Made by a program: the position numbers and the translations under genes | Source of the DNA: Deltaproteobacteria bacterium | GTDB lineage: Bacteria; Desulfobacterota; Desulfobaccia; Desulfobaccales; 0-14-0-80-60-11 | NCBI GenBank assembly: GCA_021813445.1 | Contig: JAKAKP010000043.1 | Span: 1 to 64,000, forward strand | Direction of reading: 5' to 3' | DNA: 64,000 nucleotides | Shown here: positions 1 to 64,000 of the stretch, piece by piece | Position numbering within the stretch: the stretch's first letter is position 1 | Layout: every line of letters begins with the position of its first letter | Notes under the pieces: model-generated | Told to the model about the DNA's origin: nothing | Databases searched by the model: none | The model's input: the letters and a program-made list of their open reading frames with translations, nothing else

Positions 1-123
1 ATCGTTGCCGCGCATAATGGCTGCCTCCAGATAACATATTGTTATCGTTGACTATAACACCTTATCGGCATTATGGACAGCGTTATTTTAGGGGCATCAA
101 GAAAAGAGTTTTTCAACAGCCTG
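1..123 (-). mobile_element. Right end of an IS5-like element, truncated by window edge (transposase start codon at 15..13, on minus strand)
   Basis: Near-identical to 17388-17510 of the full-length copy; ends with the same TIR gtttttcaacagcctg. Confidence 0.85.
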
Positions 124-499
124 CTAGGCCATGACCTTGAAAGACGCGAGGATTAGGTCGTGTTGTTTTTTGTGTAGCCCAAGTCAAAGGCGATCGGCCG
201 TGGCCACAAAAGGTTAGGAGATCGTTATTAAACTTGAATCTATCCCACCCATGATCAGTGGCAGCGGGTGGCCCTTGCCGCGAGACGGTAGTGCCGGTCC
301 AATTCTAGATGCGGGCCGCCGACACCCGGGGGTACGGGGCCTCCGGCAAAATCGGCAATAACTTCCCCGAAAGGGTTTCAAAGAGGAGTTGGTTATGGTA
401 ACTTAATACTGTAAGGCATCCTTGCAAAGTAGCAGATTATTTATTGACCACTGCCTCTTAGCAGATACCCTTCGTTTTTTTAGAAGCTTAATAAAAATG

Positions 500-630
500 A
501 AGAATTTATTCTAAACATTCGTTCTGGCTCTCGTCAGCATCTCGTAGGGACATCACCCTCCCGAGGTTGAGGTCAGGCATTATAGTAGCATTGAAAATCA
601 AACGCGATTGGAGAGTTTTTCTCCAGCCTG
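500..630. mobile_element. Decayed IS terminus (relative of the 2700-2829 relic)
   Basis: Shares ...tctcgtcagca..ggacatc..ccc..gaggttga..gcattga..atcaaacg..attggaga..tttt..c..cagcctga with 2715-2830. Confidence 0.6.
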
Positions 631-853
631 ATATAGAGAATTTTTATGGATTTTCCGTGGTAAAGAAAGAAATAAATGCCCCAGTTCCCTGAAGATCATT
701 AATTGGTTCGTCGATGATTCCTGGATATGTGAAGCATTATCTACAAGAATAGGTTATTCCGGCCGGATTTAAGAGGCTGACCTAGAAGTCTCGTTTTTTG
801 GATTACCATGGGAAAAAACTCTCAAACATTGTATCTCAAATAAAGGATATCAA

Positions 854-2242
854 ATGAAAGTATTACTAGTTGTATATGATAATGATTCATACATCCATTA
901 TTTTCCCCAAGGACTGGGCTACATCGCTGCCGTGCTGCTAAGATCAGGATATGAAGTAAATATTTATAATCAAGATATGCATCACTATCCGGAAGATCAT
1001 CTTCAACATTATTTGGATGAGAATAGGTATGATGTAATTGGACTGAGTTTTATTGCCGGGTACTATCAATATCGGAAAGCTATAAAAATCTCTAAGGCTA
1101 TAAACCGTTCCAAAAATAGGCCTTTTTTTATTATTGGCGGGCATGGCCCTAGCCCCGAACCGGAATTCTTTATGAGAAAAACGGGCGCTGATGCCATAGT
1201 AATGGGGGAAGGGGAATTAACCATTGTTGACCTGCTAAATGCCATAAAAAATAATCAACCCTTTGATAATATTAAGGGGATCGCATATCGGAGCGACAAG
1301 AAATGTATTATAAATGAACGCAGATCATTAATCAGTGATATAGACAGCGTTCCTTTCCCTGCCTATGACCTCTTCCCAATGGAGTATTATCGTCTACTAA
1401 GAATGCCTAAATGCACCAGTAATGATTTTATCATACCGATGCTCTCAGGGAGAGGATGTACCTTTAAATGTAATTTTTGCTACCGTATGGATGAAGGTTT
1501 GCGGCCCAGGAGTAATGAGGGAATAATTGAAGAGATAAAAATGCTCAAAAAAAATTATAGAGTGACCCATATCACCTTCGGTGATGAACTTCTGATGTCA
1601 TCGCCTGAACGAACAATATCTTTATGCAACGATTTTATTAAGCAAAAAGTTGACATAAAATGGGATTGTAATGGTAGGTTGAATTATGCTAGAAAAGAAG
1701 TTTTGGACCTAATGAAAAAATCAGGCTGCGTGTTTATTAATTACGGGATAGAGGCATTGGATGATCGAATTTTAAAGAATATGAATAAAGCTCTGGCTAC
1801 AAAGCAAATAATTAAAGGTATTGAAGCAACTTTAAATGCCGGAATCAGTCCAGGATTAAATATTATATTTGGGAATATCGGGGAAAATCGCGAAACATTA
1901 GCAAAAGGAGTAGATTTTTTACTTAAATATGATGATGGTGCGCAAATGAGGACGATTCGTCCTGTTACCCCATATCCTGGCTCACCCCTCTATTATTATG
2001 CGATTAAAAAGGGATTATTAAAAGATTGTGAAGATTTTTATGAGAACAAGCATATAAATTCTGATTTGTTAGCAGTTAATTTTACAGATATGACTGATGA
2101 TGAATTCCATCAGTGCCTGTTTGAGGCAAACTCGACATTAATCCAAAATTATTTTAAAAATAAACAATTATCATATTTCGAACAAATGAAAGAACTTTAT
2201 TTAGAAAAAGATAGCACGTTCAGAGGGTTTAGACACACCTAA
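854..2242 (+). CDS. B12-binding-domain radical SAM protein
   Basis: N-terminal cobalamin-binding-like domain followed by GRGCTFKCNFCYR (CxxxCxxC) radical SAM motif. Confidence 0.9.
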   Translation: MKVLLVVYDNDSYIHYFPQGLGYIAAVLLRSGYEVNIYNQDMHHYPEDHLQHYLDENRYDVIGLSFIAGYYQYRKAIKISKAINRSKNRPFFIIGGHGPSPEPEFFMRKTGADAIVMGEGELTIVDLLNAIKNNQPFDNIKGIAYRSDKKCIINERRSLISDIDSVPFPAYDLFPMEYYRLLRMPKCTSNDFIIPMLSGRGCTFKCNFCYRMDEGLRPRSNEGIIEEIKMLKKNYRVTHITFGDELLMSSPERTISLCNDFIKQKVDIKWDCNGRLNYARKEVLDLMKKSGCVFINYGIEALDDRILKNMNKALATKQIIKGIEATLNAGISPGLNIIFGNIGENRETLAKGVDFLLKYDDGAQMRTIRPVTPYPGSPLYYYAIKKGLLKDCEDFYENKHINSDLLAVNFTDMTDDEFHQCLFEANSTLIQNYFKNKQLSYFEQMKELYLEKDSTFRGFRHT

Positions 2243-2369
2243 GGTTTGCTGAAGTGGGGCATTAATTTCTAAGAGGTGATATTTATGGCAGTTGTTCTGA
2301 CTTTTGTGGAGAAAAGATGGGATGAGAATGAAAGATTCCTCTGAGGTGAAAGCTATAATCTGACCGTTG

Positions 2370-2829
2370 GCTTTGCTAAGTAAAGCCGGGCGAAAAAGGC
2401 CGCGTTCAAGTCCGAGTCAAGAAATCGACCCCGGTTTTTTCGAAAGGCGACAATGAATAAACCCGGGAACCCGCGAAACGAGAGATTGAATCCAACTGCT
2501 CATCAACACTTGTTCGCTGCGAATGGTTTACAACGTCTGGACCAGCAGGGCCCGCAGCAAACCTTCCCGTGTGGATGAAGGGGCGTCGGTACCTGGGCTA
2601 TAATGGCCTAGGAGCCATGCCAAATCTCTCGGAGAGCTTGATTCACCATCTTCTTGATGGGACACAAGGGATGATCTTAAGGCACCCCGGGTCGCAGGCG
2701 AAAGATAGTTAAACATTCCTTCTTGATTCTCGTCAGCACCGCGCATGGACATCTGCCCCCTGAGGTTGATGTCCGCCAAATTAGCAGCATTGACCACCAA
2801 ACGTAATTGGAGAAATTTTTCACAGCCTG
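2370..2829 (-). pseudogene. Decayed IS5-like transposase and IS end
   Basis: Degenerate similarity to 17030-17510 (aaaaaggccgcg..caagtccgagtc; cgcgaaacgagagattg; MRGADENQEGMFNYLSP versus MRGKDVHQQAMFSYLSP). Confidence 0.75.
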
Positions 2830-2906
2830 ATAACACTAATTCGGGTTTGAAACAGGAATTGAATAGGCGGGAAGATAGGAAAAGCGGGAACAGATCTAAC
2901 GAAAAG

Positions 2907-4847
2907 ATGATATTACTGGATGGCTGCTCAGTGAGTTTAAATAAGAATTATTTGATTGTGTGCAGGGGCATGAGTGAGATTTCTTTACTTTCGCAGATTC
3001 GATCCCAGCCCGGATGTGACTACATAGTTGCCTCTGATGACATAAGGGTTCACAAAGAAATTAAGAATTATCCATGGATAAAAGGCGCATACTGGATTGA
3101 GCAAATGGAATCTTATTATTGCGTAGCGCCAGAGGTTATCCAATTTTTGGAGATAATAAACAGATGGCTCGAGTCGCTGGGAAATGATTCAAATGGTATC
3201 CCCAAGGAGCTGCTCTTTTGGATCCGACACTGTGAAGGTGGCAAGACCACTCAACGAATTCAAGACTTATTGCTATTGATTCGTTCTTACCATTATCTGC
3301 TTGATACATACAATATTAGCAAGATTATCATCCTGAGGCATCCTGGAGAAGATTGGGAAGATAATATATTACTCGCAGTAGGACAAAGCAAGGGAATCGC
3401 AGTGCGAACCATGGGACACTTCTGCCCACGTATTTTAGGAACAAAGTTGCTCTCCTGGGTGAAATTAATTGCAAGAGAGCCATATTATATTTTTAATATT
3501 CTTCGTGCAAAAATTTGTCGGCAATTAAGTCCTGATAAGCCAGATATTCAAGAAAAAGAAATTAATATGCAACTTTGTAGTTCAGATGAAAAACATGTCG
3601 ATAATATTCTTCCTCTGATGAATGCCTTGAAACGGGGAGGATATTCTCCGGTTTCCTTGCATTGGAGGGCTTCAAGGGCGGTAGGAATAATTCGGGGCAA
3701 AGGATTTCGTGCAGTAGAGCTGGAAGCATATTGCCCGAATCGTTCCTTATGGGAGGCAACACTTCGTATTTTGTTGACTTGGCGCCAAGCCAGCCGTCGG
3801 CGCAATGAATTCCAGACTCATCCAGGATTGCAATACCGAAAAATCAACCTTGGACCCCTATTATGGCCGTCGATAAAAGCTTTTTTGGGGGAGGAACTGG
3901 CCCAAAGATACAGGCTCCGGAAATCTGTTGAAAAATATTTCGCAGACCATTTTCCGGTTGCTATAAGGGCTTGGGGCGGTGGCCATTTGGCTGAGGGCGC
4001 GGTGTTGTTACAATGTGTAAATAGGCGTCAAAGACCACTCAAATTTTTTTGGATAATGGGTTTTTGCGAAAGTCCTTATGATACAGATTATTCTTATAAT
4101 AACCTCCTTTTGGCAGCAGGGGAGAGTCAAAGGAAATATTTTGAAAATCTTGGAGTCCCTTCGGAATGTATTGCATCGGTTGGGTCATGCCGGTACGATC
4201 ATCTTTCTAATTTTAGAAAAGATTATAGCCAATCCCAATCCCGTACTTACCTGAACATCCCTAGTAACTATAAAAATTATATATTATTTGATCCCAATGC
4301 CACCTTGCGAGGTTATCTCACTGTTCAAGAACAATGTCTAGTAACCAACTCATTATTAATCTTTGTAAAAGAGCATCAATCTGTCGCCTTGATGGTCAAG
4401 CCACATCCTTCACATCGATCGGGTATTCTAGAATCCTTGATTGAATACTTTTCTCTTCCAAATGTATTTTTGATCGACAAAAGCATGTTACCATATCATG
4501 CAATAAATTCTGCAGATTTGCTTATAACCAAATTTTCTGCGATTGCCATGGAAGCGATGTTATTTGAGAAGCCTGTAATATCCATCCTGCTGGATGGCGA
4601 AAAACGATTTGGCATATACGGTGAAGCAGTTGAGCAAGTGTATAGTCTTGCTAAGTTTAAAAAGATCTTGAACAACTTGATTAATGAAAGCGAGTGGAGA
4701 GCAAACTGGATCAAAAATCAGATTGAAAATCAAAAGATATTTCTCAAGAATTACTTTGGAGATTGTGTATCCGAATCGGCCCAAAAGAGTGCCGAGGCTA
4801 TTGATAAATTTATTAAATTGAATAATAACAAAGCCATAATGTGTTAA
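2907..4847 (+). CDS. Surface/capsular polysaccharide biosynthesis protein (CDP-glycerol transferase/KpsS-like fold)
   Basis: ORF 2745-4847, but the first 54 codons lie in or next to an IS relic; Met55 at 2907 is a better start. C-terminal KPHPSHRSG..LLITKFSAIAMEAMLFEKPVISI pattern. Confidence 0.6.
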   Translation: MILLDGCSVSLNKNYLIVCRGMSEISLLSQIRSQPGCDYIVASDDIRVHKEIKNYPWIKGAYWIEQMESYYCVAPEVIQFLEIINRWLESLGNDSNGIPKELLFWIRHCEGGKTTQRIQDLLLLIRSYHYLLDTYNISKIIILRHPGEDWEDNILLAVGQSKGIAVRTMGHFCPRILGTKLLSWVKLIAREPYYIFNILRAKICRQLSPDKPDIQEKEINMQLCSSDEKHVDNILPLMNALKRGGYSPVSLHWRASRAVGIIRGKGFRAVELEAYCPNRSLWEATLRILLTWRQASRRRNEFQTHPGLQYRKINLGPLLWPSIKAFLGEELAQRYRLRKSVEKYFADHFPVAIRAWGGGHLAEGAVLLQCVNRRQRPLKFFWIMGFCESPYDTDYSYNNLLLAAGESQRKYFENLGVPSECIASVGSCRYDHLSNFRKDYSQSQSRTYLNIPSNYKNYILFDPNATLRGYLTVQEQCLVTNSLLIFVKEHQSVALMVKPHPSHRSGILESLIEYFSLPNVFLIDKSMLPYHAINSADLLITKFSAIAMEAMLFEKPVISILLDGEKRFGIYGEAVEQVYSLAKFKKILNNLINESEWRANWIKNQIENQKIFLKNYFGDCVSESAQKSAEAIDKFIKLNNNKAIMC

Positions 4848-4969
4848 TTAATTAAGAATAAAGATTTGTAAGCTATTTCGTGCCAAAAAATTGTCTGCCT
4901 TAAGCAACTCGTAGTACTGAGGATTATGTAGGGGGCCCGACATTAATTATCCTTTTTAAGGAGGAGGGA

Positions 4970-5590
4970 ATGCGGCTTATAAGGGGGAAAAAAGTCACAA
5001 TCATTCAGTATCAAGGCACTGTAAATCGAAAGCAGCGAGAGAAGTTAGCCGGCCATAGGAGCATGGTAATCTGGTTCACTGGTTTTTCTGGTGCTGGTAA
5101 GTCTACTGTCGCCCATGCCGTTGAGGAACGTTTGCACCAATCGGGGTTCCGTACTTTTGTGTTGGATGGAGATAATGTGCGCTCTGGCTTGTGTTCAGAT
5201 CTCGGTTTCCTCCCGGAAGAAAGATGTGAAAATATCCGTCGTATTAGCGAAGTCGCCAAATTATTTGTTGAAGCTGGAGTGGTAGTGCTCATAGCGCTGA
5301 TTTCCCCCTTTCGTTCCGACCGACAAAAAGTCAGGAATTTGTTGGGGAATAACGATTTCGTTGAGATTTATTGCAAGTGCCCCCTTGATATCTGTGAACA
5401 ACGTGATACGAAGGGACTTTATCAACGGGCTAGAAAAGGTGAAATTAAAGAATACACCGGCATTTCATCGCCGTACGAAGAACCGCTTCAATCAGATTTG
5501 GTAATTAACTCTGATAAATATTCCGTTGAGGAGTCAGTCGGAATGGTCATGACATTATTAGCCGATAAAGGATTGAGAATAATTATATAA
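4970..5590 (+). CDS. cysC: Adenylyl-sulfate (APS) kinase
   Basis: FTGFSGAGKST P-loop, LDGDNVRSGLCSDLGF, KCPLDICEQRDTKGLYQRARKGEIKEYTGISSPYE. Confidence 0.93.
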   Translation: MRLIRGKKVTIIQYQGTVNRKQREKLAGHRSMVIWFTGFSGAGKSTVAHAVEERLHQSGFRTFVLDGDNVRSGLCSDLGFLPEERCENIRRISEVAKLFVEAGVVVLIALISPFRSDRQKVRNLLGNNDFVEIYCKCPLDICEQRDTKGLYQRARKGEIKEYTGISSPYEEPLQSDLVINSDKYSVEESVGMVMTLLADKGLRIII

Positions 5591-5623
5591 CTATGAAGTT
5601 AACTTATTATAAATTGAAAGAAA

Positions 5624-6454
5624 GTGAAAAATATGTTAAAGAAACTTGCTAAAGTAACCGGGATGTACAAAGAGTACTTGCGTAATAAGATCTTTAGCAA
5701 GGCTTATTTTAATGTAATTCCAGAGAATCCATTACATGATGATCTATTTTTAGTGTCCTTTCCCAAGGCGGGAGTTACATGGCTAACTTTTATTATGGCT
5801 AATGTGCATCTGAAAATGAGTGGAATAAATCAAAAGATTACTTTCTTCAATATTGATGATTTTATTCCTGATATTCAACAGACGCGCTTTCTAAAAGAAA
5901 CTATTTTGCCTTTTCCTGGCCACCGGGTGATAAAAAGCCATGCAGAATATAATTCATTTTATAAAAAAATTATTTATTTGATACGCGATCCCCGAGATGT
6001 GATGGTGTCATATTATTGGTTTTTAAAGAAACTTAGCGCGTTTAGCGATGACTTATCAGGACTGATTCATTCTCAGCAATATGGCATTGAAGCGTGGTGC
6101 AGACATGTTCAAGGATGGGTCGAAAAACCTCCAGCTAGTGATAAAATCGATTTCATTCGCTATGAAGATATGAAATTAAAACCGCTCAAAGTATTAACGC
6201 GGATATATACTTTATTAGGGTATAATATTCCAGACGCGGTTTTGGAAGAATCGATTGAATTATCATCATTTGAGAACATGAAAAAACTTGAGGCATATTA
6301 CAATCATGGAGGGGATTTCCGCTTCCCAGAATTTGAATTTGTCAGAAAAGGGAAATCGGGCGGTTACAAAAGCGAAATTTCCCCTATGGACTTAGAGGTC
6401 ATAAACCAAACAGCTTCGCGATGGTTAAAACTGTTTGGCTATAATGAAGAATAG
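5624..6454 (+). CDS. Sulfotransferase domain protein
   Basis: N-terminal FLVSFPKAGVTWL (5'-PSB loop) and IYLIRDPRDVMVSYYWF (3'-PB). Confidence 0.9.
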   Translation: MKNMLKKLAKVTGMYKEYLRNKIFSKAYFNVIPENPLHDDLFLVSFPKAGVTWLTFIMANVHLKMSGINQKITFFNIDDFIPDIQQTRFLKETILPFPGHRVIKSHAEYNSFYKKIIYLIRDPRDVMVSYYWFLKKLSAFSDDLSGLIHSQQYGIEAWCRHVQGWVEKPPASDKIDFIRYEDMKLKPLKVLTRIYTLLGYNIPDAVLEESIELSSFENMKKLEAYYNHGGDFRFPEFEFVRKGKSGGYKSEISPMDLEVINQTASRWLKLFGYNEE

Positions 6455-6565
6455 ATTAACTTATAAAATCGCCGAAAAAGCTAGTGATATGGTCAATCAG
6501 GAAGTTTATGAATATGTTAAATTAACGCAGCAATTAGTTTTTGCATAAGGTTTAATATCAAAATT

Positions 6566-7732
6566 ATGGAGACTAGAATAAACGAGCGAAGGGTTGCGCT
6601 TTTTGTATACTACGGATGGATATCAATATCACCTTCTCTGGTAAGTACCATAAAACTATTAAATGAAAACGGTTACTTAGTTGATATTATCTATTTGTAT
6701 AACAAGAAATTTGGATATTATAAGCCTGCATTAAGTAATGTCCGATCAATTTATGTTACCTCCCATAAAATACGATTCTTAACGCCATTTAAATTTATTA
6801 TAGATTGTTATAATATTACAAAGTCATATGCATATGATTTATTTGTAGGTGTTGATCAAGAGGGCATAATAGCAGCTGGAATATTATCTATTCTGAGAAA
6901 TATACCATATATCTACTATTCTCTTGAAATATTGGCCAAAGAGGATATCGCAAAACGTAAAGGAGGCAAAAAATATTTATGGAACATACTTAAAATTATG
7001 GAAAGCTACTTTAACAGAAAAGCAATTGCGACAATAGTTCAAGATGAGTACAGGGCAAAGATACTAATAAAAGACAACTTAATAAATGAAAGGAAAATAT
7101 ATCTTATTCCTAATTCTTATTATTTTGAAGGAAAGAATATTGAAATTATGAGATATAATATAGAAGTACCTTTAGATAAGAAAATAATTATCTATGTCGG
7201 GTCCATAGTTCAAGAAGTGGCAATTAAGGAAATATTGTCTCACATAAACTTATGGCCCAGAGACACTGTTATGATTATACATGCGCCCAATAGGTCTTCA
7301 TATTTAGAAGAAGTTGAGCAAATAATTAAGCAAAATAATATAAAGAACAAGATATATATTTCAATTAAGAGGCTAACTTTTGACGAATTATGTAATTTAA
7401 TACGGAAAGCAGATATAGGAATATCATTTTATAAGTCGGTAGATAAAAATACTGAACTCGCGTGCTCAGGGAAAGTCTCTTTTTATTTGTCTCAAGGTAT
7501 CCCAATTATTATAAATGATGTTTCCCCACAGTCAAAAGAACTTGTTTCTAAATACAAGTGTGGCATATGCGTAAATTCATCTGAAGATGTGGGTGAGGCT
7601 ATCCGGGTTATTTTCAAAAGTTATTCAAAGTTTTCAAGAAATGCCAAAGTCGCTTATGGGCAAGAGCTGGATTTTAAAAAGCATTTTAACAACATATTAG
7701 AAGTAATTGCAAAAACTGCAATAAAGGAATAA
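6566..7732 (+). CDS. Glycosyltransferase (GT4-like)
   Basis: GT-B-like layout, C-terminal 'IIYVGSIVQEVAIKEIL' and 'ELACSGKVSFYLSQGIPIIIND'. Confidence 0.75.
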   Translation: METRINERRVALFVYYGWISISPSLVSTIKLLNENGYLVDIIYLYNKKFGYYKPALSNVRSIYVTSHKIRFLTPFKFIIDCYNITKSYAYDLFVGVDQEGIIAAGILSILRNIPYIYYSLEILAKEDIAKRKGGKKYLWNILKIMESYFNRKAIATIVQDEYRAKILIKDNLINERKIYLIPNSYYFEGKNIEIMRYNIEVPLDKKIIIYVGSIVQEVAIKEILSHINLWPRDTVMIIHAPNRSSYLEEVEQIIKQNNIKNKIYISIKRLTFDELCNLIRKADIGISFYKSVDKNTELACSGKVSFYLSQGIPIIINDVSPQSKELVSKYKCGICVNSSEDVGEAIRVIFKSYSKFSRNAKVAYGQELDFKKHFNNILEVIAKTAIKE

Positions 7733-7942
7733 GTTTGCAGAACCTAATCATCTTTTCTTTCTCCTCAATAAGCTATGCTGTCCTTACTTTAGGAATATTT
7801 TTAACATAAAACGAATAGACTATGAAAGTTGCATTGTACCTGATTAATCTACAATGTAGATACCAAAGGAAAAAAATCATAATGAGTATGTCTTATTTTT
7901 GGGGGGAAATGAAAAAGAAGATCATAAGAAAGGTGAAATTGC

Positions 7943-8359
7943 ATGATTGAAAATATCTGTTATAATAATAAGGTTATTGCCATTATAATATACAGAGATC
8001 ATTGTATTGAAGAGAACAAAATTGAATTCATTAGTCCTAACGACTATTTACTTCAACTTGGCTACATGAATCGGCCAGTGGGGTACAACGTGGTGCCCCA
8101 TATACATAATCCTGTACGTCGGGAGACATATGGGACTCAAGAGGTTCTTTTTATAAAGGACGGAAAAATTCTTATAGATTTTTATTCTTATGATCAGACG
8201 TTCTTGGAAAGCAGGGAATTATCTACCGGAGACGTTATTTTACTCTGTGGTGCCGGTCATGGCATTACGATGCTGGAACCAACCATAATGATAGAAGTGA
8301 AGAATGGTCCGTTTATTGAAGGCGCGGATAAGGGCCGATTCGAAGGCAAGAAAGATTGA
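7943..8359 (+). CDS. Cupin-fold protein
   Basis: VVPHIHNPVRRETYGTQEVLFIKDGKILIDFYS cupin-like pattern. Confidence 0.6.
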   Translation: MIENICYNNKVIAIIIYRDHCIEENKIEFISPNDYLLQLGYMNRPVGYNVVPHIHNPVRRETYGTQEVLFIKDGKILIDFYSYDQTFLESRELSTGDVILLCGAGHGITMLEPTIMIEVKNGPFIEGADKGRFEGKKD

Positions 8360-8485
8360 GAAAATATGTTGATATGTTGAGAAATTTCTCTCCGATTAAC
8401 TGATTAAAAAGAGCAAGAAACTCCTGGGAATATGCACGTCGATAACCGTTTACCCCTCGCTTGGGCTTCATCATAAGGAATAGTT

Positions 8486-9622
8486 ATGATTCCAGTCAAT
8501 CAGCCGTTGCTGAATGGACGGGAAAAGGAACTGCTGCAGGAGTGTATTGACACGGGCTGGATTTCCTCGGATGGCCCGTTTGTCGCCGAGTTTGAGCGTC
8601 GGTTTGCCGCATTTATCGGGGTGGGGCATGGAATTGCGGTTTGTAACGGGACCGCGGCGCTGGAAGCCGCCCTGTATGCCGCGGGTATCGGCAAAGGCGA
8701 CGAAGTCATCATGCCCTCCTTCACTATCATTTCCTGCGCCCTGGCGGCCATCAGGCTGGGGGCGGTGCCGGTGCTGGTAGACGTGGAGCCGGAAACGTGG
8801 AATATGGATGTCTCCCAGATCGAGGACCGGATAACCCCCCGGACCCGGGCCATCATGCCGGTACATATTTACGGCCATCCCGTGAATATGGATCCCTTGA
8901 TGACCATCGCCGCGAAGCATGGGCTGATGGTGGTAGAGGATGCGGCAGAGGTCCACGGTGCGGAATACAGGGGTCGAAGATGCGGCAGTATCGGCCACGT
9001 CAGTGCGTTTTCTTTTTATGCCAACAAGATTGTCACCACCGGGGAGGGCGGGATGGTGCTTACCTCCGACCCCGAGATGGCGGAACGGGCCCGTTCTTAC
9101 CGCAACCTCTGCTTTCGCCCGGAAAAAAGATTCTATCATACGGAAATAGGCTATAATTTTAGAATGACGAATATACAGGCCGCCTTGGGTGTGGCTCAGA
9201 TGGAGCGCATTGACGAGTTCATCGGCATCAAAAGGCGCCTGGGCGAGTATTACCGGGAAAGGCTTTCGACCCTGAATGGGATCAAATGCCAGGTGGAGAA
9301 ACCCTGGGCCAAAACGGTTTACTGGATGTATTGCATTGAACTGGATCAGAAGTTGGGAACGGCCCAAGACCTGATGGAGCGCTTGGGCCGGAAGGGCATC
9401 GGCACCCGGCCATTTTTTTTGGGCTTGCACGAACAGCCGGCCTTCCACGATTTGGGCCTGTTTAAGGGAGAGCGGTATCCGGTGACGGAACGCATCGCCC
9501 GCCAGGGATTATATCTGCCGTCGGGGTTGACCCTAGCGGAATCCCAGATAGATGAAGTGGTAATGGCTGTCAGGGAGATCCTGGCTGATAATAGCGCTCC
9601 TTTAGCCAAGAGATGTGTGTAA
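8486..9622 (+). CDS. DegT/DnrJ/EryC1/StrS-type PLP aminotransferase (perosamine-synthetase-like)
   Basis: MIPVNQPLLNGREKELLQECIDTGWISS; FYANKIVTTGEGGMV PLP-Lys motif. Confidence 0.92.
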   Translation: MIPVNQPLLNGREKELLQECIDTGWISSDGPFVAEFERRFAAFIGVGHGIAVCNGTAALEAALYAAGIGKGDEVIMPSFTIISCALAAIRLGAVPVLVDVEPETWNMDVSQIEDRITPRTRAIMPVHIYGHPVNMDPLMTIAAKHGLMVVEDAAEVHGAEYRGRRCGSIGHVSAFSFYANKIVTTGEGGMVLTSDPEMAERARSYRNLCFRPEKRFYHTEIGYNFRMTNIQAALGVAQMERIDEFIGIKRRLGEYYRERLSTLNGIKCQVEKPWAKTVYWMYCIELDQKLGTAQDLMERLGRKGIGTRPFFLGLHEQPAFHDLGLFKGERYPVTERIARQGLYLPSGLTLAESQIDEVVMAVREILADNSAPLAKRCV

Positions 9623-9689
9623 ATCTTGGTGCGGCGTCCATTAGCGGCGAGGGCAAGTATCGAAAACATTAAAGATAATAGGATAATTT

Positions 9690-10898
9690 ATGGAAGTTAT
9701 CAGACATACGAAATGTCGATTGTGCGGCACGGACAACTTGGTCGATGTCTTTTCCTTGGGGGAGCAGTATATCAATGACTTTGTCCCCAAGGACAGGATA
9801 GGCAAAGGAATCAAAGCGCCTCTGGATTTGGTGTTGTGCCAAAAATGTTCCCTGCTGCAATTACGGCATACGGCGCCTCAGGAACTTCTCTACTCACGTT
9901 TTTATTGGTACCGTTCCGGGGTGACCGACACCATGCGCCGGGCCTTGCGTGATATCACGCAGGAAATCGAGTCGATGGTGGAGCTGAAACCTGGGGATGT
10001 GGTACTGGACATCGGCGCCAATGACGGCACCATGCTGGCCACCTACACGGCCCCGGGCATTCACCGGGTCGGTTGCGAGCCCGCCAACAACCTGGTGAAT
10101 CAGTTGCGAGAAAACGCCGATTACGTGATGCACGATTTTTGGGGTTATGAGCGGTATATGGAGCTGGCCGGCCAGTGGGGCCTGGGGAAGGCCAAGGTGA
10201 TTACGGCCATAGGCATGTTCTACGATCTGGAAGATCCGAACAAATTTATCCTGGACTCGCAGAAAGCCCTGGCCGAGGACGGCATATTTGTGGCTCAATT
10301 GATGTGCCTGGCGTCAATGATTGAAAAGAACGATGTGGGTAATATCTGCCACGAGCACCTCGAATATTATTCCTTGGAATCTCTCAGGTACCTGTTTGAG
10401 ACCAACGGGCTGGAAATTTTCAAAATCGAGGAAAACGAGGTTAACGGCGGCAGTTACCGGATTTTCTGCCGGCATTACCAGAGCCATGGTATTCCCTTTG
10501 ATGAAAAGTACACATTGGAGGATATCCTGTTATTTGGTAAGCGTCTCCAGGAGAACCGGGACCGGTGCGTGAATTTCATCAAAGCGGAGGTGGCTAAGGG
10601 CAAGAAGGTCTATGTCTACGGGGCTTCCACCAAGGGCAATGTCATCCTCCAATACTATGGTTTGGATTCCAGGCTGATCACTGCGGCCTCGGAACGCAGT
10701 CCGGAAAAGTGGGGCAAATATACCATCGGCACCTGGATTCCCATTGTCTCCGAAGAAGAGGCCCGCAAAGCCAAACCCGATTATTTCCTGGTACTCCCCT
10801 GGGCCTTTTTCAATGAATTCTATGAACGGGAAAAGGAATGGCGACAGGGCGGGGGGCAATTCATCGTGCCCCTGCCGGAATTTAGAGTGGTGCCATGA
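9690..10898 (+). CDS. Class I SAM-dependent (C-)methyltransferase with N-terminal zinc-binding domain
   Basis: CRLCG..LCQKCSLLQL zinc ligands, VLDIGANDGTML SAM loop, ICHEHLEYYSLESL, YGASTKGNVILQY. Confidence 0.9.
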   Translation: MEVIRHTKCRLCGTDNLVDVFSLGEQYINDFVPKDRIGKGIKAPLDLVLCQKCSLLQLRHTAPQELLYSRFYWYRSGVTDTMRRALRDITQEIESMVELKPGDVVLDIGANDGTMLATYTAPGIHRVGCEPANNLVNQLRENADYVMHDFWGYERYMELAGQWGLGKAKVITAIGMFYDLEDPNKFILDSQKALAEDGIFVAQLMCLASMIEKNDVGNICHEHLEYYSLESLRYLFETNGLEIFKIEENEVNGGSYRIFCRHYQSHGIPFDEKYTLEDILLFGKRLQENRDRCVNFIKAEVAKGKKVYVYGASTKGNVILQYYGLDSRLITAASERSPEKWGKYTIGTWIPIVSEEEARKAKPDYFLVLPWAFFNEFYEREKEWRQGGGQFIVPLPEFRVVP

Positions 10899-11326
10899 TC
10901 CCCGCAGAACACTACAAGCAGATTCTTGAAGTCATGCCGCTTTTGTGTGTGGATGTGATTATCAAGAATTCCCGCGGCGAATACCTACTGGTCAGGCGGG
11001 CCAATGAGCCGCTCCAGGGCCAGTGGTGGGTGATCGGAGGACGGGTGCTCAAGAACGAAACGCTGGAGCAGGCTGTCATCCGGAAGGTCAAGCAGGAAGT
11101 GGGGTTGACCATCCGGGAATTGACGCCCGTCGGCTACTATGAGGACCGGTTCGAGAAGAATTCAATCCCGCTGGATTCACCCCTGCACACTGTCAGTGTG
11201 GTGTTTTCGACGAGCATTGATGGCCAACAGCCCATCAAACTAGATGGTCAGAGCCTCGAGTGGCAATTTCTTAAAGAGCTTCCCAAGGCCTTTCATGTGA
11301 AACCGTTTCACGAATGTTCTGTATGA
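10895..11326 (+). CDS. NUDIX hydrolase (GDP-mannose mannosyl hydrolase-like)
   Basis: WWVIGGRVLKNETLEQAVIRKVKQEVGL Nudix-box variant; overlaps upstream methyltransferase by 4 nt. Confidence 0.8.
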   Translation: MIPAEHYKQILEVMPLLCVDVIIKNSRGEYLLVRRANEPLQGQWWVIGGRVLKNETLEQAVIRKVKQEVGLTIRELTPVGYYEDRFEKNSIPLDSPLHTVSVVFSTSIDGQQPIKLDGQSLEWQFLKELPKAFHVKPFHECSV

Positions 11327-11366
11327 AGTCGATGCTGCTTATGTTAAGCATAGGAGGAATAGGACG

Positions 11367-12350
11367 ATTAGAAAAGCGCTAATTTTCGGGGTGACAGGAC
11401 AAGATGGCAGCTACCTGGCCGAGGTCCTGTTGGAGAAAGGCTACGAAGTGCATGGCATGGTCCGGAAATCAGCCACTGGCAACACCCGGAACATCGATCA
11501 CCTCATCCGGAATCCGGAACTCTTCAACCGGCGGTTTTTCCTTTGCCGGGGGGATCTCGCGGATCCGACTTCGCTGTACCACAACATCCTGAAAATCAAA
11601 CCCGATGAGATTTACAACGAGGCCGACCAGGATCATGTGGGTTGGAGTTATGATATGGTGGGCTATTCCGCGGACATCACCGGCGCCGCGGTGGGGCGCA
11701 TCCTGGAAATTATCCGCCAGGTGAATCCGGGCATCCGCTACTTTCAGCCCTGCTCTTCCAACATGTTTGGCAAGACCGACAGCCCGGTACAGTCAGAAAC
11801 TACGCCCTTCAATCCTCAGAGTCCTTATGGGTGCGCCAAGGTTATGGCCTATTATTTGACCCGCTATTATCGGGAAGCCTTTGGAATCTTCGCGTCCACA
11901 GCCATCTTTTATAATCACGAATCGCCCCGGCGGACGGAGGAATACCTCTCCCGGAAAGTTACCAAATCCGTGGCGCGGATTGCCACCGGCAAGCAGGACA
12001 AGCTGATGCTGGGTGATCTCAGCGCCCGCATCGATTGGGGCTACTCCCGGGAATATATGGAAGCGGCCTGGCAGATGCTCCAACTCGATGAACCGGATGA
12101 TTTCATCATCGCCACCGGCGAGGCGCATTTGGTGAAGGAGTTTGTCGACGAGGCTTTTGCCATCGCCAACCTGAAGCCGGAAAATTATGTGGTCACGGAT
12201 CCCAGCCTGTTGCGCCCGACCAAAACCAGCGTCTTGGTCGGCGATATCAGCAAAGCCCGGGAACGCTTCGGGTTCGACCCGCGGGTGAAGTTCAAGGAAC
12301 TCGTCAAACTTATGGTGGAAGCAGATCTGCATGCCGAACGCAGCAGGTGA
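11367..12350 (+). CDS. GDP-mannose 4,6-dehydratase-like SDR (divergent paralogue)
   Basis: [28 protein letters not shown] and NHESPRR; ORF track starts at 11391 inside the Gly-rich loop, so the start is probably an ATT at 11367 behind aggagg. Confidence 0.85.
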   Translation: MRKALIFGVTGQDGSYLAEVLLEKGYEVHGMVRKSATGNTRNIDHLIRNPELFNRRFFLCRGDLADPTSLYHNILKIKPDEIYNEADQDHVGWSYDMVGYSADITGAAVGRILEIIRQVNPGIRYFQPCSSNMFGKTDSPVQSETTPFNPQSPYGCAKVMAYYLTRYYREAFGIFASTAIFYNHESPRRTEEYLSRKVTKSVARIATGKQDKLMLGDLSARIDWGYSREYMEAAWQMLQLDEPDDFIIATGEAHLVKEFVDEAFAIANLKPENYVVTDPSLLRPTKTSVLVGDISKARERFGFDPRVKFKELVKLMVEADLHAERSR

Positions 12351-12369
12351 AAAAAACAACTGTCATTAG

Positions 12370-13010
12370 CAGGTTGCTGAATGTTGATGTCTGCTTCGTT
12401 TCAGGGGAGCAGGTATTGCCGTCAGGTTGCGCCTGCGCATCAGGTTGTAAGTTGCAGTCGTGAGGGTGAAGATCCAGCCCCCCCAGTTTTGGTCCTTAGT
12501 TCCGGGTTTTCCGGGGATTACCAATTCAGTGCCCCTGGGAATGGACTCCACCTGGGCATCGCCTTTTCGCGCTCGGCAGTGCTAGTAGTAAGGCAAGGAG
12601 GGGCAAACAGGCCGGGCGGTTTTCCATGAGCACATGCCCCACCAAGCAAAGTTTGAATTCTTTGTTTTTGCCCTGTCGGAAGAGCCGGACCTCCGGGTCG
12701 GTAGCGGAGGCGCGCGGTTTGTTTAAACTCCTTTCTCCGTGAAAGTCCACTATCAGGTTGCGACCTCCTCCCTCAGAAGGCTGCGGGGCTTGAGTCGAAG
12801 ACTATTCATGGAAGCTCGAGTTTCGATCAAGATTCGTCTACCCTGAAATGCTCATCCGACAGCAGTCTGGCTGCAATTGCCTGCTTCAATATCTGGGAGG
12901 AAAAGACCCAGCCAAGTCACGAGGTCAAGAAATCGATCCGGTTCTTAGAAAAGACGTTCCTGGACAAACTCACGAACGAGCAAAATAAGAGATTGCAATC
13001 CAGCGCTTGG
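12370..13010 (-). pseudogene. Decayed IS5-like element with left TIR
   Basis: caggttgctgaatg TIR relic; ggttgcgc.tgcgcatcaggttgtaagttgcagtcgtgagggtgaagatccagcc matches 16336-16400; tail matches 17040-17150. Confidence 0.8.
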
Positions 13011-13143
13011 ACGCCCTTCCTTGCCCTATATGGCCTCAAAGTCATGCACAGCTCGCTTAGAGGGCAGTTTAATACTCGGCAAATAGATATTTTTGAAGAT
13101 ACTATTATGAATGAATTGGTTGAACCGGAAGGGATAAGTTATT

Positions 13144-14097
13144 ATGTTTCAAAGAGTTAAATATAGCATCAAGGCAGTTATCAAATCCATTTTGCCGCCA
13201 TTTATTTACAATATCTCGTTAAAAGGATTTAATAAATTTCAGAACAGGTTATCTATCTTATTAAATAAGGGTTTCCCGGCGCCTTGGTCTCGCGGGTATG
13301 TAGAATATAAGATGCGGATGGTCAGCAGATCATTATCAGATGACGATTTATTGGGAAAATTTCGAAATCGAGAGATGTTGCCGGAGGGATACGGATACGG
13401 ACTTGACGAGAGAATAATTGAATACCCTTGGTTGTTTGCAAACCTTCCTAAAGAAGCATGTAACATTTTAGACGCCGGTTCAATCCTGAACCATAAGACT
13501 ATTATTGAACAAAGCTGTTGGTCTAACAAGAAATTACATATTGCCACATTGGCACCCGAGCCTGTGTGCTTTTGGCAAAAGGGCATATCGTATTTGTATG
13601 AAGACTTAAGATGTCTACCTATGAAAGATAACTTCTATGATGTTATTATTTGTTTATCGACAATAGAACATATTGGCTGCGATAATACAATTCATACAAA
13701 AGATGGCACTCATAGAGAGACCAGATTGGACGATTATTTGCAGGCCATTAAAGAGCTTCGAAGAGTTCTCAAACCTGATGGTTCGTTGTTTCTAAGCGTT
13801 CCTTTCGGAAAGTACGAGTATTTAGGGATGTTTCAACAGTTTGATCTGCTATTATTGAATCATGCTATGAGTAGTTTCGGTCCCGCGATTAAGGTCAGAG
13901 AAGATTTCTTTAAATATAGTAAAGGTGGTTGGCAAATATCTAAGGCTGACGAATGTTCTGATTGCACATTCGTTAAATGGATTATCGAAGCATGGCAAAA
14001 GCGGTCGGTTCCTTTTGTTGTTCCAACAGAAGGAGATTTGGCAGCGGCAGCCAGAGCTGTAGCGTGCATTCATTTAGTTAAAAAAGGTGCCAATTAA
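13144..14097 (+). CDS. SAM-dependent methyltransferase
   Basis: NILDAGSIL..., DVIICLSTIEHIG, LKPDGSLFLSVPFG. Confidence 0.75.
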   Translation: MFQRVKYSIKAVIKSILPPFIYNISLKGFNKFQNRLSILLNKGFPAPWSRGYVEYKMRMVSRSLSDDDLLGKFRNREMLPEGYGYGLDERIIEYPWLFANLPKEACNILDAGSILNHKTIIEQSCWSNKKLHIATLAPEPVCFWQKGISYLYEDLRCLPMKDNFYDVIICLSTIEHIGCDNTIHTKDGTHRETRLDDYLQAIKELRRVLKPDGSLFLSVPFGKYEYLGMFQQFDLLLLNHAMSSFGPAIKVREDFFKYSKGGWQISKADECSDCTFVKWIIEAWQKRSVPFVVPTEGDLAAAARAVACIHLVKKGAN

Positions 14098-14173
14098 GAA
14101 GGAAATAAAATAAAACAAAATCATTTAAAATACCGGGAAATAAATAAAATCATATAGAAAACCTCCATCAACT

Positions 14174-15484
14174 TTGGAAAAATATTTAAACATTTGCTAT
14201 CATATGAGAATTAATATTTCAATCAATAGGTGGAAAATTTGTTATTGGCTTCTCATGGTTTGTTTGCTGTGGGCGCCTGTAACAGGAATATTTGATGTTA
14301 TTTATATATTTAGGCAAAAGTATGTTGATGTGTTGTTAACATCCCCAGAAGCAACAGCAACTAGGGTTGTGCGCGATTTTTTAATCGTAATTTTTTATAT
14401 ATACTTTATATTGTTTATTATAATCCCAGACAGAATAAAACTAAGGTGCAATACTAATGGCAATATATTTGTAATAAGTATATTGCTGCTTAGTTCTAGT
14501 ATATTATTGTCAGTTTTATATTCAATATTAGTAGTTAAGCTTCCATTAATGGTTATCGCTCTTGGTCTTAAATCTTTTTTGTATGTGCCTTTATTTCCTA
14601 TAGCTTGGATTTTTTCTAAAGAATACCCATACGCTTTTAAAGGTATTCGGAAAGCGATATTATTTATATTAATTATTGAATTATTATTTGGACTTTTAGA
14701 GATTCGTTACGCACCTCCTTATCACGGGGTTACTGTTTTTGGGTTGGGAAGCATTCCTGAAGGAACTTTTACTCATTACAATATCTATGCCGCCTTTTTA
14801 TCATTCATGATTATGGGCCATCTTTTCATTCGAAATCTCTCTATTACCAAGATATTGTTTATCAGCACCCTGATAATGATATTTCTTGCTCAATCCCGAT
14901 CGGGATGGGTCATAGTTGCCTTTCTTCTGTCCATTTGGTTTGTCAAGGACTTTATTAAAGATTCATCAATCCGAGGAGCAGTTGTAGCAATATTGCCATT
15001 CTTTATGTTATTAATTATTGTATTACCCAGTATGGTGTTTGTGGCAAGGCAGACAGCCGCCCAGCGAGGAGTCATGGGAGATCCCCGCTGGCACATTTGG
15101 GCAACTTATTTGACGAGAGATTTGAGTCTATCGCAAGTGGGGATTGGCTCCGGGGTAGGATTGGCATCTCAAGCAGTTTTCACGTACTTTGGGGATCCTT
15201 TTCCAGGACAATTTGTCGCAGATAGCATGCATTTAGCGCTTTTTGCTCAATATGGTCTCTTAGGGATGACGTTATTTTATTGCGTTATGTTTCTGATAAT
15301 GTATGAATTATATGGATGGATTACATTTATTGTATCCATGGTAATATTAATAATGGGATTTACTTCAAATTTTTTAGAAACCTATCCGATCAATTTATTA
15401 CTGCCTGTGATGTTGGCATTCCATGATTTAGATTTTGGACATTTCTCTCCAGTTAAGCCAGCGCCAAGAATAAATGGATATTAA
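14174..15484 (+). CDS. O-antigen ligase/polymerase-like (Wzy-like) multipass membrane protein
   Basis: About 10 hydrophobic segments; FLAQSRSGWVIVAFLLSIWF pattern typical of the Wzy_C/O-antigen ligase family. Confidence 0.65.
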   Translation: MEKYLNICYHMRINISINRWKICYWLLMVCLLWAPVTGIFDVIYIFRQKYVDVLLTSPEATATRVVRDFLIVIFYIYFILFIIIPDRIKLRCNTNGNIFVISILLLSSSILLSVLYSILVVKLPLMVIALGLKSFLYVPLFPIAWIFSKEYPYAFKGIRKAILFILIIELLFGLLEIRYAPPYHGVTVFGLGSIPEGTFTHYNIYAAFLSFMIMGHLFIRNLSITKILFISTLIMIFLAQSRSGWVIVAFLLSIWFVKDFIKDSSIRGAVVAILPFFMLLIIVLPSMVFVARQTAAQRGVMGDPRWHIWATYLTRDLSLSQVGIGSGVGLASQAVFTYFGDPFPGQFVADSMHLALFAQYGLLGMTLFYCVMFLIMYELYGWITFIVSMVILIMGFTSNFLETYPINLLLPVMLAFHDLDFGHFSPVKPAPRINGY

Positions 15485-15659
15485 AAGTAATAATATCCGG
15501 CATGAGTCCGGTGAGTCTAAGCGTTTCCGCGATGTGAAGCTGACTGAGCTGCAAGATACGGGCTTTTCCGGAGCGATTTTGTGATGATCAACTCAAGGTT
15601 ACCGGATAGATTTGTATCAGTCCGTTTGGTGTAACTTAACTGCTAATTTTCCCTATTAT

Positions 15660-16169
15660 ATGTTATTTAATTCGTACGAATACATTATTATATTACTTCC
15701 GGCCGCCTTAATAATATATTTTCTGCTGAATAAATATAAATTAATTCTGGCCTCGAAAATCTGGCTCATAGCCGTATCGATTTTCTTCTATGGCTGGTGG
15801 AATGTTAAATATATTCCTTTATTATTAGGCAGCATAGTATTTAACTACCTTATAGGCAGTAAACTTGCTAAAAGAAATAAGTTAACAACTAATAAGAGAA
15901 GAAGAGGTATATTAATATTAGGAGTCACTTGCAACGTAGTACTTTTGGCATATTTTAAATACCCAGATTTTATGATAGCTAATATTAATTACATTGCCGG
16001 CTTAAATCAGGATGCACTCCATATAATTTTGCCATTAGGAATCAGCTTCTTTACTTTTACGCAAATAGCCTACCTGGTAGACACTTATAATGGTATTGCT
16101 GAAGAATACGACCCATGGAATTATTCACTATTCGTCACTTTTTTCCCACATCTTCTATCAGGCTGTTGA
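15660..16169 (+). pseudogene. MBOAT (AlgI-like) O-acyltransferase, 3' truncated by IS insertion
   Basis: MLFNSYEYIIILLPAALIIYFLL..FFYGWWNVKYIPLLLGSIVFNYLIG..LPLGISFFTFTQIAYLVDTY; reads into the TIR and stops. Confidence 0.85.
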
Positions 16170-16316
16170 AAAACCACTGTGATTAAGCTGTGTTTCCTCT
16201 TTGAGGACGATGTCGGTACCCCTATGACTGGTCAATTCTCGGAAAAACCTGGGCTGCTTCCTCCATCAGTGGCCGCTTGCCGGCAGAATTATCGGGTTTC
16301 AGATAGCTGCTTGGGT

Positions 16317-17402
16317 TCAGGGAGAAACCGCCGCCGTCAGGTTGCGCATTCGCACCAAGTTGTACGCCGCGGCGGTGAGGGTGAAGACCCAGCCCACCCG
16401 GTCCTCGCCGCGGTGCCGGGTTTTCCGGAGATTCCCCACGGTTTTCAGCCAGCCGAAGATTTCCTCCACCCGTTTGCGCAGGCGCTGACTGACGGCGTAT
16501 CCCGGATGGCAGGTAGTGCGGCCGTCAATGGCGGACTTCCTGCCGTTGCAGTTTTGGGCCAAATGGGGCATGGCCTTCAAGGCCCGTAGCGATTGAACAA
16601 ATTCCTGGGTATCGTAGGCCTTGTCGCCGCCCACGGTAATGCGATGCCGGCCGGGAACGGCCTCCACCAGGCCCACTGCCGTCTCCCGCTCAGCCGTGCC
16701 GGTAGCCGCGGTGAGGCGGGGCGAGACCACCAGGCCGTGGCGGTTCTCCATCAGCACGTGCCCCATGAAGCAGAGCTTGGCCTCTTTGCCTTTGCCCTTC
16801 TTGAACAGCCGGGCCTCGGGGTCGGTGGTGGAGGCATGCGTCTGATTCAGGCGCTTCTCCCCATGAAAGTCCACTTCCGGGTTGCGACCGCCGCCACCCT
16901 CGAGGGGCGGGGCGTCCTTGGGGTGGAAGCTCTTCAGGGAGGCCCAGGCCTCGATCAGGGTGCCGTCCACGGTGAAATGCTCGTCGGAGAGCAGCCCGGC
17001 GCTCGCCGCCTGCTTCAGGATGCGCCCGAAAAAGGCCGCGGCCAAGTCCGAGTCGAGAAAGCGCTCCTGGTTCTTGGAAAAGACGGAATGGTCCCAGACC
17101 TTGTCGTCCATGGAGAGACCGACAAACCAGCGAAACAGGAGATTGTAATCAAGTTGCTCCATCAACAGGCGTTCGCTGCGGATGGTATAAAGGATTTGCA
17201 GCAACAAGGCGCGCAGCAGCTTCTCCGGAGGGATGGAAGGGCGCCCCTCCCGGGAATACATGGCCTGGAACTCCCCGGAGAGTTCGGCCAGGGCTTGATT
17301 CGCCATGTCCCGGAGGGAGCCTTAAGGGTAGTCCTGGGGTACCCGGGCTTCGGGAGAAAGGTAGCTGAACATGGCTTGCTGGTGCACATCCTTGCCGCGC
17401 AT
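16317..17402 (-). pseudogene. IS5-family transposase with in-frame TAA at codon 27 (17324..17322)
   Basis: MRGKDVHQQAMFSYLSPEARVPQDYP*GSLRDMANQALAELSGEF... ; remaining 329-aa ORF 16317-17306 open. Confidence 0.85.
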
Positions 17403-17416
17403 AATGGCTACCTCCA

Positions 17417-17433
17417 GATAACATATTGTTATC
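17417..17433. promoter_or_regulatory. Perfect palindrome GATAACATATTGTTATC upstream of the transposase start
   Basis: Identical in the two best-preserved IS copies (30-46 and 17417-17433). Confidence 0.6.
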
Positions 17434-17922
17434 ATTAACTATAGCACCTTTTCGCCATTATGGACAGCCTTATTTAAGAGGCATAAACAAAAGAGTTTTT
17501 CAACAGCCTGCTAGAACTGAGCAGCTGATTGTCGAAATCAAGAAGTTAGGTCTGCAAGGAAAAATTCTCAAGAATCGAGTGATATCCGGTATCCATGGTT
17601 ACAACGCCCAGTTTGGGTCTGAAAATAGACCTTGACACTATGGCAGGAGCCCTAATGACAACAGGGACACCGAGAGCGGTTAATTGCTAAAAAGATCGTG
17701 AGTTTCCTGTTCATAGTGACAATGGAATAGACGCTTATGCCCCTCCGGTCTGAGGCAAAGATCCCTTTGCTGGCAGCCTTCAGGTACTAAGGTAAAGCGA
17801 AGTTGAGGTCTGCTGATAGGACAGCCAGAAAATCGGCGTCTGCCTGAAGCCTCGGCAACGGATTCTGAAAGTCAAAAGATACAAAGTTGTGTGGAGCAAG
17901 GTCACAAGAATCCTCAAAATTC

Positions 17923-18684
17923 ATGGGACAAAATACTAGACCCCTCGTTTCCGTAATAACTGCCTGTCTGAATGCCGAAGAGTTTCTTGTTGAGACAATT
18001 GAAAGCGTTCTGGGGCAAAGTTATCCTCATATGGAATATATTATCATCGATGGGGGATCGACTGACGGCACTGTAGAGATTATCAAACGCTATGCCAATA
18101 AGTTAGCCTATTGGCATAGCCAGCCTGACCGGGGCTTGGCCCATGCCTTCAATCTGGGGCTGAGCAAGGCCCAAGGAAAGTGGGTTCTTTTTCTCAATGC
18201 CGACGATTACTTATTTAATTCGTATGTTATCGAAAACATGGTCCCCTATTTTAAACAAAACGGGGATGCAGATGTAATTTTTGGGCAAATTGCCTGGGCC
18301 AGCCGCCAGCATGAGGATTATATTAAGTCATTCAGCATCCGGGGGCGACCCTGGCGTTGGCGCACCTTCCGGTTCGTCTGCACCATTCCGCATCAGTCCG
18401 CCTTTACCCGGCGGAAGTATTTCGAGGCGGTGGGGTATTTCAATGAAGATCTGCGGATCGCCATGGATTACGAAATCTTTCTCCGGCGAGGGCCAAGGTT
18501 GAGAGCTGTTTTTGTCCCGCAAATTATCAGTTTAATGCGCTCGGGCGGAGTCAGCTCAAACGTAATCGCCACTCTAAAGGAGTGGCGAAAAGCACAAATT
18601 CTAACCCGGGCAACGCCAAATTGGTTGATCTGGGGAAATTACTTGGCCAGGTTCATCTGGAATATGAGGGGACAAGATACTTGA
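17923..18684 (+). CDS. Family 2 glycosyltransferase
   Basis: PLVSVITACLNAEEFLVETIESVLGQSYPHMEYIIIDGGSTDGTVEII; start moved to ATG at 17923. Confidence 0.92.
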   Translation: MGQNTRPLVSVITACLNAEEFLVETIESVLGQSYPHMEYIIIDGGSTDGTVEIIKRYANKLAYWHSQPDRGLAHAFNLGLSKAQGKWVLFLNADDYLFNSYVIENMVPYFKQNGDADVIFGQIAWASRQHEDYIKSFSIRGRPWRWRTFRFVCTIPHQSAFTRRKYFEAVGYFNEDLRIAMDYEIFLRRGPRLRAVFVPQIISLMRSGGVSSNVIATLKEWRKAQILTRATPNWLIWGNYLARFIWNMRGQDT

Positions 18685-18891
18685 TAAGGTACTAATCCTG
18701 GGTTATGGGCTGGAATTAGGGTGGATTTATCCCCAAAATCTGATAAGAAAAAGTTAATTTGGAAAAAATGCTGCTAGTGGTGAAACTGGAAAGGATGATC
18801 AGACTATATTTTGCTTGATCTAGGCCTTCATGATAAATTATATGGGCTTAAAGCGAAACGCTAACTCAGGAAATTTATACGAGGTTTCAAT

Positions 18892-19146
18892 ATGATACCA
18901 TTATTAATATTTGTCATGGTCTTGGAAATGGTCCTTGACTTTCCTGCCAATGCCTACGCTTATACCGACCCTAACTTAGGTAACGTTATTTTTCAAGTTC
19001 TTTTCCCGATTATTACTGGTATATCAGTGGGATATCTCGTTTGCAAAAATTATCTCAAAAGAAAGTTCGCCTCCTTTAAAAAACGGCTTTGGGAATTCAC
19101 TAATAGAAAATCGGCAACCGATTTAAATTCCGATGCCCAGAAATAA
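18892..19146 (+). CDS. Small membrane protein with YxDPxxG-type motif
   Basis: Signal/TM, AYAYTDPNLGNVIFQVLFPIITGISVGYLV..KRKFASFKKRL; overlaps next gene by 14 nt. Confidence 0.65.
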   Translation: MIPLLIFVMVLEMVLDFPANAYAYTDPNLGNVIFQVLFPIITGISVGYLVCKNYLKRKFASFKKRLWEFTNRKSATDLNSDAQK

Positions 19147-20914
19147 TATAAACAAGAAGGTAATCGTCATTGGGATTGACGGGTTTACCCCGAAGATCTT
19201 GGAAAGCATGATGGGGAGGGGGGAACTCCCGAATTTCTCCAGACTTGCGGGCAAAGGCATGTTTAGTCCAATGCAGACCGTCTTTCCCCCTCAAAGTCCG
19301 GTGGTCTGGACCACAATTGCTACCGGTCGTGCTCCCCGAGATCACGGAATTTTCGACTTCCTTAGGCCCATACCTGGCCAATACTCTCCGCAATTAACAA
19401 TATTGCGGCAAGGGAAAATCGCTTATAATCGACCTTATAAAGCCAAGACTTTTTGGGAAGTTGCTTCGGAAAGGAACACCCCTGCCACCATACTCAAATG
19501 GCCGTTGACTTTCCCAGCCACCCCCACGCTGGGTAACGTGCTTTCAGGCCTAGGAACCCCTGACCTCCTTGGTACCATGGGAAGGTACACCTGCTTCATG
19601 AGCAATGAAATCCCGGAAAAAGCGGATAGAAAAGGAACCATTACCAAAGTGGATATCCTCAAGGACAAGATAAAAACCAGTATTGCTGGTCCCATCACCC
19701 TCGCCTTTCCTGGGACAAAGTCGGCCAGGGCCCCCTTAGATATCGAATTGTCGGAAGGAAGAATTCACTGCTCCCTGGGGGAATCCACTTTTTCTCTGGA
19801 GGAAGGTTATTGGAGTGACTGGATTCAGGTGGACTTCAAGGTCGGTTTCCTGCGGCATGTGAGTGGCATGTGCCGGTTTTATTTAGAAAGAATTAAACCA
19901 GATTTCAAGCTTTATGTAACGCCAATCAATATTAGTTGCAAGACACAAACAATGCCAATTTCTGCTCCATTGGGCTATGCCAAAAGGCTATCAGCATCGG
20001 TTGGCGATTATTCAACTCTTGGCCTTGCAGAGGACGTTAACGCCTTGAAAGACTTGATCATCGATGAACGGGCTTTCCTCTCGGGCTGTGAAATGATCAT
20101 GGAGGAGCGAGAGAGAATCTTTTCCCTGGCATTACAAGAATTCAACCAAGGAATTCTGGCTTGCATTTTTGACACACCTGACCGAATTCAGCACATGTTC
20201 TGGCGGTATCTGGATCGGGACCACCCTTTATACAAAGAACCAGAGGCACAGGTTTTTGGAGAAGTTATTCCGGCCGTTTATCGGCGACTGGACGGCATTC
20301 TGGGCAAAGCTCTGGAAAGGGTGGATGAGGAAACTCTAATAATTGTTTGTTCGGATCATGGCTTTTACAGTTATCGATGGTCTGTTCATCTTAACACCTG
20401 GCTGGTGCAAAACGGCCTCATGGCCCTGAAACCGGGGCGAGCAGAAGGTCGGGACCTATTTCAAGATATAGATTGGTCGAAAACCTCTGCTTTTGCCCTT
20501 GGATTAAACAGTCTCTTTCTTAATATCAAGGGCCGGGAGCGGCAAGGAACGGTAGAGCCTGACGCATTGCCTCTAATCAAAGAGGAATTGGTGCGAAAAC
20601 TTAAAGCTTGGTCACACAATGATAGACCCGTAATTAGGACCATTGATGTCATAGAACAGCCTTACGGCCAGATAACGGACAATCAGGCCCCAGACCTAAT
20701 TATCGGGTACGACGAAGGATATAGGAGCTCTTGGCAAACCGCCGTTGGTGGAGTTCCAGGCGTGGTCATCGAGCCTAATCTCGACAAATGGAGCGGGGAC
20801 CATTGCGGTGATCCGGAACTTGTACCGGCAATTCTTCTCACCAATGAGAGAAATCTGCTCAAGAAGCCTCACGTCCAGGATATCTCTCCAGCGATTCTCG
20901 ATTACCTGGGATAG
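19133..20914 (+). CDS. Alkaline-phosphatase-superfamily protein (type I phosphodiesterase/nucleotide pyrophosphatase)
   Basis: VIVIGIDGFTPKIL, PPQSPVVWTTIATG nucleophile region, VCSDHGFY. Confidence 0.88.
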   Translation: MPRNNINKKVIVIGIDGFTPKILESMMGRGELPNFSRLAGKGMFSPMQTVFPPQSPVVWTTIATGRAPRDHGIFDFLRPIPGQYSPQLTILRQGKIAYNRPYKAKTFWEVASERNTPATILKWPLTFPATPTLGNVLSGLGTPDLLGTMGRYTCFMSNEIPEKADRKGTITKVDILKDKIKTSIAGPITLAFPGTKSARAPLDIELSEGRIHCSLGESTFSLEEGYWSDWIQVDFKVGFLRHVSGMCRFYLERIKPDFKLYVTPINISCKTQTMPISAPLGYAKRLSASVGDYSTLGLAEDVNALKDLIIDERAFLSGCEMIMEERERIFSLALQEFNQGILACIFDTPDRIQHMFWRYLDRDHPLYKEPEAQVFGEVIPAVYRRLDGILGKALERVDEETLIIVCSDHGFYSYRWSVHLNTWLVQNGLMALKPGRAEGRDLFQDIDWSKTSAFALGLNSLFLNIKGRERQGTVEPDALPLIKEELVRKLKAWSHNDRPVIRTIDVIEQPYGQITDNQAPDLIIGYDEGYRSSWQTAVGGVPGVVIEPNLDKWSGDHCGDPELVPAILLTNERNLLKKPHVQDISPAILDYLG

Positions 20915-20947
20915 GTAATGACTTAACGCCAATCGTCTCAAATCACT

Positions 20948-22873
20948 ATGGAAAAATCTTCCCTATCAGCCTTCGGTTTTGCTCTTAAATGGTGGATTTT
21001 TATTTTTATTACCGTTCTTTTGCCCTTTGATTTTCTCTATCGGGTGGGTTCGTTGCTGGAAGGCCTTTCCCCCTTGCAAATCGAAGTGGCATTTTCATCC
21101 GTGGTAGTTTTCTTTGTCATTTTGGGGCTAACCATAGCCTTCCTATCTTTGGTATTTTCATGGCTTTTTACCAAAATTAACTTTAATGGCACTGAAATTA
21201 TAAATAAAACCAATGCCATTCTTGGCATTTTTTGCGTGATAATCTTTTTTTCGGAATATTTATGGGCATGGATAAAAGAGGTATTGAAATTTCAAACAAT
21301 AACTGGCAATCTTAGGCTAAGCTATATAATAATATCTGGGTTATCGATTGTATTAATTGCAGGTATTATTTTTCTAGTTAGGAAATGTAACAATATTATT
21401 AATAATATCTCATCGATATCCAGATTTTTTGCCAAAATAAATATTTTTATAATCATAATTTCCGCAACTTCCCTATTGTTATTTGGCTTTATTTCCCTGA
21501 ATGATAGTCAGAAAAAAATATGGTCTTTTGATGAGATCAGTAAAAATAATCATAGATCCTACCCTAATATAATTTTAATCACATTTGATGCCTTTGCGGC
21601 GCAGCATAGTTCTTTATATGGGTATCATTACAAAACGACGCCGAATATAGACAAACTGGGCCAAGAAAGCTACGTGTTTGATAACATGTATTCAAGTTCT
21701 AATTGGACTTTGCCAAGCTTTGCCAGTTTAATGACTGGTAAATATCCCAATCATCATGGGTTAATTAAGAATATTTCATATTTTTGGAGATTAGGCAGAA
21801 AGCAAAATATAGCATTCCTTTTGAAAGAAATTGGTTATGAGACTGCGGTCGTTTGGTCAAATCCCTATGGTTGTCCCTGGAATAATAATATAAAAGGGTT
21901 TGAGAGGGTTGCACCTAACAACACCTCCTGGGATTTTTATTACGTACCAGGATTAGGACCGAACTCATGGTTATCTGCATTAATTGGAGGGAATCATATT
22001 TACAAACTTATGAAGAACTTTTCGGACATATGGCAAAAAGAAGCTAATAAACTTGATGTAACGATGAAAGCGGAATTCACTTTTGACCAAGCATCAAAAC
22101 TGCTAACTGATATTAAGTCCCCTTTTTTCCTCTGGATACATATCTTTCCCCCCCACGATCCATACTTATCTAACCGCATTTATCGATATAGTATTCTTAA
22201 GGAAAAAATATTTGACAATGTTGACAAGTTTTCACGCGCTCCGGAGCTTCATTATCCTCCAAAAGATCAACCTCTAGTTGATAAACTTTCAATGCGATAT
22301 GATGAGAACCTCCTTTATGCAGACGATGAATTCGGAAAATTCTTGACATTCTTAACCCAAAGAGGCTTGTTTGATAAATCTATCCTCATCGTTTCCTCTG
22401 ACCATGGTGAGATGTTTGAAAAAGGTTTCAGGGGGCATGGCGGCCCCTACCTCTATCAACCCCTTATCCACGTGCCGCTAATTATCCACCTACCGGGGGA
22501 AACCCGGGGGCAGAGGATTGGCATAAATGTCAGCCATGTGGATATCGCCCCAACTATCTTAGATATCTTAGGGGTAAAACCGCCCATGTGGATGGACGGA
22601 AGGTCCTTCAAGGCCGCGCTTGAAGGTAGTAATATCGATATTGGCATAAAATATTCCATGAATTTAGGGTACGTTAACTGTCCATCAGATTTAAAGACCC
22701 GTTCTTTTGCTGCGATAAAACAAAACTACAAACTTATTAAGTACTCGGATTGGCATCGATATGAACTATATGATGTGAAAAAGGATCCACAGGAAAAACT
22801 GAACTTAATAGCAAAGAAACCCGAAATATTCTCCTCTCTTAAAGCTGAAATTGACCACACTTTTAGGAATTAG
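20948..22873 (+). CDS. Membrane-anchored sulfatase-like/phosphoglycerol-transferase-like AP-superfamily protein
   Basis: Five or so N-terminal TM segments; LITFDAFAAQHSSLYGY, NWTLPSFASLMTG, SSDHGEMFEKGFRGHGG. Confidence 0.85.
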   Translation: MEKSSLSAFGFALKWWIFIFITVLLPFDFLYRVGSLLEGLSPLQIEVAFSSVVVFFVILGLTIAFLSLVFSWLFTKINFNGTEIINKTNAILGIFCVIIFFSEYLWAWIKEVLKFQTITGNLRLSYIIISGLSIVLIAGIIFLVRKCNNIINNISSISRFFAKINIFIIIISATSLLLFGFISLNDSQKKIWSFDEISKNNHRSYPNIILITFDAFAAQHSSLYGYHYKTTPNIDKLGQESYVFDNMYSSSNWTLPSFASLMTGKYPNHHGLIKNISYFWRLGRKQNIAFLLKEIGYETAVVWSNPYGCPWNNNIKGFERVAPNNTSWDFYYVPGLGPNSWLSALIGGNHIYKLMKNFSDIWQKEANKLDVTMKAEFTFDQASKLLTDIKSPFFLWIHIFPPHDPYLSNRIYRYSILKEKIFDNVDKFSRAPELHYPPKDQPLVDKLSMRYDENLLYADDEFGKFLTFLTQRGLFDKSILIVSSDHGEMFEKGFRGHGGPYLYQPLIHVPLIIHLPGETRGQRIGINVSHVDIAPTILDILGVKPPMWMDGRSFKAALEGSNIDIGIKYSMNLGYVNCPSDLKTRSFAAIKQNYKLIKYSDWHRYELYDVKKDPQEKLNLIAKKPEIFSSLKAEIDHTFRN

Positions 22874-22883
22874 GCTTTCTGAT

Positions 22884-23549
22884 ATGACTCTTGCTGACAA
22901 AATCGAGGAAAGCCTAAGTATCATAGGTTATGCTATAAAAGAATTCGGAGAATCATTAGCCCTTACTTTCAGCGGCGGTAAAGATTCCTTAGTAGTCTTG
23001 CATCTGACTCGGTCATTGTGTGGTGATACTGTTCCTTTCCCGGTCTTAAGTATCGACACCACTATGAAGTTTCCTGAAACCATCCAATTTCGTGACAAAA
23101 TCGCTTCCCTATGGGGTCTTAATTTGATAATCGTAAAAAACGAAAAAGCTGCAGAAATCATAGAAATCGTCAAAGATAAACAAGCCTGCTGTCAGGCCTT
23201 AAAAATTCAACCTCTGAACGAGGCTATTGTCAAATATAATATCAGAGGCCTCATTACTGCCATCCGCTGGGACGAGCAAGAGGCCAGGGCTTCTGAACAG
23301 CCAATATCCCCTCGGGAAACTCCGCCCCATATTAGAATTCATCCCATCCTCCAATTTAATGAGGCCGACATTTGGGACTATATCCATGAATTCAAGTTGC
23401 CCTATTGCGAACTTTATGACAAAGGTTATCGTTCCCTCAGTTGCATTCCCTGCACTGGCAAATGTCATGAGGATGACAGTGAAAGAATGGGCAGGAGTGC
23501 CAAGAAAGAGAAAATAATGAATGATCTTAGGTTGTTAGGGTACTTCTAA
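22884..23549 (+). CDS. PAPS reductase/CysD-type ATP pyrophosphatase family protein
   Basis: TFSGGKDSLVVLHL PP-loop; ACCQALKIQPLNEA; RWDEQEARASE; SCIPCTGKC. Confidence 0.85.
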   Translation: MTLADKIEESLSIIGYAIKEFGESLALTFSGGKDSLVVLHLTRSLCGDTVPFPVLSIDTTMKFPETIQFRDKIASLWGLNLIIVKNEKAAEIIEIVKDKQACCQALKIQPLNEAIVKYNIRGLITAIRWDEQEARASEQPISPRETPPHIRIHPILQFNEADIWDYIHEFKLPYCELYDKGYRSLSCIPCTGKCHEDDSERMGRSAKKEKIMNDLRLLGYF

Positions 23550-23563
23550 GGTCTCCCAATAAT

Positions 23564-24709
23564 ATGTCCTTCCCTCTTCAACAAGTCGTTCAAGTCACGG
23601 AGGACCATTCGCCGGCGAATACTGGAGTAACGGTGATGGTCAGTCAACTTTCAAACTATCTCGCCGGCCATGGTATAGAGGTCAGTGTCTTGACCCCCGA
23701 AACAGTCGAAAACGGAACGCCGCCAAATGGGCGGTTAAGAAAATTTCCCGTGTTATTTGCAGGCAAGATCTGGCGTTATCCAATAGGGATGCGGGCTGAT
23801 TTGGCAAAATTGGCGAACCTTGCTGGCCTTGTTTTCCATATTCATGGGGTGTGGATGGCGCCCCAGTGGTTAGCCGCTCGCGTCCTGTCCAGGAAGGGGG
23901 CGCCCACGATCCTGTCTCCTCATAACATGCTCAATTCCTGGCTTTGGAATAATGGACTGGCCCGGAGCGTGAAGAAAAGGATTTATTGGCATCTGTTGGC
24001 TGCGCCGGCATTTCATGGCATCAGTGTTATCCATGCCATTACTCCTCTGGAGCGCGAGCAATTGGCACCATACTTCCCCGGCAAGCATTTGGAAGTCATT
24101 GCCAATGGGATTGATCTCGAAGAAGTGGACCAATATATCGGTGCTATTAAGGCAAGGCCCGAGCTGGAATTCCCTTTCATCCTCTTTCTGGGCAGGCTTC
24201 ATCCGGTAAAAGGTATTGAGCTTTTGATTGCTGCTTATGCCAAGTCCGTTAAGAGTTATCCCTTTCGTCTTCTCATCGCTGGGCCGGAGAGCTCTCGGGC
24301 ATATGGATTAAAATTGAAAACCATGATACGGTCTTTGGGAGTGGAAAAACAGGTGACTTTTCTGGGCCCAGTCTCCGGCCAGGAAAAATGGAACCTCTAC
24401 CGCCAAGCCTGGGCCGTGTGCAACCCATCTCATACCGAGGTCTTGGGGTTAGTGAATCTTGAGGCTGCGGTTACTGGAACGCCGGTCATAACCACCACTA
24501 ATACCGGGTTGGTAGATTGGCCTGACGCTGGGGGTATTCTGGTGCATCCACAGGTAGAGGAATTGGCCCAGGCTCTCAGCCAGGTTTTTTCTTGGACCGA
24601 GGGTGAACGCCGTGACCGGGGACAACGGTTACGGCGATTGGTGGAATGCCGATATTCCTGGAAAGCGATTGGGCCTCAATGGCTGGAGCTGTATTCATCT
24701 CTCCTTTAG
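23564..24709 (+). CDS. Glycosyltransferase family 4
   Basis: FLGRLHPVKGIELLIAAYAKS; NPSHTEVLGLVNLEAAVTGTPVITT. Confidence 0.9.
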   Translation: MSFPLQQVVQVTEDHSPANTGVTVMVSQLSNYLAGHGIEVSVLTPETVENGTPPNGRLRKFPVLFAGKIWRYPIGMRADLAKLANLAGLVFHIHGVWMAPQWLAARVLSRKGAPTILSPHNMLNSWLWNNGLARSVKKRIYWHLLAAPAFHGISVIHAITPLEREQLAPYFPGKHLEVIANGIDLEEVDQYIGAIKARPELEFPFILFLGRLHPVKGIELLIAAYAKSVKSYPFRLLIAGPESSRAYGLKLKTMIRSLGVEKQVTFLGPVSGQEKWNLYRQAWAVCNPSHTEVLGLVNLEAAVTGTPVITTTNTGLVDWPDAGGILVHPQVEELAQALSQVFSWTEGERRDRGQRLRRLVECRYSWKAIGPQWLELYSSLL

Positions 24710-24725
24710 GTTTGGAGTTAGCTGT

Positions 24726-26480
24726 ATGACTTGGATTTTGGGAATCAATGCTTATCACGGCGACTCCTCGGCATGCCTGATTCATCAAGGGAAACTGATT
24801 GCCGCCGCGGAAGAAGAACGTTTTAACCGTCTCAAACATTGGTCAGGTTTCCCGGCGGATGCGATCCGCTTTTGCCTCAAGGCGGGCGGTATTTCGCTGG
24901 AGGAAGTGGAGCATGTGGCCCTTAACCGCAAACCTTGGACCCAAATTGGGCGCAAACTCTGGTTTGCTTTAACCTCCCGGCCCGATAAGGCCCTGGTGGG
25001 CAAACGGGTATCGAATGCGCAACATTGGCTGTTTATCAGAAAACAGTTTGATCAGGTTTTTGGGAAAGGTTCTTTACGGGGGAAGGTCCGCTTCATTGAG
25101 CACCACCGGGCGCATCTGGCTAGCAGCTTCTTCGTCTCTCCCATGGAAACCGCTGCGGTGCTGTCCGTGGATGGTTTCGGCGATTTTTCCAGCGCGGCCT
25201 GGGGCGTGGGAGAGGGAAACCGCCTGAAGATCCTGGGGCGGGTCTTTTTTCCCCACTCTTTGGGCCTTTTCTATCTGGCGCTGACCCAATTTCTGGGATT
25301 TCTCAATTATGGTGATGAGTATAAGGTAATGGGATTGGCAGCCTACGGGAAACCGGCTTACCTGAGCGAGATGGGGGAGCTGTTGCAGTTATTGCCCCAA
25401 GGCGGATATCAATTGAACCTGCGTTATTTCTGTCATCATTTAAATAATTTCGGCTATAAATGGAACAACACTATTCCGGAAGTTGGCCAGGTCTATAATC
25501 AAAACCTGGCCCAACTTCTCGGACCGGCGCGTTCCCCCGATGAGCCGATCACCGAACGGCATCAAGATATCGCCAGCTCTTTACAGGAAATGTTTGAAAA
25601 GGCATTATTTCATATTTTACGACACTTGCATCAACAAACCCGTCTGTCCAACCTTTGCCTTGCCGGCGGCTGCGGCATGAATAGCGTGGCGAACGGCAAG
25701 ATTACCGAACAGACGCCGTTTCAACATATCTATATCCAATCGGCCCCCGGGGATGCGGGTGGAGCCGTGGGCGCGGCTTTTTCCGTGTGGCATGAACTTC
25801 TGGGAAAGTCCAGAGACTTCGTGATGGATCATGCCTTTTGGGGACCGAACTATCTCAATGGCGATATCGAAGCGGCCATCGCGGCCCGGCAACCGGACCT
25901 GGAAAGGGAAAACTGCGCCTGCGAATTAATTCTCCAGGAAGACCTTTTGCTGCATCGGACTGCGGAAGCAATCGCGGCCGGCAAGGTCGTCGGGTTTTTT
26001 CACGACCGCATGGAATGGGGGCCCCGCGCCTTAGGAAACCGCTCCATCCTCTGCGACCCAAGGCGGGCGGATATGAAGAATATCTTGAACCTGAAAATCA
26101 AGCGCCGAGAATCATTTCGCCCTTTTGCCCCATCTATCCTGCGGGAGGCGGTTAAGGACTATTTTGAGCGGGAAGATGATGTCCCTTTTATGCTGCAGGT
26201 ATTTAAGGTGCGTCCGGAAAAGCGCGGCCTCATTCCTGCAGTGACCCATGTTGACGGCTCCGGACGCCTGCAAACGGTCAGCCTCCATGAAAACCCCCGC
26301 TATTATCGTTTGATTCAGGCATTCCAGGAAGTGACGGGGCTGCCCATAGTGTTAAATACCTCATTCAATGAAAATGAACCTGTGGTTAACCGGCCGGAAG
26401 AGGCCCTGGACTGTTTTCTGCGCACCAAGATGGATATTCTGGTGCTGGGAAACTGTTTCCTCAGCCGGGAGCAGGATTAA
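24726..26480 (+). CDS. Carbamoyltransferase (NodU/CmcH family)
   Basis: MTWILGINAYHGDSSACLIHQGKLIAAAEEERFNR; EWGPRALGNRSILCDPR; start moved to ATG at 24726. Confidence 0.94.
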   Translation: MTWILGINAYHGDSSACLIHQGKLIAAAEEERFNRLKHWSGFPADAIRFCLKAGGISLEEVEHVALNRKPWTQIGRKLWFALTSRPDKALVGKRVSNAQHWLFIRKQFDQVFGKGSLRGKVRFIEHHRAHLASSFFVSPMETAAVLSVDGFGDFSSAAWGVGEGNRLKILGRVFFPHSLGLFYLALTQFLGFLNYGDEYKVMGLAAYGKPAYLSEMGELLQLLPQGGYQLNLRYFCHHLNNFGYKWNNTIPEVGQVYNQNLAQLLGPARSPDEPITERHQDIASSLQEMFEKALFHILRHLHQQTRLSNLCLAGGCGMNSVANGKITEQTPFQHIYIQSAPGDAGGAVGAAFSVWHELLGKSRDFVMDHAFWGPNYLNGDIEAAIAARQPDLERENCACELILQEDLLLHRTAEAIAAGKVVGFFHDRMEWGPRALGNRSILCDPRRADMKNILNLKIKRRESFRPFAPSILREAVKDYFEREDDVPFMLQVFKVRPEKRGLIPAVTHVDGSGRLQTVSLHENPRYYRLIQAFQEVTGLPIVLNTSFNENEPVVNRPEEALDCFLRTKMDILVLGNCFLSREQD

Positions 26481-26621
26481 GTTAGGGATCAGTGTCATCA
26501 GGCCGGCATGGTGGAACTGAAAAACCGGATTGCCCCTTACCTGTCACGGTTCAAAAGCTGGTTAAACAACCAGACAGTCCTCTTATTCTCGCTAATTTCA
26601 ATTAATTGACGAAATCTTACC

Positions 26622-27854
26622 ATGCGTTTATTCCTCTATGGCTATAATTATACCCCCGAGTTAACCGGCATTGGCCGCTATACGGGAGAGATGGCCACCT
26701 GGCTGGCGGCCCGGGGGCACAAGGTCACCGTCCTTACCGGCATGCCTTACTATCCAGAGTGGCGGGTCCACCCGGCGTATAAGGGCAAGGGATGGATGCG
26801 GGAATGGCGGGATGGTGTGGAAGTCTTACGCTCCCCACTTCATGTTCCGTCCAAAGTTACGGGAAAAGGCCGGATAATGCTGGAACTTTCTTTCGCGGTC
26901 AGTTGCCTCTACTGGTGGCCCCACATATTTTCCCGGCGTTGGGACGCGGTTTTGGTAATCTGCCCGCCTTCTCTGACGATTTTTCTGCCTTTATTACTGG
27001 CCCGGCAGCAAGGAATTAACCTTATCCTCCATTTCCAGGACTTCCAGTTGGATGTAGCCAGAAAGCTCGGGATTCTGCCCCACGGGCTATCGGTATCCAT
27101 GTTGGACCGGTTGGATCGCTTTTTCCTAGATCAAGCCAATATGAATACCGCTATATCCGAGGGCATGCTGGCTCGTTTGCGAGATAAAGGGATTCCCGCT
27201 CACCGACTGAAACTGTTACCGAACTGGGCTGATTTGGAGACCATCCGGCCAGGGTCCGATAATAACGACCTCAGGAAAGAACTGGGATTCAACTCCGAGG
27301 TCATTGTCCTTTATGCCGGCAGTATGGGGGAAAAGCAAGGGCTGGAAGTTATTCTGGAGAGCGCCCGCCTTACAGAAAGAAGGACGGATATCCGGTATAT
27401 CATCGCCGGGGAGGGCGGCACTAAGGCCCGCCTCATGGCATCGGCCAAAAATCAGTCCCTGGAAAATGTCCTTTTTCTGCCCTTGCAACCAGAGGAGCGG
27501 TTTCCTCAATTCTTGGCTGTGGGAGACATTCACTTGGTGGTCCAGAAAGCTGAGGCTTCCGACCTGTTGATGCCTTCGAAGCTGACCAACATTTTGGCCG
27601 CGGGGCGGCCTTTCGTCACCACGGCTCTGCCGGGCACAGAATTGGCCAAGGTTGCAGAGGAATCTCAGGCTGGTCTGTTGGTTCCCCCCGAAGACAGCGG
27701 TGCCTTGGCTCAGGCCATCATCAAACTGGCTGACGGGAGAGGCCTGCGGCAGAAAATGGGGAAAAAAGCGCGGCAGTATGCCGAGAACCACTTGAGCCGT
27801 GATGTCATCCTCAGCCGGTTTGAAGACGCACTTCTGAATCTCGCCAAGTATTAG
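26622..27854 (+). CDS. Glycosyltransferase, WcaI-like
   Basis: LFLYGYNYTPELTGIGRYTGEMATWLAARGHKVTVLTGMPYYPEW; GT4 C-terminal domain. Confidence 0.9.
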   Translation: MRLFLYGYNYTPELTGIGRYTGEMATWLAARGHKVTVLTGMPYYPEWRVHPAYKGKGWMREWRDGVEVLRSPLHVPSKVTGKGRIMLELSFAVSCLYWWPHIFSRRWDAVLVICPPSLTIFLPLLLARQQGINLILHFQDFQLDVARKLGILPHGLSVSMLDRLDRFFLDQANMNTAISEGMLARLRDKGIPAHRLKLLPNWADLETIRPGSDNNDLRKELGFNSEVIVLYAGSMGEKQGLEVILESARLTERRTDIRYIIAGEGGTKARLMASAKNQSLENVLFLPLQPEERFPQFLAVGDIHLVVQKAEASDLLMPSKLTNILAAGRPFVTTALPGTELAKVAEESQAGLLVPPEDSGALAQAIIKLADGRGLRQKMGKKARQYAENHLSRDVILSRFEDALLNLAKY

Positions 27855-28336
27855 AAGCTGAATAATGACGGAAGGTTGGAGGTCTAGAGTCAGCTGATGC
27901 CGGCCTAGGGACGGCTATACTCTCAGCCTTTCCTCTGGCTCACTATTGTTCTGCGGTTCCGGTGCTGGGGAGACGTCCTACTAAATAGAATATTTAAATC
28001 TGCGAACCCAGGTACATTTTTAGGGAAATTTGTGCTATCATGTTTCCACTAAGCTGATTTGGCGGTTCAGAGGGACCCTTCTATGATGGAACCCCCGAAG
28101 GGGAAAGAATTTCCTTTTTATAGAACTATGGAAAAGCCAAGCCTTACGCCAGCATCATAAAGTTTTGCGACTAATTAGAAAAACTTAGGGGCAATAAATA
28201 TTAAGGGAAGAAGGTTTATAGAAGTTTCCCGCAGATAACAGTTCATATTTGGATATTATCCTGATTTCTTAAAATTAAGATAGGCTGAGTCCCTTCACGA
28301 TCATTGGGGTTCCATCCGGATAAATCAGGGGCAATA

Positions 28337-29758
28337 ATGCTGGGATTAAGCAACGAAGGGATATTTAACCAGTATCGCCGATTAATCTCCGGGTTACAGC
28401 GGCTGCTTGACGGCTTTCTGGTTATTTCTCTGCTTGTCTTCTTCTCGTGGTTCTACGATGTGCCCTTTCAGCAGGAATTTATCTTCTTAAGTACGGTCAC
28501 CTTTTTACTTACGGTATTGATTTTTCAGACAGCCAGGCTTTATCGTCCTTGGCGGGCCGCCGATTTGTTGCGCATGGCTCGAAGAGTGTTCCTTGCTTGG
28601 ATGTTTATAATTTCACTCTTGTCGATAGCTGGTTATTTAACCAGAACTTCTGAACTATTTTCTCGTAGAGTTATCATCTCCTGGTTATTAGTGACCCCTT
28701 TTGCCCTAGTGGTTTTGCGGCTGCAAGTTTACGCTGCTCTGCGCTTTGCCCGGGCCCAGGGAAGAAATTCTCGCACCTGTGTTATTATCGGAGCAGGTGA
28801 CTTGGGTAAACGCTTGGCAAAGAGTGTAAAAGACACTCCCTGGTTAGGCATGCGGTTGCACGGTTTTTTTGATGATTTTATCGACTCGGCAGAAATCCGT
28901 CTCGAGCATGATAACAAAAGTTATCCCAACTTAGGTAATTTGGACAGTGTGCCAACATACGTCACGGAAAAGAATATAGATATGGTTTATATTGCCCTGC
29001 CCTTGCGTGCTGATAACCGGATCCGGGAAGTGGTGGATGCCCTTCAAGATACGACGGCGTCGGTTTATTTTGTGCCGGATGTGTTTGCTTTTTCCCTCCT
29101 GCGAGCCAACATTACGGATTTAAGGGGCATTCCCCTCATTTCCTTATGGGAAACCCCCTTTTATGGAATCAATGGCTGGCTGAAGCGGGCCGAAGACCTG
29201 TTTCTAGGCAGTCTGATTCTTCTGCTTATCTTCCCTTTGATGCTCCTCATTTCATTAGGAGTGAAGCTATCTTCTCCGGGGCCAGTACTCTTCAAGCAGC
29301 GGCGCTATGGGCTCAATGGCGAAGAGATCCAGGTATATAAATTCCGGACCATGAGAGTCTGTGAGGATGGGGAAAAGATACGTCAAGCCACCGAAAATGA
29401 CGCGAGAGTGACCCCTTTGGGCAAGTTTCTGCGCCGGAGCAGCCTGGATGAACTCCCGCAGTTCATCAATGTCTTGCAGGGAACCATGTCGATAGTCGGC
29501 CCTCGGCCGCATGCGGTGGCCCACAATGAATTCTATCGGCGGCGCATCCCCGGGTACATGCTACGGCACAAAGTCAGGCCGGGAATTACCGGCTTGGCGC
29601 AGATTAACGGGTGCCGGGGGGAGACCGAAGCTTTGGAGAAAATGGAAAAGCGCATAGGATTTGACCTGGATTATATTTGCCAGTGGTCCCTGGCTCTGGA
29701 TTTGAAGATTATCTTCCTTACGGTTTTCCGTGTTGTCGCAGATCCGCAGGCCTATTAA
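28337..29758 (+). CDS. Undecaprenyl-phosphate sugar phosphotransferase (WbaP/WcaJ-type initiating enzyme)
   Basis: N-terminal TM block + CoA-binding-like domain; GPVLFKQRRYGLNGEEIQVYKFRTMR; SLDELPQFINVLQGTMSIVGPRP. Confidence 0.93.
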   Translation: MLGLSNEGIFNQYRRLISGLQRLLDGFLVISLLVFFSWFYDVPFQQEFIFLSTVTFLLTVLIFQTARLYRPWRAADLLRMARRVFLAWMFIISLLSIAGYLTRTSELFSRRVIISWLLVTPFALVVLRLQVYAALRFARAQGRNSRTCVIIGAGDLGKRLAKSVKDTPWLGMRLHGFFDDFIDSAEIRLEHDNKSYPNLGNLDSVPTYVTEKNIDMVYIALPLRADNRIREVVDALQDTTASVYFVPDVFAFSLLRANITDLRGIPLISLWETPFYGINGWLKRAEDLFLGSLILLLIFPLMLLISLGVKLSSPGPVLFKQRRYGLNGEEIQVYKFRTMRVCEDGEKIRQATENDARVTPLGKFLRRSSLDELPQFINVLQGTMSIVGPRPHAVAHNEFYRRRIPGYMLRHKVRPGITGLAQINGCRGETEALEKMEKRIGFDLDYICQWSLALDLKIIFLTVFRVVADPQAY

Positions 29759-29796
29759 AATAACCCATCAGGTTAATTGGGAAAAAGGAAAGATGC

Positions 29797-30852
29797 GTGG
29801 GTGAATTAAAGAAAGCCCTGATAACGGGCATTACCGGCCAGGATGGCAGCTATCTGGCCGAGCTGTTGTTGAACAAGGGCTACGAAGTGCACGGCCTGAT
29901 CCGCAGGTCAAGCACCTTCAACTCCCGGCGGATTGATCACCTTTATGTGGATCCCCATGAGCCTGGGGCCCGGTTCTTTTTGCATTTTGGCGACTTGAGT
30001 GATGCGGGTCAACTGAGCCATTTAATTTACAACTTGCAACCAGCGGAAATTTATCACTTGGCTGCGCAAAGTCATGTCCGGGTGAGCTTTGATATGCCGG
30101 AGTTTACCGGGGAGGTCACCGGCTTGGGGACCACCCGGATCCTGGAAGCTATTCGCCGGAGCGGCATAAAAACCCGGTTTTATCAAGCCTCGTCCAGTGA
30201 GCTTTTCGGCTCCGCCCCTCCCCCCCAAAATGAAGAGACGCCAATGTTGCCCCGCAGCCCTTACGCCGCGGCCAAGCTCTATGCCTATTGGATGACCAGG
30301 AACTACCGGGAAGCCTACGGCATATTCGCCGTGAACGGCATCTTGTTCAACCACGAATCGCCCCGACGCGGCGAGACCTTTGTCACTCGCAAGATTACCC
30401 GGGCGTTGGCTCGCATTAAATTGGGACTGCAGGATAAACTCTACCTGGGCAATCTGGAAGCCCGCCGGGACTGGGGATATGCTCCGGATTATGTGGAAGC
30501 CATGTGGCTGACGTTGCAACAGGAGGGGCCCAACGATTATGTCATTGCCACGGGTGAAGCCCACTCGGTCCGGGAATTCCTCGAATGTGCTTTCGGTTAT
30601 CTTGATTTGGATTGGCAAAAATATGTGGAGATCGACCCCCGGTATTTCCGGCCCACTGAAGTGGATTTTTTGCTGGGTGATAGCACTAAAGCCAGACAAA
30701 GATTGGGGTGGCAGCCCAAAGTCGGATTTCAGGAGTTAGTGCGAATCATGGTGGACGCCGACTTGAACTCTTTGCTGGAGATGCGCCAGTGCCAGGACGT
30801 TATCCGTCAATTGGCCCAGCAAAATGGTTTTAGTAAGCTTGATAATCGATAG
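29797..30852 (+). CDS. gmd: GDP-mannose 4,6-dehydratase (canonical)
   Basis: [75 protein letters not shown] start. Confidence 0.95.
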
Positions 30853-30860
30853 AAGGGATA

Positions 30861-31808
30861 ATGGAAAAAGAAGCAAAGATTTTTCTATCGGGGCATGCAG
30901 GTTTGGTGGGAGGAGCGATCCACCGGCTTTTAATCTCCCTGGGGTTCAAGAATCTGGTGACCCGCAGTTTTAAAGAGTTGGATCTTAGAGATCAAGCGGC
31001 TACAGCTGTCTTCTTTGAGAAAGAACGACCCCAATATGTGCTTCTGGCTGCGGCCCGAGCGGGAGGTATCCGGGCCAACTCCACCTATCCGGCCCAATTT
31101 ATTTACAATAACCTGATGATCCAGACCAATGTCATTCATCAATCCTATCTTCACGGCGTAAAAAAGCTATTATTTTTGGGCAGTTCCTGCATCTATCCCA
31201 AATTCTGCCCCCAGCCTATGAAAGAGGAATACCTCCTGGACGGCCAATTGGAGCCTACCAATGAGCCTTATGCCATCGCGAAGATTGCCGGCATCAAAAT
31301 GTGCCAAGCCTATAACCAGCAGTACGGCACCCATTTCATCTCAGTGATGCCCACCAATCTTTATGGCCCTGGAGATAATTTCGACCTGCTGGATTCCCAT
31401 GTCATCCCCGCTCTGATAAGGAAATTACATATTGGCAAAATTTCAAGGGCAAAAGAAGTCACGATTTGGGGCAGCGGCACCCCATGGCGGGAATTTTTGT
31501 TTGTGGATGATCTGGCCAATGCCTGCATTTTTTTAATGGAAAATTATGAGGAAAGTAACATCATTAATATTGGTGTGGGAAAAGACCTGACCATCAACGA
31601 GCTGGCCCAAATTTTGGCAGAGGTGGTTGGTTTCACAGGGAAGCTGGTCTTTGACCCGAGCCACCCGGATGGTACTCCTCGAAAGTTACTTGATATAAGC
31701 AAGCTGACAGGTCTGGGCTGGCGGGCCAAGACTTCATTAAAAGAGGGATTGGCATTGACTTATGAGTGGTTTTGCCGAAGTCCCTGGAGTCAGATGGAAA
31801 CCACTTGA
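30861..31808 (+). CDS. fcl: GDP-L-fucose synthase
   Basis: FLSGHAGLVGGAIHRLL; FLGSSCIYPKFCPQPMKEEYLL; EPYAIAKIAGIKMCQAYN. Confidence 0.94.
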   Translation: MEKEAKIFLSGHAGLVGGAIHRLLISLGFKNLVTRSFKELDLRDQAATAVFFEKERPQYVLLAAARAGGIRANSTYPAQFIYNNLMIQTNVIHQSYLHGVKKLLFLGSSCIYPKFCPQPMKEEYLLDGQLEPTNEPYAIAKIAGIKMCQAYNQQYGTHFISVMPTNLYGPGDNFDLLDSHVIPALIRKLHIGKISRAKEVTIWGSGTPWREFLFVDDLANACIFLMENYEESNIINIGVGKDLTINELAQILAEVVGFTGKLVFDPSHPDGTPRKLLDISKLTGLGWRAKTSLKEGLALTYEWFCRSPWSQMETT

Positions 31809-31860
31809 GATCCAATTGATCACGTTAGATCCTATCCGGTTCTGCAGGGGCAAATATTAA

Positions 31861-32005
31861 CCCATTTTATTCATGAGGTTTTTAAAAATAGGATAACTCA
31901 TTGAAATACAAGAGAATGTTAAAAAGTTCAAAAAAGCAGAGAGTTTTTGCGCAGGCTGGAAAGCCTCCGCCACCAGGTTCTTTGCCGCCTGGCGAATTAT
32001 CCGGG
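31861..32005 (+). repeat. Left arm of ~145-bp inverted repeat
   Basis: Nearly identical to reverse complement of 37570-37714. Confidence 0.92.
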
Positions 32006-32187
32006 TTAAGACTGTCTATGAGGTTCTGGTTGTGAGGAGAATGATCGGCATTAACGCCTGGTCAAAGCAGTCATTCCTTTGATACCGGAATGGCCCGTGA
32101 AGCAAGCCAATCCGCCTCTAAAATTGGCCTGCCCCACTGGAGCGAGGGGCAGGCAAAGTTAAAGGAGCCTCCCACAACGGGTGGCTC

Positions 32188-32805
32188 TTACTGTTTTTCA
32201 GCAGGTTTTTGATGGCTTGGAGGTGGCGGAGGAGGGGTTAGAATTCCTCCAATAGGTCCTGTCTGGCTATCCCTAGCTGCATCTACTTCTTGCTTGGTGA
32301 CACCACGTTCCCCCGGCTTGCTGGGGGGGATGACTTCATAAGATTCTGATTGTGGATCAACCGGCGAGTAGGCCCGCCTGGCGGCTTCTATCTCTTTCCT
32401 GGTGACGCCGCGTTCCCCCGGCTTGCTGGGAGGGATGACCTCATAAGAATCTGATTTTGGATCAACCTCCGTGTAAGCCCGCCTAGCGGCCTCTAACTCC
32501 TTCCTGGTGACGCCGCGTTCCCCCGGCTTGCTGGGGGGGATGACCTCATAATCATCAGATTGTGGATCATTATCTTTGTAGGTCCGGTTAAGGGCTTCAA
32601 TTTCATCTTTGGTGATGCGGCCTTCGCCGGGTTTAACAGGTGGCAGAAGCAATTTTTCAGTAATTTTTACAGCATTCGTCTTCTGCTTAGCCACGGGTTT
32701 TTTGCTTGCTGATGTACCTGAGCTGTTGTTTGATCCGCACCCCAAAGTGATGCAGAAACAAACAATCACCCAAAGGGTAACTTTGAATCTGACGGATTGC
32801 ATCAT
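32188..32805 (-). CDS. Lipoprotein with 35-aa tandem repeats
   Basis: Signal peptide with LGC lipobox; repeats IPPSKPGERGVTRKELEAARRAYTEVDPKSDSYEV; start chosen at Met47/48 of the ORF. Confidence 0.75.
   Translation of the reverse strand: MMQSVRFKVTLWVIVCFCITLGCGSNNSSGTSASKKPVAKQKTNAVKITEKLLLPPVKPGEGRITKDEIEALNRTYKDNDPQSDDYEVIPPSKPGERGVTRKELEAARRAYTEVDPKSDSYEVIPPSKPGERGVTRKEIEAARRAYSPVDPQSESYEVIPPSKPGERGVTKQEVDAARDSQTGPIGGILTPPPPPPSHQKPAEKQ
32300..32640 (-). repeat. 105-bp in-frame tandem repeat (three close copies plus divergent flank)
   Basis: cgttcccccggcttgctgg recurs at 32306, 32411, 32516 (exact 105-nt period). Confidence 0.9.
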
Positions 32806-33407
32806 CAACCTCAAATCCCGCCTAACTTTTTCGATTAGGCGGCTTTCCTGAATTATTGTATTATCGCGGAATAAAAGAAACTTCGGTATTTTCAGAATAG
32901 CAGTCTTCCAGACTTTAGGGTGCTCGGAGGAAAACTTGGTCATTATTGTGGAAAAAACGCCCTTCCAAAGGGTTTGGTAATCTTTTTGATGAGGTTGGGA
33001 AATTCAAGATTTCAAACCTAATGGATTAAAATTAAGAAACCAAAATCTGAGTGCTTATTGCGGGTTAGGAGGCAGCTGGTTCATCCTTATTCAATGCTCA
33101 GCTGCGGGAAGGTTTATTCTATGCATGTCCACGTATGCCATTCAGGTGCTTATTCTGTGCAGCAGCTGAGGACATAACCACCTGCCTCTCACCCCCAAAA
33201 ACTCTCGAAGAAATTGGCGCTTGAAAGCGTATCACTGGTGTTTTCCAGCCCGCATTAATATGCTACAATCTCATCCCTCCCTGGCTTTTATCCCTAGATC
33301 AATGTTTCTCTTTTTCGTTATCGCAAGTGGCGGCGAACAGAAGGGAGGGTATATCCCTATCTGCCCGGTAAATATTCCCGGGGTTTTCTCTCGAAAACAG
33401 TCCTGTC

Positions 33408-33725
33408 CTAATAGTTGTTTAGGTATATACTATATATATAGGCATACATATTATTGGGATCGACATATGCTGATACTTGCTGGCCAGTACTTGCTGCGGT
33501 CAATATTACAGCCAATTGGGCATTAGCTGTAGTGGGGCTAAGGGTATACCATTGAGTAAATGTGGACGGGGCTGTAGCGGCCAGTTGAACCGTATAATAG
33601 CCTTGATCAACACCGAGTTGTCTGACATTGCAGTTATACCAGGCCATTGCTGCCTGGCTTTCAACAGCGGATATTGCTGTCACCAGCAGGCACACCACGA
33701 TCGCCATCATGACCACTTTCTTCAT
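33408..33725 (-). CDS. Small secreted protein (about 80 aa mature), unknown
   Basis: MKKVVMMAIVVCLLVTAISAVESQA signal peptide; RBS aaaggag upstream. Confidence 0.65.
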   Translation of the reverse strand: MKKVVMMAIVVCLLVTAISAVESQAAMAWYNCNVRQLGVDQGYYTVQLAATAPSTFTQWYTLSPTTANAQLAVILTAASTGQQVSAYVDPNNMYAYIYSIYLNNY

Positions 33726-34063
33726 TATTTTGTCTCCTTTGCTAATTTGTTTTATTACTTGAGGGTTTTTAAAGCCCCGTTACTCATGTACCAAACTTGC
33801 AAGAGACATGTCAATACTTCTTCGAACCGCTTCACCGTTGCCCTGACGGAAAGCCCTTTGCTAATTTTTTTATATTTTTTTCCCTAAAAAGGCAAGGGGA
33901 ATTTTTCGCGTTTCTCGATTACCGGTATGCGGCCGGCGATCCAACCATGGATATATGAAACAGGTATTGGTTCTGATAGATTGTTATGAGAAAAATATAG
34001 TTGGCCAAATTATTAATCAATATGCCGCATTATCTATTCGTTATGAGTAAAATTACCTATTTT

Positions 34064-34210
34064 CTAACCTAATATTGTTATAAAGGAATAAAAATGACGG
34101 CTGGTCTCGCGGATATAGGCTCCGATCTTCAACAATTTGAACCGCAGGGTGCTGACTTTGGCCGTAGCCAGTTCCATGCCCCGGAGGTGCCGCACAGCAG
34201 CAAAAAAGGC
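34064..34210 (-). pseudogene. Transposase C-terminal relic (IS1380-like)
   Basis: ATAKVSTLRFKLLKIGAYIRETSRHFYSF resembles the conserved C-terminus of IS1380-type transposases. Confidence 0.5.
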
Positions 34211-34562
34211 AGCAAAACCTCGGCAGAGCCGATAACCGATCCTCAAACCCTTTCTTTCTGGGGTTTAACCCCCCTTTTGCTAAAAAAACCCTTTCAGTGA
34301 TTGCCGAACGCCGCCAAAACCTTTAAAATGATCCATCATTATAAACTTAGAGCTTGAGGGTCATTTTGCACCTAAGTTTCTGGCGGCCTGCAGCTTTCAA
34401 GATTTCCTAAAAGCCTATATCCGAGCCCAGACCAGGCTGAAGAAGGTCATGATACTGCACCTGGAACCAGCCTGAAAGAGGGGCCACGACTGCTGGAACA
34501 TGAAACCTTTGTAAGGACTCAGATAGGCTCGTCTCGTTTCTTAATCGGTTTAATAGGTAGAT

Positions 34563-35933
34563 TTGATGAATCCTCTAATCTTCCGAGAATACGACATCAG
34601 GGCGCGGGTCGGCATCGATATGAGCCTAGAAGATGTTTCCCTCTTGGGCCGGGCCCTAGGAACCTATTATCAGCGGCAGGGGAAGCTTCGTATTGTAGTG
34701 GGAAGGGATTGTCGGCTCAGCTCTCCGCAATGGCAGGCCCGAGTGATGGAAGCCCTGGTGGCTTGCGGTTGTCAGGTTCTGGATATCGGCCTGTGTCCCA
34801 CTCCGGTGCTTTACTTTGCTGTTCGCCATCTTAAGGCCGATGGAGGGATTATTGTTACTGCCAGCCATAACCCTCCGGAATTCAACGGCTTCAAGATTTG
34901 CAACGGCTATTACACTATTTTTGGAAAAGAGATTCAGGAGTTGCTGCGTCTAGTGCAGCAAGGGGATTTTATATCCGGGACCGGTTCGCTGGACGTGCAG
35001 AAGATAATTCCGGCCTACCAGGAATACCTGGCCCAGAATTTGAAGATCTCTCGTCCTTTAAGAATGGGCCTGGACGCTGGGCACGGTACCGCCGGAGCGG
35101 TGGCGCTGCCGCTTTTCCAGCGGCTGGGCTGCGAAGTCTGGCCCCTTTATTGCGATCCAGATGGACGGTTTCCCGCGCATGAACCGGACCCTGTCATTGA
35201 GACCAATCTGGCGGATTTAAAAGCCCTGGTCTTGGAGCGCCGTCTCGATCTAGGCGTCGCTTACGATGGCGATGGGGACCGGCTGGGGGTCATCGGCCCC
35301 CAGGGTGAAGTAATCTGGGGCGACCAGCTTTTGGTGCTCTTTTCCCGGGCGGTTTTAAAAGACCATCCCGGGGCCACAATCATTGGCGAAGTCAAGTGTT
35401 CCCAAAGATTGTATGATGATATAGCTCGCCATGGGGGGCGTCCTTTGATGTGGAAAACTGGCCATTCTCTGATCAAACAAAAGATGCTGGAAGAAGGCGC
35501 TTTGCTGGCCGGGGAGATGAGCGGCCACCTTTTTTTTGCGGATCGGTATTTTGGCTATGATGATGCCATCTACGCCACTGGGCGGCTGCTGGAGCTGCTG
35601 GCCAGGACGAAAAAGTCTCTCACCGAACTTTTGGCCGATTTGCCCCAGGCCTGCATTACCCCGGAAATCCGGCGGGATTGTCCTGATGAGCTCAAATTCA
35701 AGGTGGTGGAGTCTGCAAAAGCCCGCCTGGCCGGTCTATTCCCGGTCATTGAGGTGGACGGGGTGAGGTTCTTGCACCCGGAGGGCTGGGGTCTAGTCCG
35801 GGCCTCGAACACCCAGCCGGCCCTGGTGCTGCGTTTCGAAGCCGCCAGCAAGGAAGCGCTTCAGGAGATCCGGGGCATGGTGGAAAAGATCGTGTCCGAA
35901 GAAATAGCTCTCCACGGGGAGGTGGGATGCTGA
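34563..35933 (+). CDS. Phosphomannomutase/phosphoglucomutase
   Basis: FREYDIRARVG; VTASHNPPEFNGFKI; AYDGDGDRLGVI; GEMSGHLFF. Confidence 0.95.
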   Translation: MMNPLIFREYDIRARVGIDMSLEDVSLLGRALGTYYQRQGKLRIVVGRDCRLSSPQWQARVMEALVACGCQVLDIGLCPTPVLYFAVRHLKADGGIIVTASHNPPEFNGFKICNGYYTIFGKEIQELLRLVQQGDFISGTGSLDVQKIIPAYQEYLAQNLKISRPLRMGLDAGHGTAGAVALPLFQRLGCEVWPLYCDPDGRFPAHEPDPVIETNLADLKALVLERRLDLGVAYDGDGDRLGVIGPQGEVIWGDQLLVLFSRAVLKDHPGATIIGEVKCSQRLYDDIARHGGRPLMWKTGHSLIKQKMLEEGALLAGEMSGHLFFADRYFGYDDAIYATGRLLELLARTKKSLTELLADLPQACITPEIRRDCPDELKFKVVESAKARLAGLFPVIEVDGVRFLHPEGWGLVRASNTQPALVLRFEAASKEALQEIRGMVEKIVSEEIALHGEVGC

Positions 35934-37372
35934 CTCTCGATAGTGGTTTGTCCCTATTTGGCGTCATCCTGGCTGGTGGGTCGGGGACCCGCTTCTGGCC
36001 ATTGAGCCGTTCCCAATACCCCAAACAGGTGCTGAGGCTCCTGGGCTCGGAGTCCTTACTGCAAGCCACCATCGAGCGTCTTCTGCCCCGCATTCCTTTG
36101 GCACACTTAGCAGTGGTTTCCAATGCCGCTCAGGCGGACGTTATTCGGCTGGATCTTTTCCGTAAGGGCTGGAGCGATATCCGGGTGTGGTTGGAACCTC
36201 TGGGTCGCAACACCGCGGCAGCAGTGGGGCTGGCGGCAGTGCTCATGGACCGGGAGAAGGATGCCGAGATTATCGCGGTTTTTCCCGCGGATCATTATAT
36301 CGGTAATCAGGATGGTCTCTTGCAGGCGTTGGATCGGGGAGCGGAACTGGCCCAGGCCGGTTATCTGGTAACCTTTGGTATCACTCCTACCCGGCCGGAC
36401 ACGGGCTATGGCTATATCAAGGCCGGCAAAGCGGTGGAGAGCCCGGGTGGCGGCTTTCATTGCGACGAGTTCATTGAAAAGCCGGAGTTGAGCCGGGCCC
36501 AGGCATTTCTCCGGGATGGCGGCTATTATTGGAACAGCGGCATGTTCCTGTTTCGTCGGGACGTAATCCTGGATGCCCTGGCCCGACATTTGCCGGACCT
36601 TTATCAGGCCCTGAGCCTGGTGGCAGAGGGGAAACAATCCCTGGAAGAAGCCTACCAGAAAATTCCCAGCATTTCCTTGGACCATGGCATTATGGAAAAG
36701 GTCGACAACGTGGCGGTGGTTTCCGCAATTCTGGACTGGAGCGATGTGGGGACCTGGGAGGCCTTTTATAATCTCACGGATAAGGATAGCCGGGGCAACG
36801 CCCTGGTGGGACGGGCCGAAGATCTGGATAGCCGCAATTGTCTGGTCTTTGCCCAAAACCGCCTGGTGGCCACCATCGGCCTCGAAGATGTCATCGTGGT
36901 GGATACCGTCGACGCCTCCTTGGTATGCCACCGGGACCGGGTCCAGGACGTGAAAAACCTGGTAGAGCGACTGAACCGCCAGAATCTGGCGGAATCGGTG
37001 CATCATCCCACGGTGGAGCGTCCCTGGGGCCGCTACACGGTAGTGGATGCCGGCCCGGGCTTTCAGGTCAAACAGCTGGAGGTGAAACCGGGCCAGCGTT
37101 TGAGTCTGCAGCTACATGAACACCGGGCCGAACACTGGGTAGTGGTGCAGGGCCAGGCCCGCATCACCATTGGCAAAGAAATCAGGGAAGTGGCCACCAA
37201 CGAAAGTGTTTTTGTACCGCTACGGACGGCGCACCGTCTGGAGAACCCAGGACCGGGGCTGCTCCGTATTATTGAAGTGCAGACAGGCGCTTACCTGGGA
37301 GAAGATGACATCGTGCGCCTGGCTGATGATTTTTGGCGCGTGTCGGCAAATGATGACACAGAACCCAAGTGA
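35927..37372 (+). CDS. Mannose-1-phosphate guanylyltransferase/mannose-6-phosphate isomerase
   Basis: VILAGGSGTRFWPLSRSQYPKQ; FIEKPE; C-terminal RPWGRYTVVDAGPGFQVKQLEVKPGQRLSLQLHEHRAEHWVVV. Confidence 0.96.
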   Translation: MLTLDSGLSLFGVILAGGSGTRFWPLSRSQYPKQVLRLLGSESLLQATIERLLPRIPLAHLAVVSNAAQADVIRLDLFRKGWSDIRVWLEPLGRNTAAAVGLAAVLMDREKDAEIIAVFPADHYIGNQDGLLQALDRGAELAQAGYLVTFGITPTRPDTGYGYIKAGKAVESPGGGFHCDEFIEKPELSRAQAFLRDGGYYWNSGMFLFRRDVILDALARHLPDLYQALSLVAEGKQSLEEAYQKIPSISLDHGIMEKVDNVAVVSAILDWSDVGTWEAFYNLTDKDSRGNALVGRAEDLDSRNCLVFAQNRLVATIGLEDVIVVDTVDASLVCHRDRVQDVKNLVERLNRQNLAESVHHPTVERPWGRYTVVDAGPGFQVKQLEVKPGQRLSLQLHEHRAEHWVVVQGQARITIGKEIREVATNESVFVPLRTAHRLENPGPGLLRIIEVQTGAYLGEDDIVRLADDFWRVSANDDTEPK

Positions 37373-37569
37373 TCCTCTTACGGGGTTGGCGCTGCCACTT
37401 TAAGGCACCAGTGGCTTTCGGCTCCCTGCTGCCATCCATGGTCAAGATATTAAAATTCATTCTGAAATTGTCAAAATAAGGAAAATTTTCCTATCTATTT
37501 CCGATCCCAAACTCTACCCCTGCACCGGTAATTTCCTCTGTTGGTCTTTAGAATTCGGCAAAATTAGCC

Positions 37570-37714
37570 CCGGATAATTCGCCAGGCGGCAAAGAACCTG
37601 GTGGCGCAGGCTTTCCAGCCTGCGCAAAAACACTCTGCCTTTCTGAACTTTTTGACATTCTCTTTTATTTCAATGAGTTATCCTATTTTTTAAAAACCTC
37701 ATGAATAAAGTGAG
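37570..37714 (-). repeat. Right arm of ~145-bp inverted repeat
   Basis: ccggataattcgccaggcggcaaagaacctggtggcgcaggctttccagcctgcgc... is the reverse complement of 31861-32005. Confidence 0.92.
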
Positions 37715-38046
37715 TTAGAGGGCCAAGGTGGCCACTGCCTTTTTTTCATTGGGTGTCACTGGCCTGAGGCAATGACCTGCGAATTAATAAGGCGTTGCCA
37801 ATGAAAGTTCCTATTGCGTAAGCGAAAAAATATTCTTTAGGCAAAATTTGTGCTATCATGCCCCAAAAATTGCAGAGTTTTGGTTTCAAGAAATAAACTT
37901 TCCGGATTTCTCAGGGCAAAGCAGACCCAAATCAATTTTTTGCTGTGGTCCCTAAGACCGCCGAAAATTTTGTCGCACCCTTTAAAAGGGATAAGTCAAA
38001 ATTCAGGAGATGCTGCGCTTTGTTGCTCATAAGGAGGGGTAAGGCT

Positions 38047-38838
38047 TTGAGAAAGAGTGGCTGGTTTTTCGTAGCGATAATGACGTTGGGGGTTTTCTTA
38101 CCTTCTTTGGCGCATAGCGAATTCTATGTGGGCGGTTACCTTGGGCCGAGTTTCGTCGGCAGCGTGGATCCGCATTGGGAGTTCTTCAAAAGTACAGATC
38201 TGGATAAATTCGACAAACCTGAACCTTCGGGGAAGTATGTCTGGGCCACTCGCGATGCCCGGGGGGTATCCGTGGACCCGTCCTTGCTCCTGGGTGGTAA
38301 GATCGGTTATTGGTTTACCAGGAAAAGTGTCTTTGGCCTGCAGATGCCTTCTTGGTTAAAGTATTTCGGCTTTGAATTGGATATCAGCTATCAGAGTTTG
38401 CATTGGCCCGCCCAAGATGTGAAAGTCGAGCCCGTGAATTATATAAAGCACATGTGGGTGAATGCCAGTGCCCTCACGGCGGCTTTCCTGTTTCTGGCCC
38501 GCTATGGCTTTTTCCCCGATGCCGAAGTTCCTTTTGGGCGTCTCCAGCCTTACATCGGTATGGGGCCTTCTATCTTTGTCTCCAATACTTACGCAAATCT
38601 CGGCAAAGACTTCCGCTCTACTGAGGCGGACCTAGGTTTTGCCGTGGAGGCCGGCCTCCGCTACATGATCTATCCGAGGATTTCTCTGTTTGGTGCTTTC
38701 CGTTACCGCTATCAGCCTAACCATGTTGGCGCAGATGATAGCATCCTTGATTTTGCCCCCGCCTCCTGGAGTTATGTAGAAATGCAATCTACTTATCAGT
38801 TTTATGACCTGATATTCGGGGTTGCCTATCATTTTTAA
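38047..38838 (+). CDS. Outer-membrane beta-barrel protein
   Basis: TTG start behind aaggagggg; signal peptide LGVFLPSLAHS; alternating aromatic strands ending ...YQFYDLIFGVAYHF. Confidence 0.7.
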   Translation: MRKSGWFFVAIMTLGVFLPSLAHSEFYVGGYLGPSFVGSVDPHWEFFKSTDLDKFDKPEPSGKYVWATRDARGVSVDPSLLLGGKIGYWFTRKSVFGLQMPSWLKYFGFELDISYQSLHWPAQDVKVEPVNYIKHMWVNASALTAAFLFLARYGFFPDAEVPFGRLQPYIGMGPSIFVSNTYANLGKDFRSTEADLGFAVEAGLRYMIYPRISLFGAFRYRYQPNHVGADDSILDFAPASWSYVEMQSTYQFYDLIFGVAYHF

Positions 38839-38902
38839 CCTTGATCTGGCGAGAAAAAATTCACCGATTAATTCCGCTTAACATGTAATTTGTCCTTAAG
38901 TC

Positions 38903-39739
38903 ATGAATAAGCATAATTTATTTTCGTCCACTTACAAAAAGTGGTTGGGCTTGGCCTTGGTGATCTGTTCACTGATTACTGTCTTCGGCTGCGGCACCCT
39001 GGTCAATGGTAGGGGCTGGGGCCAGGACGCCACCTTGTTTCCCGGGTGGGACCGGGTGGGCAAGGCAGCCCTAAATGCGGCCTTGGAGCCCGAAACCTGG
39101 GCACCGGCGGTCGGAGCCGCGGCTTTTCAGATAGGGTCTCTCGATCGGAACCTGGCTAACTGGGCTTCGAAACGCACGCCAATATTTCAATCCCAGGACA
39201 ATGCCAATACCGCCAGCGAAGCCCTGCAAGCCACCTCCGAGGCAGCTGCCGTGGTCACGGCGCTGGCCACTCCCAGTGGGGAAAAATCCGACGATTGGGC
39301 CTGGGCCAAAGCCAAGGGGCTGACGGTGGGCATCGCCGCAGTAGCCTTGACCGAAGGGACCACCGATCTCCTCAAATATACCACCAACCGGACCCGCCCG
39401 GACAACTCGGGTCATGACAGCTTCCCCTCGGGTCATGCCTCCAGAACTGCGGTCTGCGACACTCTGGCGACCCGCAACCTCCGCTACCTGGATGTGCCCG
39501 ATGCAGCCTGCATGGGCTTGCGGGCGGGTTTCTTCGCCCTTACTTTAAGCACCGGCTGGGCCCGGCTTGAGGCTAAGAAGCATTACCCTTCGGATGTCCT
39601 GGCAGGCATGGCCTTTGGTCATTTTTTCGGGGCTTTCATCAACGACGCCTTTCTAGGGCTGGATAGCCCCAAAAACTTTTTTTTCTCGGTGGAGCCCTCC
39701 AGGAAAGACATTTACTGCAGTTTGCACTGGGTTTATTAG
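38903..39739 (+). CDS. PAP2-family phosphatase
   Basis: KYTTNRTRP, FPSGHASRT, AxKHYPSDVLAG. Confidence 0.88.
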   Translation: MNKHNLFSSTYKKWLGLALVICSLITVFGCGTLVNGRGWGQDATLFPGWDRVGKAALNAALEPETWAPAVGAAAFQIGSLDRNLANWASKRTPIFQSQDNANTASEALQATSEAAAVVTALATPSGEKSDDWAWAKAKGLTVGIAAVALTEGTTDLLKYTTNRTRPDNSGHDSFPSGHASRTAVCDTLATRNLRYLDVPDAACMGLRAGFFALTLSTGWARLEAKKHYPSDVLAGMAFGHFFGAFINDAFLGLDSPKNFFFSVEPSRKDIYCSLHWVY

Positions 39740-39759
39740 AATCGAAGACGAAAAAGGAC

Positions 39760-39788
39760 AAGGGGTTAGGCTGAATGCCTAACCCCTT
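39760..39788. terminator. Hairpin aaggggttaggc/gcctaacccctt
   Basis: 12-bp perfect stem just downstream of the PAP2 gene. Confidence 0.7.
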
Positions 39789-39796
39789 GATATTTT

Positions 39797-39873
39797 CTGG
39801 CGGGCGATGGGCGACTCGAACGCCCGACCTTTGGTTCCGGAGACCAACGCTCTATCCACCTGAGCTAATCGCC
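39797..39873 (-). tRNA. tRNA-Arg (anticodon CCG), CCA encoded
   Basis: Reverse complement gggcgattagctcaggtggatagagcgttggtctccggaaccaaaggtcgggcgttcgagtcgcccatcgcccgCCA folds as cloverleaf; loop CTCCGGA. Confidence 0.95.
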
Positions 39874-40155
39874 CGCGCCTAGAAATATTACCAAATGCGG
39901 GTCTGATGTCAAGGTGGTTTGGAACTGCAAGCCGTTGCCCTGCTTCGAAAGGTTCAAGGTTTCAAAATTGAAATTTGGAAGGCGGGGCGGCCATCCCTGG
40001 CCGTCTGGGGCCCGGCGGGCACAGAGGCCTGCGCCCCCAGGTCTCTTCATGTTGCACGCGTGGGCCCTCTGGCCCATGAGGCACTGCTCACAATTTACCT
40101 CCGGTTGCAGTTCCTAAGACTCGATGGGAAATCGAAATTTGGCAATGCCTGCAAA

Positions 40156-41238
40156 TCAATCCCACAGCCGGATTTCCTGAAACGGCCCCTGGTTCACCGG
40201 GGCGCGGCGGCCCCGTGCCAGCCACATCTTTTGCGCCCCCGGAGCAAAGACGGCGCTGACTACGGTGCCGGGGTTGGCAATCCCGGGGTCGGCCAGGATT
40301 TCCTGGATTTTTGCCGGCCCCAGGCGGGTTTCGGCGGTCAGCTCCTGGAGCCGGGCCAACCGCGCTTTACTGTAAGCCTCCGTGAAATGATAAGGAGAGA
40401 GGGCAGACAAGGGGGGGCGGGGTGGAAACCGGCCGGTCAGGGGGGCCATCAATCCGGTTTGGTAGTGGTTGGTGGCCAGGAGCAGCCCGGCTGCGGGGTA
40501 GCGAATCACGCCGCGGCGGGCGGAAATCTCCAGGCCCGCAGCCGCGGTGCCGGAGCAGAGCAGCAGATTATTGCCGATGGTCCCCGGGACCTGGAGGATT
40601 AAGGCGGCCGCGGTAGGGAGATCGGTCCCCCCCTCCAGGGCCTGGCGGAACCGCAGGGCCGCGGGGACGCCCTGAAGGGAGCGGTCCCGGCTCATGGCGG
40701 TAAGCTGGGCCAGGGCCACTCCGGCCCGGTTCATGCCGGTGCACACGCCCACATAGCCCGGCCAGGCCAGGGAGGCCAGAGGCAGGCTCTTGACCGGCTC
40801 CAGCAGGAAGAGGGTCTGATGCTGCACCATGACCTCGGTAAAAACGGGATAGTCCAGGTTGCGGCCCAAAAGGAAAGAGCCGTCCCCGGTATAAGGGCCG
40901 CCCGCGGCCAGGGCCGAACAGCGGGGGCTGTTGTTGGCCAGGTCATCCAGGACGTTGATGAGAAGGATGGTCCCCAGGCCCAGGTCCGCGCCTGCGGCCA
41001 CTCCTTGCATTTCCTCCCGGAAGCGGGGCGGCACATAGGGCCAAAAGCGCCGGGCCAGAAAACGCAGTGAGGCAAAGAGGGGGAGAGCACCGGCAAAGAG
41101 ACTGACCCGGGCCAGGTAAGTCAGCAGGGCCCGGCGTAGGACCCGAATCTCCGCGGCCAGGGTCCGGCCATGCTGCAGGCCCAGTTCCCGGGGAGAACCG
41201 GATAGTTGTACGATGGGCAGGGACTTGGTTGCCGGCAT
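40156..41238 (-). CDS. C45-family autoproteolytic acyltransferase/hydrolase (acyl-CoA:6-APA acyltransferase-like)
   Basis: GSPRELGLQHGRTLAAEI; NNSPRCSALAAGGPYTGDGSFLLGRNLDY Ntn-Cys context. Confidence 0.8.
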   Translation of the reverse strand: MPATKSLPIVQLSGSPRELGLQHGRTLAAEIRVLRRALLTYLARVSLFAGALPLFASLRFLARRFWPYVPPRFREEMQGVAAGADLGLGTILLINVLDDLANNSPRCSALAAGGPYTGDGSFLLGRNLDYPVFTEVMVQHQTLFLLEPVKSLPLASLAWPGYVGVCTGMNRAGVALAQLTAMSRDRSLQGVPAALRFRQALEGGTDLPTAAALILQVPGTIGNNLLLCSGTAAAGLEISARRGVIRYPAAGLLLATNHYQTGLMAPLTGRFPPRPPLSALSPYHFTEAYSKARLARLQELTAETRLGPAKIQEILADPGIANPGTVVSAVFAPGAQKMWLARGRRAPVNQGPFQEIRLWD

Positions 41239-41283
41239 TTTGGTCAGGTGCGCACCTAAAGGCGTCTGGCAGCAAACGCGGCT

Positions 41284-41691
41284 TCAGCTTTCCCGGGACC
41301 ACTTCAACCAGAGGGCAGTGGCAATGCCCCAGACAAAGCCGAAAAACAGGACCAATACCGGGGTAACATGGCCTAGCCGCAACCCCAGCATACCCCTACC
41401 CATGACCGGCATCAGGATTAACAGGGTGATGAGCGTTTGGGGCAGGCTGTAGATTATGCCCAGACTGACATAAGGTAGCTTCTTCAGCGGTAAGAAAAAG
41501 AGAAAGGCCCAGAGGCCGCCCCAAACCACGTGCTGGTATAGCCAAAGGGGAGTCAAGGCCGGCGCGAAAGGGGACCCTAAAAGGGCATTGAGCCCCAGGG
41601 TCCCAAAGAGCCAAGAGGTGAGGCCCTTCAGCAGCCCGCCCAAAGCGCCGGCCGCGAAGGTGAGGCTAAGATTCTTCAGGGTTATGGTCAA
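41284..41691 (-). CDS. Small multipass membrane protein, paralogue A
   Basis: MTITLKNLSLTFAAGALGGLLKGLTSWLFG..LWLYQHVVWGGLWAFLFFLPL. Confidence 0.75.
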   Translation of the reverse strand: MTITLKNLSLTFAAGALGGLLKGLTSWLFGTLGLNALLGSPFAPALTPLWLYQHVVWGGLWAFLFFLPLKKLPYVSLGIIYSLPQTLITLLILMPVMGRGMLGLRLGHVTPVLVLFFGFVWGIATALWLKWSRES

Positions 41692-41950
41692 CTCTTTCTC
41701 CTATTCCAAAATGGTCAGGCAGTGGTGAAAATCAAGAACCGGGCAGCAGCCGCAGAGATACCAAACCCGCCGCTATCAAGGCAAATTTTAGGATATTCCC
41801 GACTCCAGGGCAAGGGGCAGGCACAAGAACATGAGGCCGGAGCCGGTGGCGGCGCCCCGAAAGCGGCTTGCCAGCCAGGGGCAAACATCAGGGGAGGGCG
41901 GGCAATCCCGCCCCCGGCCCTCCCCCCTCACACCCATCCGGAAGCCCGAT

Positions 41951-42361
41951 CTATTCTGCCATGGTCAGCTGCAACCACGCGCCTGCGGCCAGGCCCCAGA
42001 CGGCGTTAAAAATGAGGACAACCACGGGGGTCAGATAGCCCAATTGCAGCCCCAGCACGCCCTTGTGGGCCTGGAAGGGGAAGACCACGAAGAGTTGCAC
42101 CAGGCTTGGGGCCAGGCAGTACAGCAGACCTCTCACCGGGTAAGAGAGCCTTCTCATGGACCAGAGGAACATCAGACCCCAGAGGCCGCCCCAGGTCAGG
42201 CGGTTATAAAGCCAGGGGGCCGTGAGCTGGGGGGCGATTTTCACCCCCAGGGCCTGGGTGAGGCCCGCGAGCCCCGAGAGCCAAACGGCGAGCATATTCA
42301 TCAGCCCGCCCACGCACCCGGCGCTGAAGGTCAGGGAGATGTTCTTAACGGTTACTTTCAT
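41951..42361 (-). CDS. Small multipass membrane protein, paralogue B
   Basis: MKVTVKNISLTFSAGCVGGLMNMLAVWLSG..PWLYNRLTWGGLWGLMFLWSM. Confidence 0.75.
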   Translation of the reverse strand: MKVTVKNISLTFSAGCVGGLMNMLAVWLSGLAGLTQALGVKIAPQLTAPWLYNRLTWGGLWGLMFLWSMRRLSYPVRGLLYCLAPSLVQLFVVFPFQAHKGVLGLQLGYLTPVVVLIFNAVWGLAAGAWLQLTMAE

Positions 42362-42393
42362 GGCGTCAGCCTTTTCTGGCGATGTTGCCGGCG

Positions 42394-43443
42394 TCAGCTT
42401 CTGGCCCGGGATTCTTCCGGAAAGACGTCCAGCATCATTTTTTCCGGACCCCGCAGGATGGTCAAGGAGGATTTGACGCCGATCCGGGCCTCCGTGAGCA
42501 GTTTATGCAGGTCGTCGATTTCGGCGACGGGCTGGCCCGCGAAGGCGACGATGACATCCCCCTGGCGCAGCCCGGCCTGCTGCGCCGGGCTCTGGGGCTC
42601 CAGGGAGATGACCAGCACCCCGCTTACGACCGGGAGCCGGTGAAAGCGCACCAGGCGGCGGGGCAGGGCGACATTTTGCCCGCCCAGGCCGATATAGCTG
42701 CGCCGCACCCGGCCGTCCCGGATGAGCAACGCGGCCACGTACTTGGCGGTGTTGATGGGAATGGCGAAGCAGAGCCCCTGGGCGGCCATGATCACCGCGG
42801 TATTGACGCCGATGACCTCGCCCGCGGAAGTGACCAGGGGGCCGCCGGAGTTGCCGGGATTGAGGGCCGCGTCCGTCTGGATGATATTGCTGATAAGACG
42901 GCCGGTGGTGGAGCGGATGGAGCGCCCCAGGGCGCTGACCACCCCGGCGGTGACCGTGTATTGGAACCCGTAAGGGTTGCCGATGGCCACCACCAGTTGG
43001 CCGACCCGAAGGACGTGTGAGTCCCCCAGGGGCGCGGCCGCCAGGTCGGGGGCATCGATGCGCAGCACCGCCAGATCGGTGTCCGGGTCGTCCCCCAGGA
43101 GGGTGGCCCCGAAGCGGCGGCCGTCCGCCAGGGCCACTTCGATCCTGGCGGCCTGGTGCACCACATGGCTGTTGGTGAGAATAAAACCGTCCGGGGTAAA
43201 AATGAAGCCGGAGCCGTTGGCCGGCACTTCCTGGACCTGGCCCTGAGTCCGGACCTGCTGGCGCACGTCGATATTGACCACCGCGGGGCTGACCTTCTCC
43301 ACCGCGCCGATAATGGCCTGGGAATAGGCGTCCAACAGGGGTTGCTCGTTTACCGGCCGGGCCGCGGCGCTCTGCCCCGGGCCGGGGTTGATATTGGCAA
43401 GGGAACGCAAGGTCCTTTTGCTTCTGGGTGAGGGCATGACCAA
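42394..43443 (-). CDS. HtrA-like trypsin-family serine protease with PDZ domain
   Basis: ILTNSHVV, DPDTDLAVLRI, DAALNPGNSGGPLV, C-terminal PDZ (SPAQQAGLRQGDVIVAFAGQPV). Confidence 0.93.
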   Translation of the reverse strand: MVMPSPRSKRTLRSLANINPGPGQSAAARPVNEQPLLDAYSQAIIGAVEKVSPAVVNIDVRQQVRTQGQVQEVPANGSGFIFTPDGFILTNSHVVHQAARIEVALADGRRFGATLLGDDPDTDLAVLRIDAPDLAAAPLGDSHVLRVGQLVVAIGNPYGFQYTVTAGVVSALGRSIRSTTGRLISNIIQTDAALNPGNSGGPLVTSAGEVIGVNTAVIMAAQGLCFAIPINTAKYVAALLIRDGRVRRSYIGLGGQNVALPRRLVRFHRLPVVSGVLVISLEPQSPAQQAGLRQGDVIVAFAGQPVAEIDDLHKLLTEARIGVKSSLTILRGPEKMMLDVFPEESRARS

Positions 43444-43640
43444 TAAACCTCAACTTACTGATTTTAGGGAGATGAAACTGGTTATCCCCAAGCTTGTTGC
43501 AGATTGCACATCTAGGTTTAAACTAAGGGCGGAAAAGCTGCTGTCAAGTCGGCCGGGGGGCTCCCGGGCGGGGCCTGGTGCTGGGGCCGGGAGGACCTTA
43601 TAATGAGATTAGGTTCGAGGCGGAGGGGAGCAAGTAGATT

Positions 43641-43694
43641 ATGGACGCAGTCGGTTATTATATCGTCCTGGTCCTGATGGTGATCATGGAATAA
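43641..43694 (+). pseudogene. N-terminal fragment of a possible isoprenylcysteine-methyltransferase-like membrane protein
   Basis: MDAVGYYIVLVLMVIM* behind an RBS-like ggagggga; C-terminal counterpart at 44668. Confidence 0.35.
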
Positions 43695-43790
43695 GAAAAC
43701 AAGATGGCCACCCTGATGCAGAGCAGGCCGCCTATGAAATGCTGCGTCAGAACGTGGGAGTAGGAAGGAAAAAAATTTGAAGCAACCGCC

Positions 43791-43820
43791 TTGACATATA
43801 TACCAACTGATGGTATATAT
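43791..43820 (+). promoter_or_regulatory. Sigma70-type promoter with operator palindrome for the TA module
   Basis: TTGACA (43791-43796), 17-nt spacer, TATATA (43814-43819); perfect palindrome atatatacca-actga-tggtatatat (43796-43820). Confidence 0.8.
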
Positions 43821-43930
43821 ATTTCAAGCAGATTAGGAATCAATTTTAGGCAGATTTTAAGAAAGAATTCAATTTTAAGAAAGGAGCCCAATCGTATGAC
43901 ATATCTTTTAAATTTGAAGGGGAAACGAAT

Positions 43931-44236
43931 ATGTCATTATGGGATGTTAGGGTAAGCGCAGAAGCTCGGAAGAACCGCAGAAAGGTGCCGCAAGGAATTG
44001 ATGAACTCTTTCAACTGCTTTTAAAAGAAATTGAACTCGCAGGGCCGGTGCGGAGCGCCTGGCCCAACTATAGCAAGATTTCATCTAGTAAGAATTGCCA
44101 CCATTGCCATTTGCAGAAAGGCAAACCCACTTACGTAACGGTGTGGAAGGTTATTAATAAGAAAGAGAAAATCATAAAGGTGCTTTATGTTGGAACACAT
44201 GAGGGAGTCGATTACGACAGAATTTGTCGTGATTAA
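43931..44236 (+). CDS. RelE/HigB-like toxin candidate
   Basis: Small protein directly upstream of an overlapping HTH gene; TVWKVINKKEKIIKVLYVGTHEGVDYDRI. Confidence 0.6.
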   Translation: MSLWDVRVSAEARKNRRKVPQGIDELFQLLLKEIELAGPVRSAWPNYSKISSSKNCHHCHLQKGKPTYVTVWKVINKKEKIIKVLYVGTHEGVDYDRICRD

Positions 44237-44540
44237 ATTTCGGATCCCTGCCAAAAAGTTAAATGAAGTTAAAGAACTTATGGCCTCCTATGGGGCAGAG
44301 GAAGCCGACGAGCTTATAGATACGGTTCCTTGGAAAGAGGTTTATCCTCAGTTCAATGCAAGTGTCGCTTTGCGTGCCGCTCGCAAGAGGGAAGGACTTA
44401 CACAGAAAGAGCTTTCTTTATCTATAGGTGTAAAGCAAAGTCATATCTCAGAGATGGAGAAAGGCAAAAGGCCAATTGGAAAAGATTTAGCAAAACGTCT
44501 ATCTAAGGCACTCAATATTGATTATAGGGTCTTTCTTTAA
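44199..44540 (+). CDS. XRE-family HTH antitoxin
   Basis: KREGLTQKELSLSIGVKQSHISEMEKGKRPIGKDLAKRLSKAL; overlaps the toxin gene. Confidence 0.85.
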   Translation: MRESITTEFVVIKFRIPAKKLNEVKELMASYGAEEADELIDTVPWKEVYPQFNASVALRAARKREGLTQKELSLSIGVKQSHISEMEKGKRPIGKDLAKRLSKALNIDYRVFL

Positions 44541-44574
44541 AATAACACTATTTTGTTGAGTAGCGATCCAAAAG

Positions 44575-44605
44575 GCCCCGCTCTTGATAGAGCGGGGCTT
44601 TTTAT
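44575..44605 (+). terminator. Rho-independent terminator of the TA operon
   Basis: gccccgctct-tgat-agagcggggc followed by ttttta. Confidence 0.9.
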
Positions 44606-44667
44606 TTAGAGCTGAAAATGAGGCCAGACCTTTCGAGGTTTGCATTTGACAGTTTAGTCGAAAATCT

Positions 44668-44793
44668 GGGCTGCCGGGCACCTTGATCATCGCCCGCCTG
44701 GAGGAAAAGGAACTCCGGGACCGCTACGGTGCAGCCTACGAGGAGTATTGCCGCCGGGTGCCCCGGTTTGTGCCGAAGTTCAGGGACCAGGAA
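44668..44793 (+). pseudogene. C-terminal fragment of isoprenylcysteine-carboxylmethyltransferase-like protein
   Basis: LPGTLIIARLEEKELRDRYGAAYEEYCRRVPRFVPKF matches the typical C-terminal pattern of that family. Confidence 0.6.
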
Positions 44794-44882
44794 AACAGGG
44801 GCCAGGGGCCAGGGGGAAAAAGCAGGGGGCAGGGGTCAGGGAAAAACAACTGTCCCTGACCCCCGGTCCCTGATCCCTGCTT
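44781..44882. repeat. Heptamer-phased repeat (caggggc-type) with hairpin ggggtcaggga/tccctgacccc (44832-44863)
   Basis: cagggac, caggggc, caggggc, caggggg, cagggggcaggggtcaggga read directly. Confidence 0.8.
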
Positions 44883-44887
44883 CTAAA

Positions 44888-46516
44888 CTATCCCAGGATC
44901 GCCTTCAGGTCCGCGTCCGGGGTGGTGATGGGCATGATGTTGAAGTTCTTCACCAGCACATCCAGGACGTTGGGGGTGATGAAGGCCGGGAGCGACGGTC
45001 CCAGGCGGATGTTCTTGATCCCCAGGTAGAGCAGGGTGAGGAGAATGGCCACCGCTTTTTGCTCGTACCAGGAGAGGATCAGGGACAGAGGCAGGTCGTT
45101 CACCCCGACGTTGAAGGCCTTGGCCAGGGCTACCGCGATCTGCACCGCAGAATAGGCGTCGTTGCACTGGCCGATGTCCAGCAGGCGGGGAATACCGCCG
45201 ATGTCGCCCAGGTCCTTGTCGAAGAAGCGGAACTTGCCGCAGGCCAGGGTGAGGACGATGCAGTCCTTGGGGACCTTTTCCACGAACTCGGTGTAGTAGT
45301 TGCGGGTGGGTTTGGCGCCGTCGCAGCCGCCCACCAGGAAGAAGTGGCGGATATTTTTATTTTTCAGGGCATCGATGACCGTGCCGGCCACGGACATCAC
45401 GGTGTTGCGGGCAAAACCGGAGTTGACGAAGCCTTTATCCTCGTCTGCCGCAAAGCCGGGCAGGGCCAGGGCCTTGTCAATGACCGGCTGGAAATTGCGG
45501 TCGGCGATGTGTTTGATGCCGGGCCAGCCCACTAGGCCGCAGGTAAAGAGGTTATCTGCGTAGACTTCCTGGGGCCGCTGCAGGCAGTTGGTGGTTATGA
45601 CAATGGCCCCGGGGAACTGGGCGAATTCCTTGGCCTGGTTCTGCCAGGCCGTGCCGTAGTGGCCGTAGAAGTGGGGATATTTTTTCAGTTGGGGATAGCC
45701 GTGGCAGGGGAGCATCTCCCCGTGGGTGTAAACGTAAATGCCTTTGCCTTCGCTCTGTTTGAGGATCTCTTCCAGGTCCAGGAGGTCGTGGCCGGAAACC
45801 ACGATGGCCTTGCCTTTCTTGTGGCCCAGGGGCACCTTGGTGGGCACGGGATGGCCGTATCTGCCGGTATTACCGGCATCCAGGAGTTCCATGGCCCGGA
45901 GGTTGATTTCCCCACATTTTAACGCCAGGGGCACCATCGCGGCGACGCTCAAACCCTCGGCCGCGGTGGCGGCCAGGGCCTCATGGACGAAGGCATAGAC
46001 CTTTTCGTCTTCCTGTCCCAGGATCTGGGCATGATCCGTATAGGCGCTCACGCCTTTGACTCCGAACAGGAGGGTGTGCTTCAGGGAAAGAACATCCGGG
46101 TCCGCGGCCGGGTAGGATTTCAGGCCCACGGCTTCGGCCTGCGACAGCATGGCCTCTTTGTTGGCCCCGGGCTGGAAGGTGGCCGGACCGGCCGGGTAAG
46201 CGGCGCTGCCCCCCGCGGCCTTCACCTTGGCTTTCAGACCTTCCCGGAGTTCCACGCAACGGTGGATCAGCTTCACAAACCGCTCCGGATCGAAATCCAC
46301 GTTGGTGAGGGTGGAAAAGCACGCCTTGACGGTAAAGACGTTGACTTCCCGGTCGCTGACGCCTACCTTGCGGCCTGCCACCGCCACCTGGGACAGCCCT
46401 TGCAGACTGTAAATCAACAGGTCCTGCAGGGCTGCCACTTCCGGGTTCTTGCCGCAAACCCCCTGAATGGTGCACCCCACGCCTTTTGCCGCTTGCTCAC
46501 ATTGATAACAAAACAT
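44888..46516 (-). CDS. hcp: Hydroxylamine reductase (hybrid cluster protein)
   Basis: MFCYQCEQAAKGVGCTIQGVCGKNPEVAALQDLLIYSLQGL; NSGFARNTV; VGGCDGAKPTRNYYTEF. Confidence 0.97.
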   Translation of the reverse strand: MFCYQCEQAAKGVGCTIQGVCGKNPEVAALQDLLIYSLQGLSQVAVAGRKVGVSDREVNVFTVKACFSTLTNVDFDPERFVKLIHRCVELREGLKAKVKAAGGSAAYPAGPATFQPGANKEAMLSQAEAVGLKSYPAADPDVLSLKHTLLFGVKGVSAYTDHAQILGQEDEKVYAFVHEALAATAAEGLSVAAMVPLALKCGEINLRAMELLDAGNTGRYGHPVPTKVPLGHKKGKAIVVSGHDLLDLEEILKQSEGKGIYVYTHGEMLPCHGYPQLKKYPHFYGHYGTAWQNQAKEFAQFPGAIVITTNCLQRPQEVYADNLFTCGLVGWPGIKHIADRNFQPVIDKALALPGFAADEDKGFVNSGFARNTVMSVAGTVIDALKNKNIRHFFLVGGCDGAKPTRNYYTEFVEKVPKDCIVLTLACGKFRFFDKDLGDIGGIPRLLDIGQCNDAYSAVQIAVALAKAFNVGVNDLPLSLILSWYEQKAVAILLTLLYLGIKNIRLGPSLPAFITPNVLDVLVKNFNIMPITTPDADLKAILG

Positions 46517-46878
46517 CTAGCTTCCCTCCGTTTAAAATAAGAATTCTTGGTGGTGGCCAGGCTCACTAGTATTGGCCGCTGTTGGCAATAAGTTAAAACA
46601 GGGATGAGAGCGATCCCTTGACTTAAGACAAAAACGCGAAAAAATTTTTCCTGCGCAGGCGGGGAATGCTGGGAACATCTTACTGATTAGCTAGGTAATT
46701 CAAGATAATAGATAATCAGTAGCTACCTTCCACGGTCATCATAAAAATAATCACTAATTCTTAAATGGCCATATTTCGTGAAAAAATTGCCCCAGGAAGG
46801 AGAAAGTTTTTAATTTTCTTAAACTCTTTCTTAAGTTTTTTGACGTAATACCCGAAAGGATGGTAGGCGGGAAAGGCT

Positions 46879-47832
46879 ATGAAAATATCAAATTGGTGGG
46901 GAAAATTTCCGGTAGTGCTGGTATTGAACCTGGCCCTGGCAGGGCCGGCAGGAGCACAATCGGCAAGCCAAAAAGCGAAAATTCTACCCCCGGCGGGCTC
47001 TAATCCGGCAACCGCGAGTCCAGCAAGTCCGATTATGGTAATGCCAAATAGCTTAAATCCAAATCCGGGAGCTTCTTCCCCAGCAAATCCAAGGTCAACA
47101 AACCCGGCAAAGCCGGGTTCTTATTCCGGAAGCCCCGATCTGGCAACCACTAAGCCGAAAAAAGCGAAGCGGGTGGTGAAGGAACCGGCAGGCGGGTTTA
47201 CTGATTATGGGAGTTTTTTGACGGAATATCATGCCGCAGGGGCATTCAAGTTCTATGATAACACCGAGGCGATGTTGCGCATGGCCCGATTTGAAGAGGC
47301 CCTGATGCGCTACCGGTTTCTCAAAGGCCAGATCCAGGGGAAGATCGATTACCATGGCTTGTTGGCCAGCGTCAACCGCCGCATCGAGTTTCTGAGAAAG
47401 CAGCTGAAATTGCGGGAATCGGAAGTGGCCGCCATTCCTGCGCGCAGGATGAGGGTAACCAAACTCAAACCCGCGGTCAAACAGCCGGAGGCCAAGCTCC
47501 CGGAGACTCTGCCGGAAGCCGCCAAACCCCAACCTCCCGGGGCGGCTGGCCCGGCAGCCGGGAAACCGCTGGCGCCAGTAACCGCGACTCCCAGCCCGCC
47601 GGCCCCGGTCCCCTCCGCGGCCGCGCCGCCACCGGCGGGGCAGAAACAGCCACCCGTGGTTACCACTGATACCACACCCAAGGAAGAAGAAAAGGCGGCA
47701 GCAGACAAGGAAAAGGAAGAAAAACCCCCGGCGCCCCTCAGTTTTTGGCAGCGCTTGAAAATAAAGCTCCACCTGGGGAAAAAGCCGGCTAGTAGCGACG
47801 CCAAAAAGTCGGATAGTGGTACGGTGGAATAA
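46879..47832 (+). CDS. Secreted Pro/Ala/Lys-rich protein, unknown
   Basis: Signal peptide; low-complexity Pro-rich C-terminal half. Confidence 0.6.
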   Translation: MKISNWWGKFPVVLVLNLALAGPAGAQSASQKAKILPPAGSNPATASPASPIMVMPNSLNPNPGASSPANPRSTNPAKPGSYSGSPDLATTKPKKAKRVVKEPAGGFTDYGSFLTEYHAAGAFKFYDNTEAMLRMARFEEALMRYRFLKGQIQGKIDYHGLLASVNRRIEFLRKQLKLRESEVAAIPARRMRVTKLKPAVKQPEAKLPETLPEAAKPQPPGAAGPAAGKPLAPVTATPSPPAPVPSAAAPPPAGQKQPPVVTTDTTPKEEEKAAADKEKEEKPPAPLSFWQRLKIKLHLGKKPASSDAKKSDSGTVE

Positions 47833-47909
47833 GGAAAGGCTTCTTAAAGCAAGAGGCCAGGGGTCTAATACCAAATTCATCTTGCCATGCAATAAACCGG
47901 CAGAATCAG

Positions 47910-47952
47910 CGGCGTGTATCGGCGGTTAATTATTAGCCGCCGATACACGCCG
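47910..47952. terminator. 16-bp perfect hairpin cggcgtgtatcggcgg/ccgccgatacacgccg between convergent genes
   Basis: Perfect inverted arms 47910-47925 and 47937-47952. Confidence 0.55.
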
Positions 47953-48030
47953 ATAAACGCCGGTCTTTAGGATTATTGCCTGCAAATGCGAACTTGATAT
48001 AACGCCTGGCCTATTTTACTTCCGCTCCTG

Positions 48031-48402
48031 CTATTCTAACAGATCCTTGATAGCCAGCAGTTCCTCCCGGATGGCCTGGAGCAGGGCCAGACGTTCATCC
48101 TTTGAAGGTTTCCCGGGCAGGGGCGCCTGCTGGCAGGGGATGGGCCCCCGGGCCTGGGCCTGGAGCTGGCGGCGCATGGCCGCGATGGTCAGCTTTTCCT
48201 CGTCCCGGAGGCGCTTGATTTCAAAGATCAGTTGGATGTCCGTGGTGCGGTAGAGGCGGTGGCGGGAGGACTTGCGGTAAGGCCGGAGGATCTTGCCCCG
48301 GGTTTCCCAGTACCGCAGCACATGGGGCCGCACTCCGGTAAGGCGGCTCACCTCGCCGATGGTATAAAATCTCTTGGCCGGTAGTTCTTCCGCCAGGTCC
48401 AC
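48031..48402 (-). CDS. MerR-family transcriptional regulator
   Basis: KRFYTIGEVSRLTGVRPHVLRYWETRGKILRPYRKSSRHRLYRTTDI. Confidence 0.93.
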   Translation of the reverse strand: MDLAEELPAKRFYTIGEVSRLTGVRPHVLRYWETRGKILRPYRKSSRHRLYRTTDIQLIFEIKRLRDEEKLTIAAMRRQLQAQARGPIPCQQAPLPGKPSKDERLALLQAIREELLAIKDLLE

Positions 48403-48403
48403 C

Positions 48404-50791
48404 TTAACGCAATTCCGCTCCCAGTTCTTCCTGCAAAGCCTTCACCAGGGCCTCATGATGCCGGTTGACCGCCTCATCCGTCAGGGTCCGCTCCGGGTCC
48501 CGGTAGGTGAGGCGAAAGGCCAGACTGCGCTTGCCCGCAGCAATGGGCGCCCCCGCGTAGACATCGAAGAGGCGGGCCTCCACCAGCCAGGGCGCCCCGT
48601 GGTAGTAGAGTTCCTGGGCCACCCGGCTTGACGGCACGTCATCATGGACAATCAGGGCGATATCCAGGTAGACCGCAGGGTAGCGGGGCAGGGGGGTAAA
48701 GAGGGGGAAGGGCTGGGCCGCCGCGGCCAGGGTCTGGAAGTTCAGCTCGAAGGTCCAAACCGGCCCTTCCAGGTCGAGTTTTTCCCCGATCTGGGGCGCG
48801 ATTTCCCCTAACACCCCTAGTTCCTGCTCCCCGGTATAGACCCGGGCCCCTTGCCGCAGATACGAAGGCAGGGCCTCCGCCCGGAAACTTACCTCCGGGA
48901 TCAGCAAGCCCTGGAGCAAGGTTTCCACCACGCCTTTCAGGTCGAAGAAGTCCACCTGGGCCTTGGCGGCCAGCCAGGAGTTCTCCTCCCGGGCGCCGGA
49001 CATCACCCCGGTGAGCCACTGCTCCTCCCGGGGCTGCTCCGCGCCGGCCACGGGCAGGAAGATTTTGGAGAGCTCAAAGAGGCGGACGTCGGCCATCTGT
49101 TTCAGATGGTTGCGCCGCAGGGCGTCCAGGACCCCGGGCAGGAGCGAGGTGCGCATCAGGGCCTGCTCCTCGCTCAGGGGATTGGCCAGGCGCAGGGCTT
49201 CCCCTCCATCTCCCGGCAGGGACTGGAGCTTTTCCGACTGAAAGGAATAGTTGATGATCTCGAAGAAACCCTGACCCAGGAGCAGCTTCCGGGCCTCGCG
49301 CCGCAGCCGCGCCTCGGGCGCGGGGCGGCGGGTGGCCAGCTCCCCCCGGGGCAGGGTCACCGGCACCTGATCAAAGCCCGCCAGGCGGGCGATCTCTTCG
49401 ATGAGGTCGATCTCCCGCTCCAGATCACCCCGGAAGGGAGGCACCTGCACCTCCAGGGTGTCCTCGTCCCGCTTGACCACCGGCAGATGGAGCCGGGTCA
49501 GCAACCCTTGCATCTCCTCCTGGGGCAAGGCCGTGCCCAGGACCGCGTTGGTCCGGGAGGCCCGCAGGGTCAGGCGGGGCCGGTAGACCGGCTGGGGATA
49601 TTCATCAAGGCGTCCGGCCAGGACCCGGCCGCCCCCCAACTGGGCCATGAGCTGGGCCGCCCGCTCCAGGGCATGGATGGTCCCTTCCGGGTCCACGCCC
49701 CGCTCGAAGCGGTAGGAGGCCTCCGTGCTCAGCCCCAGGCGCTTGGAAGTGCGGCGGATGCTGCCGGGGTTAAAATAGGCGCTCTCTATCAGGACCTGCC
49801 GGGTGGCTTCCATGACTTCCGAGAAGAGGCCGCCCATGACCCCGGCCAGAGCCACGGGTTTTTCGCCGTCGCAGATCAGGAGGGTCTCGGGGGTCAAGGG
49901 GCGTTCCTGGCCGTCCAGGGTCGTGAAGCTGGTCTCTCCGGGACCGGGCCGCCGCACGATGATTTCGCCGCCGTGGAGCTTGGTAAAATCAAAGGCATGC
50001 AGAGGTTGGCCGAATTCCAGGAGCACGTAGTTGGTGACGTCCACCAGGTTATTAATGGCCCTGACGCCGCCCAGTTGCAGACGCCGCCGCAGCCAGAAGG
50101 GAGAGGGACCCACGGTGAGGTCGAAGACCAGCCGGGCCGCGTACCGGGGGCAGCCCACCGCATCGAGGATGGTCACTTTGGCCGGGTGATGGGCCGGGGC
50201 CGCAACTTCGGCCAGGATCACCTCCGGGTGGCGCAGGGGCTGTTCCAACAGGGCGGCCACCTCCCGGGCCAGGCCCAGGACACTCAGGCAATCCGCACGG
50301 TTGGCGGTGACGGCCACTTCCAGGACCACGTCCGCCAGGTTCATGGCCCCGGCAAAATCCGCGCCCAGGGGCAGGTCCTGGGGGATGTCCATCAAGCCCG
50401 CATGGTCCGTGGACAGACCCATCTCATCCTCTGCCAGGAGCATGCCTTCGGAGGCGATGCCCCGGAGCTTGGCGGGTTTGATTTTATGGCCCCCCGAGAC
50501 CACCGCGCCCACGGGGGCAAAGGGATAAAGGGTGTCCGCGGTCAGGTTGGGAGCGCCGCAGACCACCTGGTAGGTAGCGCGGCCGTCCGTTACCTCCGCC
50601 AGCCGCAGGCGGTCCGCCTGGGGATGGGCTTCCACCCGGTTCACCCGGGCCACCACCACCCCGGAAAAATCCGGGGCCACCTCTTCCAGGGCCTCAACTT
50701 CCAGGCCGGCCAGGGTCAGGCGGTCCGCCAGGTCCGCGGCCGGCACCGTGAGGTCGACAAAATCCTTCAGCCAGTTGATGGAAAGACGCAT
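48404..50791 (-). CDS. pheT: Phenylalanyl-tRNA synthetase beta subunit
   Basis: MRLSINWLKDFVDL; full-length 795 aa with C-terminal anticodon-binding FDX-like domain. Confidence 0.97.
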   Translation of the reverse strand: MRLSINWLKDFVDLTVPAADLADRLTLAGLEVEALEEVAPDFSGVVVARVNRVEAHPQADRLRLAEVTDGRATYQVVCGAPNLTADTLYPFAPVGAVVSGGHKIKPAKLRGIASEGMLLAEDEMGLSTDHAGLMDIPQDLPLGADFAGAMNLADVVLEVAVTANRADCLSVLGLAREVAALLEQPLRHPEVILAEVAAPAHHPAKVTILDAVGCPRYAARLVFDLTVGPSPFWLRRRLQLGGVRAINNLVDVTNYVLLEFGQPLHAFDFTKLHGGEIIVRRPGPGETSFTTLDGQERPLTPETLLICDGEKPVALAGVMGGLFSEVMEATRQVLIESAYFNPGSIRRTSKRLGLSTEASYRFERGVDPEGTIHALERAAQLMAQLGGGRVLAGRLDEYPQPVYRPRLTLRASRTNAVLGTALPQEEMQGLLTRLHLPVVKRDEDTLEVQVPPFRGDLEREIDLIEEIARLAGFDQVPVTLPRGELATRRPAPEARLRREARKLLLGQGFFEIINYSFQSEKLQSLPGDGGEALRLANPLSEEQALMRTSLLPGVLDALRRNHLKQMADVRLFELSKIFLPVAGAEQPREEQWLTGVMSGAREENSWLAAKAQVDFFDLKGVVETLLQGLLIPEVSFRAEALPSYLRQGARVYTGEQELGVLGEIAPQIGEKLDLEGPVWTFELNFQTLAAAAQPFPLFTPLPRYPAVYLDIALIVHDDVPSSRVAQELYYHGAPWLVEARLFDVYAGAPIAAGKRSLAFRLTYRDPERTLTDEAVNRHHEALVKALQEELGAELR

Positions 50792-50801
50792 AATGTACTT
50801 T

Positions 50802-52262
50802 CTACTCCACCCAATAATTGGGGGCTTCCTTCATGATAATCACGTCGTGGACGTGCGATTCTCTGAGGCCCGCGGGGGAGATGCGGATAAATTTAGCCTT
50901 TTCTTGCAGTTCCGGGATGGTGCGGCAGCCCACGTAGCCCATGCCCGAGCGCAGGCCCCCCATCAACTGGAAAATGACGTCCGGCAGTTTCCCCCGGGAG
51001 GGCACCCGGCCGACAATGCCTTCCGGCACCAGCTTGCACTCCAGGTCGATGTCTTCCTGGCAGTAGCGGTCCCGGCTGCCCGCCTTCATGGCCTCCAGCG
51101 ACCCCATGCCCCGGTAGATCTTGTAGCTCCGCCCCTGGAAGATCACGGTCTCCCCGGGGCTTTCGTCGGTGCCAGCAAAGAGGCTGCCGATCATCACCAC
51201 ATCCGCGCCTGCGGCCAGGGCCTTGGTGACGTCCCCGGAGTATTTGATGCCGCCGTCGGCCACCAGGGGAATGTCCGCCTTGCAGGTGGCCTTGGCGCAG
51301 TCCATGATGGCGGATAATTGGGGCACCCCCACCCCGGCGATCACCCGGGTGGTGCAGATGGAGCCGGGGCCCACCCCCAGCTTCACCGCGTCCACCCCGC
51401 CTTTGATCAGGTCTGCGGCCCCGGTCGCGGTGGCCACGTTGCCGGCGATCAGATCCACCTCGGGAAATTCCCGCTTGGTGGCCGCCACCGCCTGTATCAC
51501 CCGCTGGGAATGACCGTGCGCGGTGTCGATAACCACCACGTCCACCCCGGCATTGAGCAGGGCCTCCACCCGGGCCTCCCGGTCCGGGCCCACCCCCACC
51601 GCGGCCCCTACCCGCAAACGGCCGAACTCGTCTTTGCAGGACAGGGGGTACTTGCGGATTTTCTCAATATCCTTGATGGTGATCAGACCCTTGAGATTGT
51701 ACTCATCATCCACCACCAGCAGCTTTTCGATGCGGAACTTGTGGAGCAGGGCCTTGGAATCCTCCAGGGTGATGCCCACGGGCGCGGTGACCAGGCGGTC
51801 CTTGGTCATCACCTCCTTGACCTTCTGTTCCAGGTTGGTTTCGAAGCGCAGGTCCCGGTTGGTGACGATCCCCACCAGGCGCTTGCCTTCCACCACCGGG
51901 ATGCCGGAGATGCGGTAGCGCTCCATCAGATTCAGCACCTTGGCGATGCTCTCCTCCGGACCGATGGTCACCGGCTCGATGATCATGCCGCTTTCCGACT
52001 TCTTCACCTTCTCCACTTCCAAAACCTGGGCAGGGATGGTCATGTTACGGTGAATAATGCCGATGCCACCTTGCCGGGCCAGGGAAATGGCGGTATCCGC
52101 CTCCGTGACCGTGTCCATGGCCGAACTCAACAGGGGGATGTTCAGGCGGATGCGGCGGGTAAGCTGGGTGGACAGGTCCACCTCGCTGGGCAGGACCGCG
52201 GACGCGTCCGGCACTAATAAGAGATCATCAAAGGTGTATGCATACGGAATCGGCTCGGCCAT
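50802..52262 (-). CDS. guaB: IMP dehydrogenase
   Basis: [33 protein letters not shown] domains; [15 protein letters not shown]. Confidence 0.98.
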
Positions 52263-52317
52263 GGGTTCTTCTCCGAAAGCGTGGTTTTAGACTTTTAATC
52301 TTTAATAATCGCCCCGA

Positions 52318-52448
52318 ATAGTTCAAAGTTCAAGGTTCAAAGTTCAGGGTTTTTGTGGGGCGCGCCCTCGACGGTCTATCTTCATTACGCAGAATGTCCT
52401 GAAATCATGGTCTTAACTTTAAACGTTGAACTTTGAACCTTGAACTAT
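52318..52448. repeat. Heptamer-phased gttcaaa repeats in inverted orientation
   Basis: gttcaaagttcaaggttcaaagttcagg (52321-52348) versus gttgaactttgaaccttgaactatt (52425-52449). Confidence 0.85.
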
Positions 52449-53398
52449 TCCAAGCTTTGTTCTTCGGCCATTTCCCCCAGCACCCCCTCCAGCAGGCCGG
52501 CGTCGATGACCACCAGCTGGTCTTGGCGGCAGACCTCCAGGATCGTCTGAATAATCAGCGCCCCGGCCACCATCACCCCGGCCTTGGCGGGCTCCATGCC
52601 GGGGAGCCGGGCCCGCTCCGCCTCCGGCAGGCGGCAGAGATGCTCCGTGATGGCCGCGATTTGCTTCCGGCTCAGGATCAGGTTATTGACCCGGGCCGCG
52701 TCGTAGCGGTCCATCTCCAGGGCCAGGGCCGCCAGGGTGGTGACCGCCCCCGCGGTGCCCACCAACAGTGGCGTCTTGGTTAGGTAGGGCTTGAGGTTTT
52801 GCTGATAAAATGTCCTCAACCGCTGCGCAATTTCATGGTGCAGGGCCGCCACCGCTTCCGGCCGGGGCGGGTCTCCCAGGGGCCGGGCCTGGCTCAAAGT
52901 GAGCACGCCCAGGGGCAGGCTGGCAAATTGTGGTTCTTTCCCCTGGCGGATGAGGGCCCATTCCGAGCTGCCGCCGCCCACGTCAAAGACCACTAATTCC
53001 GGAGCCGCGGCCAACTCCGGGGCCAGGGCCGAGAGCACGCCCTTGAGGGAGAGCCGGGCCTCTTCCTCCGGGGAGAGAATATCCACCGGCAACCCCAACC
53101 CTTCCCGGACCTGCCGGAGAAAAACTTCCCGGTTCCTGGCCTGGCGCAGCGCCTGGGTGCCCACCACCCGACAGGCCTCCGCCCCTTGGGCTCGCAGCCT
53201 CCGGGCAAACCCTTCCAGGGCCCGGAAGGTGCGGGCCATATCCTCCGGGGCCAGGTTATCGTCCCGGGCCAAGCCCCCGCCCAAGCCGGTGACTTCCCGG
53301 TAATGCCCCAGTACCTGAAGGCGCCCCGGCCCGGTGAGCTCAGCCATGGCCAGGCGCACCGTCAGAGACCCTAAATCCACCGCCGCGAAGCGTCGCAT
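52445..53398 (-). CDS. Ppx/GppA exopolyphosphatase family
   Basis: AAVDLGSLTVRLAMAEL; FDVGGGSSEWALI; GTAGAVTTLAAL. Confidence 0.92.
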   Translation of the reverse strand: MRRFAAVDLGSLTVRLAMAELTGPGRLQVLGHYREVTGLGGGLARDDNLAPEDMARTFRALEGFARRLRAQGAEACRVVGTQALRQARNREVFLRQVREGLGLPVDILSPEEEARLSLKGVLSALAPELAAAPELVVFDVGGGSSEWALIRQGKEPQFASLPLGVLTLSQARPLGDPPRPEAVAALHHEIAQRLRTFYQQNLKPYLTKTPLLVGTAGAVTTLAALALEMDRYDAARVNNLILSRKQIAAITEHLCRLPEAERARLPGMEPAKAGVMVAGALIIQTILEVCRQDQLVVIDAGLLEGVLGEMAEEQSLE

Positions 53399-53399
53399 A

Positions 53400-53482
53400 T
53401 TAGCTGTCAGCTATCAGTTGCCAGCTATCAGCCCAAAAAACCAAGGCCTTCTCTATTTTTGGCTGAAAGCTGAAAGCTCTTT
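53400..53482. repeat. agctatc-type heptamer repeat
   Basis: agctgtcagctatcagttgccagctatcagcc...ggctgaaagctgaaagctc. Confidence 0.7.
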
Positions 53483-53504
53483 TTCCCTACCGCGGATTTG
53501 CGAA

Positions 53505-53630
53505 TGCAGAATTTCTTCCTCCCTCCCCCTTTGAGGGGGGAGGGTCGGGGTGGGGGTGGCGTCTTTAGGGCGCCTACTTGCCCAAATCGCCCCCTCCCCC
53601 CAACCTCCTCCCACAAGGGGAGGGGGAGTT
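53505..53630. repeat. G/C-tract intergenic repeat with complementary arms
   Basis: ccctccccctttgaggggggagggtcggggtgggggtgg ... ccccctccccccaacctcctcccacaaggggagggggag. Confidence 0.7.
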
Positions 53631-53690
53631 AGTGCCAATAATTTTTTAAGGATTCCTGGAAGCAGAATCAGGCCTATTCTTGAATTATTC

Positions 53691-54215
53691 CTAAATATTT
53701 AGCAGCTCATACACCTCCGGCCAGGTGCGGTTCTTTTCACCGCAGTCCAGGCCGTAGCCCACCAGGAAGCCTTTGGCTACGGGAAAGCCCACGTAGTCCA
53801 GGGGGACTTCCACCTGCCGCCGTTCCTTCTTGTCGATGAGGCAGCAGATTTTCAGCGACCGGGGTTGGTGGGCCAGGAGATGTTGGCGCAAAAAATCCAG
53901 GGTCAGGCCCAGGTCAACGATGTCTTCCACGATCAACACGTCCCGGCCCTGCAGGACTTCTTCCACGTCCTTGGTGACCTTGATTTCCCCGGAAGAGGTG
54001 GTGCCGGCGCCGTAGCTCTTGACCCGGACAAAATCCACCTCCACCGGGAAGGGCAGGGCCCTGACCAGATCGGCCAGAAAAATGAAAGCGCCCTTGAGGA
54101 CGCCCACCATCACCAGGTCCCGGCCCTCGTAATCCTTACTGATCTGGGTCGCCAATTCCTTAACCCGCCGGGCGATGTCTGCCCGGGAGATGAGACAACG
54201 TTTCTCTGCCGGCAT
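53691..54215 (-). CDS. hpt: Hypoxanthine phosphoribosyltransferase
   Basis: VGVLKGAFIFLADLVRAL; VLIVEDIVDLGLTL. Confidence 0.95.
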   Translation of the reverse strand: MPAEKRCLISRADIARRVKELATQISKDYEGRDLVMVGVLKGAFIFLADLVRALPFPVEVDFVRVKSYGAGTTSSGEIKVTKDVEEVLQGRDVLIVEDIVDLGLTLDFLRQHLLAHQPRSLKICCLIDKKERRQVEVPLDYVGFPVAKGFLVGYGLDCGEKNRTWPEVYELLNI

Positions 54216-54233
54216 GATATCTCCTTTGAGGAG

Positions 54234-55559
54234 CTAAATTTTCTTCCCTACATAAAAATACTCAAATCCCAGTCTTGCCATTTTCCCGGGTTTGTATAGG
54301 TTGCGGCCATCAAAAATTACCGGGGACTTCATCAGGGATTTCATCCGTTCAAAGTCCGGCTCCCGGAAGCGGGCCCATTCGGTGCAGATGATCAGGGCGT
54401 CCACCTCCTCCAAAGCCCCGTAACTGGAATTGACAAAGGCAATGGCCGGGTTATCCCCGAAGTGCTGTCCGGCCGCGGCCATGGCTTCCGGATCGTAGGC
54501 CCGGACTTTCGCCCCCTCGGCCAACAGGTGGGAAATAATGGTCAAGGCTGGGGCTTCCCGGATGTCATCCGTCTGGGGCTTGAAGGACAGGCCCCAAATG
54601 GCGAAGCACCGGCCTTTCAAGTCCCCCAGGAATGCTTGCCGGATTTGCTTCAGGAAGATTTGCCGCTGGTCCAGGTTGATGGCTTCCGCGGACTCCAACA
54701 GCCGGGGGCGGTAATTATAGGAGTTGGCGGTGTGAATGAGGGCCTGCATATCCTTGGGGAAGCAGGAGCCGCCGTAGCCCAAGCCGGGAAAGAGAAAGAG
54801 GTTGCCGATGCGGGAGTCGGAGCCGATACCCTGGCGGAGCATGGCGATGTCGGCCCCGGTGCGGGCGCAGATGTTGGCCAGCTCGTTGATAAAAGAAATT
54901 TTGGTGGCCAGGAAGGCATTGGCCGCATACTTGGTCAATTCCGCCGACACCACATCCATGACGATGATGGGGTGATGGGTGCGTACAAAGGGGCCATAGA
55001 GCTCCTTCATCAACTCCGCCACCCGGGGGTCGTCGCAGCCCACCACGATCCGGTCCGGCTTCATGAAGTCATCCAGCGCGGTGCCTTCCTTGAGGAACTC
55101 GGGGTTGGACACCACGTCGAATTCCAGTTTTTCCCCCCTTTTTTGCAGTTCCTCCTCCATGACCCGGCGCACTTTGGCCGCGGTGCCCACGGGCACCGTG
55201 GATTTCTCCACGATGACCTTGTAGTCGTTCATCAGCTTGCCGATGTTCCGGGCTACGTCCAACACCATGGACAAATCCGCGGAGCCGTCCCGGTCCTGGG
55301 GGGTGCCCACGGCAATAAAAATGATGACGCTGTCTTGCACCGCCGCAGCCAGATCGGTGGTGAAACTCAGACGGTTCTCCTGGCTATTGCGCTTGATAAA
55401 ATCTTCCAATCCCGGCTCATAGATGGGGATGCGGCCAGCCTTCAGGGTTTCGATTTTTTTGGGGTCAGCATCCATGCAAATAACTTCGTTGCCCATTTCG
55501 GCAAAGCAGGCTGCGGTCACCAGACCCACATAACCCGCGCCGATGATTGCCAGTTTCAT
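54234..55559 (-). CDS. ugd: UDP-glucose 6-dehydrogenase
   Basis: MKLAIIGAGYVGLVTAACFAEMGNEVICMDAD; GYGGSCFPKDMQAL; GLSFKPQTDDIREAPAL. Confidence 0.97.
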   Translation of the reverse strand: MKLAIIGAGYVGLVTAACFAEMGNEVICMDADPKKIETLKAGRIPIYEPGLEDFIKRNSQENRLSFTTDLAAAVQDSVIIFIAVGTPQDRDGSADLSMVLDVARNIGKLMNDYKVIVEKSTVPVGTAAKVRRVMEEELQKRGEKLEFDVVSNPEFLKEGTALDDFMKPDRIVVGCDDPRVAELMKELYGPFVRTHHPIIVMDVVSAELTKYAANAFLATKISFINELANICARTGADIAMLRQGIGSDSRIGNLFLFPGLGYGGSCFPKDMQALIHTANSYNYRPRLLESAEAINLDQRQIFLKQIRQAFLGDLKGRCFAIWGLSFKPQTDDIREAPALTIISHLLAEGAKVRAYDPEAMAAAGQHFGDNPAIAFVNSSYGALEEVDALIICTEWARFREPDFERMKSLMKSPVIFDGRNLYKPGKMARLGFEYFYVGKKI

Positions 55560-55666
55560 AAAATCCCGCTCCTATAATCTCATTCCTCTGGTCCCGGAGG
55601 CCACCAGGCAATCGGGACCAGCAGTAAGGCAATATAACAATTTTTTTAGCTCGGGTGAAGTCTACC

Positions 55667-57847
55667 TTACTTCTTATCCGGGCGAAAGACGCTGTCCCAA
55701 TCCGGCGGTGGCGGGGTTTCCTGGAATTTTTGGCAGAGGTCCCGGAACATCTGGGAAGGGGGGTCTTCCGGGAGGTGTTCCAGCGCCGCGGAGAAGGCCG
55801 ATATCGCCTGGGCAAAGGCCTTTTCCCGGAAGAGGTTGAGGCCCTTTGCGAACTCGCGGCGGGCCGCGATTTGGGCGGGGGAGAGTTCCCCCTTCAAGGC
55901 CATTACTTCATAGACGGTCACCGGCGTGGCCCGGCCTTTGACGGCCACCCAGTCCAGTTCCCGGAATTCTATCTGATCGCCGCACTCGCTCACGGTGGCT
56001 TCGCTGGCCATGATGGTGGTGGAGTAGAATTTGTTCAGGCCCTCCAGCCGGGAGGCCAGATTGACGGTGTCGCCGATGACCGTGTAGTCGAAACGCTTCT
56101 GGGAGCCCAGATTGCCGACGATGGCTTCGCCGGTATTGAGGCCGATGCGGAGACTAAGGAGGGGCAATTTCTTTTCGGCAAAAAACCGGTTCAGGTCTTT
56201 AAGCGCCGCGACTTGGCGCAACGCGGCCCGGCAGGCCAGCACTGCCTGATTCTCCTGGTCCAGGGGCGCCCCCCAAAGAGCCATGATGGCGTCGCCCTCA
56301 AATTTGTCCACTGTGCCCTCTTCCTCCAGGATGATGTCCGTCATCCGGGAGAGATAGTCGTTTAAGAGACTCACCACGGTTTCCGGGTCCAATTTCTCCG
56401 ACAGGGTGGTAAACCCGGCCAGGTCCGAGAAGAACAGGGTGACCCGGCGGCGTTCCCCTCCCAGCTTCAGTTTTTCCGGATGTTGCAGGAGATGTTTGAT
56501 CACCACTTCCGACATGTATTGGCCGAACATGCCCCGGATCACCTGTTTCTGCCGGCCCTCGGTGGCGTAACTGTAGATCGCGGCCAGGGCGAAGCTGAGA
56601 TTCAGGGCCAGGTCCGTTAACAGGGGATCGCCGTACCAACTGTACGCAAAGGCCAAAACACAGACTCCCAGGTGCAAGGCGTTAAAGAGGACCAGGGCGC
56701 CCAGGTTGACCACCAGGCCGGACATGCCGGATAAGAAGAGGACCGTCAGAACCATGGCCGTCACCAGGACCAGGGTCCAGGCCCACTGGAGCCACGGCGG
56801 CACGGTCCGCAAGAAATCGCCTTGGATCAGGTTGTCCAGGAGGGTGGCGTGGACTTCCACCCCGGGGTAGACCGAGCTCACCGGGCTGGCCTTGAGGTCA
56901 TACAGACCCGGGGCCGTGAGGCCCACGAAGACCCACTTGCCGGCCAGGGCCTTCAGTGGCACCAGGGGCGGGAGATTATGCTGGCAGCGGTACTCCGATT
57001 GAATCAGGTTGGCCGCGGAGTAACGCTCGTGGCTGCGGCCGGGCTGATCGCTTTGGCTGGAGCGCCGGTACTTAAGCAAAAACTGTCCCTGGGCGTCCAG
57101 GGGAATTCGCTCCTGGCCCCGCACCAACGCCCCATCCTGGAAGCGCCAGGGGGGGCCGGGCTGCAAGGCCTGGTAGGCGGCAAAGCCCAGAATGGGCAGG
57201 AGGCGGCCTTGAAATGGCGCCACCAGGGGCACCCGGCGATAGATGCCGTCGACATCCGGCCGGCACTCCACATTCCCCAGGGTCCGGGCCGCGTCCACCA
57301 GTGGGGGAATCGGGGCCAGCAGGGACCGGTAGTGGAGGAGATCTTTGGGGGGAGAGCCGCCAATGGCCAGCGCGGCTTTCTTCAGAACCTCTGGGGTCTG
57401 GGGGGACGAAGGCTTGTCTTCCCGGGAGAGGAAGAAGGGAAAAATCACATTCCTGGCGGCGCCGGCGGCCGCGGCCAAGATCTGATCATCATCCGGGCCG
57501 TAAGAGGAGCCCTCGGTATAGAGAATGTCGAAAATCACCGCCTTGGCGCCGCTGCGGTGGCAAAACTGGATCAACGGCGCATAGAGCTGCCGGGGCCAGG
57601 GCCAGGTGACCTTCTGGGTCTTAAAAAAATCCAGGTCTGGTTGGTCCACGGTCACCACCACCACCTGGGGGGTGGCTTTGGGCAGGGGTGCGTGGCGGAA
57701 CAGCAGATCCAGGGTCTTGAGGCGATAAGAGGTCAGGGCACCTGAGAAATCCAGACCCAGGACCACAAGCATGGAGGCCAGAATGAGGACAACCCCAGCC
57801 TTGATTTTGATGTTGGTGGTGTAAGCTGCGAAGGTAGCCATGGGCAA
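55667..57847 (-). CDS. CHASE2-domain adenylate/guanylate cyclase
   Basis: N-terminal TM+CHASE2-like (AVIFDILYTEGSSYGPDDDQ), 3 TM, cyclase VTLFFSDLAGFTTLSEKLDPE. Confidence 0.93.
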   Translation of the reverse strand: MPMATFAAYTTNIKIKAGVVLILASMLVVLGLDFSGALTSYRLKTLDLLFRHAPLPKATPQVVVVTVDQPDLDFFKTQKVTWPWPRQLYAPLIQFCHRSGAKAVIFDILYTEGSSYGPDDDQILAAAAGAARNVIFPFFLSREDKPSSPQTPEVLKKAALAIGGSPPKDLLHYRSLLAPIPPLVDAARTLGNVECRPDVDGIYRRVPLVAPFQGRLLPILGFAAYQALQPGPPWRFQDGALVRGQERIPLDAQGQFLLKYRRSSQSDQPGRSHERYSAANLIQSEYRCQHNLPPLVPLKALAGKWVFVGLTAPGLYDLKASPVSSVYPGVEVHATLLDNLIQGDFLRTVPPWLQWAWTLVLVTAMVLTVLFLSGMSGLVVNLGALVLFNALHLGVCVLAFAYSWYGDPLLTDLALNLSFALAAIYSYATEGRQKQVIRGMFGQYMSEVVIKHLLQHPEKLKLGGERRRVTLFFSDLAGFTTLSEKLDPETVVSLLNDYLSRMTDIILEEEGTVDKFEGDAIMALWGAPLDQENQAVLACRAALRQVAALKDLNRFFAEKKLPLLSLRIGLNTGEAIVGNLGSQKRFDYTVIGDTVNLASRLEGLNKFYSTTIMASEATVSECGDQIEFRELDWVAVKGRATPVTVYEVMALKGELSPAQIAARREFAKGLNLFREKAFAQAISAFSAALEHLPEDPPSQMFRDLCQKFQETPPPPDWDSVFRPDKK

Positions 57848-57972
57848 GCCGTCTGTCTGTGAAGAATACTAGAAGATGGGCAAAAGGAAAAGGCGAAAGG
57901 AGCAGGCAAAGATGGTCGCGGGCTAAAACCCCACCCATCCTGCCGCGGTTGGGTGCCCGGCGGGAATAAAGC

Positions 57973-58626
57973 TTAAAGGGGCGCTATCTTGCCATCTCGC
58001 ATCAGGAGCAGCCGGTCCGCCAGCCGTTCGGCCTGGGCCGGATCATGGGTCACCATAACGATGGTGGCCTTTCTCTCCGCCTTGATCTTTTTGATGATGC
58101 CTTCGATGATTTCGGAATTTTCCTGGTCAATGGACGCGGTGGGCTCATCCAGCAGGATAACCTCCGGTTCAATGACCATGGCCCGGGCCAGGCCCAGGCG
58201 CTTGCTCTGGCCGGTGGAGAGGTCCAGGGCCCGCTGCCGCCGTTTGGCCGCCAGCCCCACGGTCTCCAGGATGGCCCCCACCCTTTCTTCTACCTCCTTA
58301 GAGCCCATCCCCCGGATTTTCAAGCCATAGGCCACATTGTGGAAGACCGAGGTGTTGAAGACCCCCACCCCGGGCAGCAGCAGGGTTAAGCGGCGCTTCA
58401 AAGCCAGGTCGGGGGCCAGGGGCTGGCCGTCGGCCAGATAGATGACCCGGCCCCGGTCCGGGACCTCTATCAGGGCGCAGAGGCGCAGCAGGGTGGACTT
58501 GCCCGTGCCGTTGGGGCCCATGATCACATGGGTCAACCCGGCCTCAAAGGTCCAGGAGCAGCCCTGCAAGACCTCAAGGCCGTTATAGGTCTTGGAGATT
58601 TCCACCAGTTCCAGGGCTAGTCCCAT
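57973..58626 (-). CDS. tupC: Tungstate-type ABC transporter ATP-binding protein
   Basis: GPNGTGKSTLLRL, LSTGQSKRLGLARAM, LLDEPTASID; gene order with tupAB. Confidence 0.88.
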   Translation of the reverse strand: MGLALELVEISKTYNGLEVLQGCSWTFEAGLTHVIMGPNGTGKSTLLRLCALIEVPDRGRVIYLADGQPLAPDLALKRRLTLLLPGVGVFNTSVFHNVAYGLKIRGMGSKEVEERVGAILETVGLAAKRRQRALDLSTGQSKRLGLARAMVIEPEVILLDEPTASIDQENSEIIEGIIKKIKAERKATIVMVTHDPAQAERLADRLLLMRDGKIAPL

Positions 58627-59336
58627 AAGATGACCCCCGAGGAGGTCCGGCCCAACCTCTGGATGGCCCGGAGGGCGACGTTGATCAGCAGGGAAATGGT
58701 CAACAGGATGATCCCCAGGGCAATGGCCAGGTCGAAATTGCCTTTGTCAGTTTCTAAGGCGATGGTGGTGGTGATCACCCGGGTATAACCGGCGATGTTC
58801 CCGCCCACGATAATGACCGAGCCCACTTCCGCGGTCACCCGGCCCAGGCCGGCGATGGACCCGGTGATGATCCCGTACCTGGCCTCGCGGATGACGGTCA
58901 GGGCCTCCTGGAGGGGGTTGGCCCCCAGGACCCGGGCCGCCTGCCGGATGATGGGATTCACATTAACAATGGCGGTATGGGACAAGGAAGTGACTATGGG
59001 AAAGGCGAGGATAAACTGGGCGATGATCATGGCCCCAGGGGTGTAAAGGAGGCTCAGGAAGCCCAGGGGGCCACTCCGGGAAAGTAGGAGATAGAGCACC
59101 AGGCCCACCACCACCGGCGGCAGGCCCATGCCGGTATTGATCAGGTTGAGGATCAGGCCCCTCAGGGGCAGCCGCCGCAACGCCATCAGGGCCCCCAGGG
59201 GCAGACCCAGGAGTATGGCCAGCAGCAAGGCCCCACCCGACACCTGGATGGACAGCCAGATGATCTTTAACAGTTCGGGATTCAGCGCCAGGATGAGCTT
59301 AAACGCGCTGATAAATCCCTGGAAAATGGTGTCCAT
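58617..59336 (-). CDS. tupB: Tungstate-type ABC transporter permease
   Basis: Multi-TM; GAMIIAQFILAFPIVTSLSHTA; overlaps tupC by 10 nt. Confidence 0.9.
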   Translation of the reverse strand: MDTIFQGFISAFKLILALNPELLKIIWLSIQVSGGALLLAILLGLPLGALMALRRLPLRGLILNLINTGMGLPPVVVGLVLYLLLSRSGPLGFLSLLYTPGAMIIAQFILAFPIVTSLSHTAIVNVNPIIRQAARVLGANPLQEALTVIREARYGIITGSIAGLGRVTAEVGSVIIVGGNIAGYTRVITTTIALETDKGNFDLAIALGIILLTISLLINVALRAIQRLGRTSSGVILWD

Positions 59337-59344
59337 GCTTTAAA

Positions 59345-59546
59345 AGTGAGCTGTGAGCAGTGAGCGGTAAGCAGTAAAGCAGAAAGCAATAAGAAATTTG
59401 TGGAGGCCATGGCATACGTTGTCATTCTGAGGGAGCGAAGAATCTAGATCCTTCGCTTCGCTCAGGATGACAAAGTAATTGCATATCAAGAGCCTCTGCG
59501 GGCACTCTTCTGTTGCTGCTCACTGCTCCCCGCTTACTGCTCACTT
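59345..59546. repeat. Heptamer-phased gtgagca repeats in inverted orientation flanking a cattctgagggagcgaag hairpin
   Basis: gtgagctgtgagcagtgagcggtaagca (59347-) versus tgctcactgctccccgcttactgctcactt (59517-59546); internal hairpin 59421-59471. Confidence 0.85.
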
Positions 59547-60362
59547 CTACTTGGCATTGGGAATGAAGAGCTGGTTGCCGTGTTTATCCTTGAACGCGGC
59601 AATGGCCTTCTGCCCCTCCGGGGAGATGAGCCAATCCACGAACTGCATGGCCTCTTTATATTTGACCTGTTTGTGTTTGGCGGGATTGACGGCCATTACC
59701 CCGTATTGATTGAACAGGACCGGGTCCCCTTCCAGGACGATGACCATCTCCAGCTTGTCCTTATCCTTGGTGGCCAGCCAGGTGCCCCGGTCGGTCAAGG
59801 TGTAGCCCCGCTTCTCATTGGCGATGCGCTGGGTCTTTTCCATGCCCTGGCCCACTTCCAGATACCACTTCTGCCCCTTGGGGTCGATCCCCGCAGCCTT
59901 CCAAAGGGCCAACTCCTTGGTATTGGTGCCGGATTTGTCGCCCCGGGAGACAAAAGGGGCGCCTTGAGCCGCGATCTTCTTAAAGGCCTCCACCGCGGAT
60001 TTCATCCCCTTGATTTTCAGGGGGTCGTTGGCCGGGCCGATGATCACGAAGTCATTGTACATGACGTCGTGCCGATTAACGAAATAGCCTTCCTGGACCG
60101 CTTTCAACTCCTGGGCCTTGGCGTGGCACAAGAGGACGTCGGCGTCGCCCCGTTTGCCGATCTCAATGGCCGCGCCGGTGCCCACCGCCACCACGTCCAC
60201 ATGGATGCCGGTCTTTTTCTGGAAAATGGGCAGGATGTAATCAAACAAGCCGGAATTTTGGGTGCTGGTGGTGGAAGCACACTTGATCCGGGTTTCCGCG
60301 GCTGCGCTGCCCGCGGCCAAGACTACGGCCACTATCATCAAACAGGAAAGACCTCTAAGCAT
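59547..60362 (-). CDS. tupA: Tungstate-binding periplasmic protein
   Basis: IKCASTTSTQNSGLFDYILPIFQKKTGI; DADVLLCHA; GDKSGTNTKE. Confidence 0.93.
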   Translation of the reverse strand: MLRGLSCLMIVAVVLAAGSAAAETRIKCASTTSTQNSGLFDYILPIFQKKTGIHVDVVAVGTGAAIEIGKRGDADVLLCHAKAQELKAVQEGYFVNRHDVMYNDFVIIGPANDPLKIKGMKSAVEAFKKIAAQGAPFVSRGDKSGTNTKELALWKAAGIDPKGQKWYLEVGQGMEKTQRIANEKRGYTLTDRGTWLATKDKDKLEMVIVLEGDPVLFNQYGVMAVNPAKHKQVKYKEAMQFVDWLISPEGQKAIAAFKDKHGNQLFIPNAK

Positions 60363-60443
60363 CTACCATCCTCCATTCTTCAAGGTAATATCAACCGCCA
60401 GGGCAGAAAATCCCCAGTGGCGCTGACGCGGCAGACGGTTGCC

Positions 60444-62537
60444 CTAAGCCGGGGTGACTTTGCTCACCGTGACAAAATGCTCCTGCAAGGCCATGCCGCC
60501 GCCGGCCTTATCCCACAGATCCAGCCCCCCGCCCATGAGGGCGCTGTCGGAGACACCCTTGCCTAGGGCCCGGCTCTCCACCGGCAGCAGGTGCCCGAAG
60601 CCGTGGACCATGAAGACTGCGTCCGGATGGATGAAGGTGGTCACCTTGGCCTTAATGCGTCCCCGGTGGCCGTTGCTGCGGACTTCCACCACTTCGCCGT
60701 CTTGGATCTTCAGGGCTGCAGCCTTTTCCTGGTTGATCCACAGGACGTTTTCCGGCATCTGTTCGGCTAGTAAGGGGTTATTGACGGTGTGCCCCTGGGT
60801 GTGCACCGCACAGCGCCCGAAGGTCAGGCGGAATTGCCCCGGACCCGGCGCGGCTGGGGATTCGTAGGGGAGCAGAGACGGCACCCCGGCGTTGTCCCAG
60901 CGTTCATTGATGATCTCGATTTTGCCGGAAGGGGTCTTGAAGCTCAGTTCATCCCGGCTGCGGTATTTGGGCTTATCCGCCAGGGACACCAGGCCCGAGG
61001 CCGCAAAGTCCGCCATGGCCACCCCGGTGCCCTGAAGCTGATACTCCCAGATGTCCTCGATCTTCTGGAAGGCCAGGGGGGCCAGACCCAGGCGCTGGGC
61101 CAGCCCGCAGAGGATTTCCCAATCGGCTTTGGTGTCGTGATAGGGATTAACCGCGCGCTGCCGCAGGAAAAAGTGGGGTTTGAGACCATTCTTGGCGGCC
61201 AGGATGCTTTCCCGCTCCAGGTAGGTGGACAGGGGCAAGACCACGTCCGCGTACCAGGCGGTGTCGGACCAGCTGAAGGTGACGGCCGCCAAGAAGTCCA
61301 GCTTATCAAAGATTTTTTTCAGGGCCTCCGGATCCGGGTAGGCCATGAGGGGATCATGGCGGTAGGCGATATAGGCTTTGACCGGATAGGGGTCCCCGGT
61401 CTCGATGGCCTGGAAACCCAGATGCAGCAAACCAGGGCCGCTGTCCAAATGCGGGTAACGCCAACCCACCCCATCCGCGCGCTGCTCCTTGGGTTTGGGA
61501 AAAAGGTCCGCCAATTTTTTCAGGCCCTTACGCCCGACGTCGCCCGGTTTATTGGCCAGAGGCAGCCCGCCTTTGGCGCCGATGCTGCCCAGGAGGGCAT
61601 TGATCAAATACGCGGTCCGGGACTGGTAAAAAGAGTTGCGGTAGCGGGCGTTCATCCAGCCCGGATGCCAGATGACCGCGGGTTTGGCCTTGGCCAGGTC
61701 CCGGGCGAACTCCTGGATGGCTGACGCGTCGATACCGGTTTCCGCCGCGGCCCATTCCGGGGTGTAAGGCTGCACAAAGGCTTCCAGTTGATCCAGGTCC
61801 TTGATCCACTGTCGGGCAAATTCCTGGTCATAGAGCCGGTGGGCCAGCAACTCGTGAATGACCGCCAGGTTCAAGGCATAATCGGTGCCGGGGCGGATGA
61901 GCAGGAAGCGGTCGGCTTTGCTGGCCGACAGGGAGGAGCGGATGTCGATGACGGTGAGCTTGCAGCCCCCGGCCAAACCCGCCATCAAGTCGTTGACCTC
62001 TTTGACGTTGATGGCCTCGAAGATGTTGCGGGTCTGGAGCACCACGTGCCGGGCATTTTTATAATCGTAGACCACCTCTTTCCGGCCGAACCCGAAAACG
62101 GAGAGGGCCGCATGCTGGACGTTGCGGGCGCAGGCCGAATCGTGGTTGGAATAGTTGGGGGAACCGAGCCCCCGGACAAAGGCCTGATGCAGGTCCCGGA
62201 AGGGCCCTCCCCGGTCGGAGAAGAGCACCGATTTACCCCCGTATTTCTCCATTACTTCCTTGAGGTTGGCCGCAGTGTAATCCAGGGCCTCTTCCCAGCT
62301 GACCCGGCGCCACTTGCCTTCGCCCCGGGCTCCGGCCCGGATCAGGGGATATTGGGGCCGCTCGGAATCTTCCAGGAGGGCCAGGCCCGCGCCGCCCCGG
62401 GCGCAGAGAGCCCCTTCGATCCCTGCGGCCTGGGGATTACCTTGGATCGCAGTGGCCCGGCCCCCTGCCACCTCCACTTGAATGGGGCACCGCACCGTAC
62501 ACATGCCGCAGATGCTATAGACTTTCTTGTCAGTCAT
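60444..62537 (-). CDS. Molybdopterin-dependent (Mo/W) oxidoreductase, catalytic subunit
   Basis: SICGMCTVRCPIQVEV FeS motif; ALCARGGAG; SNHDSACARN; C-terminal MopB domain. Confidence 0.92.
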   Translation of the reverse strand: MTDKKVYSICGMCTVRCPIQVEVAGGRATAIQGNPQAAGIEGALCARGGAGLALLEDSERPQYPLIRAGARGEGKWRRVSWEEALDYTAANLKEVMEKYGGKSVLFSDRGGPFRDLHQAFVRGLGSPNYSNHDSACARNVQHAALSVFGFGRKEVVYDYKNARHVVLQTRNIFEAINVKEVNDLMAGLAGGCKLTVIDIRSSLSASKADRFLLIRPGTDYALNLAVIHELLAHRLYDQEFARQWIKDLDQLEAFVQPYTPEWAAAETGIDASAIQEFARDLAKAKPAVIWHPGWMNARYRNSFYQSRTAYLINALLGSIGAKGGLPLANKPGDVGRKGLKKLADLFPKPKEQRADGVGWRYPHLDSGPGLLHLGFQAIETGDPYPVKAYIAYRHDPLMAYPDPEALKKIFDKLDFLAAVTFSWSDTAWYADVVLPLSTYLERESILAAKNGLKPHFFLRQRAVNPYHDTKADWEILCGLAQRLGLAPLAFQKIEDIWEYQLQGTGVAMADFAASGLVSLADKPKYRSRDELSFKTPSGKIEIINERWDNAGVPSLLPYESPAAPGPGQFRLTFGRCAVHTQGHTVNNPLLAEQMPENVLWINQEKAAALKIQDGEVVEVRSNGHRGRIKAKVTTFIHPDAVFMVHGFGHLLPVESRALGKGVSDSALMGGGLDLWDKAGGGMALQEHFVTVSKVTPA

Positions 62538-62654
62538 TTCCTTCTCCGTAGAAATAGTTTCGACCTGCAAGGCAGGCCGGCCCGGCGGTATTCCTTTATC
62601 AAGATAGCGATCATTAAGGTATTCTTGTAAAGAATATCGTCAAGGGCAGGGGAA

Positions 62655-63041
62655 TTATTCAGGTTTCTGCGTTTCCAACCATTTCTGGAACTTGTCCACC
62701 ATGTCCCAAAATTGGGCGATGGCCGCCTCACCCGCGGGGGTAAGCCAGGCGCGGCCGCCGTGTTTGCCGCCAAAGGTCCGGGACACCAGTTCTTCCCCGG
62801 CCAAGCGGTTGATATTGGCTACCAGGGACCAGGCATGGCTGTATGCCATTTCCATGGAGCGGGCCGCGGCGGCGATGGACCCCAGGTCACGGATGCGCTC
62901 CAGGAGCACCACCCGGCCCCAACTCAAAAAAGTTTCGCCGTCCTTTTCCAGCCAGAGGCGGCCCTTGATCTGCATCTCGGCGGCAGGAGGACTTGCCGCC
63001 AGGGAGCTGCCCCGGCCATGGTCTGTTTTTCTGCTGGCCAT
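62655..63041 (-). CDS. ModE-like winged-HTH regulator (no TOBE domain)
   Basis: LLERIRDLGSIAAAARSMEMAYSHAWSLVANINR. Confidence 0.9.
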   Translation of the reverse strand: MASRKTDHGRGSSLAASPPAAEMQIKGRLWLEKDGETFLSWGRVVLLERIRDLGSIAAAARSMEMAYSHAWSLVANINRLAGEELVSRTFGGKHGGRAWLTPAGEAAIAQFWDMVDKFQKWLETQKPE

Positions 63042-63365
63042 AGCGCTATTCCCAGCGAAGAATAGCATATTTAGGGGAAAATTCAACTTTTTTCCCAGAA
63101 AGGGTAAAAAAATTATGCTAATAAATTTTCTGTTTCTTCCAGGTTTTGCCGAAATAAAAAATAAATATATTTAGGGAAAGAATGGAAAGATTGTCTTTGA
63201 TTTAATTTAATCTTATTATAAATATAAGGTTTAAAAGTCTAACATAACGACGGACCAAATCCGGGAATAAGCTGGGGGAGAAGTTGGGGGAATTCTCGGT
63301 GCAACCGTAGCCGCCGTAAGGATTGATGTATCCTCCTGTCCTCCCCCCCTGTTTAGGTAATTGTT

Positions 63366-64000
63366 TTGGCAAATTCTCAATTTAAACAGACATGCCAGGT
63401 CGTGATCGGGGGCCTGCAACGGGCTGCCTGGCTGATTATCGGGGTGGCCTTAATAACGGCCGGCCTCTCGGTCTATTATTCCGTTAAGCATCTGGCCTTC
63501 CGCACCAGCCGCAGCGACTTGGTGGCCAGTGACCAGAAGCTTATCGCCCGCAGTGAACAAATAGACAAGGCCTTCGGTTCCCGGGATGGCCTGATGGTGG
63601 TGGCGGAGAATCACACCCCCGCCCATTCCATCGCCTTTGCCGAGGCCCTGGCCGCGGAATTGCGGCATTATCCCCGGCAATTCCCCGAGCTCTTCTACCG
63701 GCTGAATCCGGAAAAATTCAAGCACTGGGCCTTGCTCTATCTGCCCACCGAAGATCTGGCGAAACTAAAGACCAACCTGCTGGATAATCGCCAATTCCTG
63801 GAGGGGTTGTCCACCAGTCCCCATCTCACCACGTTTTTTCAGTTAATTAATCAGGAAATTACCCGGTCCATGCTGGGCCATCTCTTTACGGATTTTTTGG
63901 CAGACAAAAAGACCGAAGACAAGCTGCCGGACCTCTCCTTATTGAACGCCACCTTAAGCCAGCTTGATCTGCAACTGGCTGGGGACCATCCTTATGTCTC
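63366..64000 (+). CDS. RND/MMPL exporter (HpnN-like), 5' part, runs off window
   Basis: Open frame from TTG 63366: LANSQFKQTCQVVIGGLQRAAWLIIGVALITAGLSVYYSVKHLAFRTSRSDLVASDQKLIAR; absent from supplied ORF track. Confidence 0.7.
   Translation, partial: MANSQFKQTCQVVIGGLQRAAWLIIGVALITAGLSVYYSVKHLAFRTSRSDLVASDQKLIARSEQIDKAFGSRDGLMVVAENHTPAHSIAFAEALAAELRHYPRQFPELFYRLNPEKFKHWALLYLPTEDLAKLKTNLLDNRQFLEGLSTSPHLTTFFQLINQEITRSMLGHLFTDFLADKKTEDKLPDLSLLNATLSQLDLQLAGDHPYV

Follow-up and report, generated by a model that had tools for sequence, protein, structure and literature searches.

In the sulfated capsule cluster of Vibrio sp. KMM 8419, PAPS-synthesis genes together with a sulfotransferase gene have been called a hallmark of sulfated polysaccharide synthesis (PMC11641403). 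The locus described here resembles that cluster in carrying a PAPS-synthesis gene and a sulfotransferase gene inside a polysaccharide cluster. The difference lies in the genes that prepare the sulfate, which are cysN, cysD and cysC in the Vibrio cluster (PMC11641403), while here cysC stands alone and APS is available from a Sat encoded elsewhere in the genome. The same cluster holds a second set of genes, in which a PP-loop protein adjoins proteins of the AP superfamily. Its nearest known counterpart is BREX type 4, where a PAPS-reductase-like PP-loop protein (BrxP) likewise adjoins an AP-superfamily protein (PglZ), but the genes here lie in a polysaccharide setting, have no recognised BREX partner and belong to the AP families PF00884 and PF01663. 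We refer to the cysC–sulfotransferase pair as module A and to the PP-loop and AP genes as module B.

The polysaccharide cluster and its genes

The window analysed is a stretch of 64,000 nt (JAKAKP010000043.1, positions 1–64,000, assembly GCA_021813445.1) from a Deltaproteobacteria bacterium (Desulfobaccales; 0-14-0-80-60-11). The host is a sulfate-reducing deltaproteobacterium, and the cluster in the window is the builder of a surface sugar polymer; as the window begins with the first base of its contig, part of the cluster may be missing. Comparisons within the class used 29 genomes, the window genome included. By Pfam, the cluster contains glycosyltransferases, Wzy_C, an initiating sugar transferase, two GDP-mannose-dehydratase-type genes, an epimerase gene, manB, manC, a DegT aminotransferase and a carbamoyltransferase, which bears out the polysaccharide setting proposed in an initial annotation of this DNA. 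The APS kinase, sulfotransferase, PP-loop and AP-superfamily genes named there were all recovered in place by Pfam, NCBIfam and motifs. The main features are as follows.

2745–4847, + strand: CDP-glycerol glycerophosphotransferase-like or surface polysaccharide protein (PF04464, 42.7 bits)
4970–5590, + strand: APS kinase (CysC), PAPS from APS (PF01583, 221 bits; over the NCBIfam cut-off; Shine-Dalgarno sequence)
5624–6454, + strand: PAPS-dependent sulfotransferase (PF00685, 117.5 bits; SULT motif alignment)
6566–7732, + strand: weakly matched glycosyltransferase-like protein downstream of the cysC–sulfotransferase pair (PF00534, below cut-off)
8486–12350, + strand: sugar-nucleotide block with DegT aminotransferase, C-methyltransferase, NUDIX and GDP-mannose 4,6-dehydratase-like genes (Pfam)
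14174–15484, + strand: Wzy_C or O-antigen ligase-type membrane protein (PF04932, E 4.5e-6, 27 bits, slightly below cut-off)
16317–17306, − strand: IS transposase between modules A and B (PF05598 and PF01609; GC 0.634)
17887–18684, + strand: family 2 glycosyltransferase (PF00535, 107.7 bits)
19133–20914, + strand: AP-superfamily protein of phosphodiesterase/nucleotide-pyrophosphatase type, module B (PF01663, 121 bits; SPVVWTTIATG motif)
20948–22873, + strand: membrane AP-superfamily protein, module B (PF00884, 163 bits; NWTLPSFASLMTG; hydropathy)
22884–23549, + strand: CysD/CysH-like PP-loop protein, module B (PF01507, 148 bits)
23564–31808, + strand: glycosyltransferases, carbamoyltransferase, initiating sugar transferase, GDP-mannose dehydratase and epimerase/reductase (Pfam)
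34563–37372, + strand: manB and manC, GDP-mannose supply (Pfam)

On balance we favour the reading that this one polysaccharide cluster houses two distinct modification modules acting as set out below.

CysC and the neighbouring sulfotransferase

CysC scores 262 bits against the NCBIfam apsK cut-off of 138.7, has the P-loop GFSGAGKST and is preceded by AAGGAGG, a strong Shine-Dalgarno sequence. Only 33 bp separate it from the sulfotransferase gene, which lies on the same strand, and both are embedded among glycosyltransferases. The genome encodes no PF00685 protein besides the sulfotransferase, whose motifs FPKAGVTWL, VIKSH, IRDPRDVMVSYY and RKGKSGGYK align with those of cytosolic SULTs. An earlier description of its PAPS-binding motifs as intact is nearly right on the strength of this alignment, but the 5′ motif, PKAGVTW, departs slightly from the usual PKSGTTW. 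The locus has the features of a sulfated-polysaccharide locus in its P-loop APS kinase, its sulfotransferase with both 5′ and 3′ PAPS motifs and its position within a polysaccharide cluster.

No ATP sulfurylase was found within the cluster, as the window has neither cysN nor sat; the initial annotation had noted this and placed the source of APS elsewhere. Sat is encoded on another contig of the same genome, beside genes that we read from their order and sequence as aprBA and qmoABC, and no match over the TIGR02034 cut-off for CysN was found in the 29 class genomes. APS for CysC can come from this Sat outside the cluster, and an in-cluster ATP sulfurylase is not essential to a sulfated-polysaccharide locus. 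Sat would form APS, CysC would phosphorylate it to PAPS, and the sulfotransferase would move the sulfuryl group in the cytoplasm from PAPS to a sugar hydroxyl, the acceptor presumably being the polysaccharide or its lipid-linked or nucleotide-linked precursor. Sulfate reducers of this lineage may in this way channel APS, an intermediate of their respiration, into a sulfated polymer at the cell surface.

Across the class, cysC occurs in 11 of 29 genomes, a sulfotransferase in 12 and both in 10, so that 10 of the 11 cysC genomes have both (Fisher P=3.3e-5, uncorrected for kinship); in the genome G028 cysC is present and a sulfotransferase was not detected. The window sulfotransferase subfamily itself has no member in the other 28 class genomes at E<=1e-20, and phages gave no match to it. 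A search of gene neighbourhoods, as the initial annotation had proposed, found cysC adjoining a sulfotransferase gene in the window and in G007, G013 (in two places), G017 and G018. In G013, a sister species, one of the two loci reads cysC–sulfotransferase–wzx–wzy. Relatives of the sulfotransferase in the phylum adjoin wzx or an ABC-2 export permease in three of seven cases, and a 41% relative lies within a polysaccharide cluster on a Bradyrhizobium plasmid. The search was less supportive for two other class pairs, L063 and L065, which lie outside obvious polysaccharide clusters.

These two pairs would fit a sulfotransferase that acts on a lipid or small molecule and came to lie in this cluster by chance of transfer, as would the low, uneven GC of the cluster, which suggests that it was acquired piecemeal. 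We regard this as rather unlikely, as the pair is on one strand among glycosyltransferases and relatives of the sulfotransferase are found in polysaccharide clusters. Judged from its genes and their context, the polymer is likely to be sulfated by the local CysC and sulfotransferase; the original proposal of local PAPS used on the polysaccharide is well supported by the co-occurrence in the class, the sister wzx–wzy locus and the contexts of the relatives.

The PP-loop protein and its AP-superfamily partners

The PP-loop gene probably starts at the ATG at 22884, and its product is the only PF01507 protein of the genome. It has an intact SGGKDS loop, RxDE..R, CC...CxxC and a C-terminal ERxGR...LGYF, comparable to ERQGR...GYF at the C-terminus of E. 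coli CysD. An AlphaFold2 model (pLDDT 90.6) gave as best Foldseek match the APS reductase 2goy, with bound APS, and further matches to CysD (1zun), TtuA and NcsA. With CysD, the small subunit of the GTP-dependent ATP sulfurylase, the protein shares SxGKDS, DTxxKFxE, RxDE..R and ERxGR...GYF; unlike CysD it is about 80 residues shorter, has the extra CC...CxxC and has no CysN in its genome. It also misses the curated CysD cut-offs (PRK05253, 135.7 against 195; TIGR02039, 95.6 against 396.6), as well as all NCBIfam reductase cut-offs.

The structural match, the CC...CxxC cluster ligands and GYxSxxCxPCT would be expected if the protein were an APS reductase and served as a source of sulfite, perhaps for making a sulfonated sugar. 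The ATP-cleaving loop, degenerate in the reductases, is however intact here, and the catalytic ECGLH cysteine of the CysH C-terminus is absent. The family conserves SGGKDS, RxDE..R and ERxGR...GY, but the four APS-type Fe-S cysteines, present in the window protein, have been lost together in some clades, including members that keep an AP partner. A reductase is extremely unlikely on these grounds. Its intact SGGKDS, its CysD-type C-terminus, the missing ECGLH cysteine and the absence of CysN from the class together mark the protein, by sequence, as a CysD-like ATP enzyme and not as a reductase.

The protein encoded at 19133–20914 has no hydrophobic or membrane segment by hydropathy and a 61% identical relative in the sister genome; its structure model (pLDDT 54.8) is too poor for use. 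The protein at 20948–22873 has an N-terminal membrane part of about 5 TM followed by a sulfatase-fold domain. Its nucleophile position, in NWTLPSFASL, is Thr and not the Cys or Ser (in CxPxR) of a formylglycine sulfatase, which rules out that assignment and a reading of the two AP proteins as two sulfatases. Several N-terminal TM helices, an inferred extracytoplasmic AP-fold domain and a Thr nucleophile are shared with membrane transferases of the EptA/LtaS type, but the protein misses all of their NCBIfam cut-offs, and PF00884 and SGSH_C place it nearer to the soluble sulfatases.

Distribution and possible chemistry of module B

Module B is common to the window and the sister genome G013, in which its contig has no detected cysC or sulfotransferase. 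The PP-loop gene occurs in ten of the 29 class genomes, eight of which lack cysC; as a partner of the PAPS pathway it fails, with cysC in only two of ten carriers and a negative direction (Fisher P=0.23). Among 80 related PP-loop loci from many phyla, 31 have an AP gene, which adjoins or is fused to the PP-loop gene in 27, always on the same strand, against a mean of 6.7 and a maximum of 16 in 5000 permutations. Four are fusions (Desulfovirgula, Nitrospira, Bacillota and Hydrothermarchaeota), and the nucleophile of the adjoining or fused partners is nearly always Thr or Ser. Adjacency and fusion show that the two proteins are linked. The pair spans at least six phyla from bacteria to archaea, and many PP-loop relatives in Actinomycetota, Bipolaricaulota and Desulfovibrionales have no AP neighbour. 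Of 14 carriers of the pair tested elsewhere, ten lack cysC and ten lack Sat.

Because module B recurs in G013, the PP-loop gene occurs without cysC in eight class genomes and the pair is found without cysC or Sat in many organisms, the PP-loop and AP genes are a module distinct from the cysC–sulfotransferase set, with which they had at first been grouped. A single system, with the PP-loop protein as the cluster's own ATP sulfurylase feeding CysC and the sulfotransferase and with the AP proteins as sulfatases trimming sulfate, would draw on the CysD-like character of the genome's sole PF01507 protein and its presence in the same cluster. It is distinctly improbable given these distributions, the Sat already in the genome and the Thr nucleophile of the supposed sulfatase.

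We judge it just as improbable that module B performs phosphorothioation-like or other sulfur insertion, with a PP-loop protein like DndC, SspD or BrxP and an AP enzyme handling the phosphate group. BrxP is the best defence-library match (48–62 bits), in BREX type 4 a protein of this sort is coupled with PglZ of the AP superfamily, many members have Fe-S-type cysteines, and TtuA and NcsA are among the structural matches. Against it stand the polysaccharide setting, the loss of all four cysteines in members that retain the AP partner, and the Pfam scan of the window proteins, which gave no BrxC, BrxL or cysteine desulfurase. As a defence system the module was rejected, the BrxP match being partial (48 bits) rather than a full-length BrxP with PglZ; the window AP proteins match no model in the defence library.

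The PP-loop and AP proteins are apparently a separate, undescribed enzyme pair, and the literature searched gave nothing relevant on the pair or its function. Our best guess for its chemistry is oxyanion activation for glycan decoration. The CysD-like protein would use ATP to adenylylate an oxyanion without the help of CysN, giving APS or a comparable AMP anhydride, and the Thr-nucleophile partner would perform a second glycan decoration step, in which the group transferred could be sulfate, phosphate or another. A more specific version, which we offer only tentatively, is a two-enzyme, PAPS-independent modification of surface glycans, in some organisms within one polypeptide, in which the AP enzyme would transfer sulfuryl or phosphoryl directly from the APS-like oxyanion to the sugar. 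If true, such a pair would be common to sulfate reducers, Patescibacteria and archaea, many of them without Sat or CysC. With its CysD-like/AP tie across phyla, often where the PAPS pathway is absent, module B may matter more than module A.

The interval 4970–23549 also contains the IS transposase on the − strand (16317–17306), which was absent from the initial annotation; its GC of 0.634 compares with 0.30–0.56 for most cluster genes.

Candidate sulfation genes and their polysaccharide setting

The initial annotation had described window positions 4970-23549 as a candidate sulfated-exopolysaccharide locus. All of the genes that it named were recovered at the positions given, and they fall into two groups, here called modules A and B, separated by a transposase gene within the polysaccharide cluster:

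4970-5590: cysC, encoding APS kinase (module A)
5624-6454: PAPS-dependent sulfotransferase (module A)
16317-17306, minus strand: IS transposase (PF05598/PF01609), GC 0.63
19133-20914: phosphodiesterase-type gene of the alkaline-phosphatase (AP) superfamily (module B)
20948-22873: membrane AP gene (module B)
22884-23549: CysD/CysH-like PP-loop gene (module B)

The polysaccharide setting was confirmed, with sugars derived from GDP-mannose. Contig C43, one of 166 in a 4.18 Mb genome, begins at window base 1, so the cluster may extend beyond that point. A B12-binding radical SAM protein, under all NCBIfam cut-offs, lies at the contig start (854-2242). Window GC is about 0.60 to the right of a tRNA-Arg gene at 39798-39874 and 0.32-0.54 to its left (40000-64000 and 1-40000, respectively). 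The cluster looks like an island acquired piecemeal, next to pheT, guaB and other core genes.

The APS kinase scores 262 bits against a curated cut-off of 138.7. The sulfotransferase belongs to PF00685 (117.5 bits), and its PAPS-binding segments align with those of cytosolic SULTs. APS was expected to come from outside the cluster, and the genome does encode one ATP sulfurylase elsewhere, so its absence from the cluster is no obstacle. Judged by gene order, size and sequence, it is surrounded by aprB, aprA, qmoA, qmoB and qmoC (locus L007), the usual gene order of sulfate reducers. Contig C63 carries a further cysC amid what appear to be other polysaccharide genes.

Within the class, cysC occurs in 11 of 29 genomes, a PF13469- or PF00685-type sulfotransferase in 12 and both in 10 (Fisher P = 3.3e-5, for related genomes that are not independent and carriers from four or five genera). 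By coordinates the two genes adjoin in the window and in genomes G007, G013 (two loci), G017 and G018. At one locus of G013, the sister species, genes for a Wzx-type flippase and a Wzy-type protein come after the pair, and a wzc-like gene lies near. Two other pairs of the class, at loci L063 and L065, lie outside obvious polysaccharide clusters. There cysC adjoins a large PF13469 sulfotransferase near radical-SAM-like genes, and these pairs possibly serve sulfated lipids. The subfamily to which the window's sulfotransferase belongs is rare: in the phylum it occurs in 8 of 395 genomes, the window's included, and at E<=1e-20 no other genome of the class has a match. A wzx or ABC-2 export permease gene adjoins three of the seven other members in the phylum, and a Bradyrhizobium plasmid carries a 41% relative amid glycosyltransferases and an ABC exporter. 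In a published study of a sulfated capsule cluster, PAPS genes and sulfotransferases inside a polysaccharide cluster are taken as a hallmark of sulfated polysaccharide synthesis (PMC11641403). From sequence, and with module A taken by itself, the sulfated-polysaccharide reading is probably right.

A separate PP-loop/AP module

The inclusion of the PP-loop and AP genes in the sulfation set was not upheld. G013 repeats the order of module B (phosphodiesterase-type, membrane AP-type, PP-loop; 61, 43 and 68% identity) on a contig where neither cysC nor a sulfotransferase was detected, and 8 of the 10 class genomes with a PP-loop gene have no cysC. An AP gene lies within a few kilobases of the PP-loop gene in 10 of 13 class loci, and so, in several, do a wzx-like and a wzc-like gene. 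We are confident that the extra sulfur genes form a separate module. We also lean towards the overall picture of two separate modules of which A carries out sulfation, a judgement that leaves the chemistry of module B aside. PP-loop copies at L086, L089 and L096, loci of the same class, adjoin rny-like and ymdB-like genes, with a sulfatase-type neighbour at one.

Scanning public genomes yielded 374 PP-loop relatives, from which 80 loci were kept and searched for AP genes with profiles built in this analysis. An AP gene was present in 31 loci, and in 27 it adjoined the PP-loop gene (<100 bp) or was fused to it, in every case on the same strand. Under random placement the mean was 6.7 and the maximum 16 in 5000 trials, closely related loci not being independent. 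Four are single-protein fusions, three with a sulfatase-type domain (Desulfovirgula, Nitrospira and a Bacillota MAG) and one with a phosphodiesterase-type domain (Hydrothermarchaeota); taxa come partly from MAGs, where assignment errors are possible, and single taxa carry little weight. In the one Nitrospirota locus scanned, a sensor kinase and a sigma-54 response regulator flank the pair. AP-linked members occur in several lineages of the PP-loop tree, whose deep branches are poorly resolved. Of 14 carrier genomes, cysC is missing from 10 and Sat from 10, and some of these genomes are small or incomplete. Desulfovibrionales relatives (L113, L107, L114, L115 and relatives) lie directly upstream of ispG and proS without an AP partner, which suggests another role.

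Identity of the PP-loop protein

Assignment to curated CysD or CysH was rejected, as the protein is intermediate between them and under both sets of cut-offs. Its SGGKDS ATP loop is intact, which sets it apart from APS reductases, and the ECGLH cysteine of those enzymes is missing. At the C-terminus, its ERxGR...KE...LGYF corresponds to ERQGR...GYF in E. coli CysD. It has four cysteines similar to the Fe-S ligands found in APS reductase. Nitrospirota and Patescibacteria members have lost all four together and kept the AP partner, so the core reaction does not require an Fe-S cluster. Bipolaricaulota relatives (L078, L079, L082, L084, L090, L099) carry an insertion with C-x-x-C spacing in place of the adjacent CC. 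For a good AlphaFold2 model (pLDDT 90.6), the nearest structure is an APS reductase with bound APS, and CysD is also among the matches. From the ATP loop, the C-terminus, the dispensable cysteines, these matches and the lack of any CysN over cut-off in the 29 class genomes, we read the protein as an ATP-dependent adenylylating enzyme; that it acts on sulfate is a guess.

AP partners and possible chemistry

BREX type 4, a defence system based on DNA phosphorothioation, pairs a PAPS-reductase-like protein with PglZ (PMC12839542). The PP-loop proteins match BrxP weakly, but no BREX partner was recognised among the window proteins scanned with Pfam, nor was a defence setting. PglZ is itself an AP-superfamily protein. 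A literature search, weak for subscription papers, which were mostly outside its reach, found no paper on the pair in polysaccharide loci. Oxyanion activation in glycan decoration is our tentative suggestion for module B.

The window's membrane AP protein has about five hydrophobic segments ahead of its catalytic domain, the layout of phosphoethanolamine or lipoteichoic-acid-type transferases, and by analogy this domain would lie outside the cytoplasm. No hydrophobic segment of that kind occurs in the phosphodiesterase-type protein; of the two, it is the likelier to partner the PP-loop protein in the cytoplasm. In the aligned sulfatase-type partners, Thr stands at the position of the sulfatase Cys or Ser; in those of phosphodiesterase type the corresponding residue is mostly Thr or Ser, with Cys in one and Val in one. 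In a Nitrospira MAG (L074, 4947-8710), the gene directly after a sulfatase/PP-loop fusion is also of the sulfatase type, and its active-site motif is similar.
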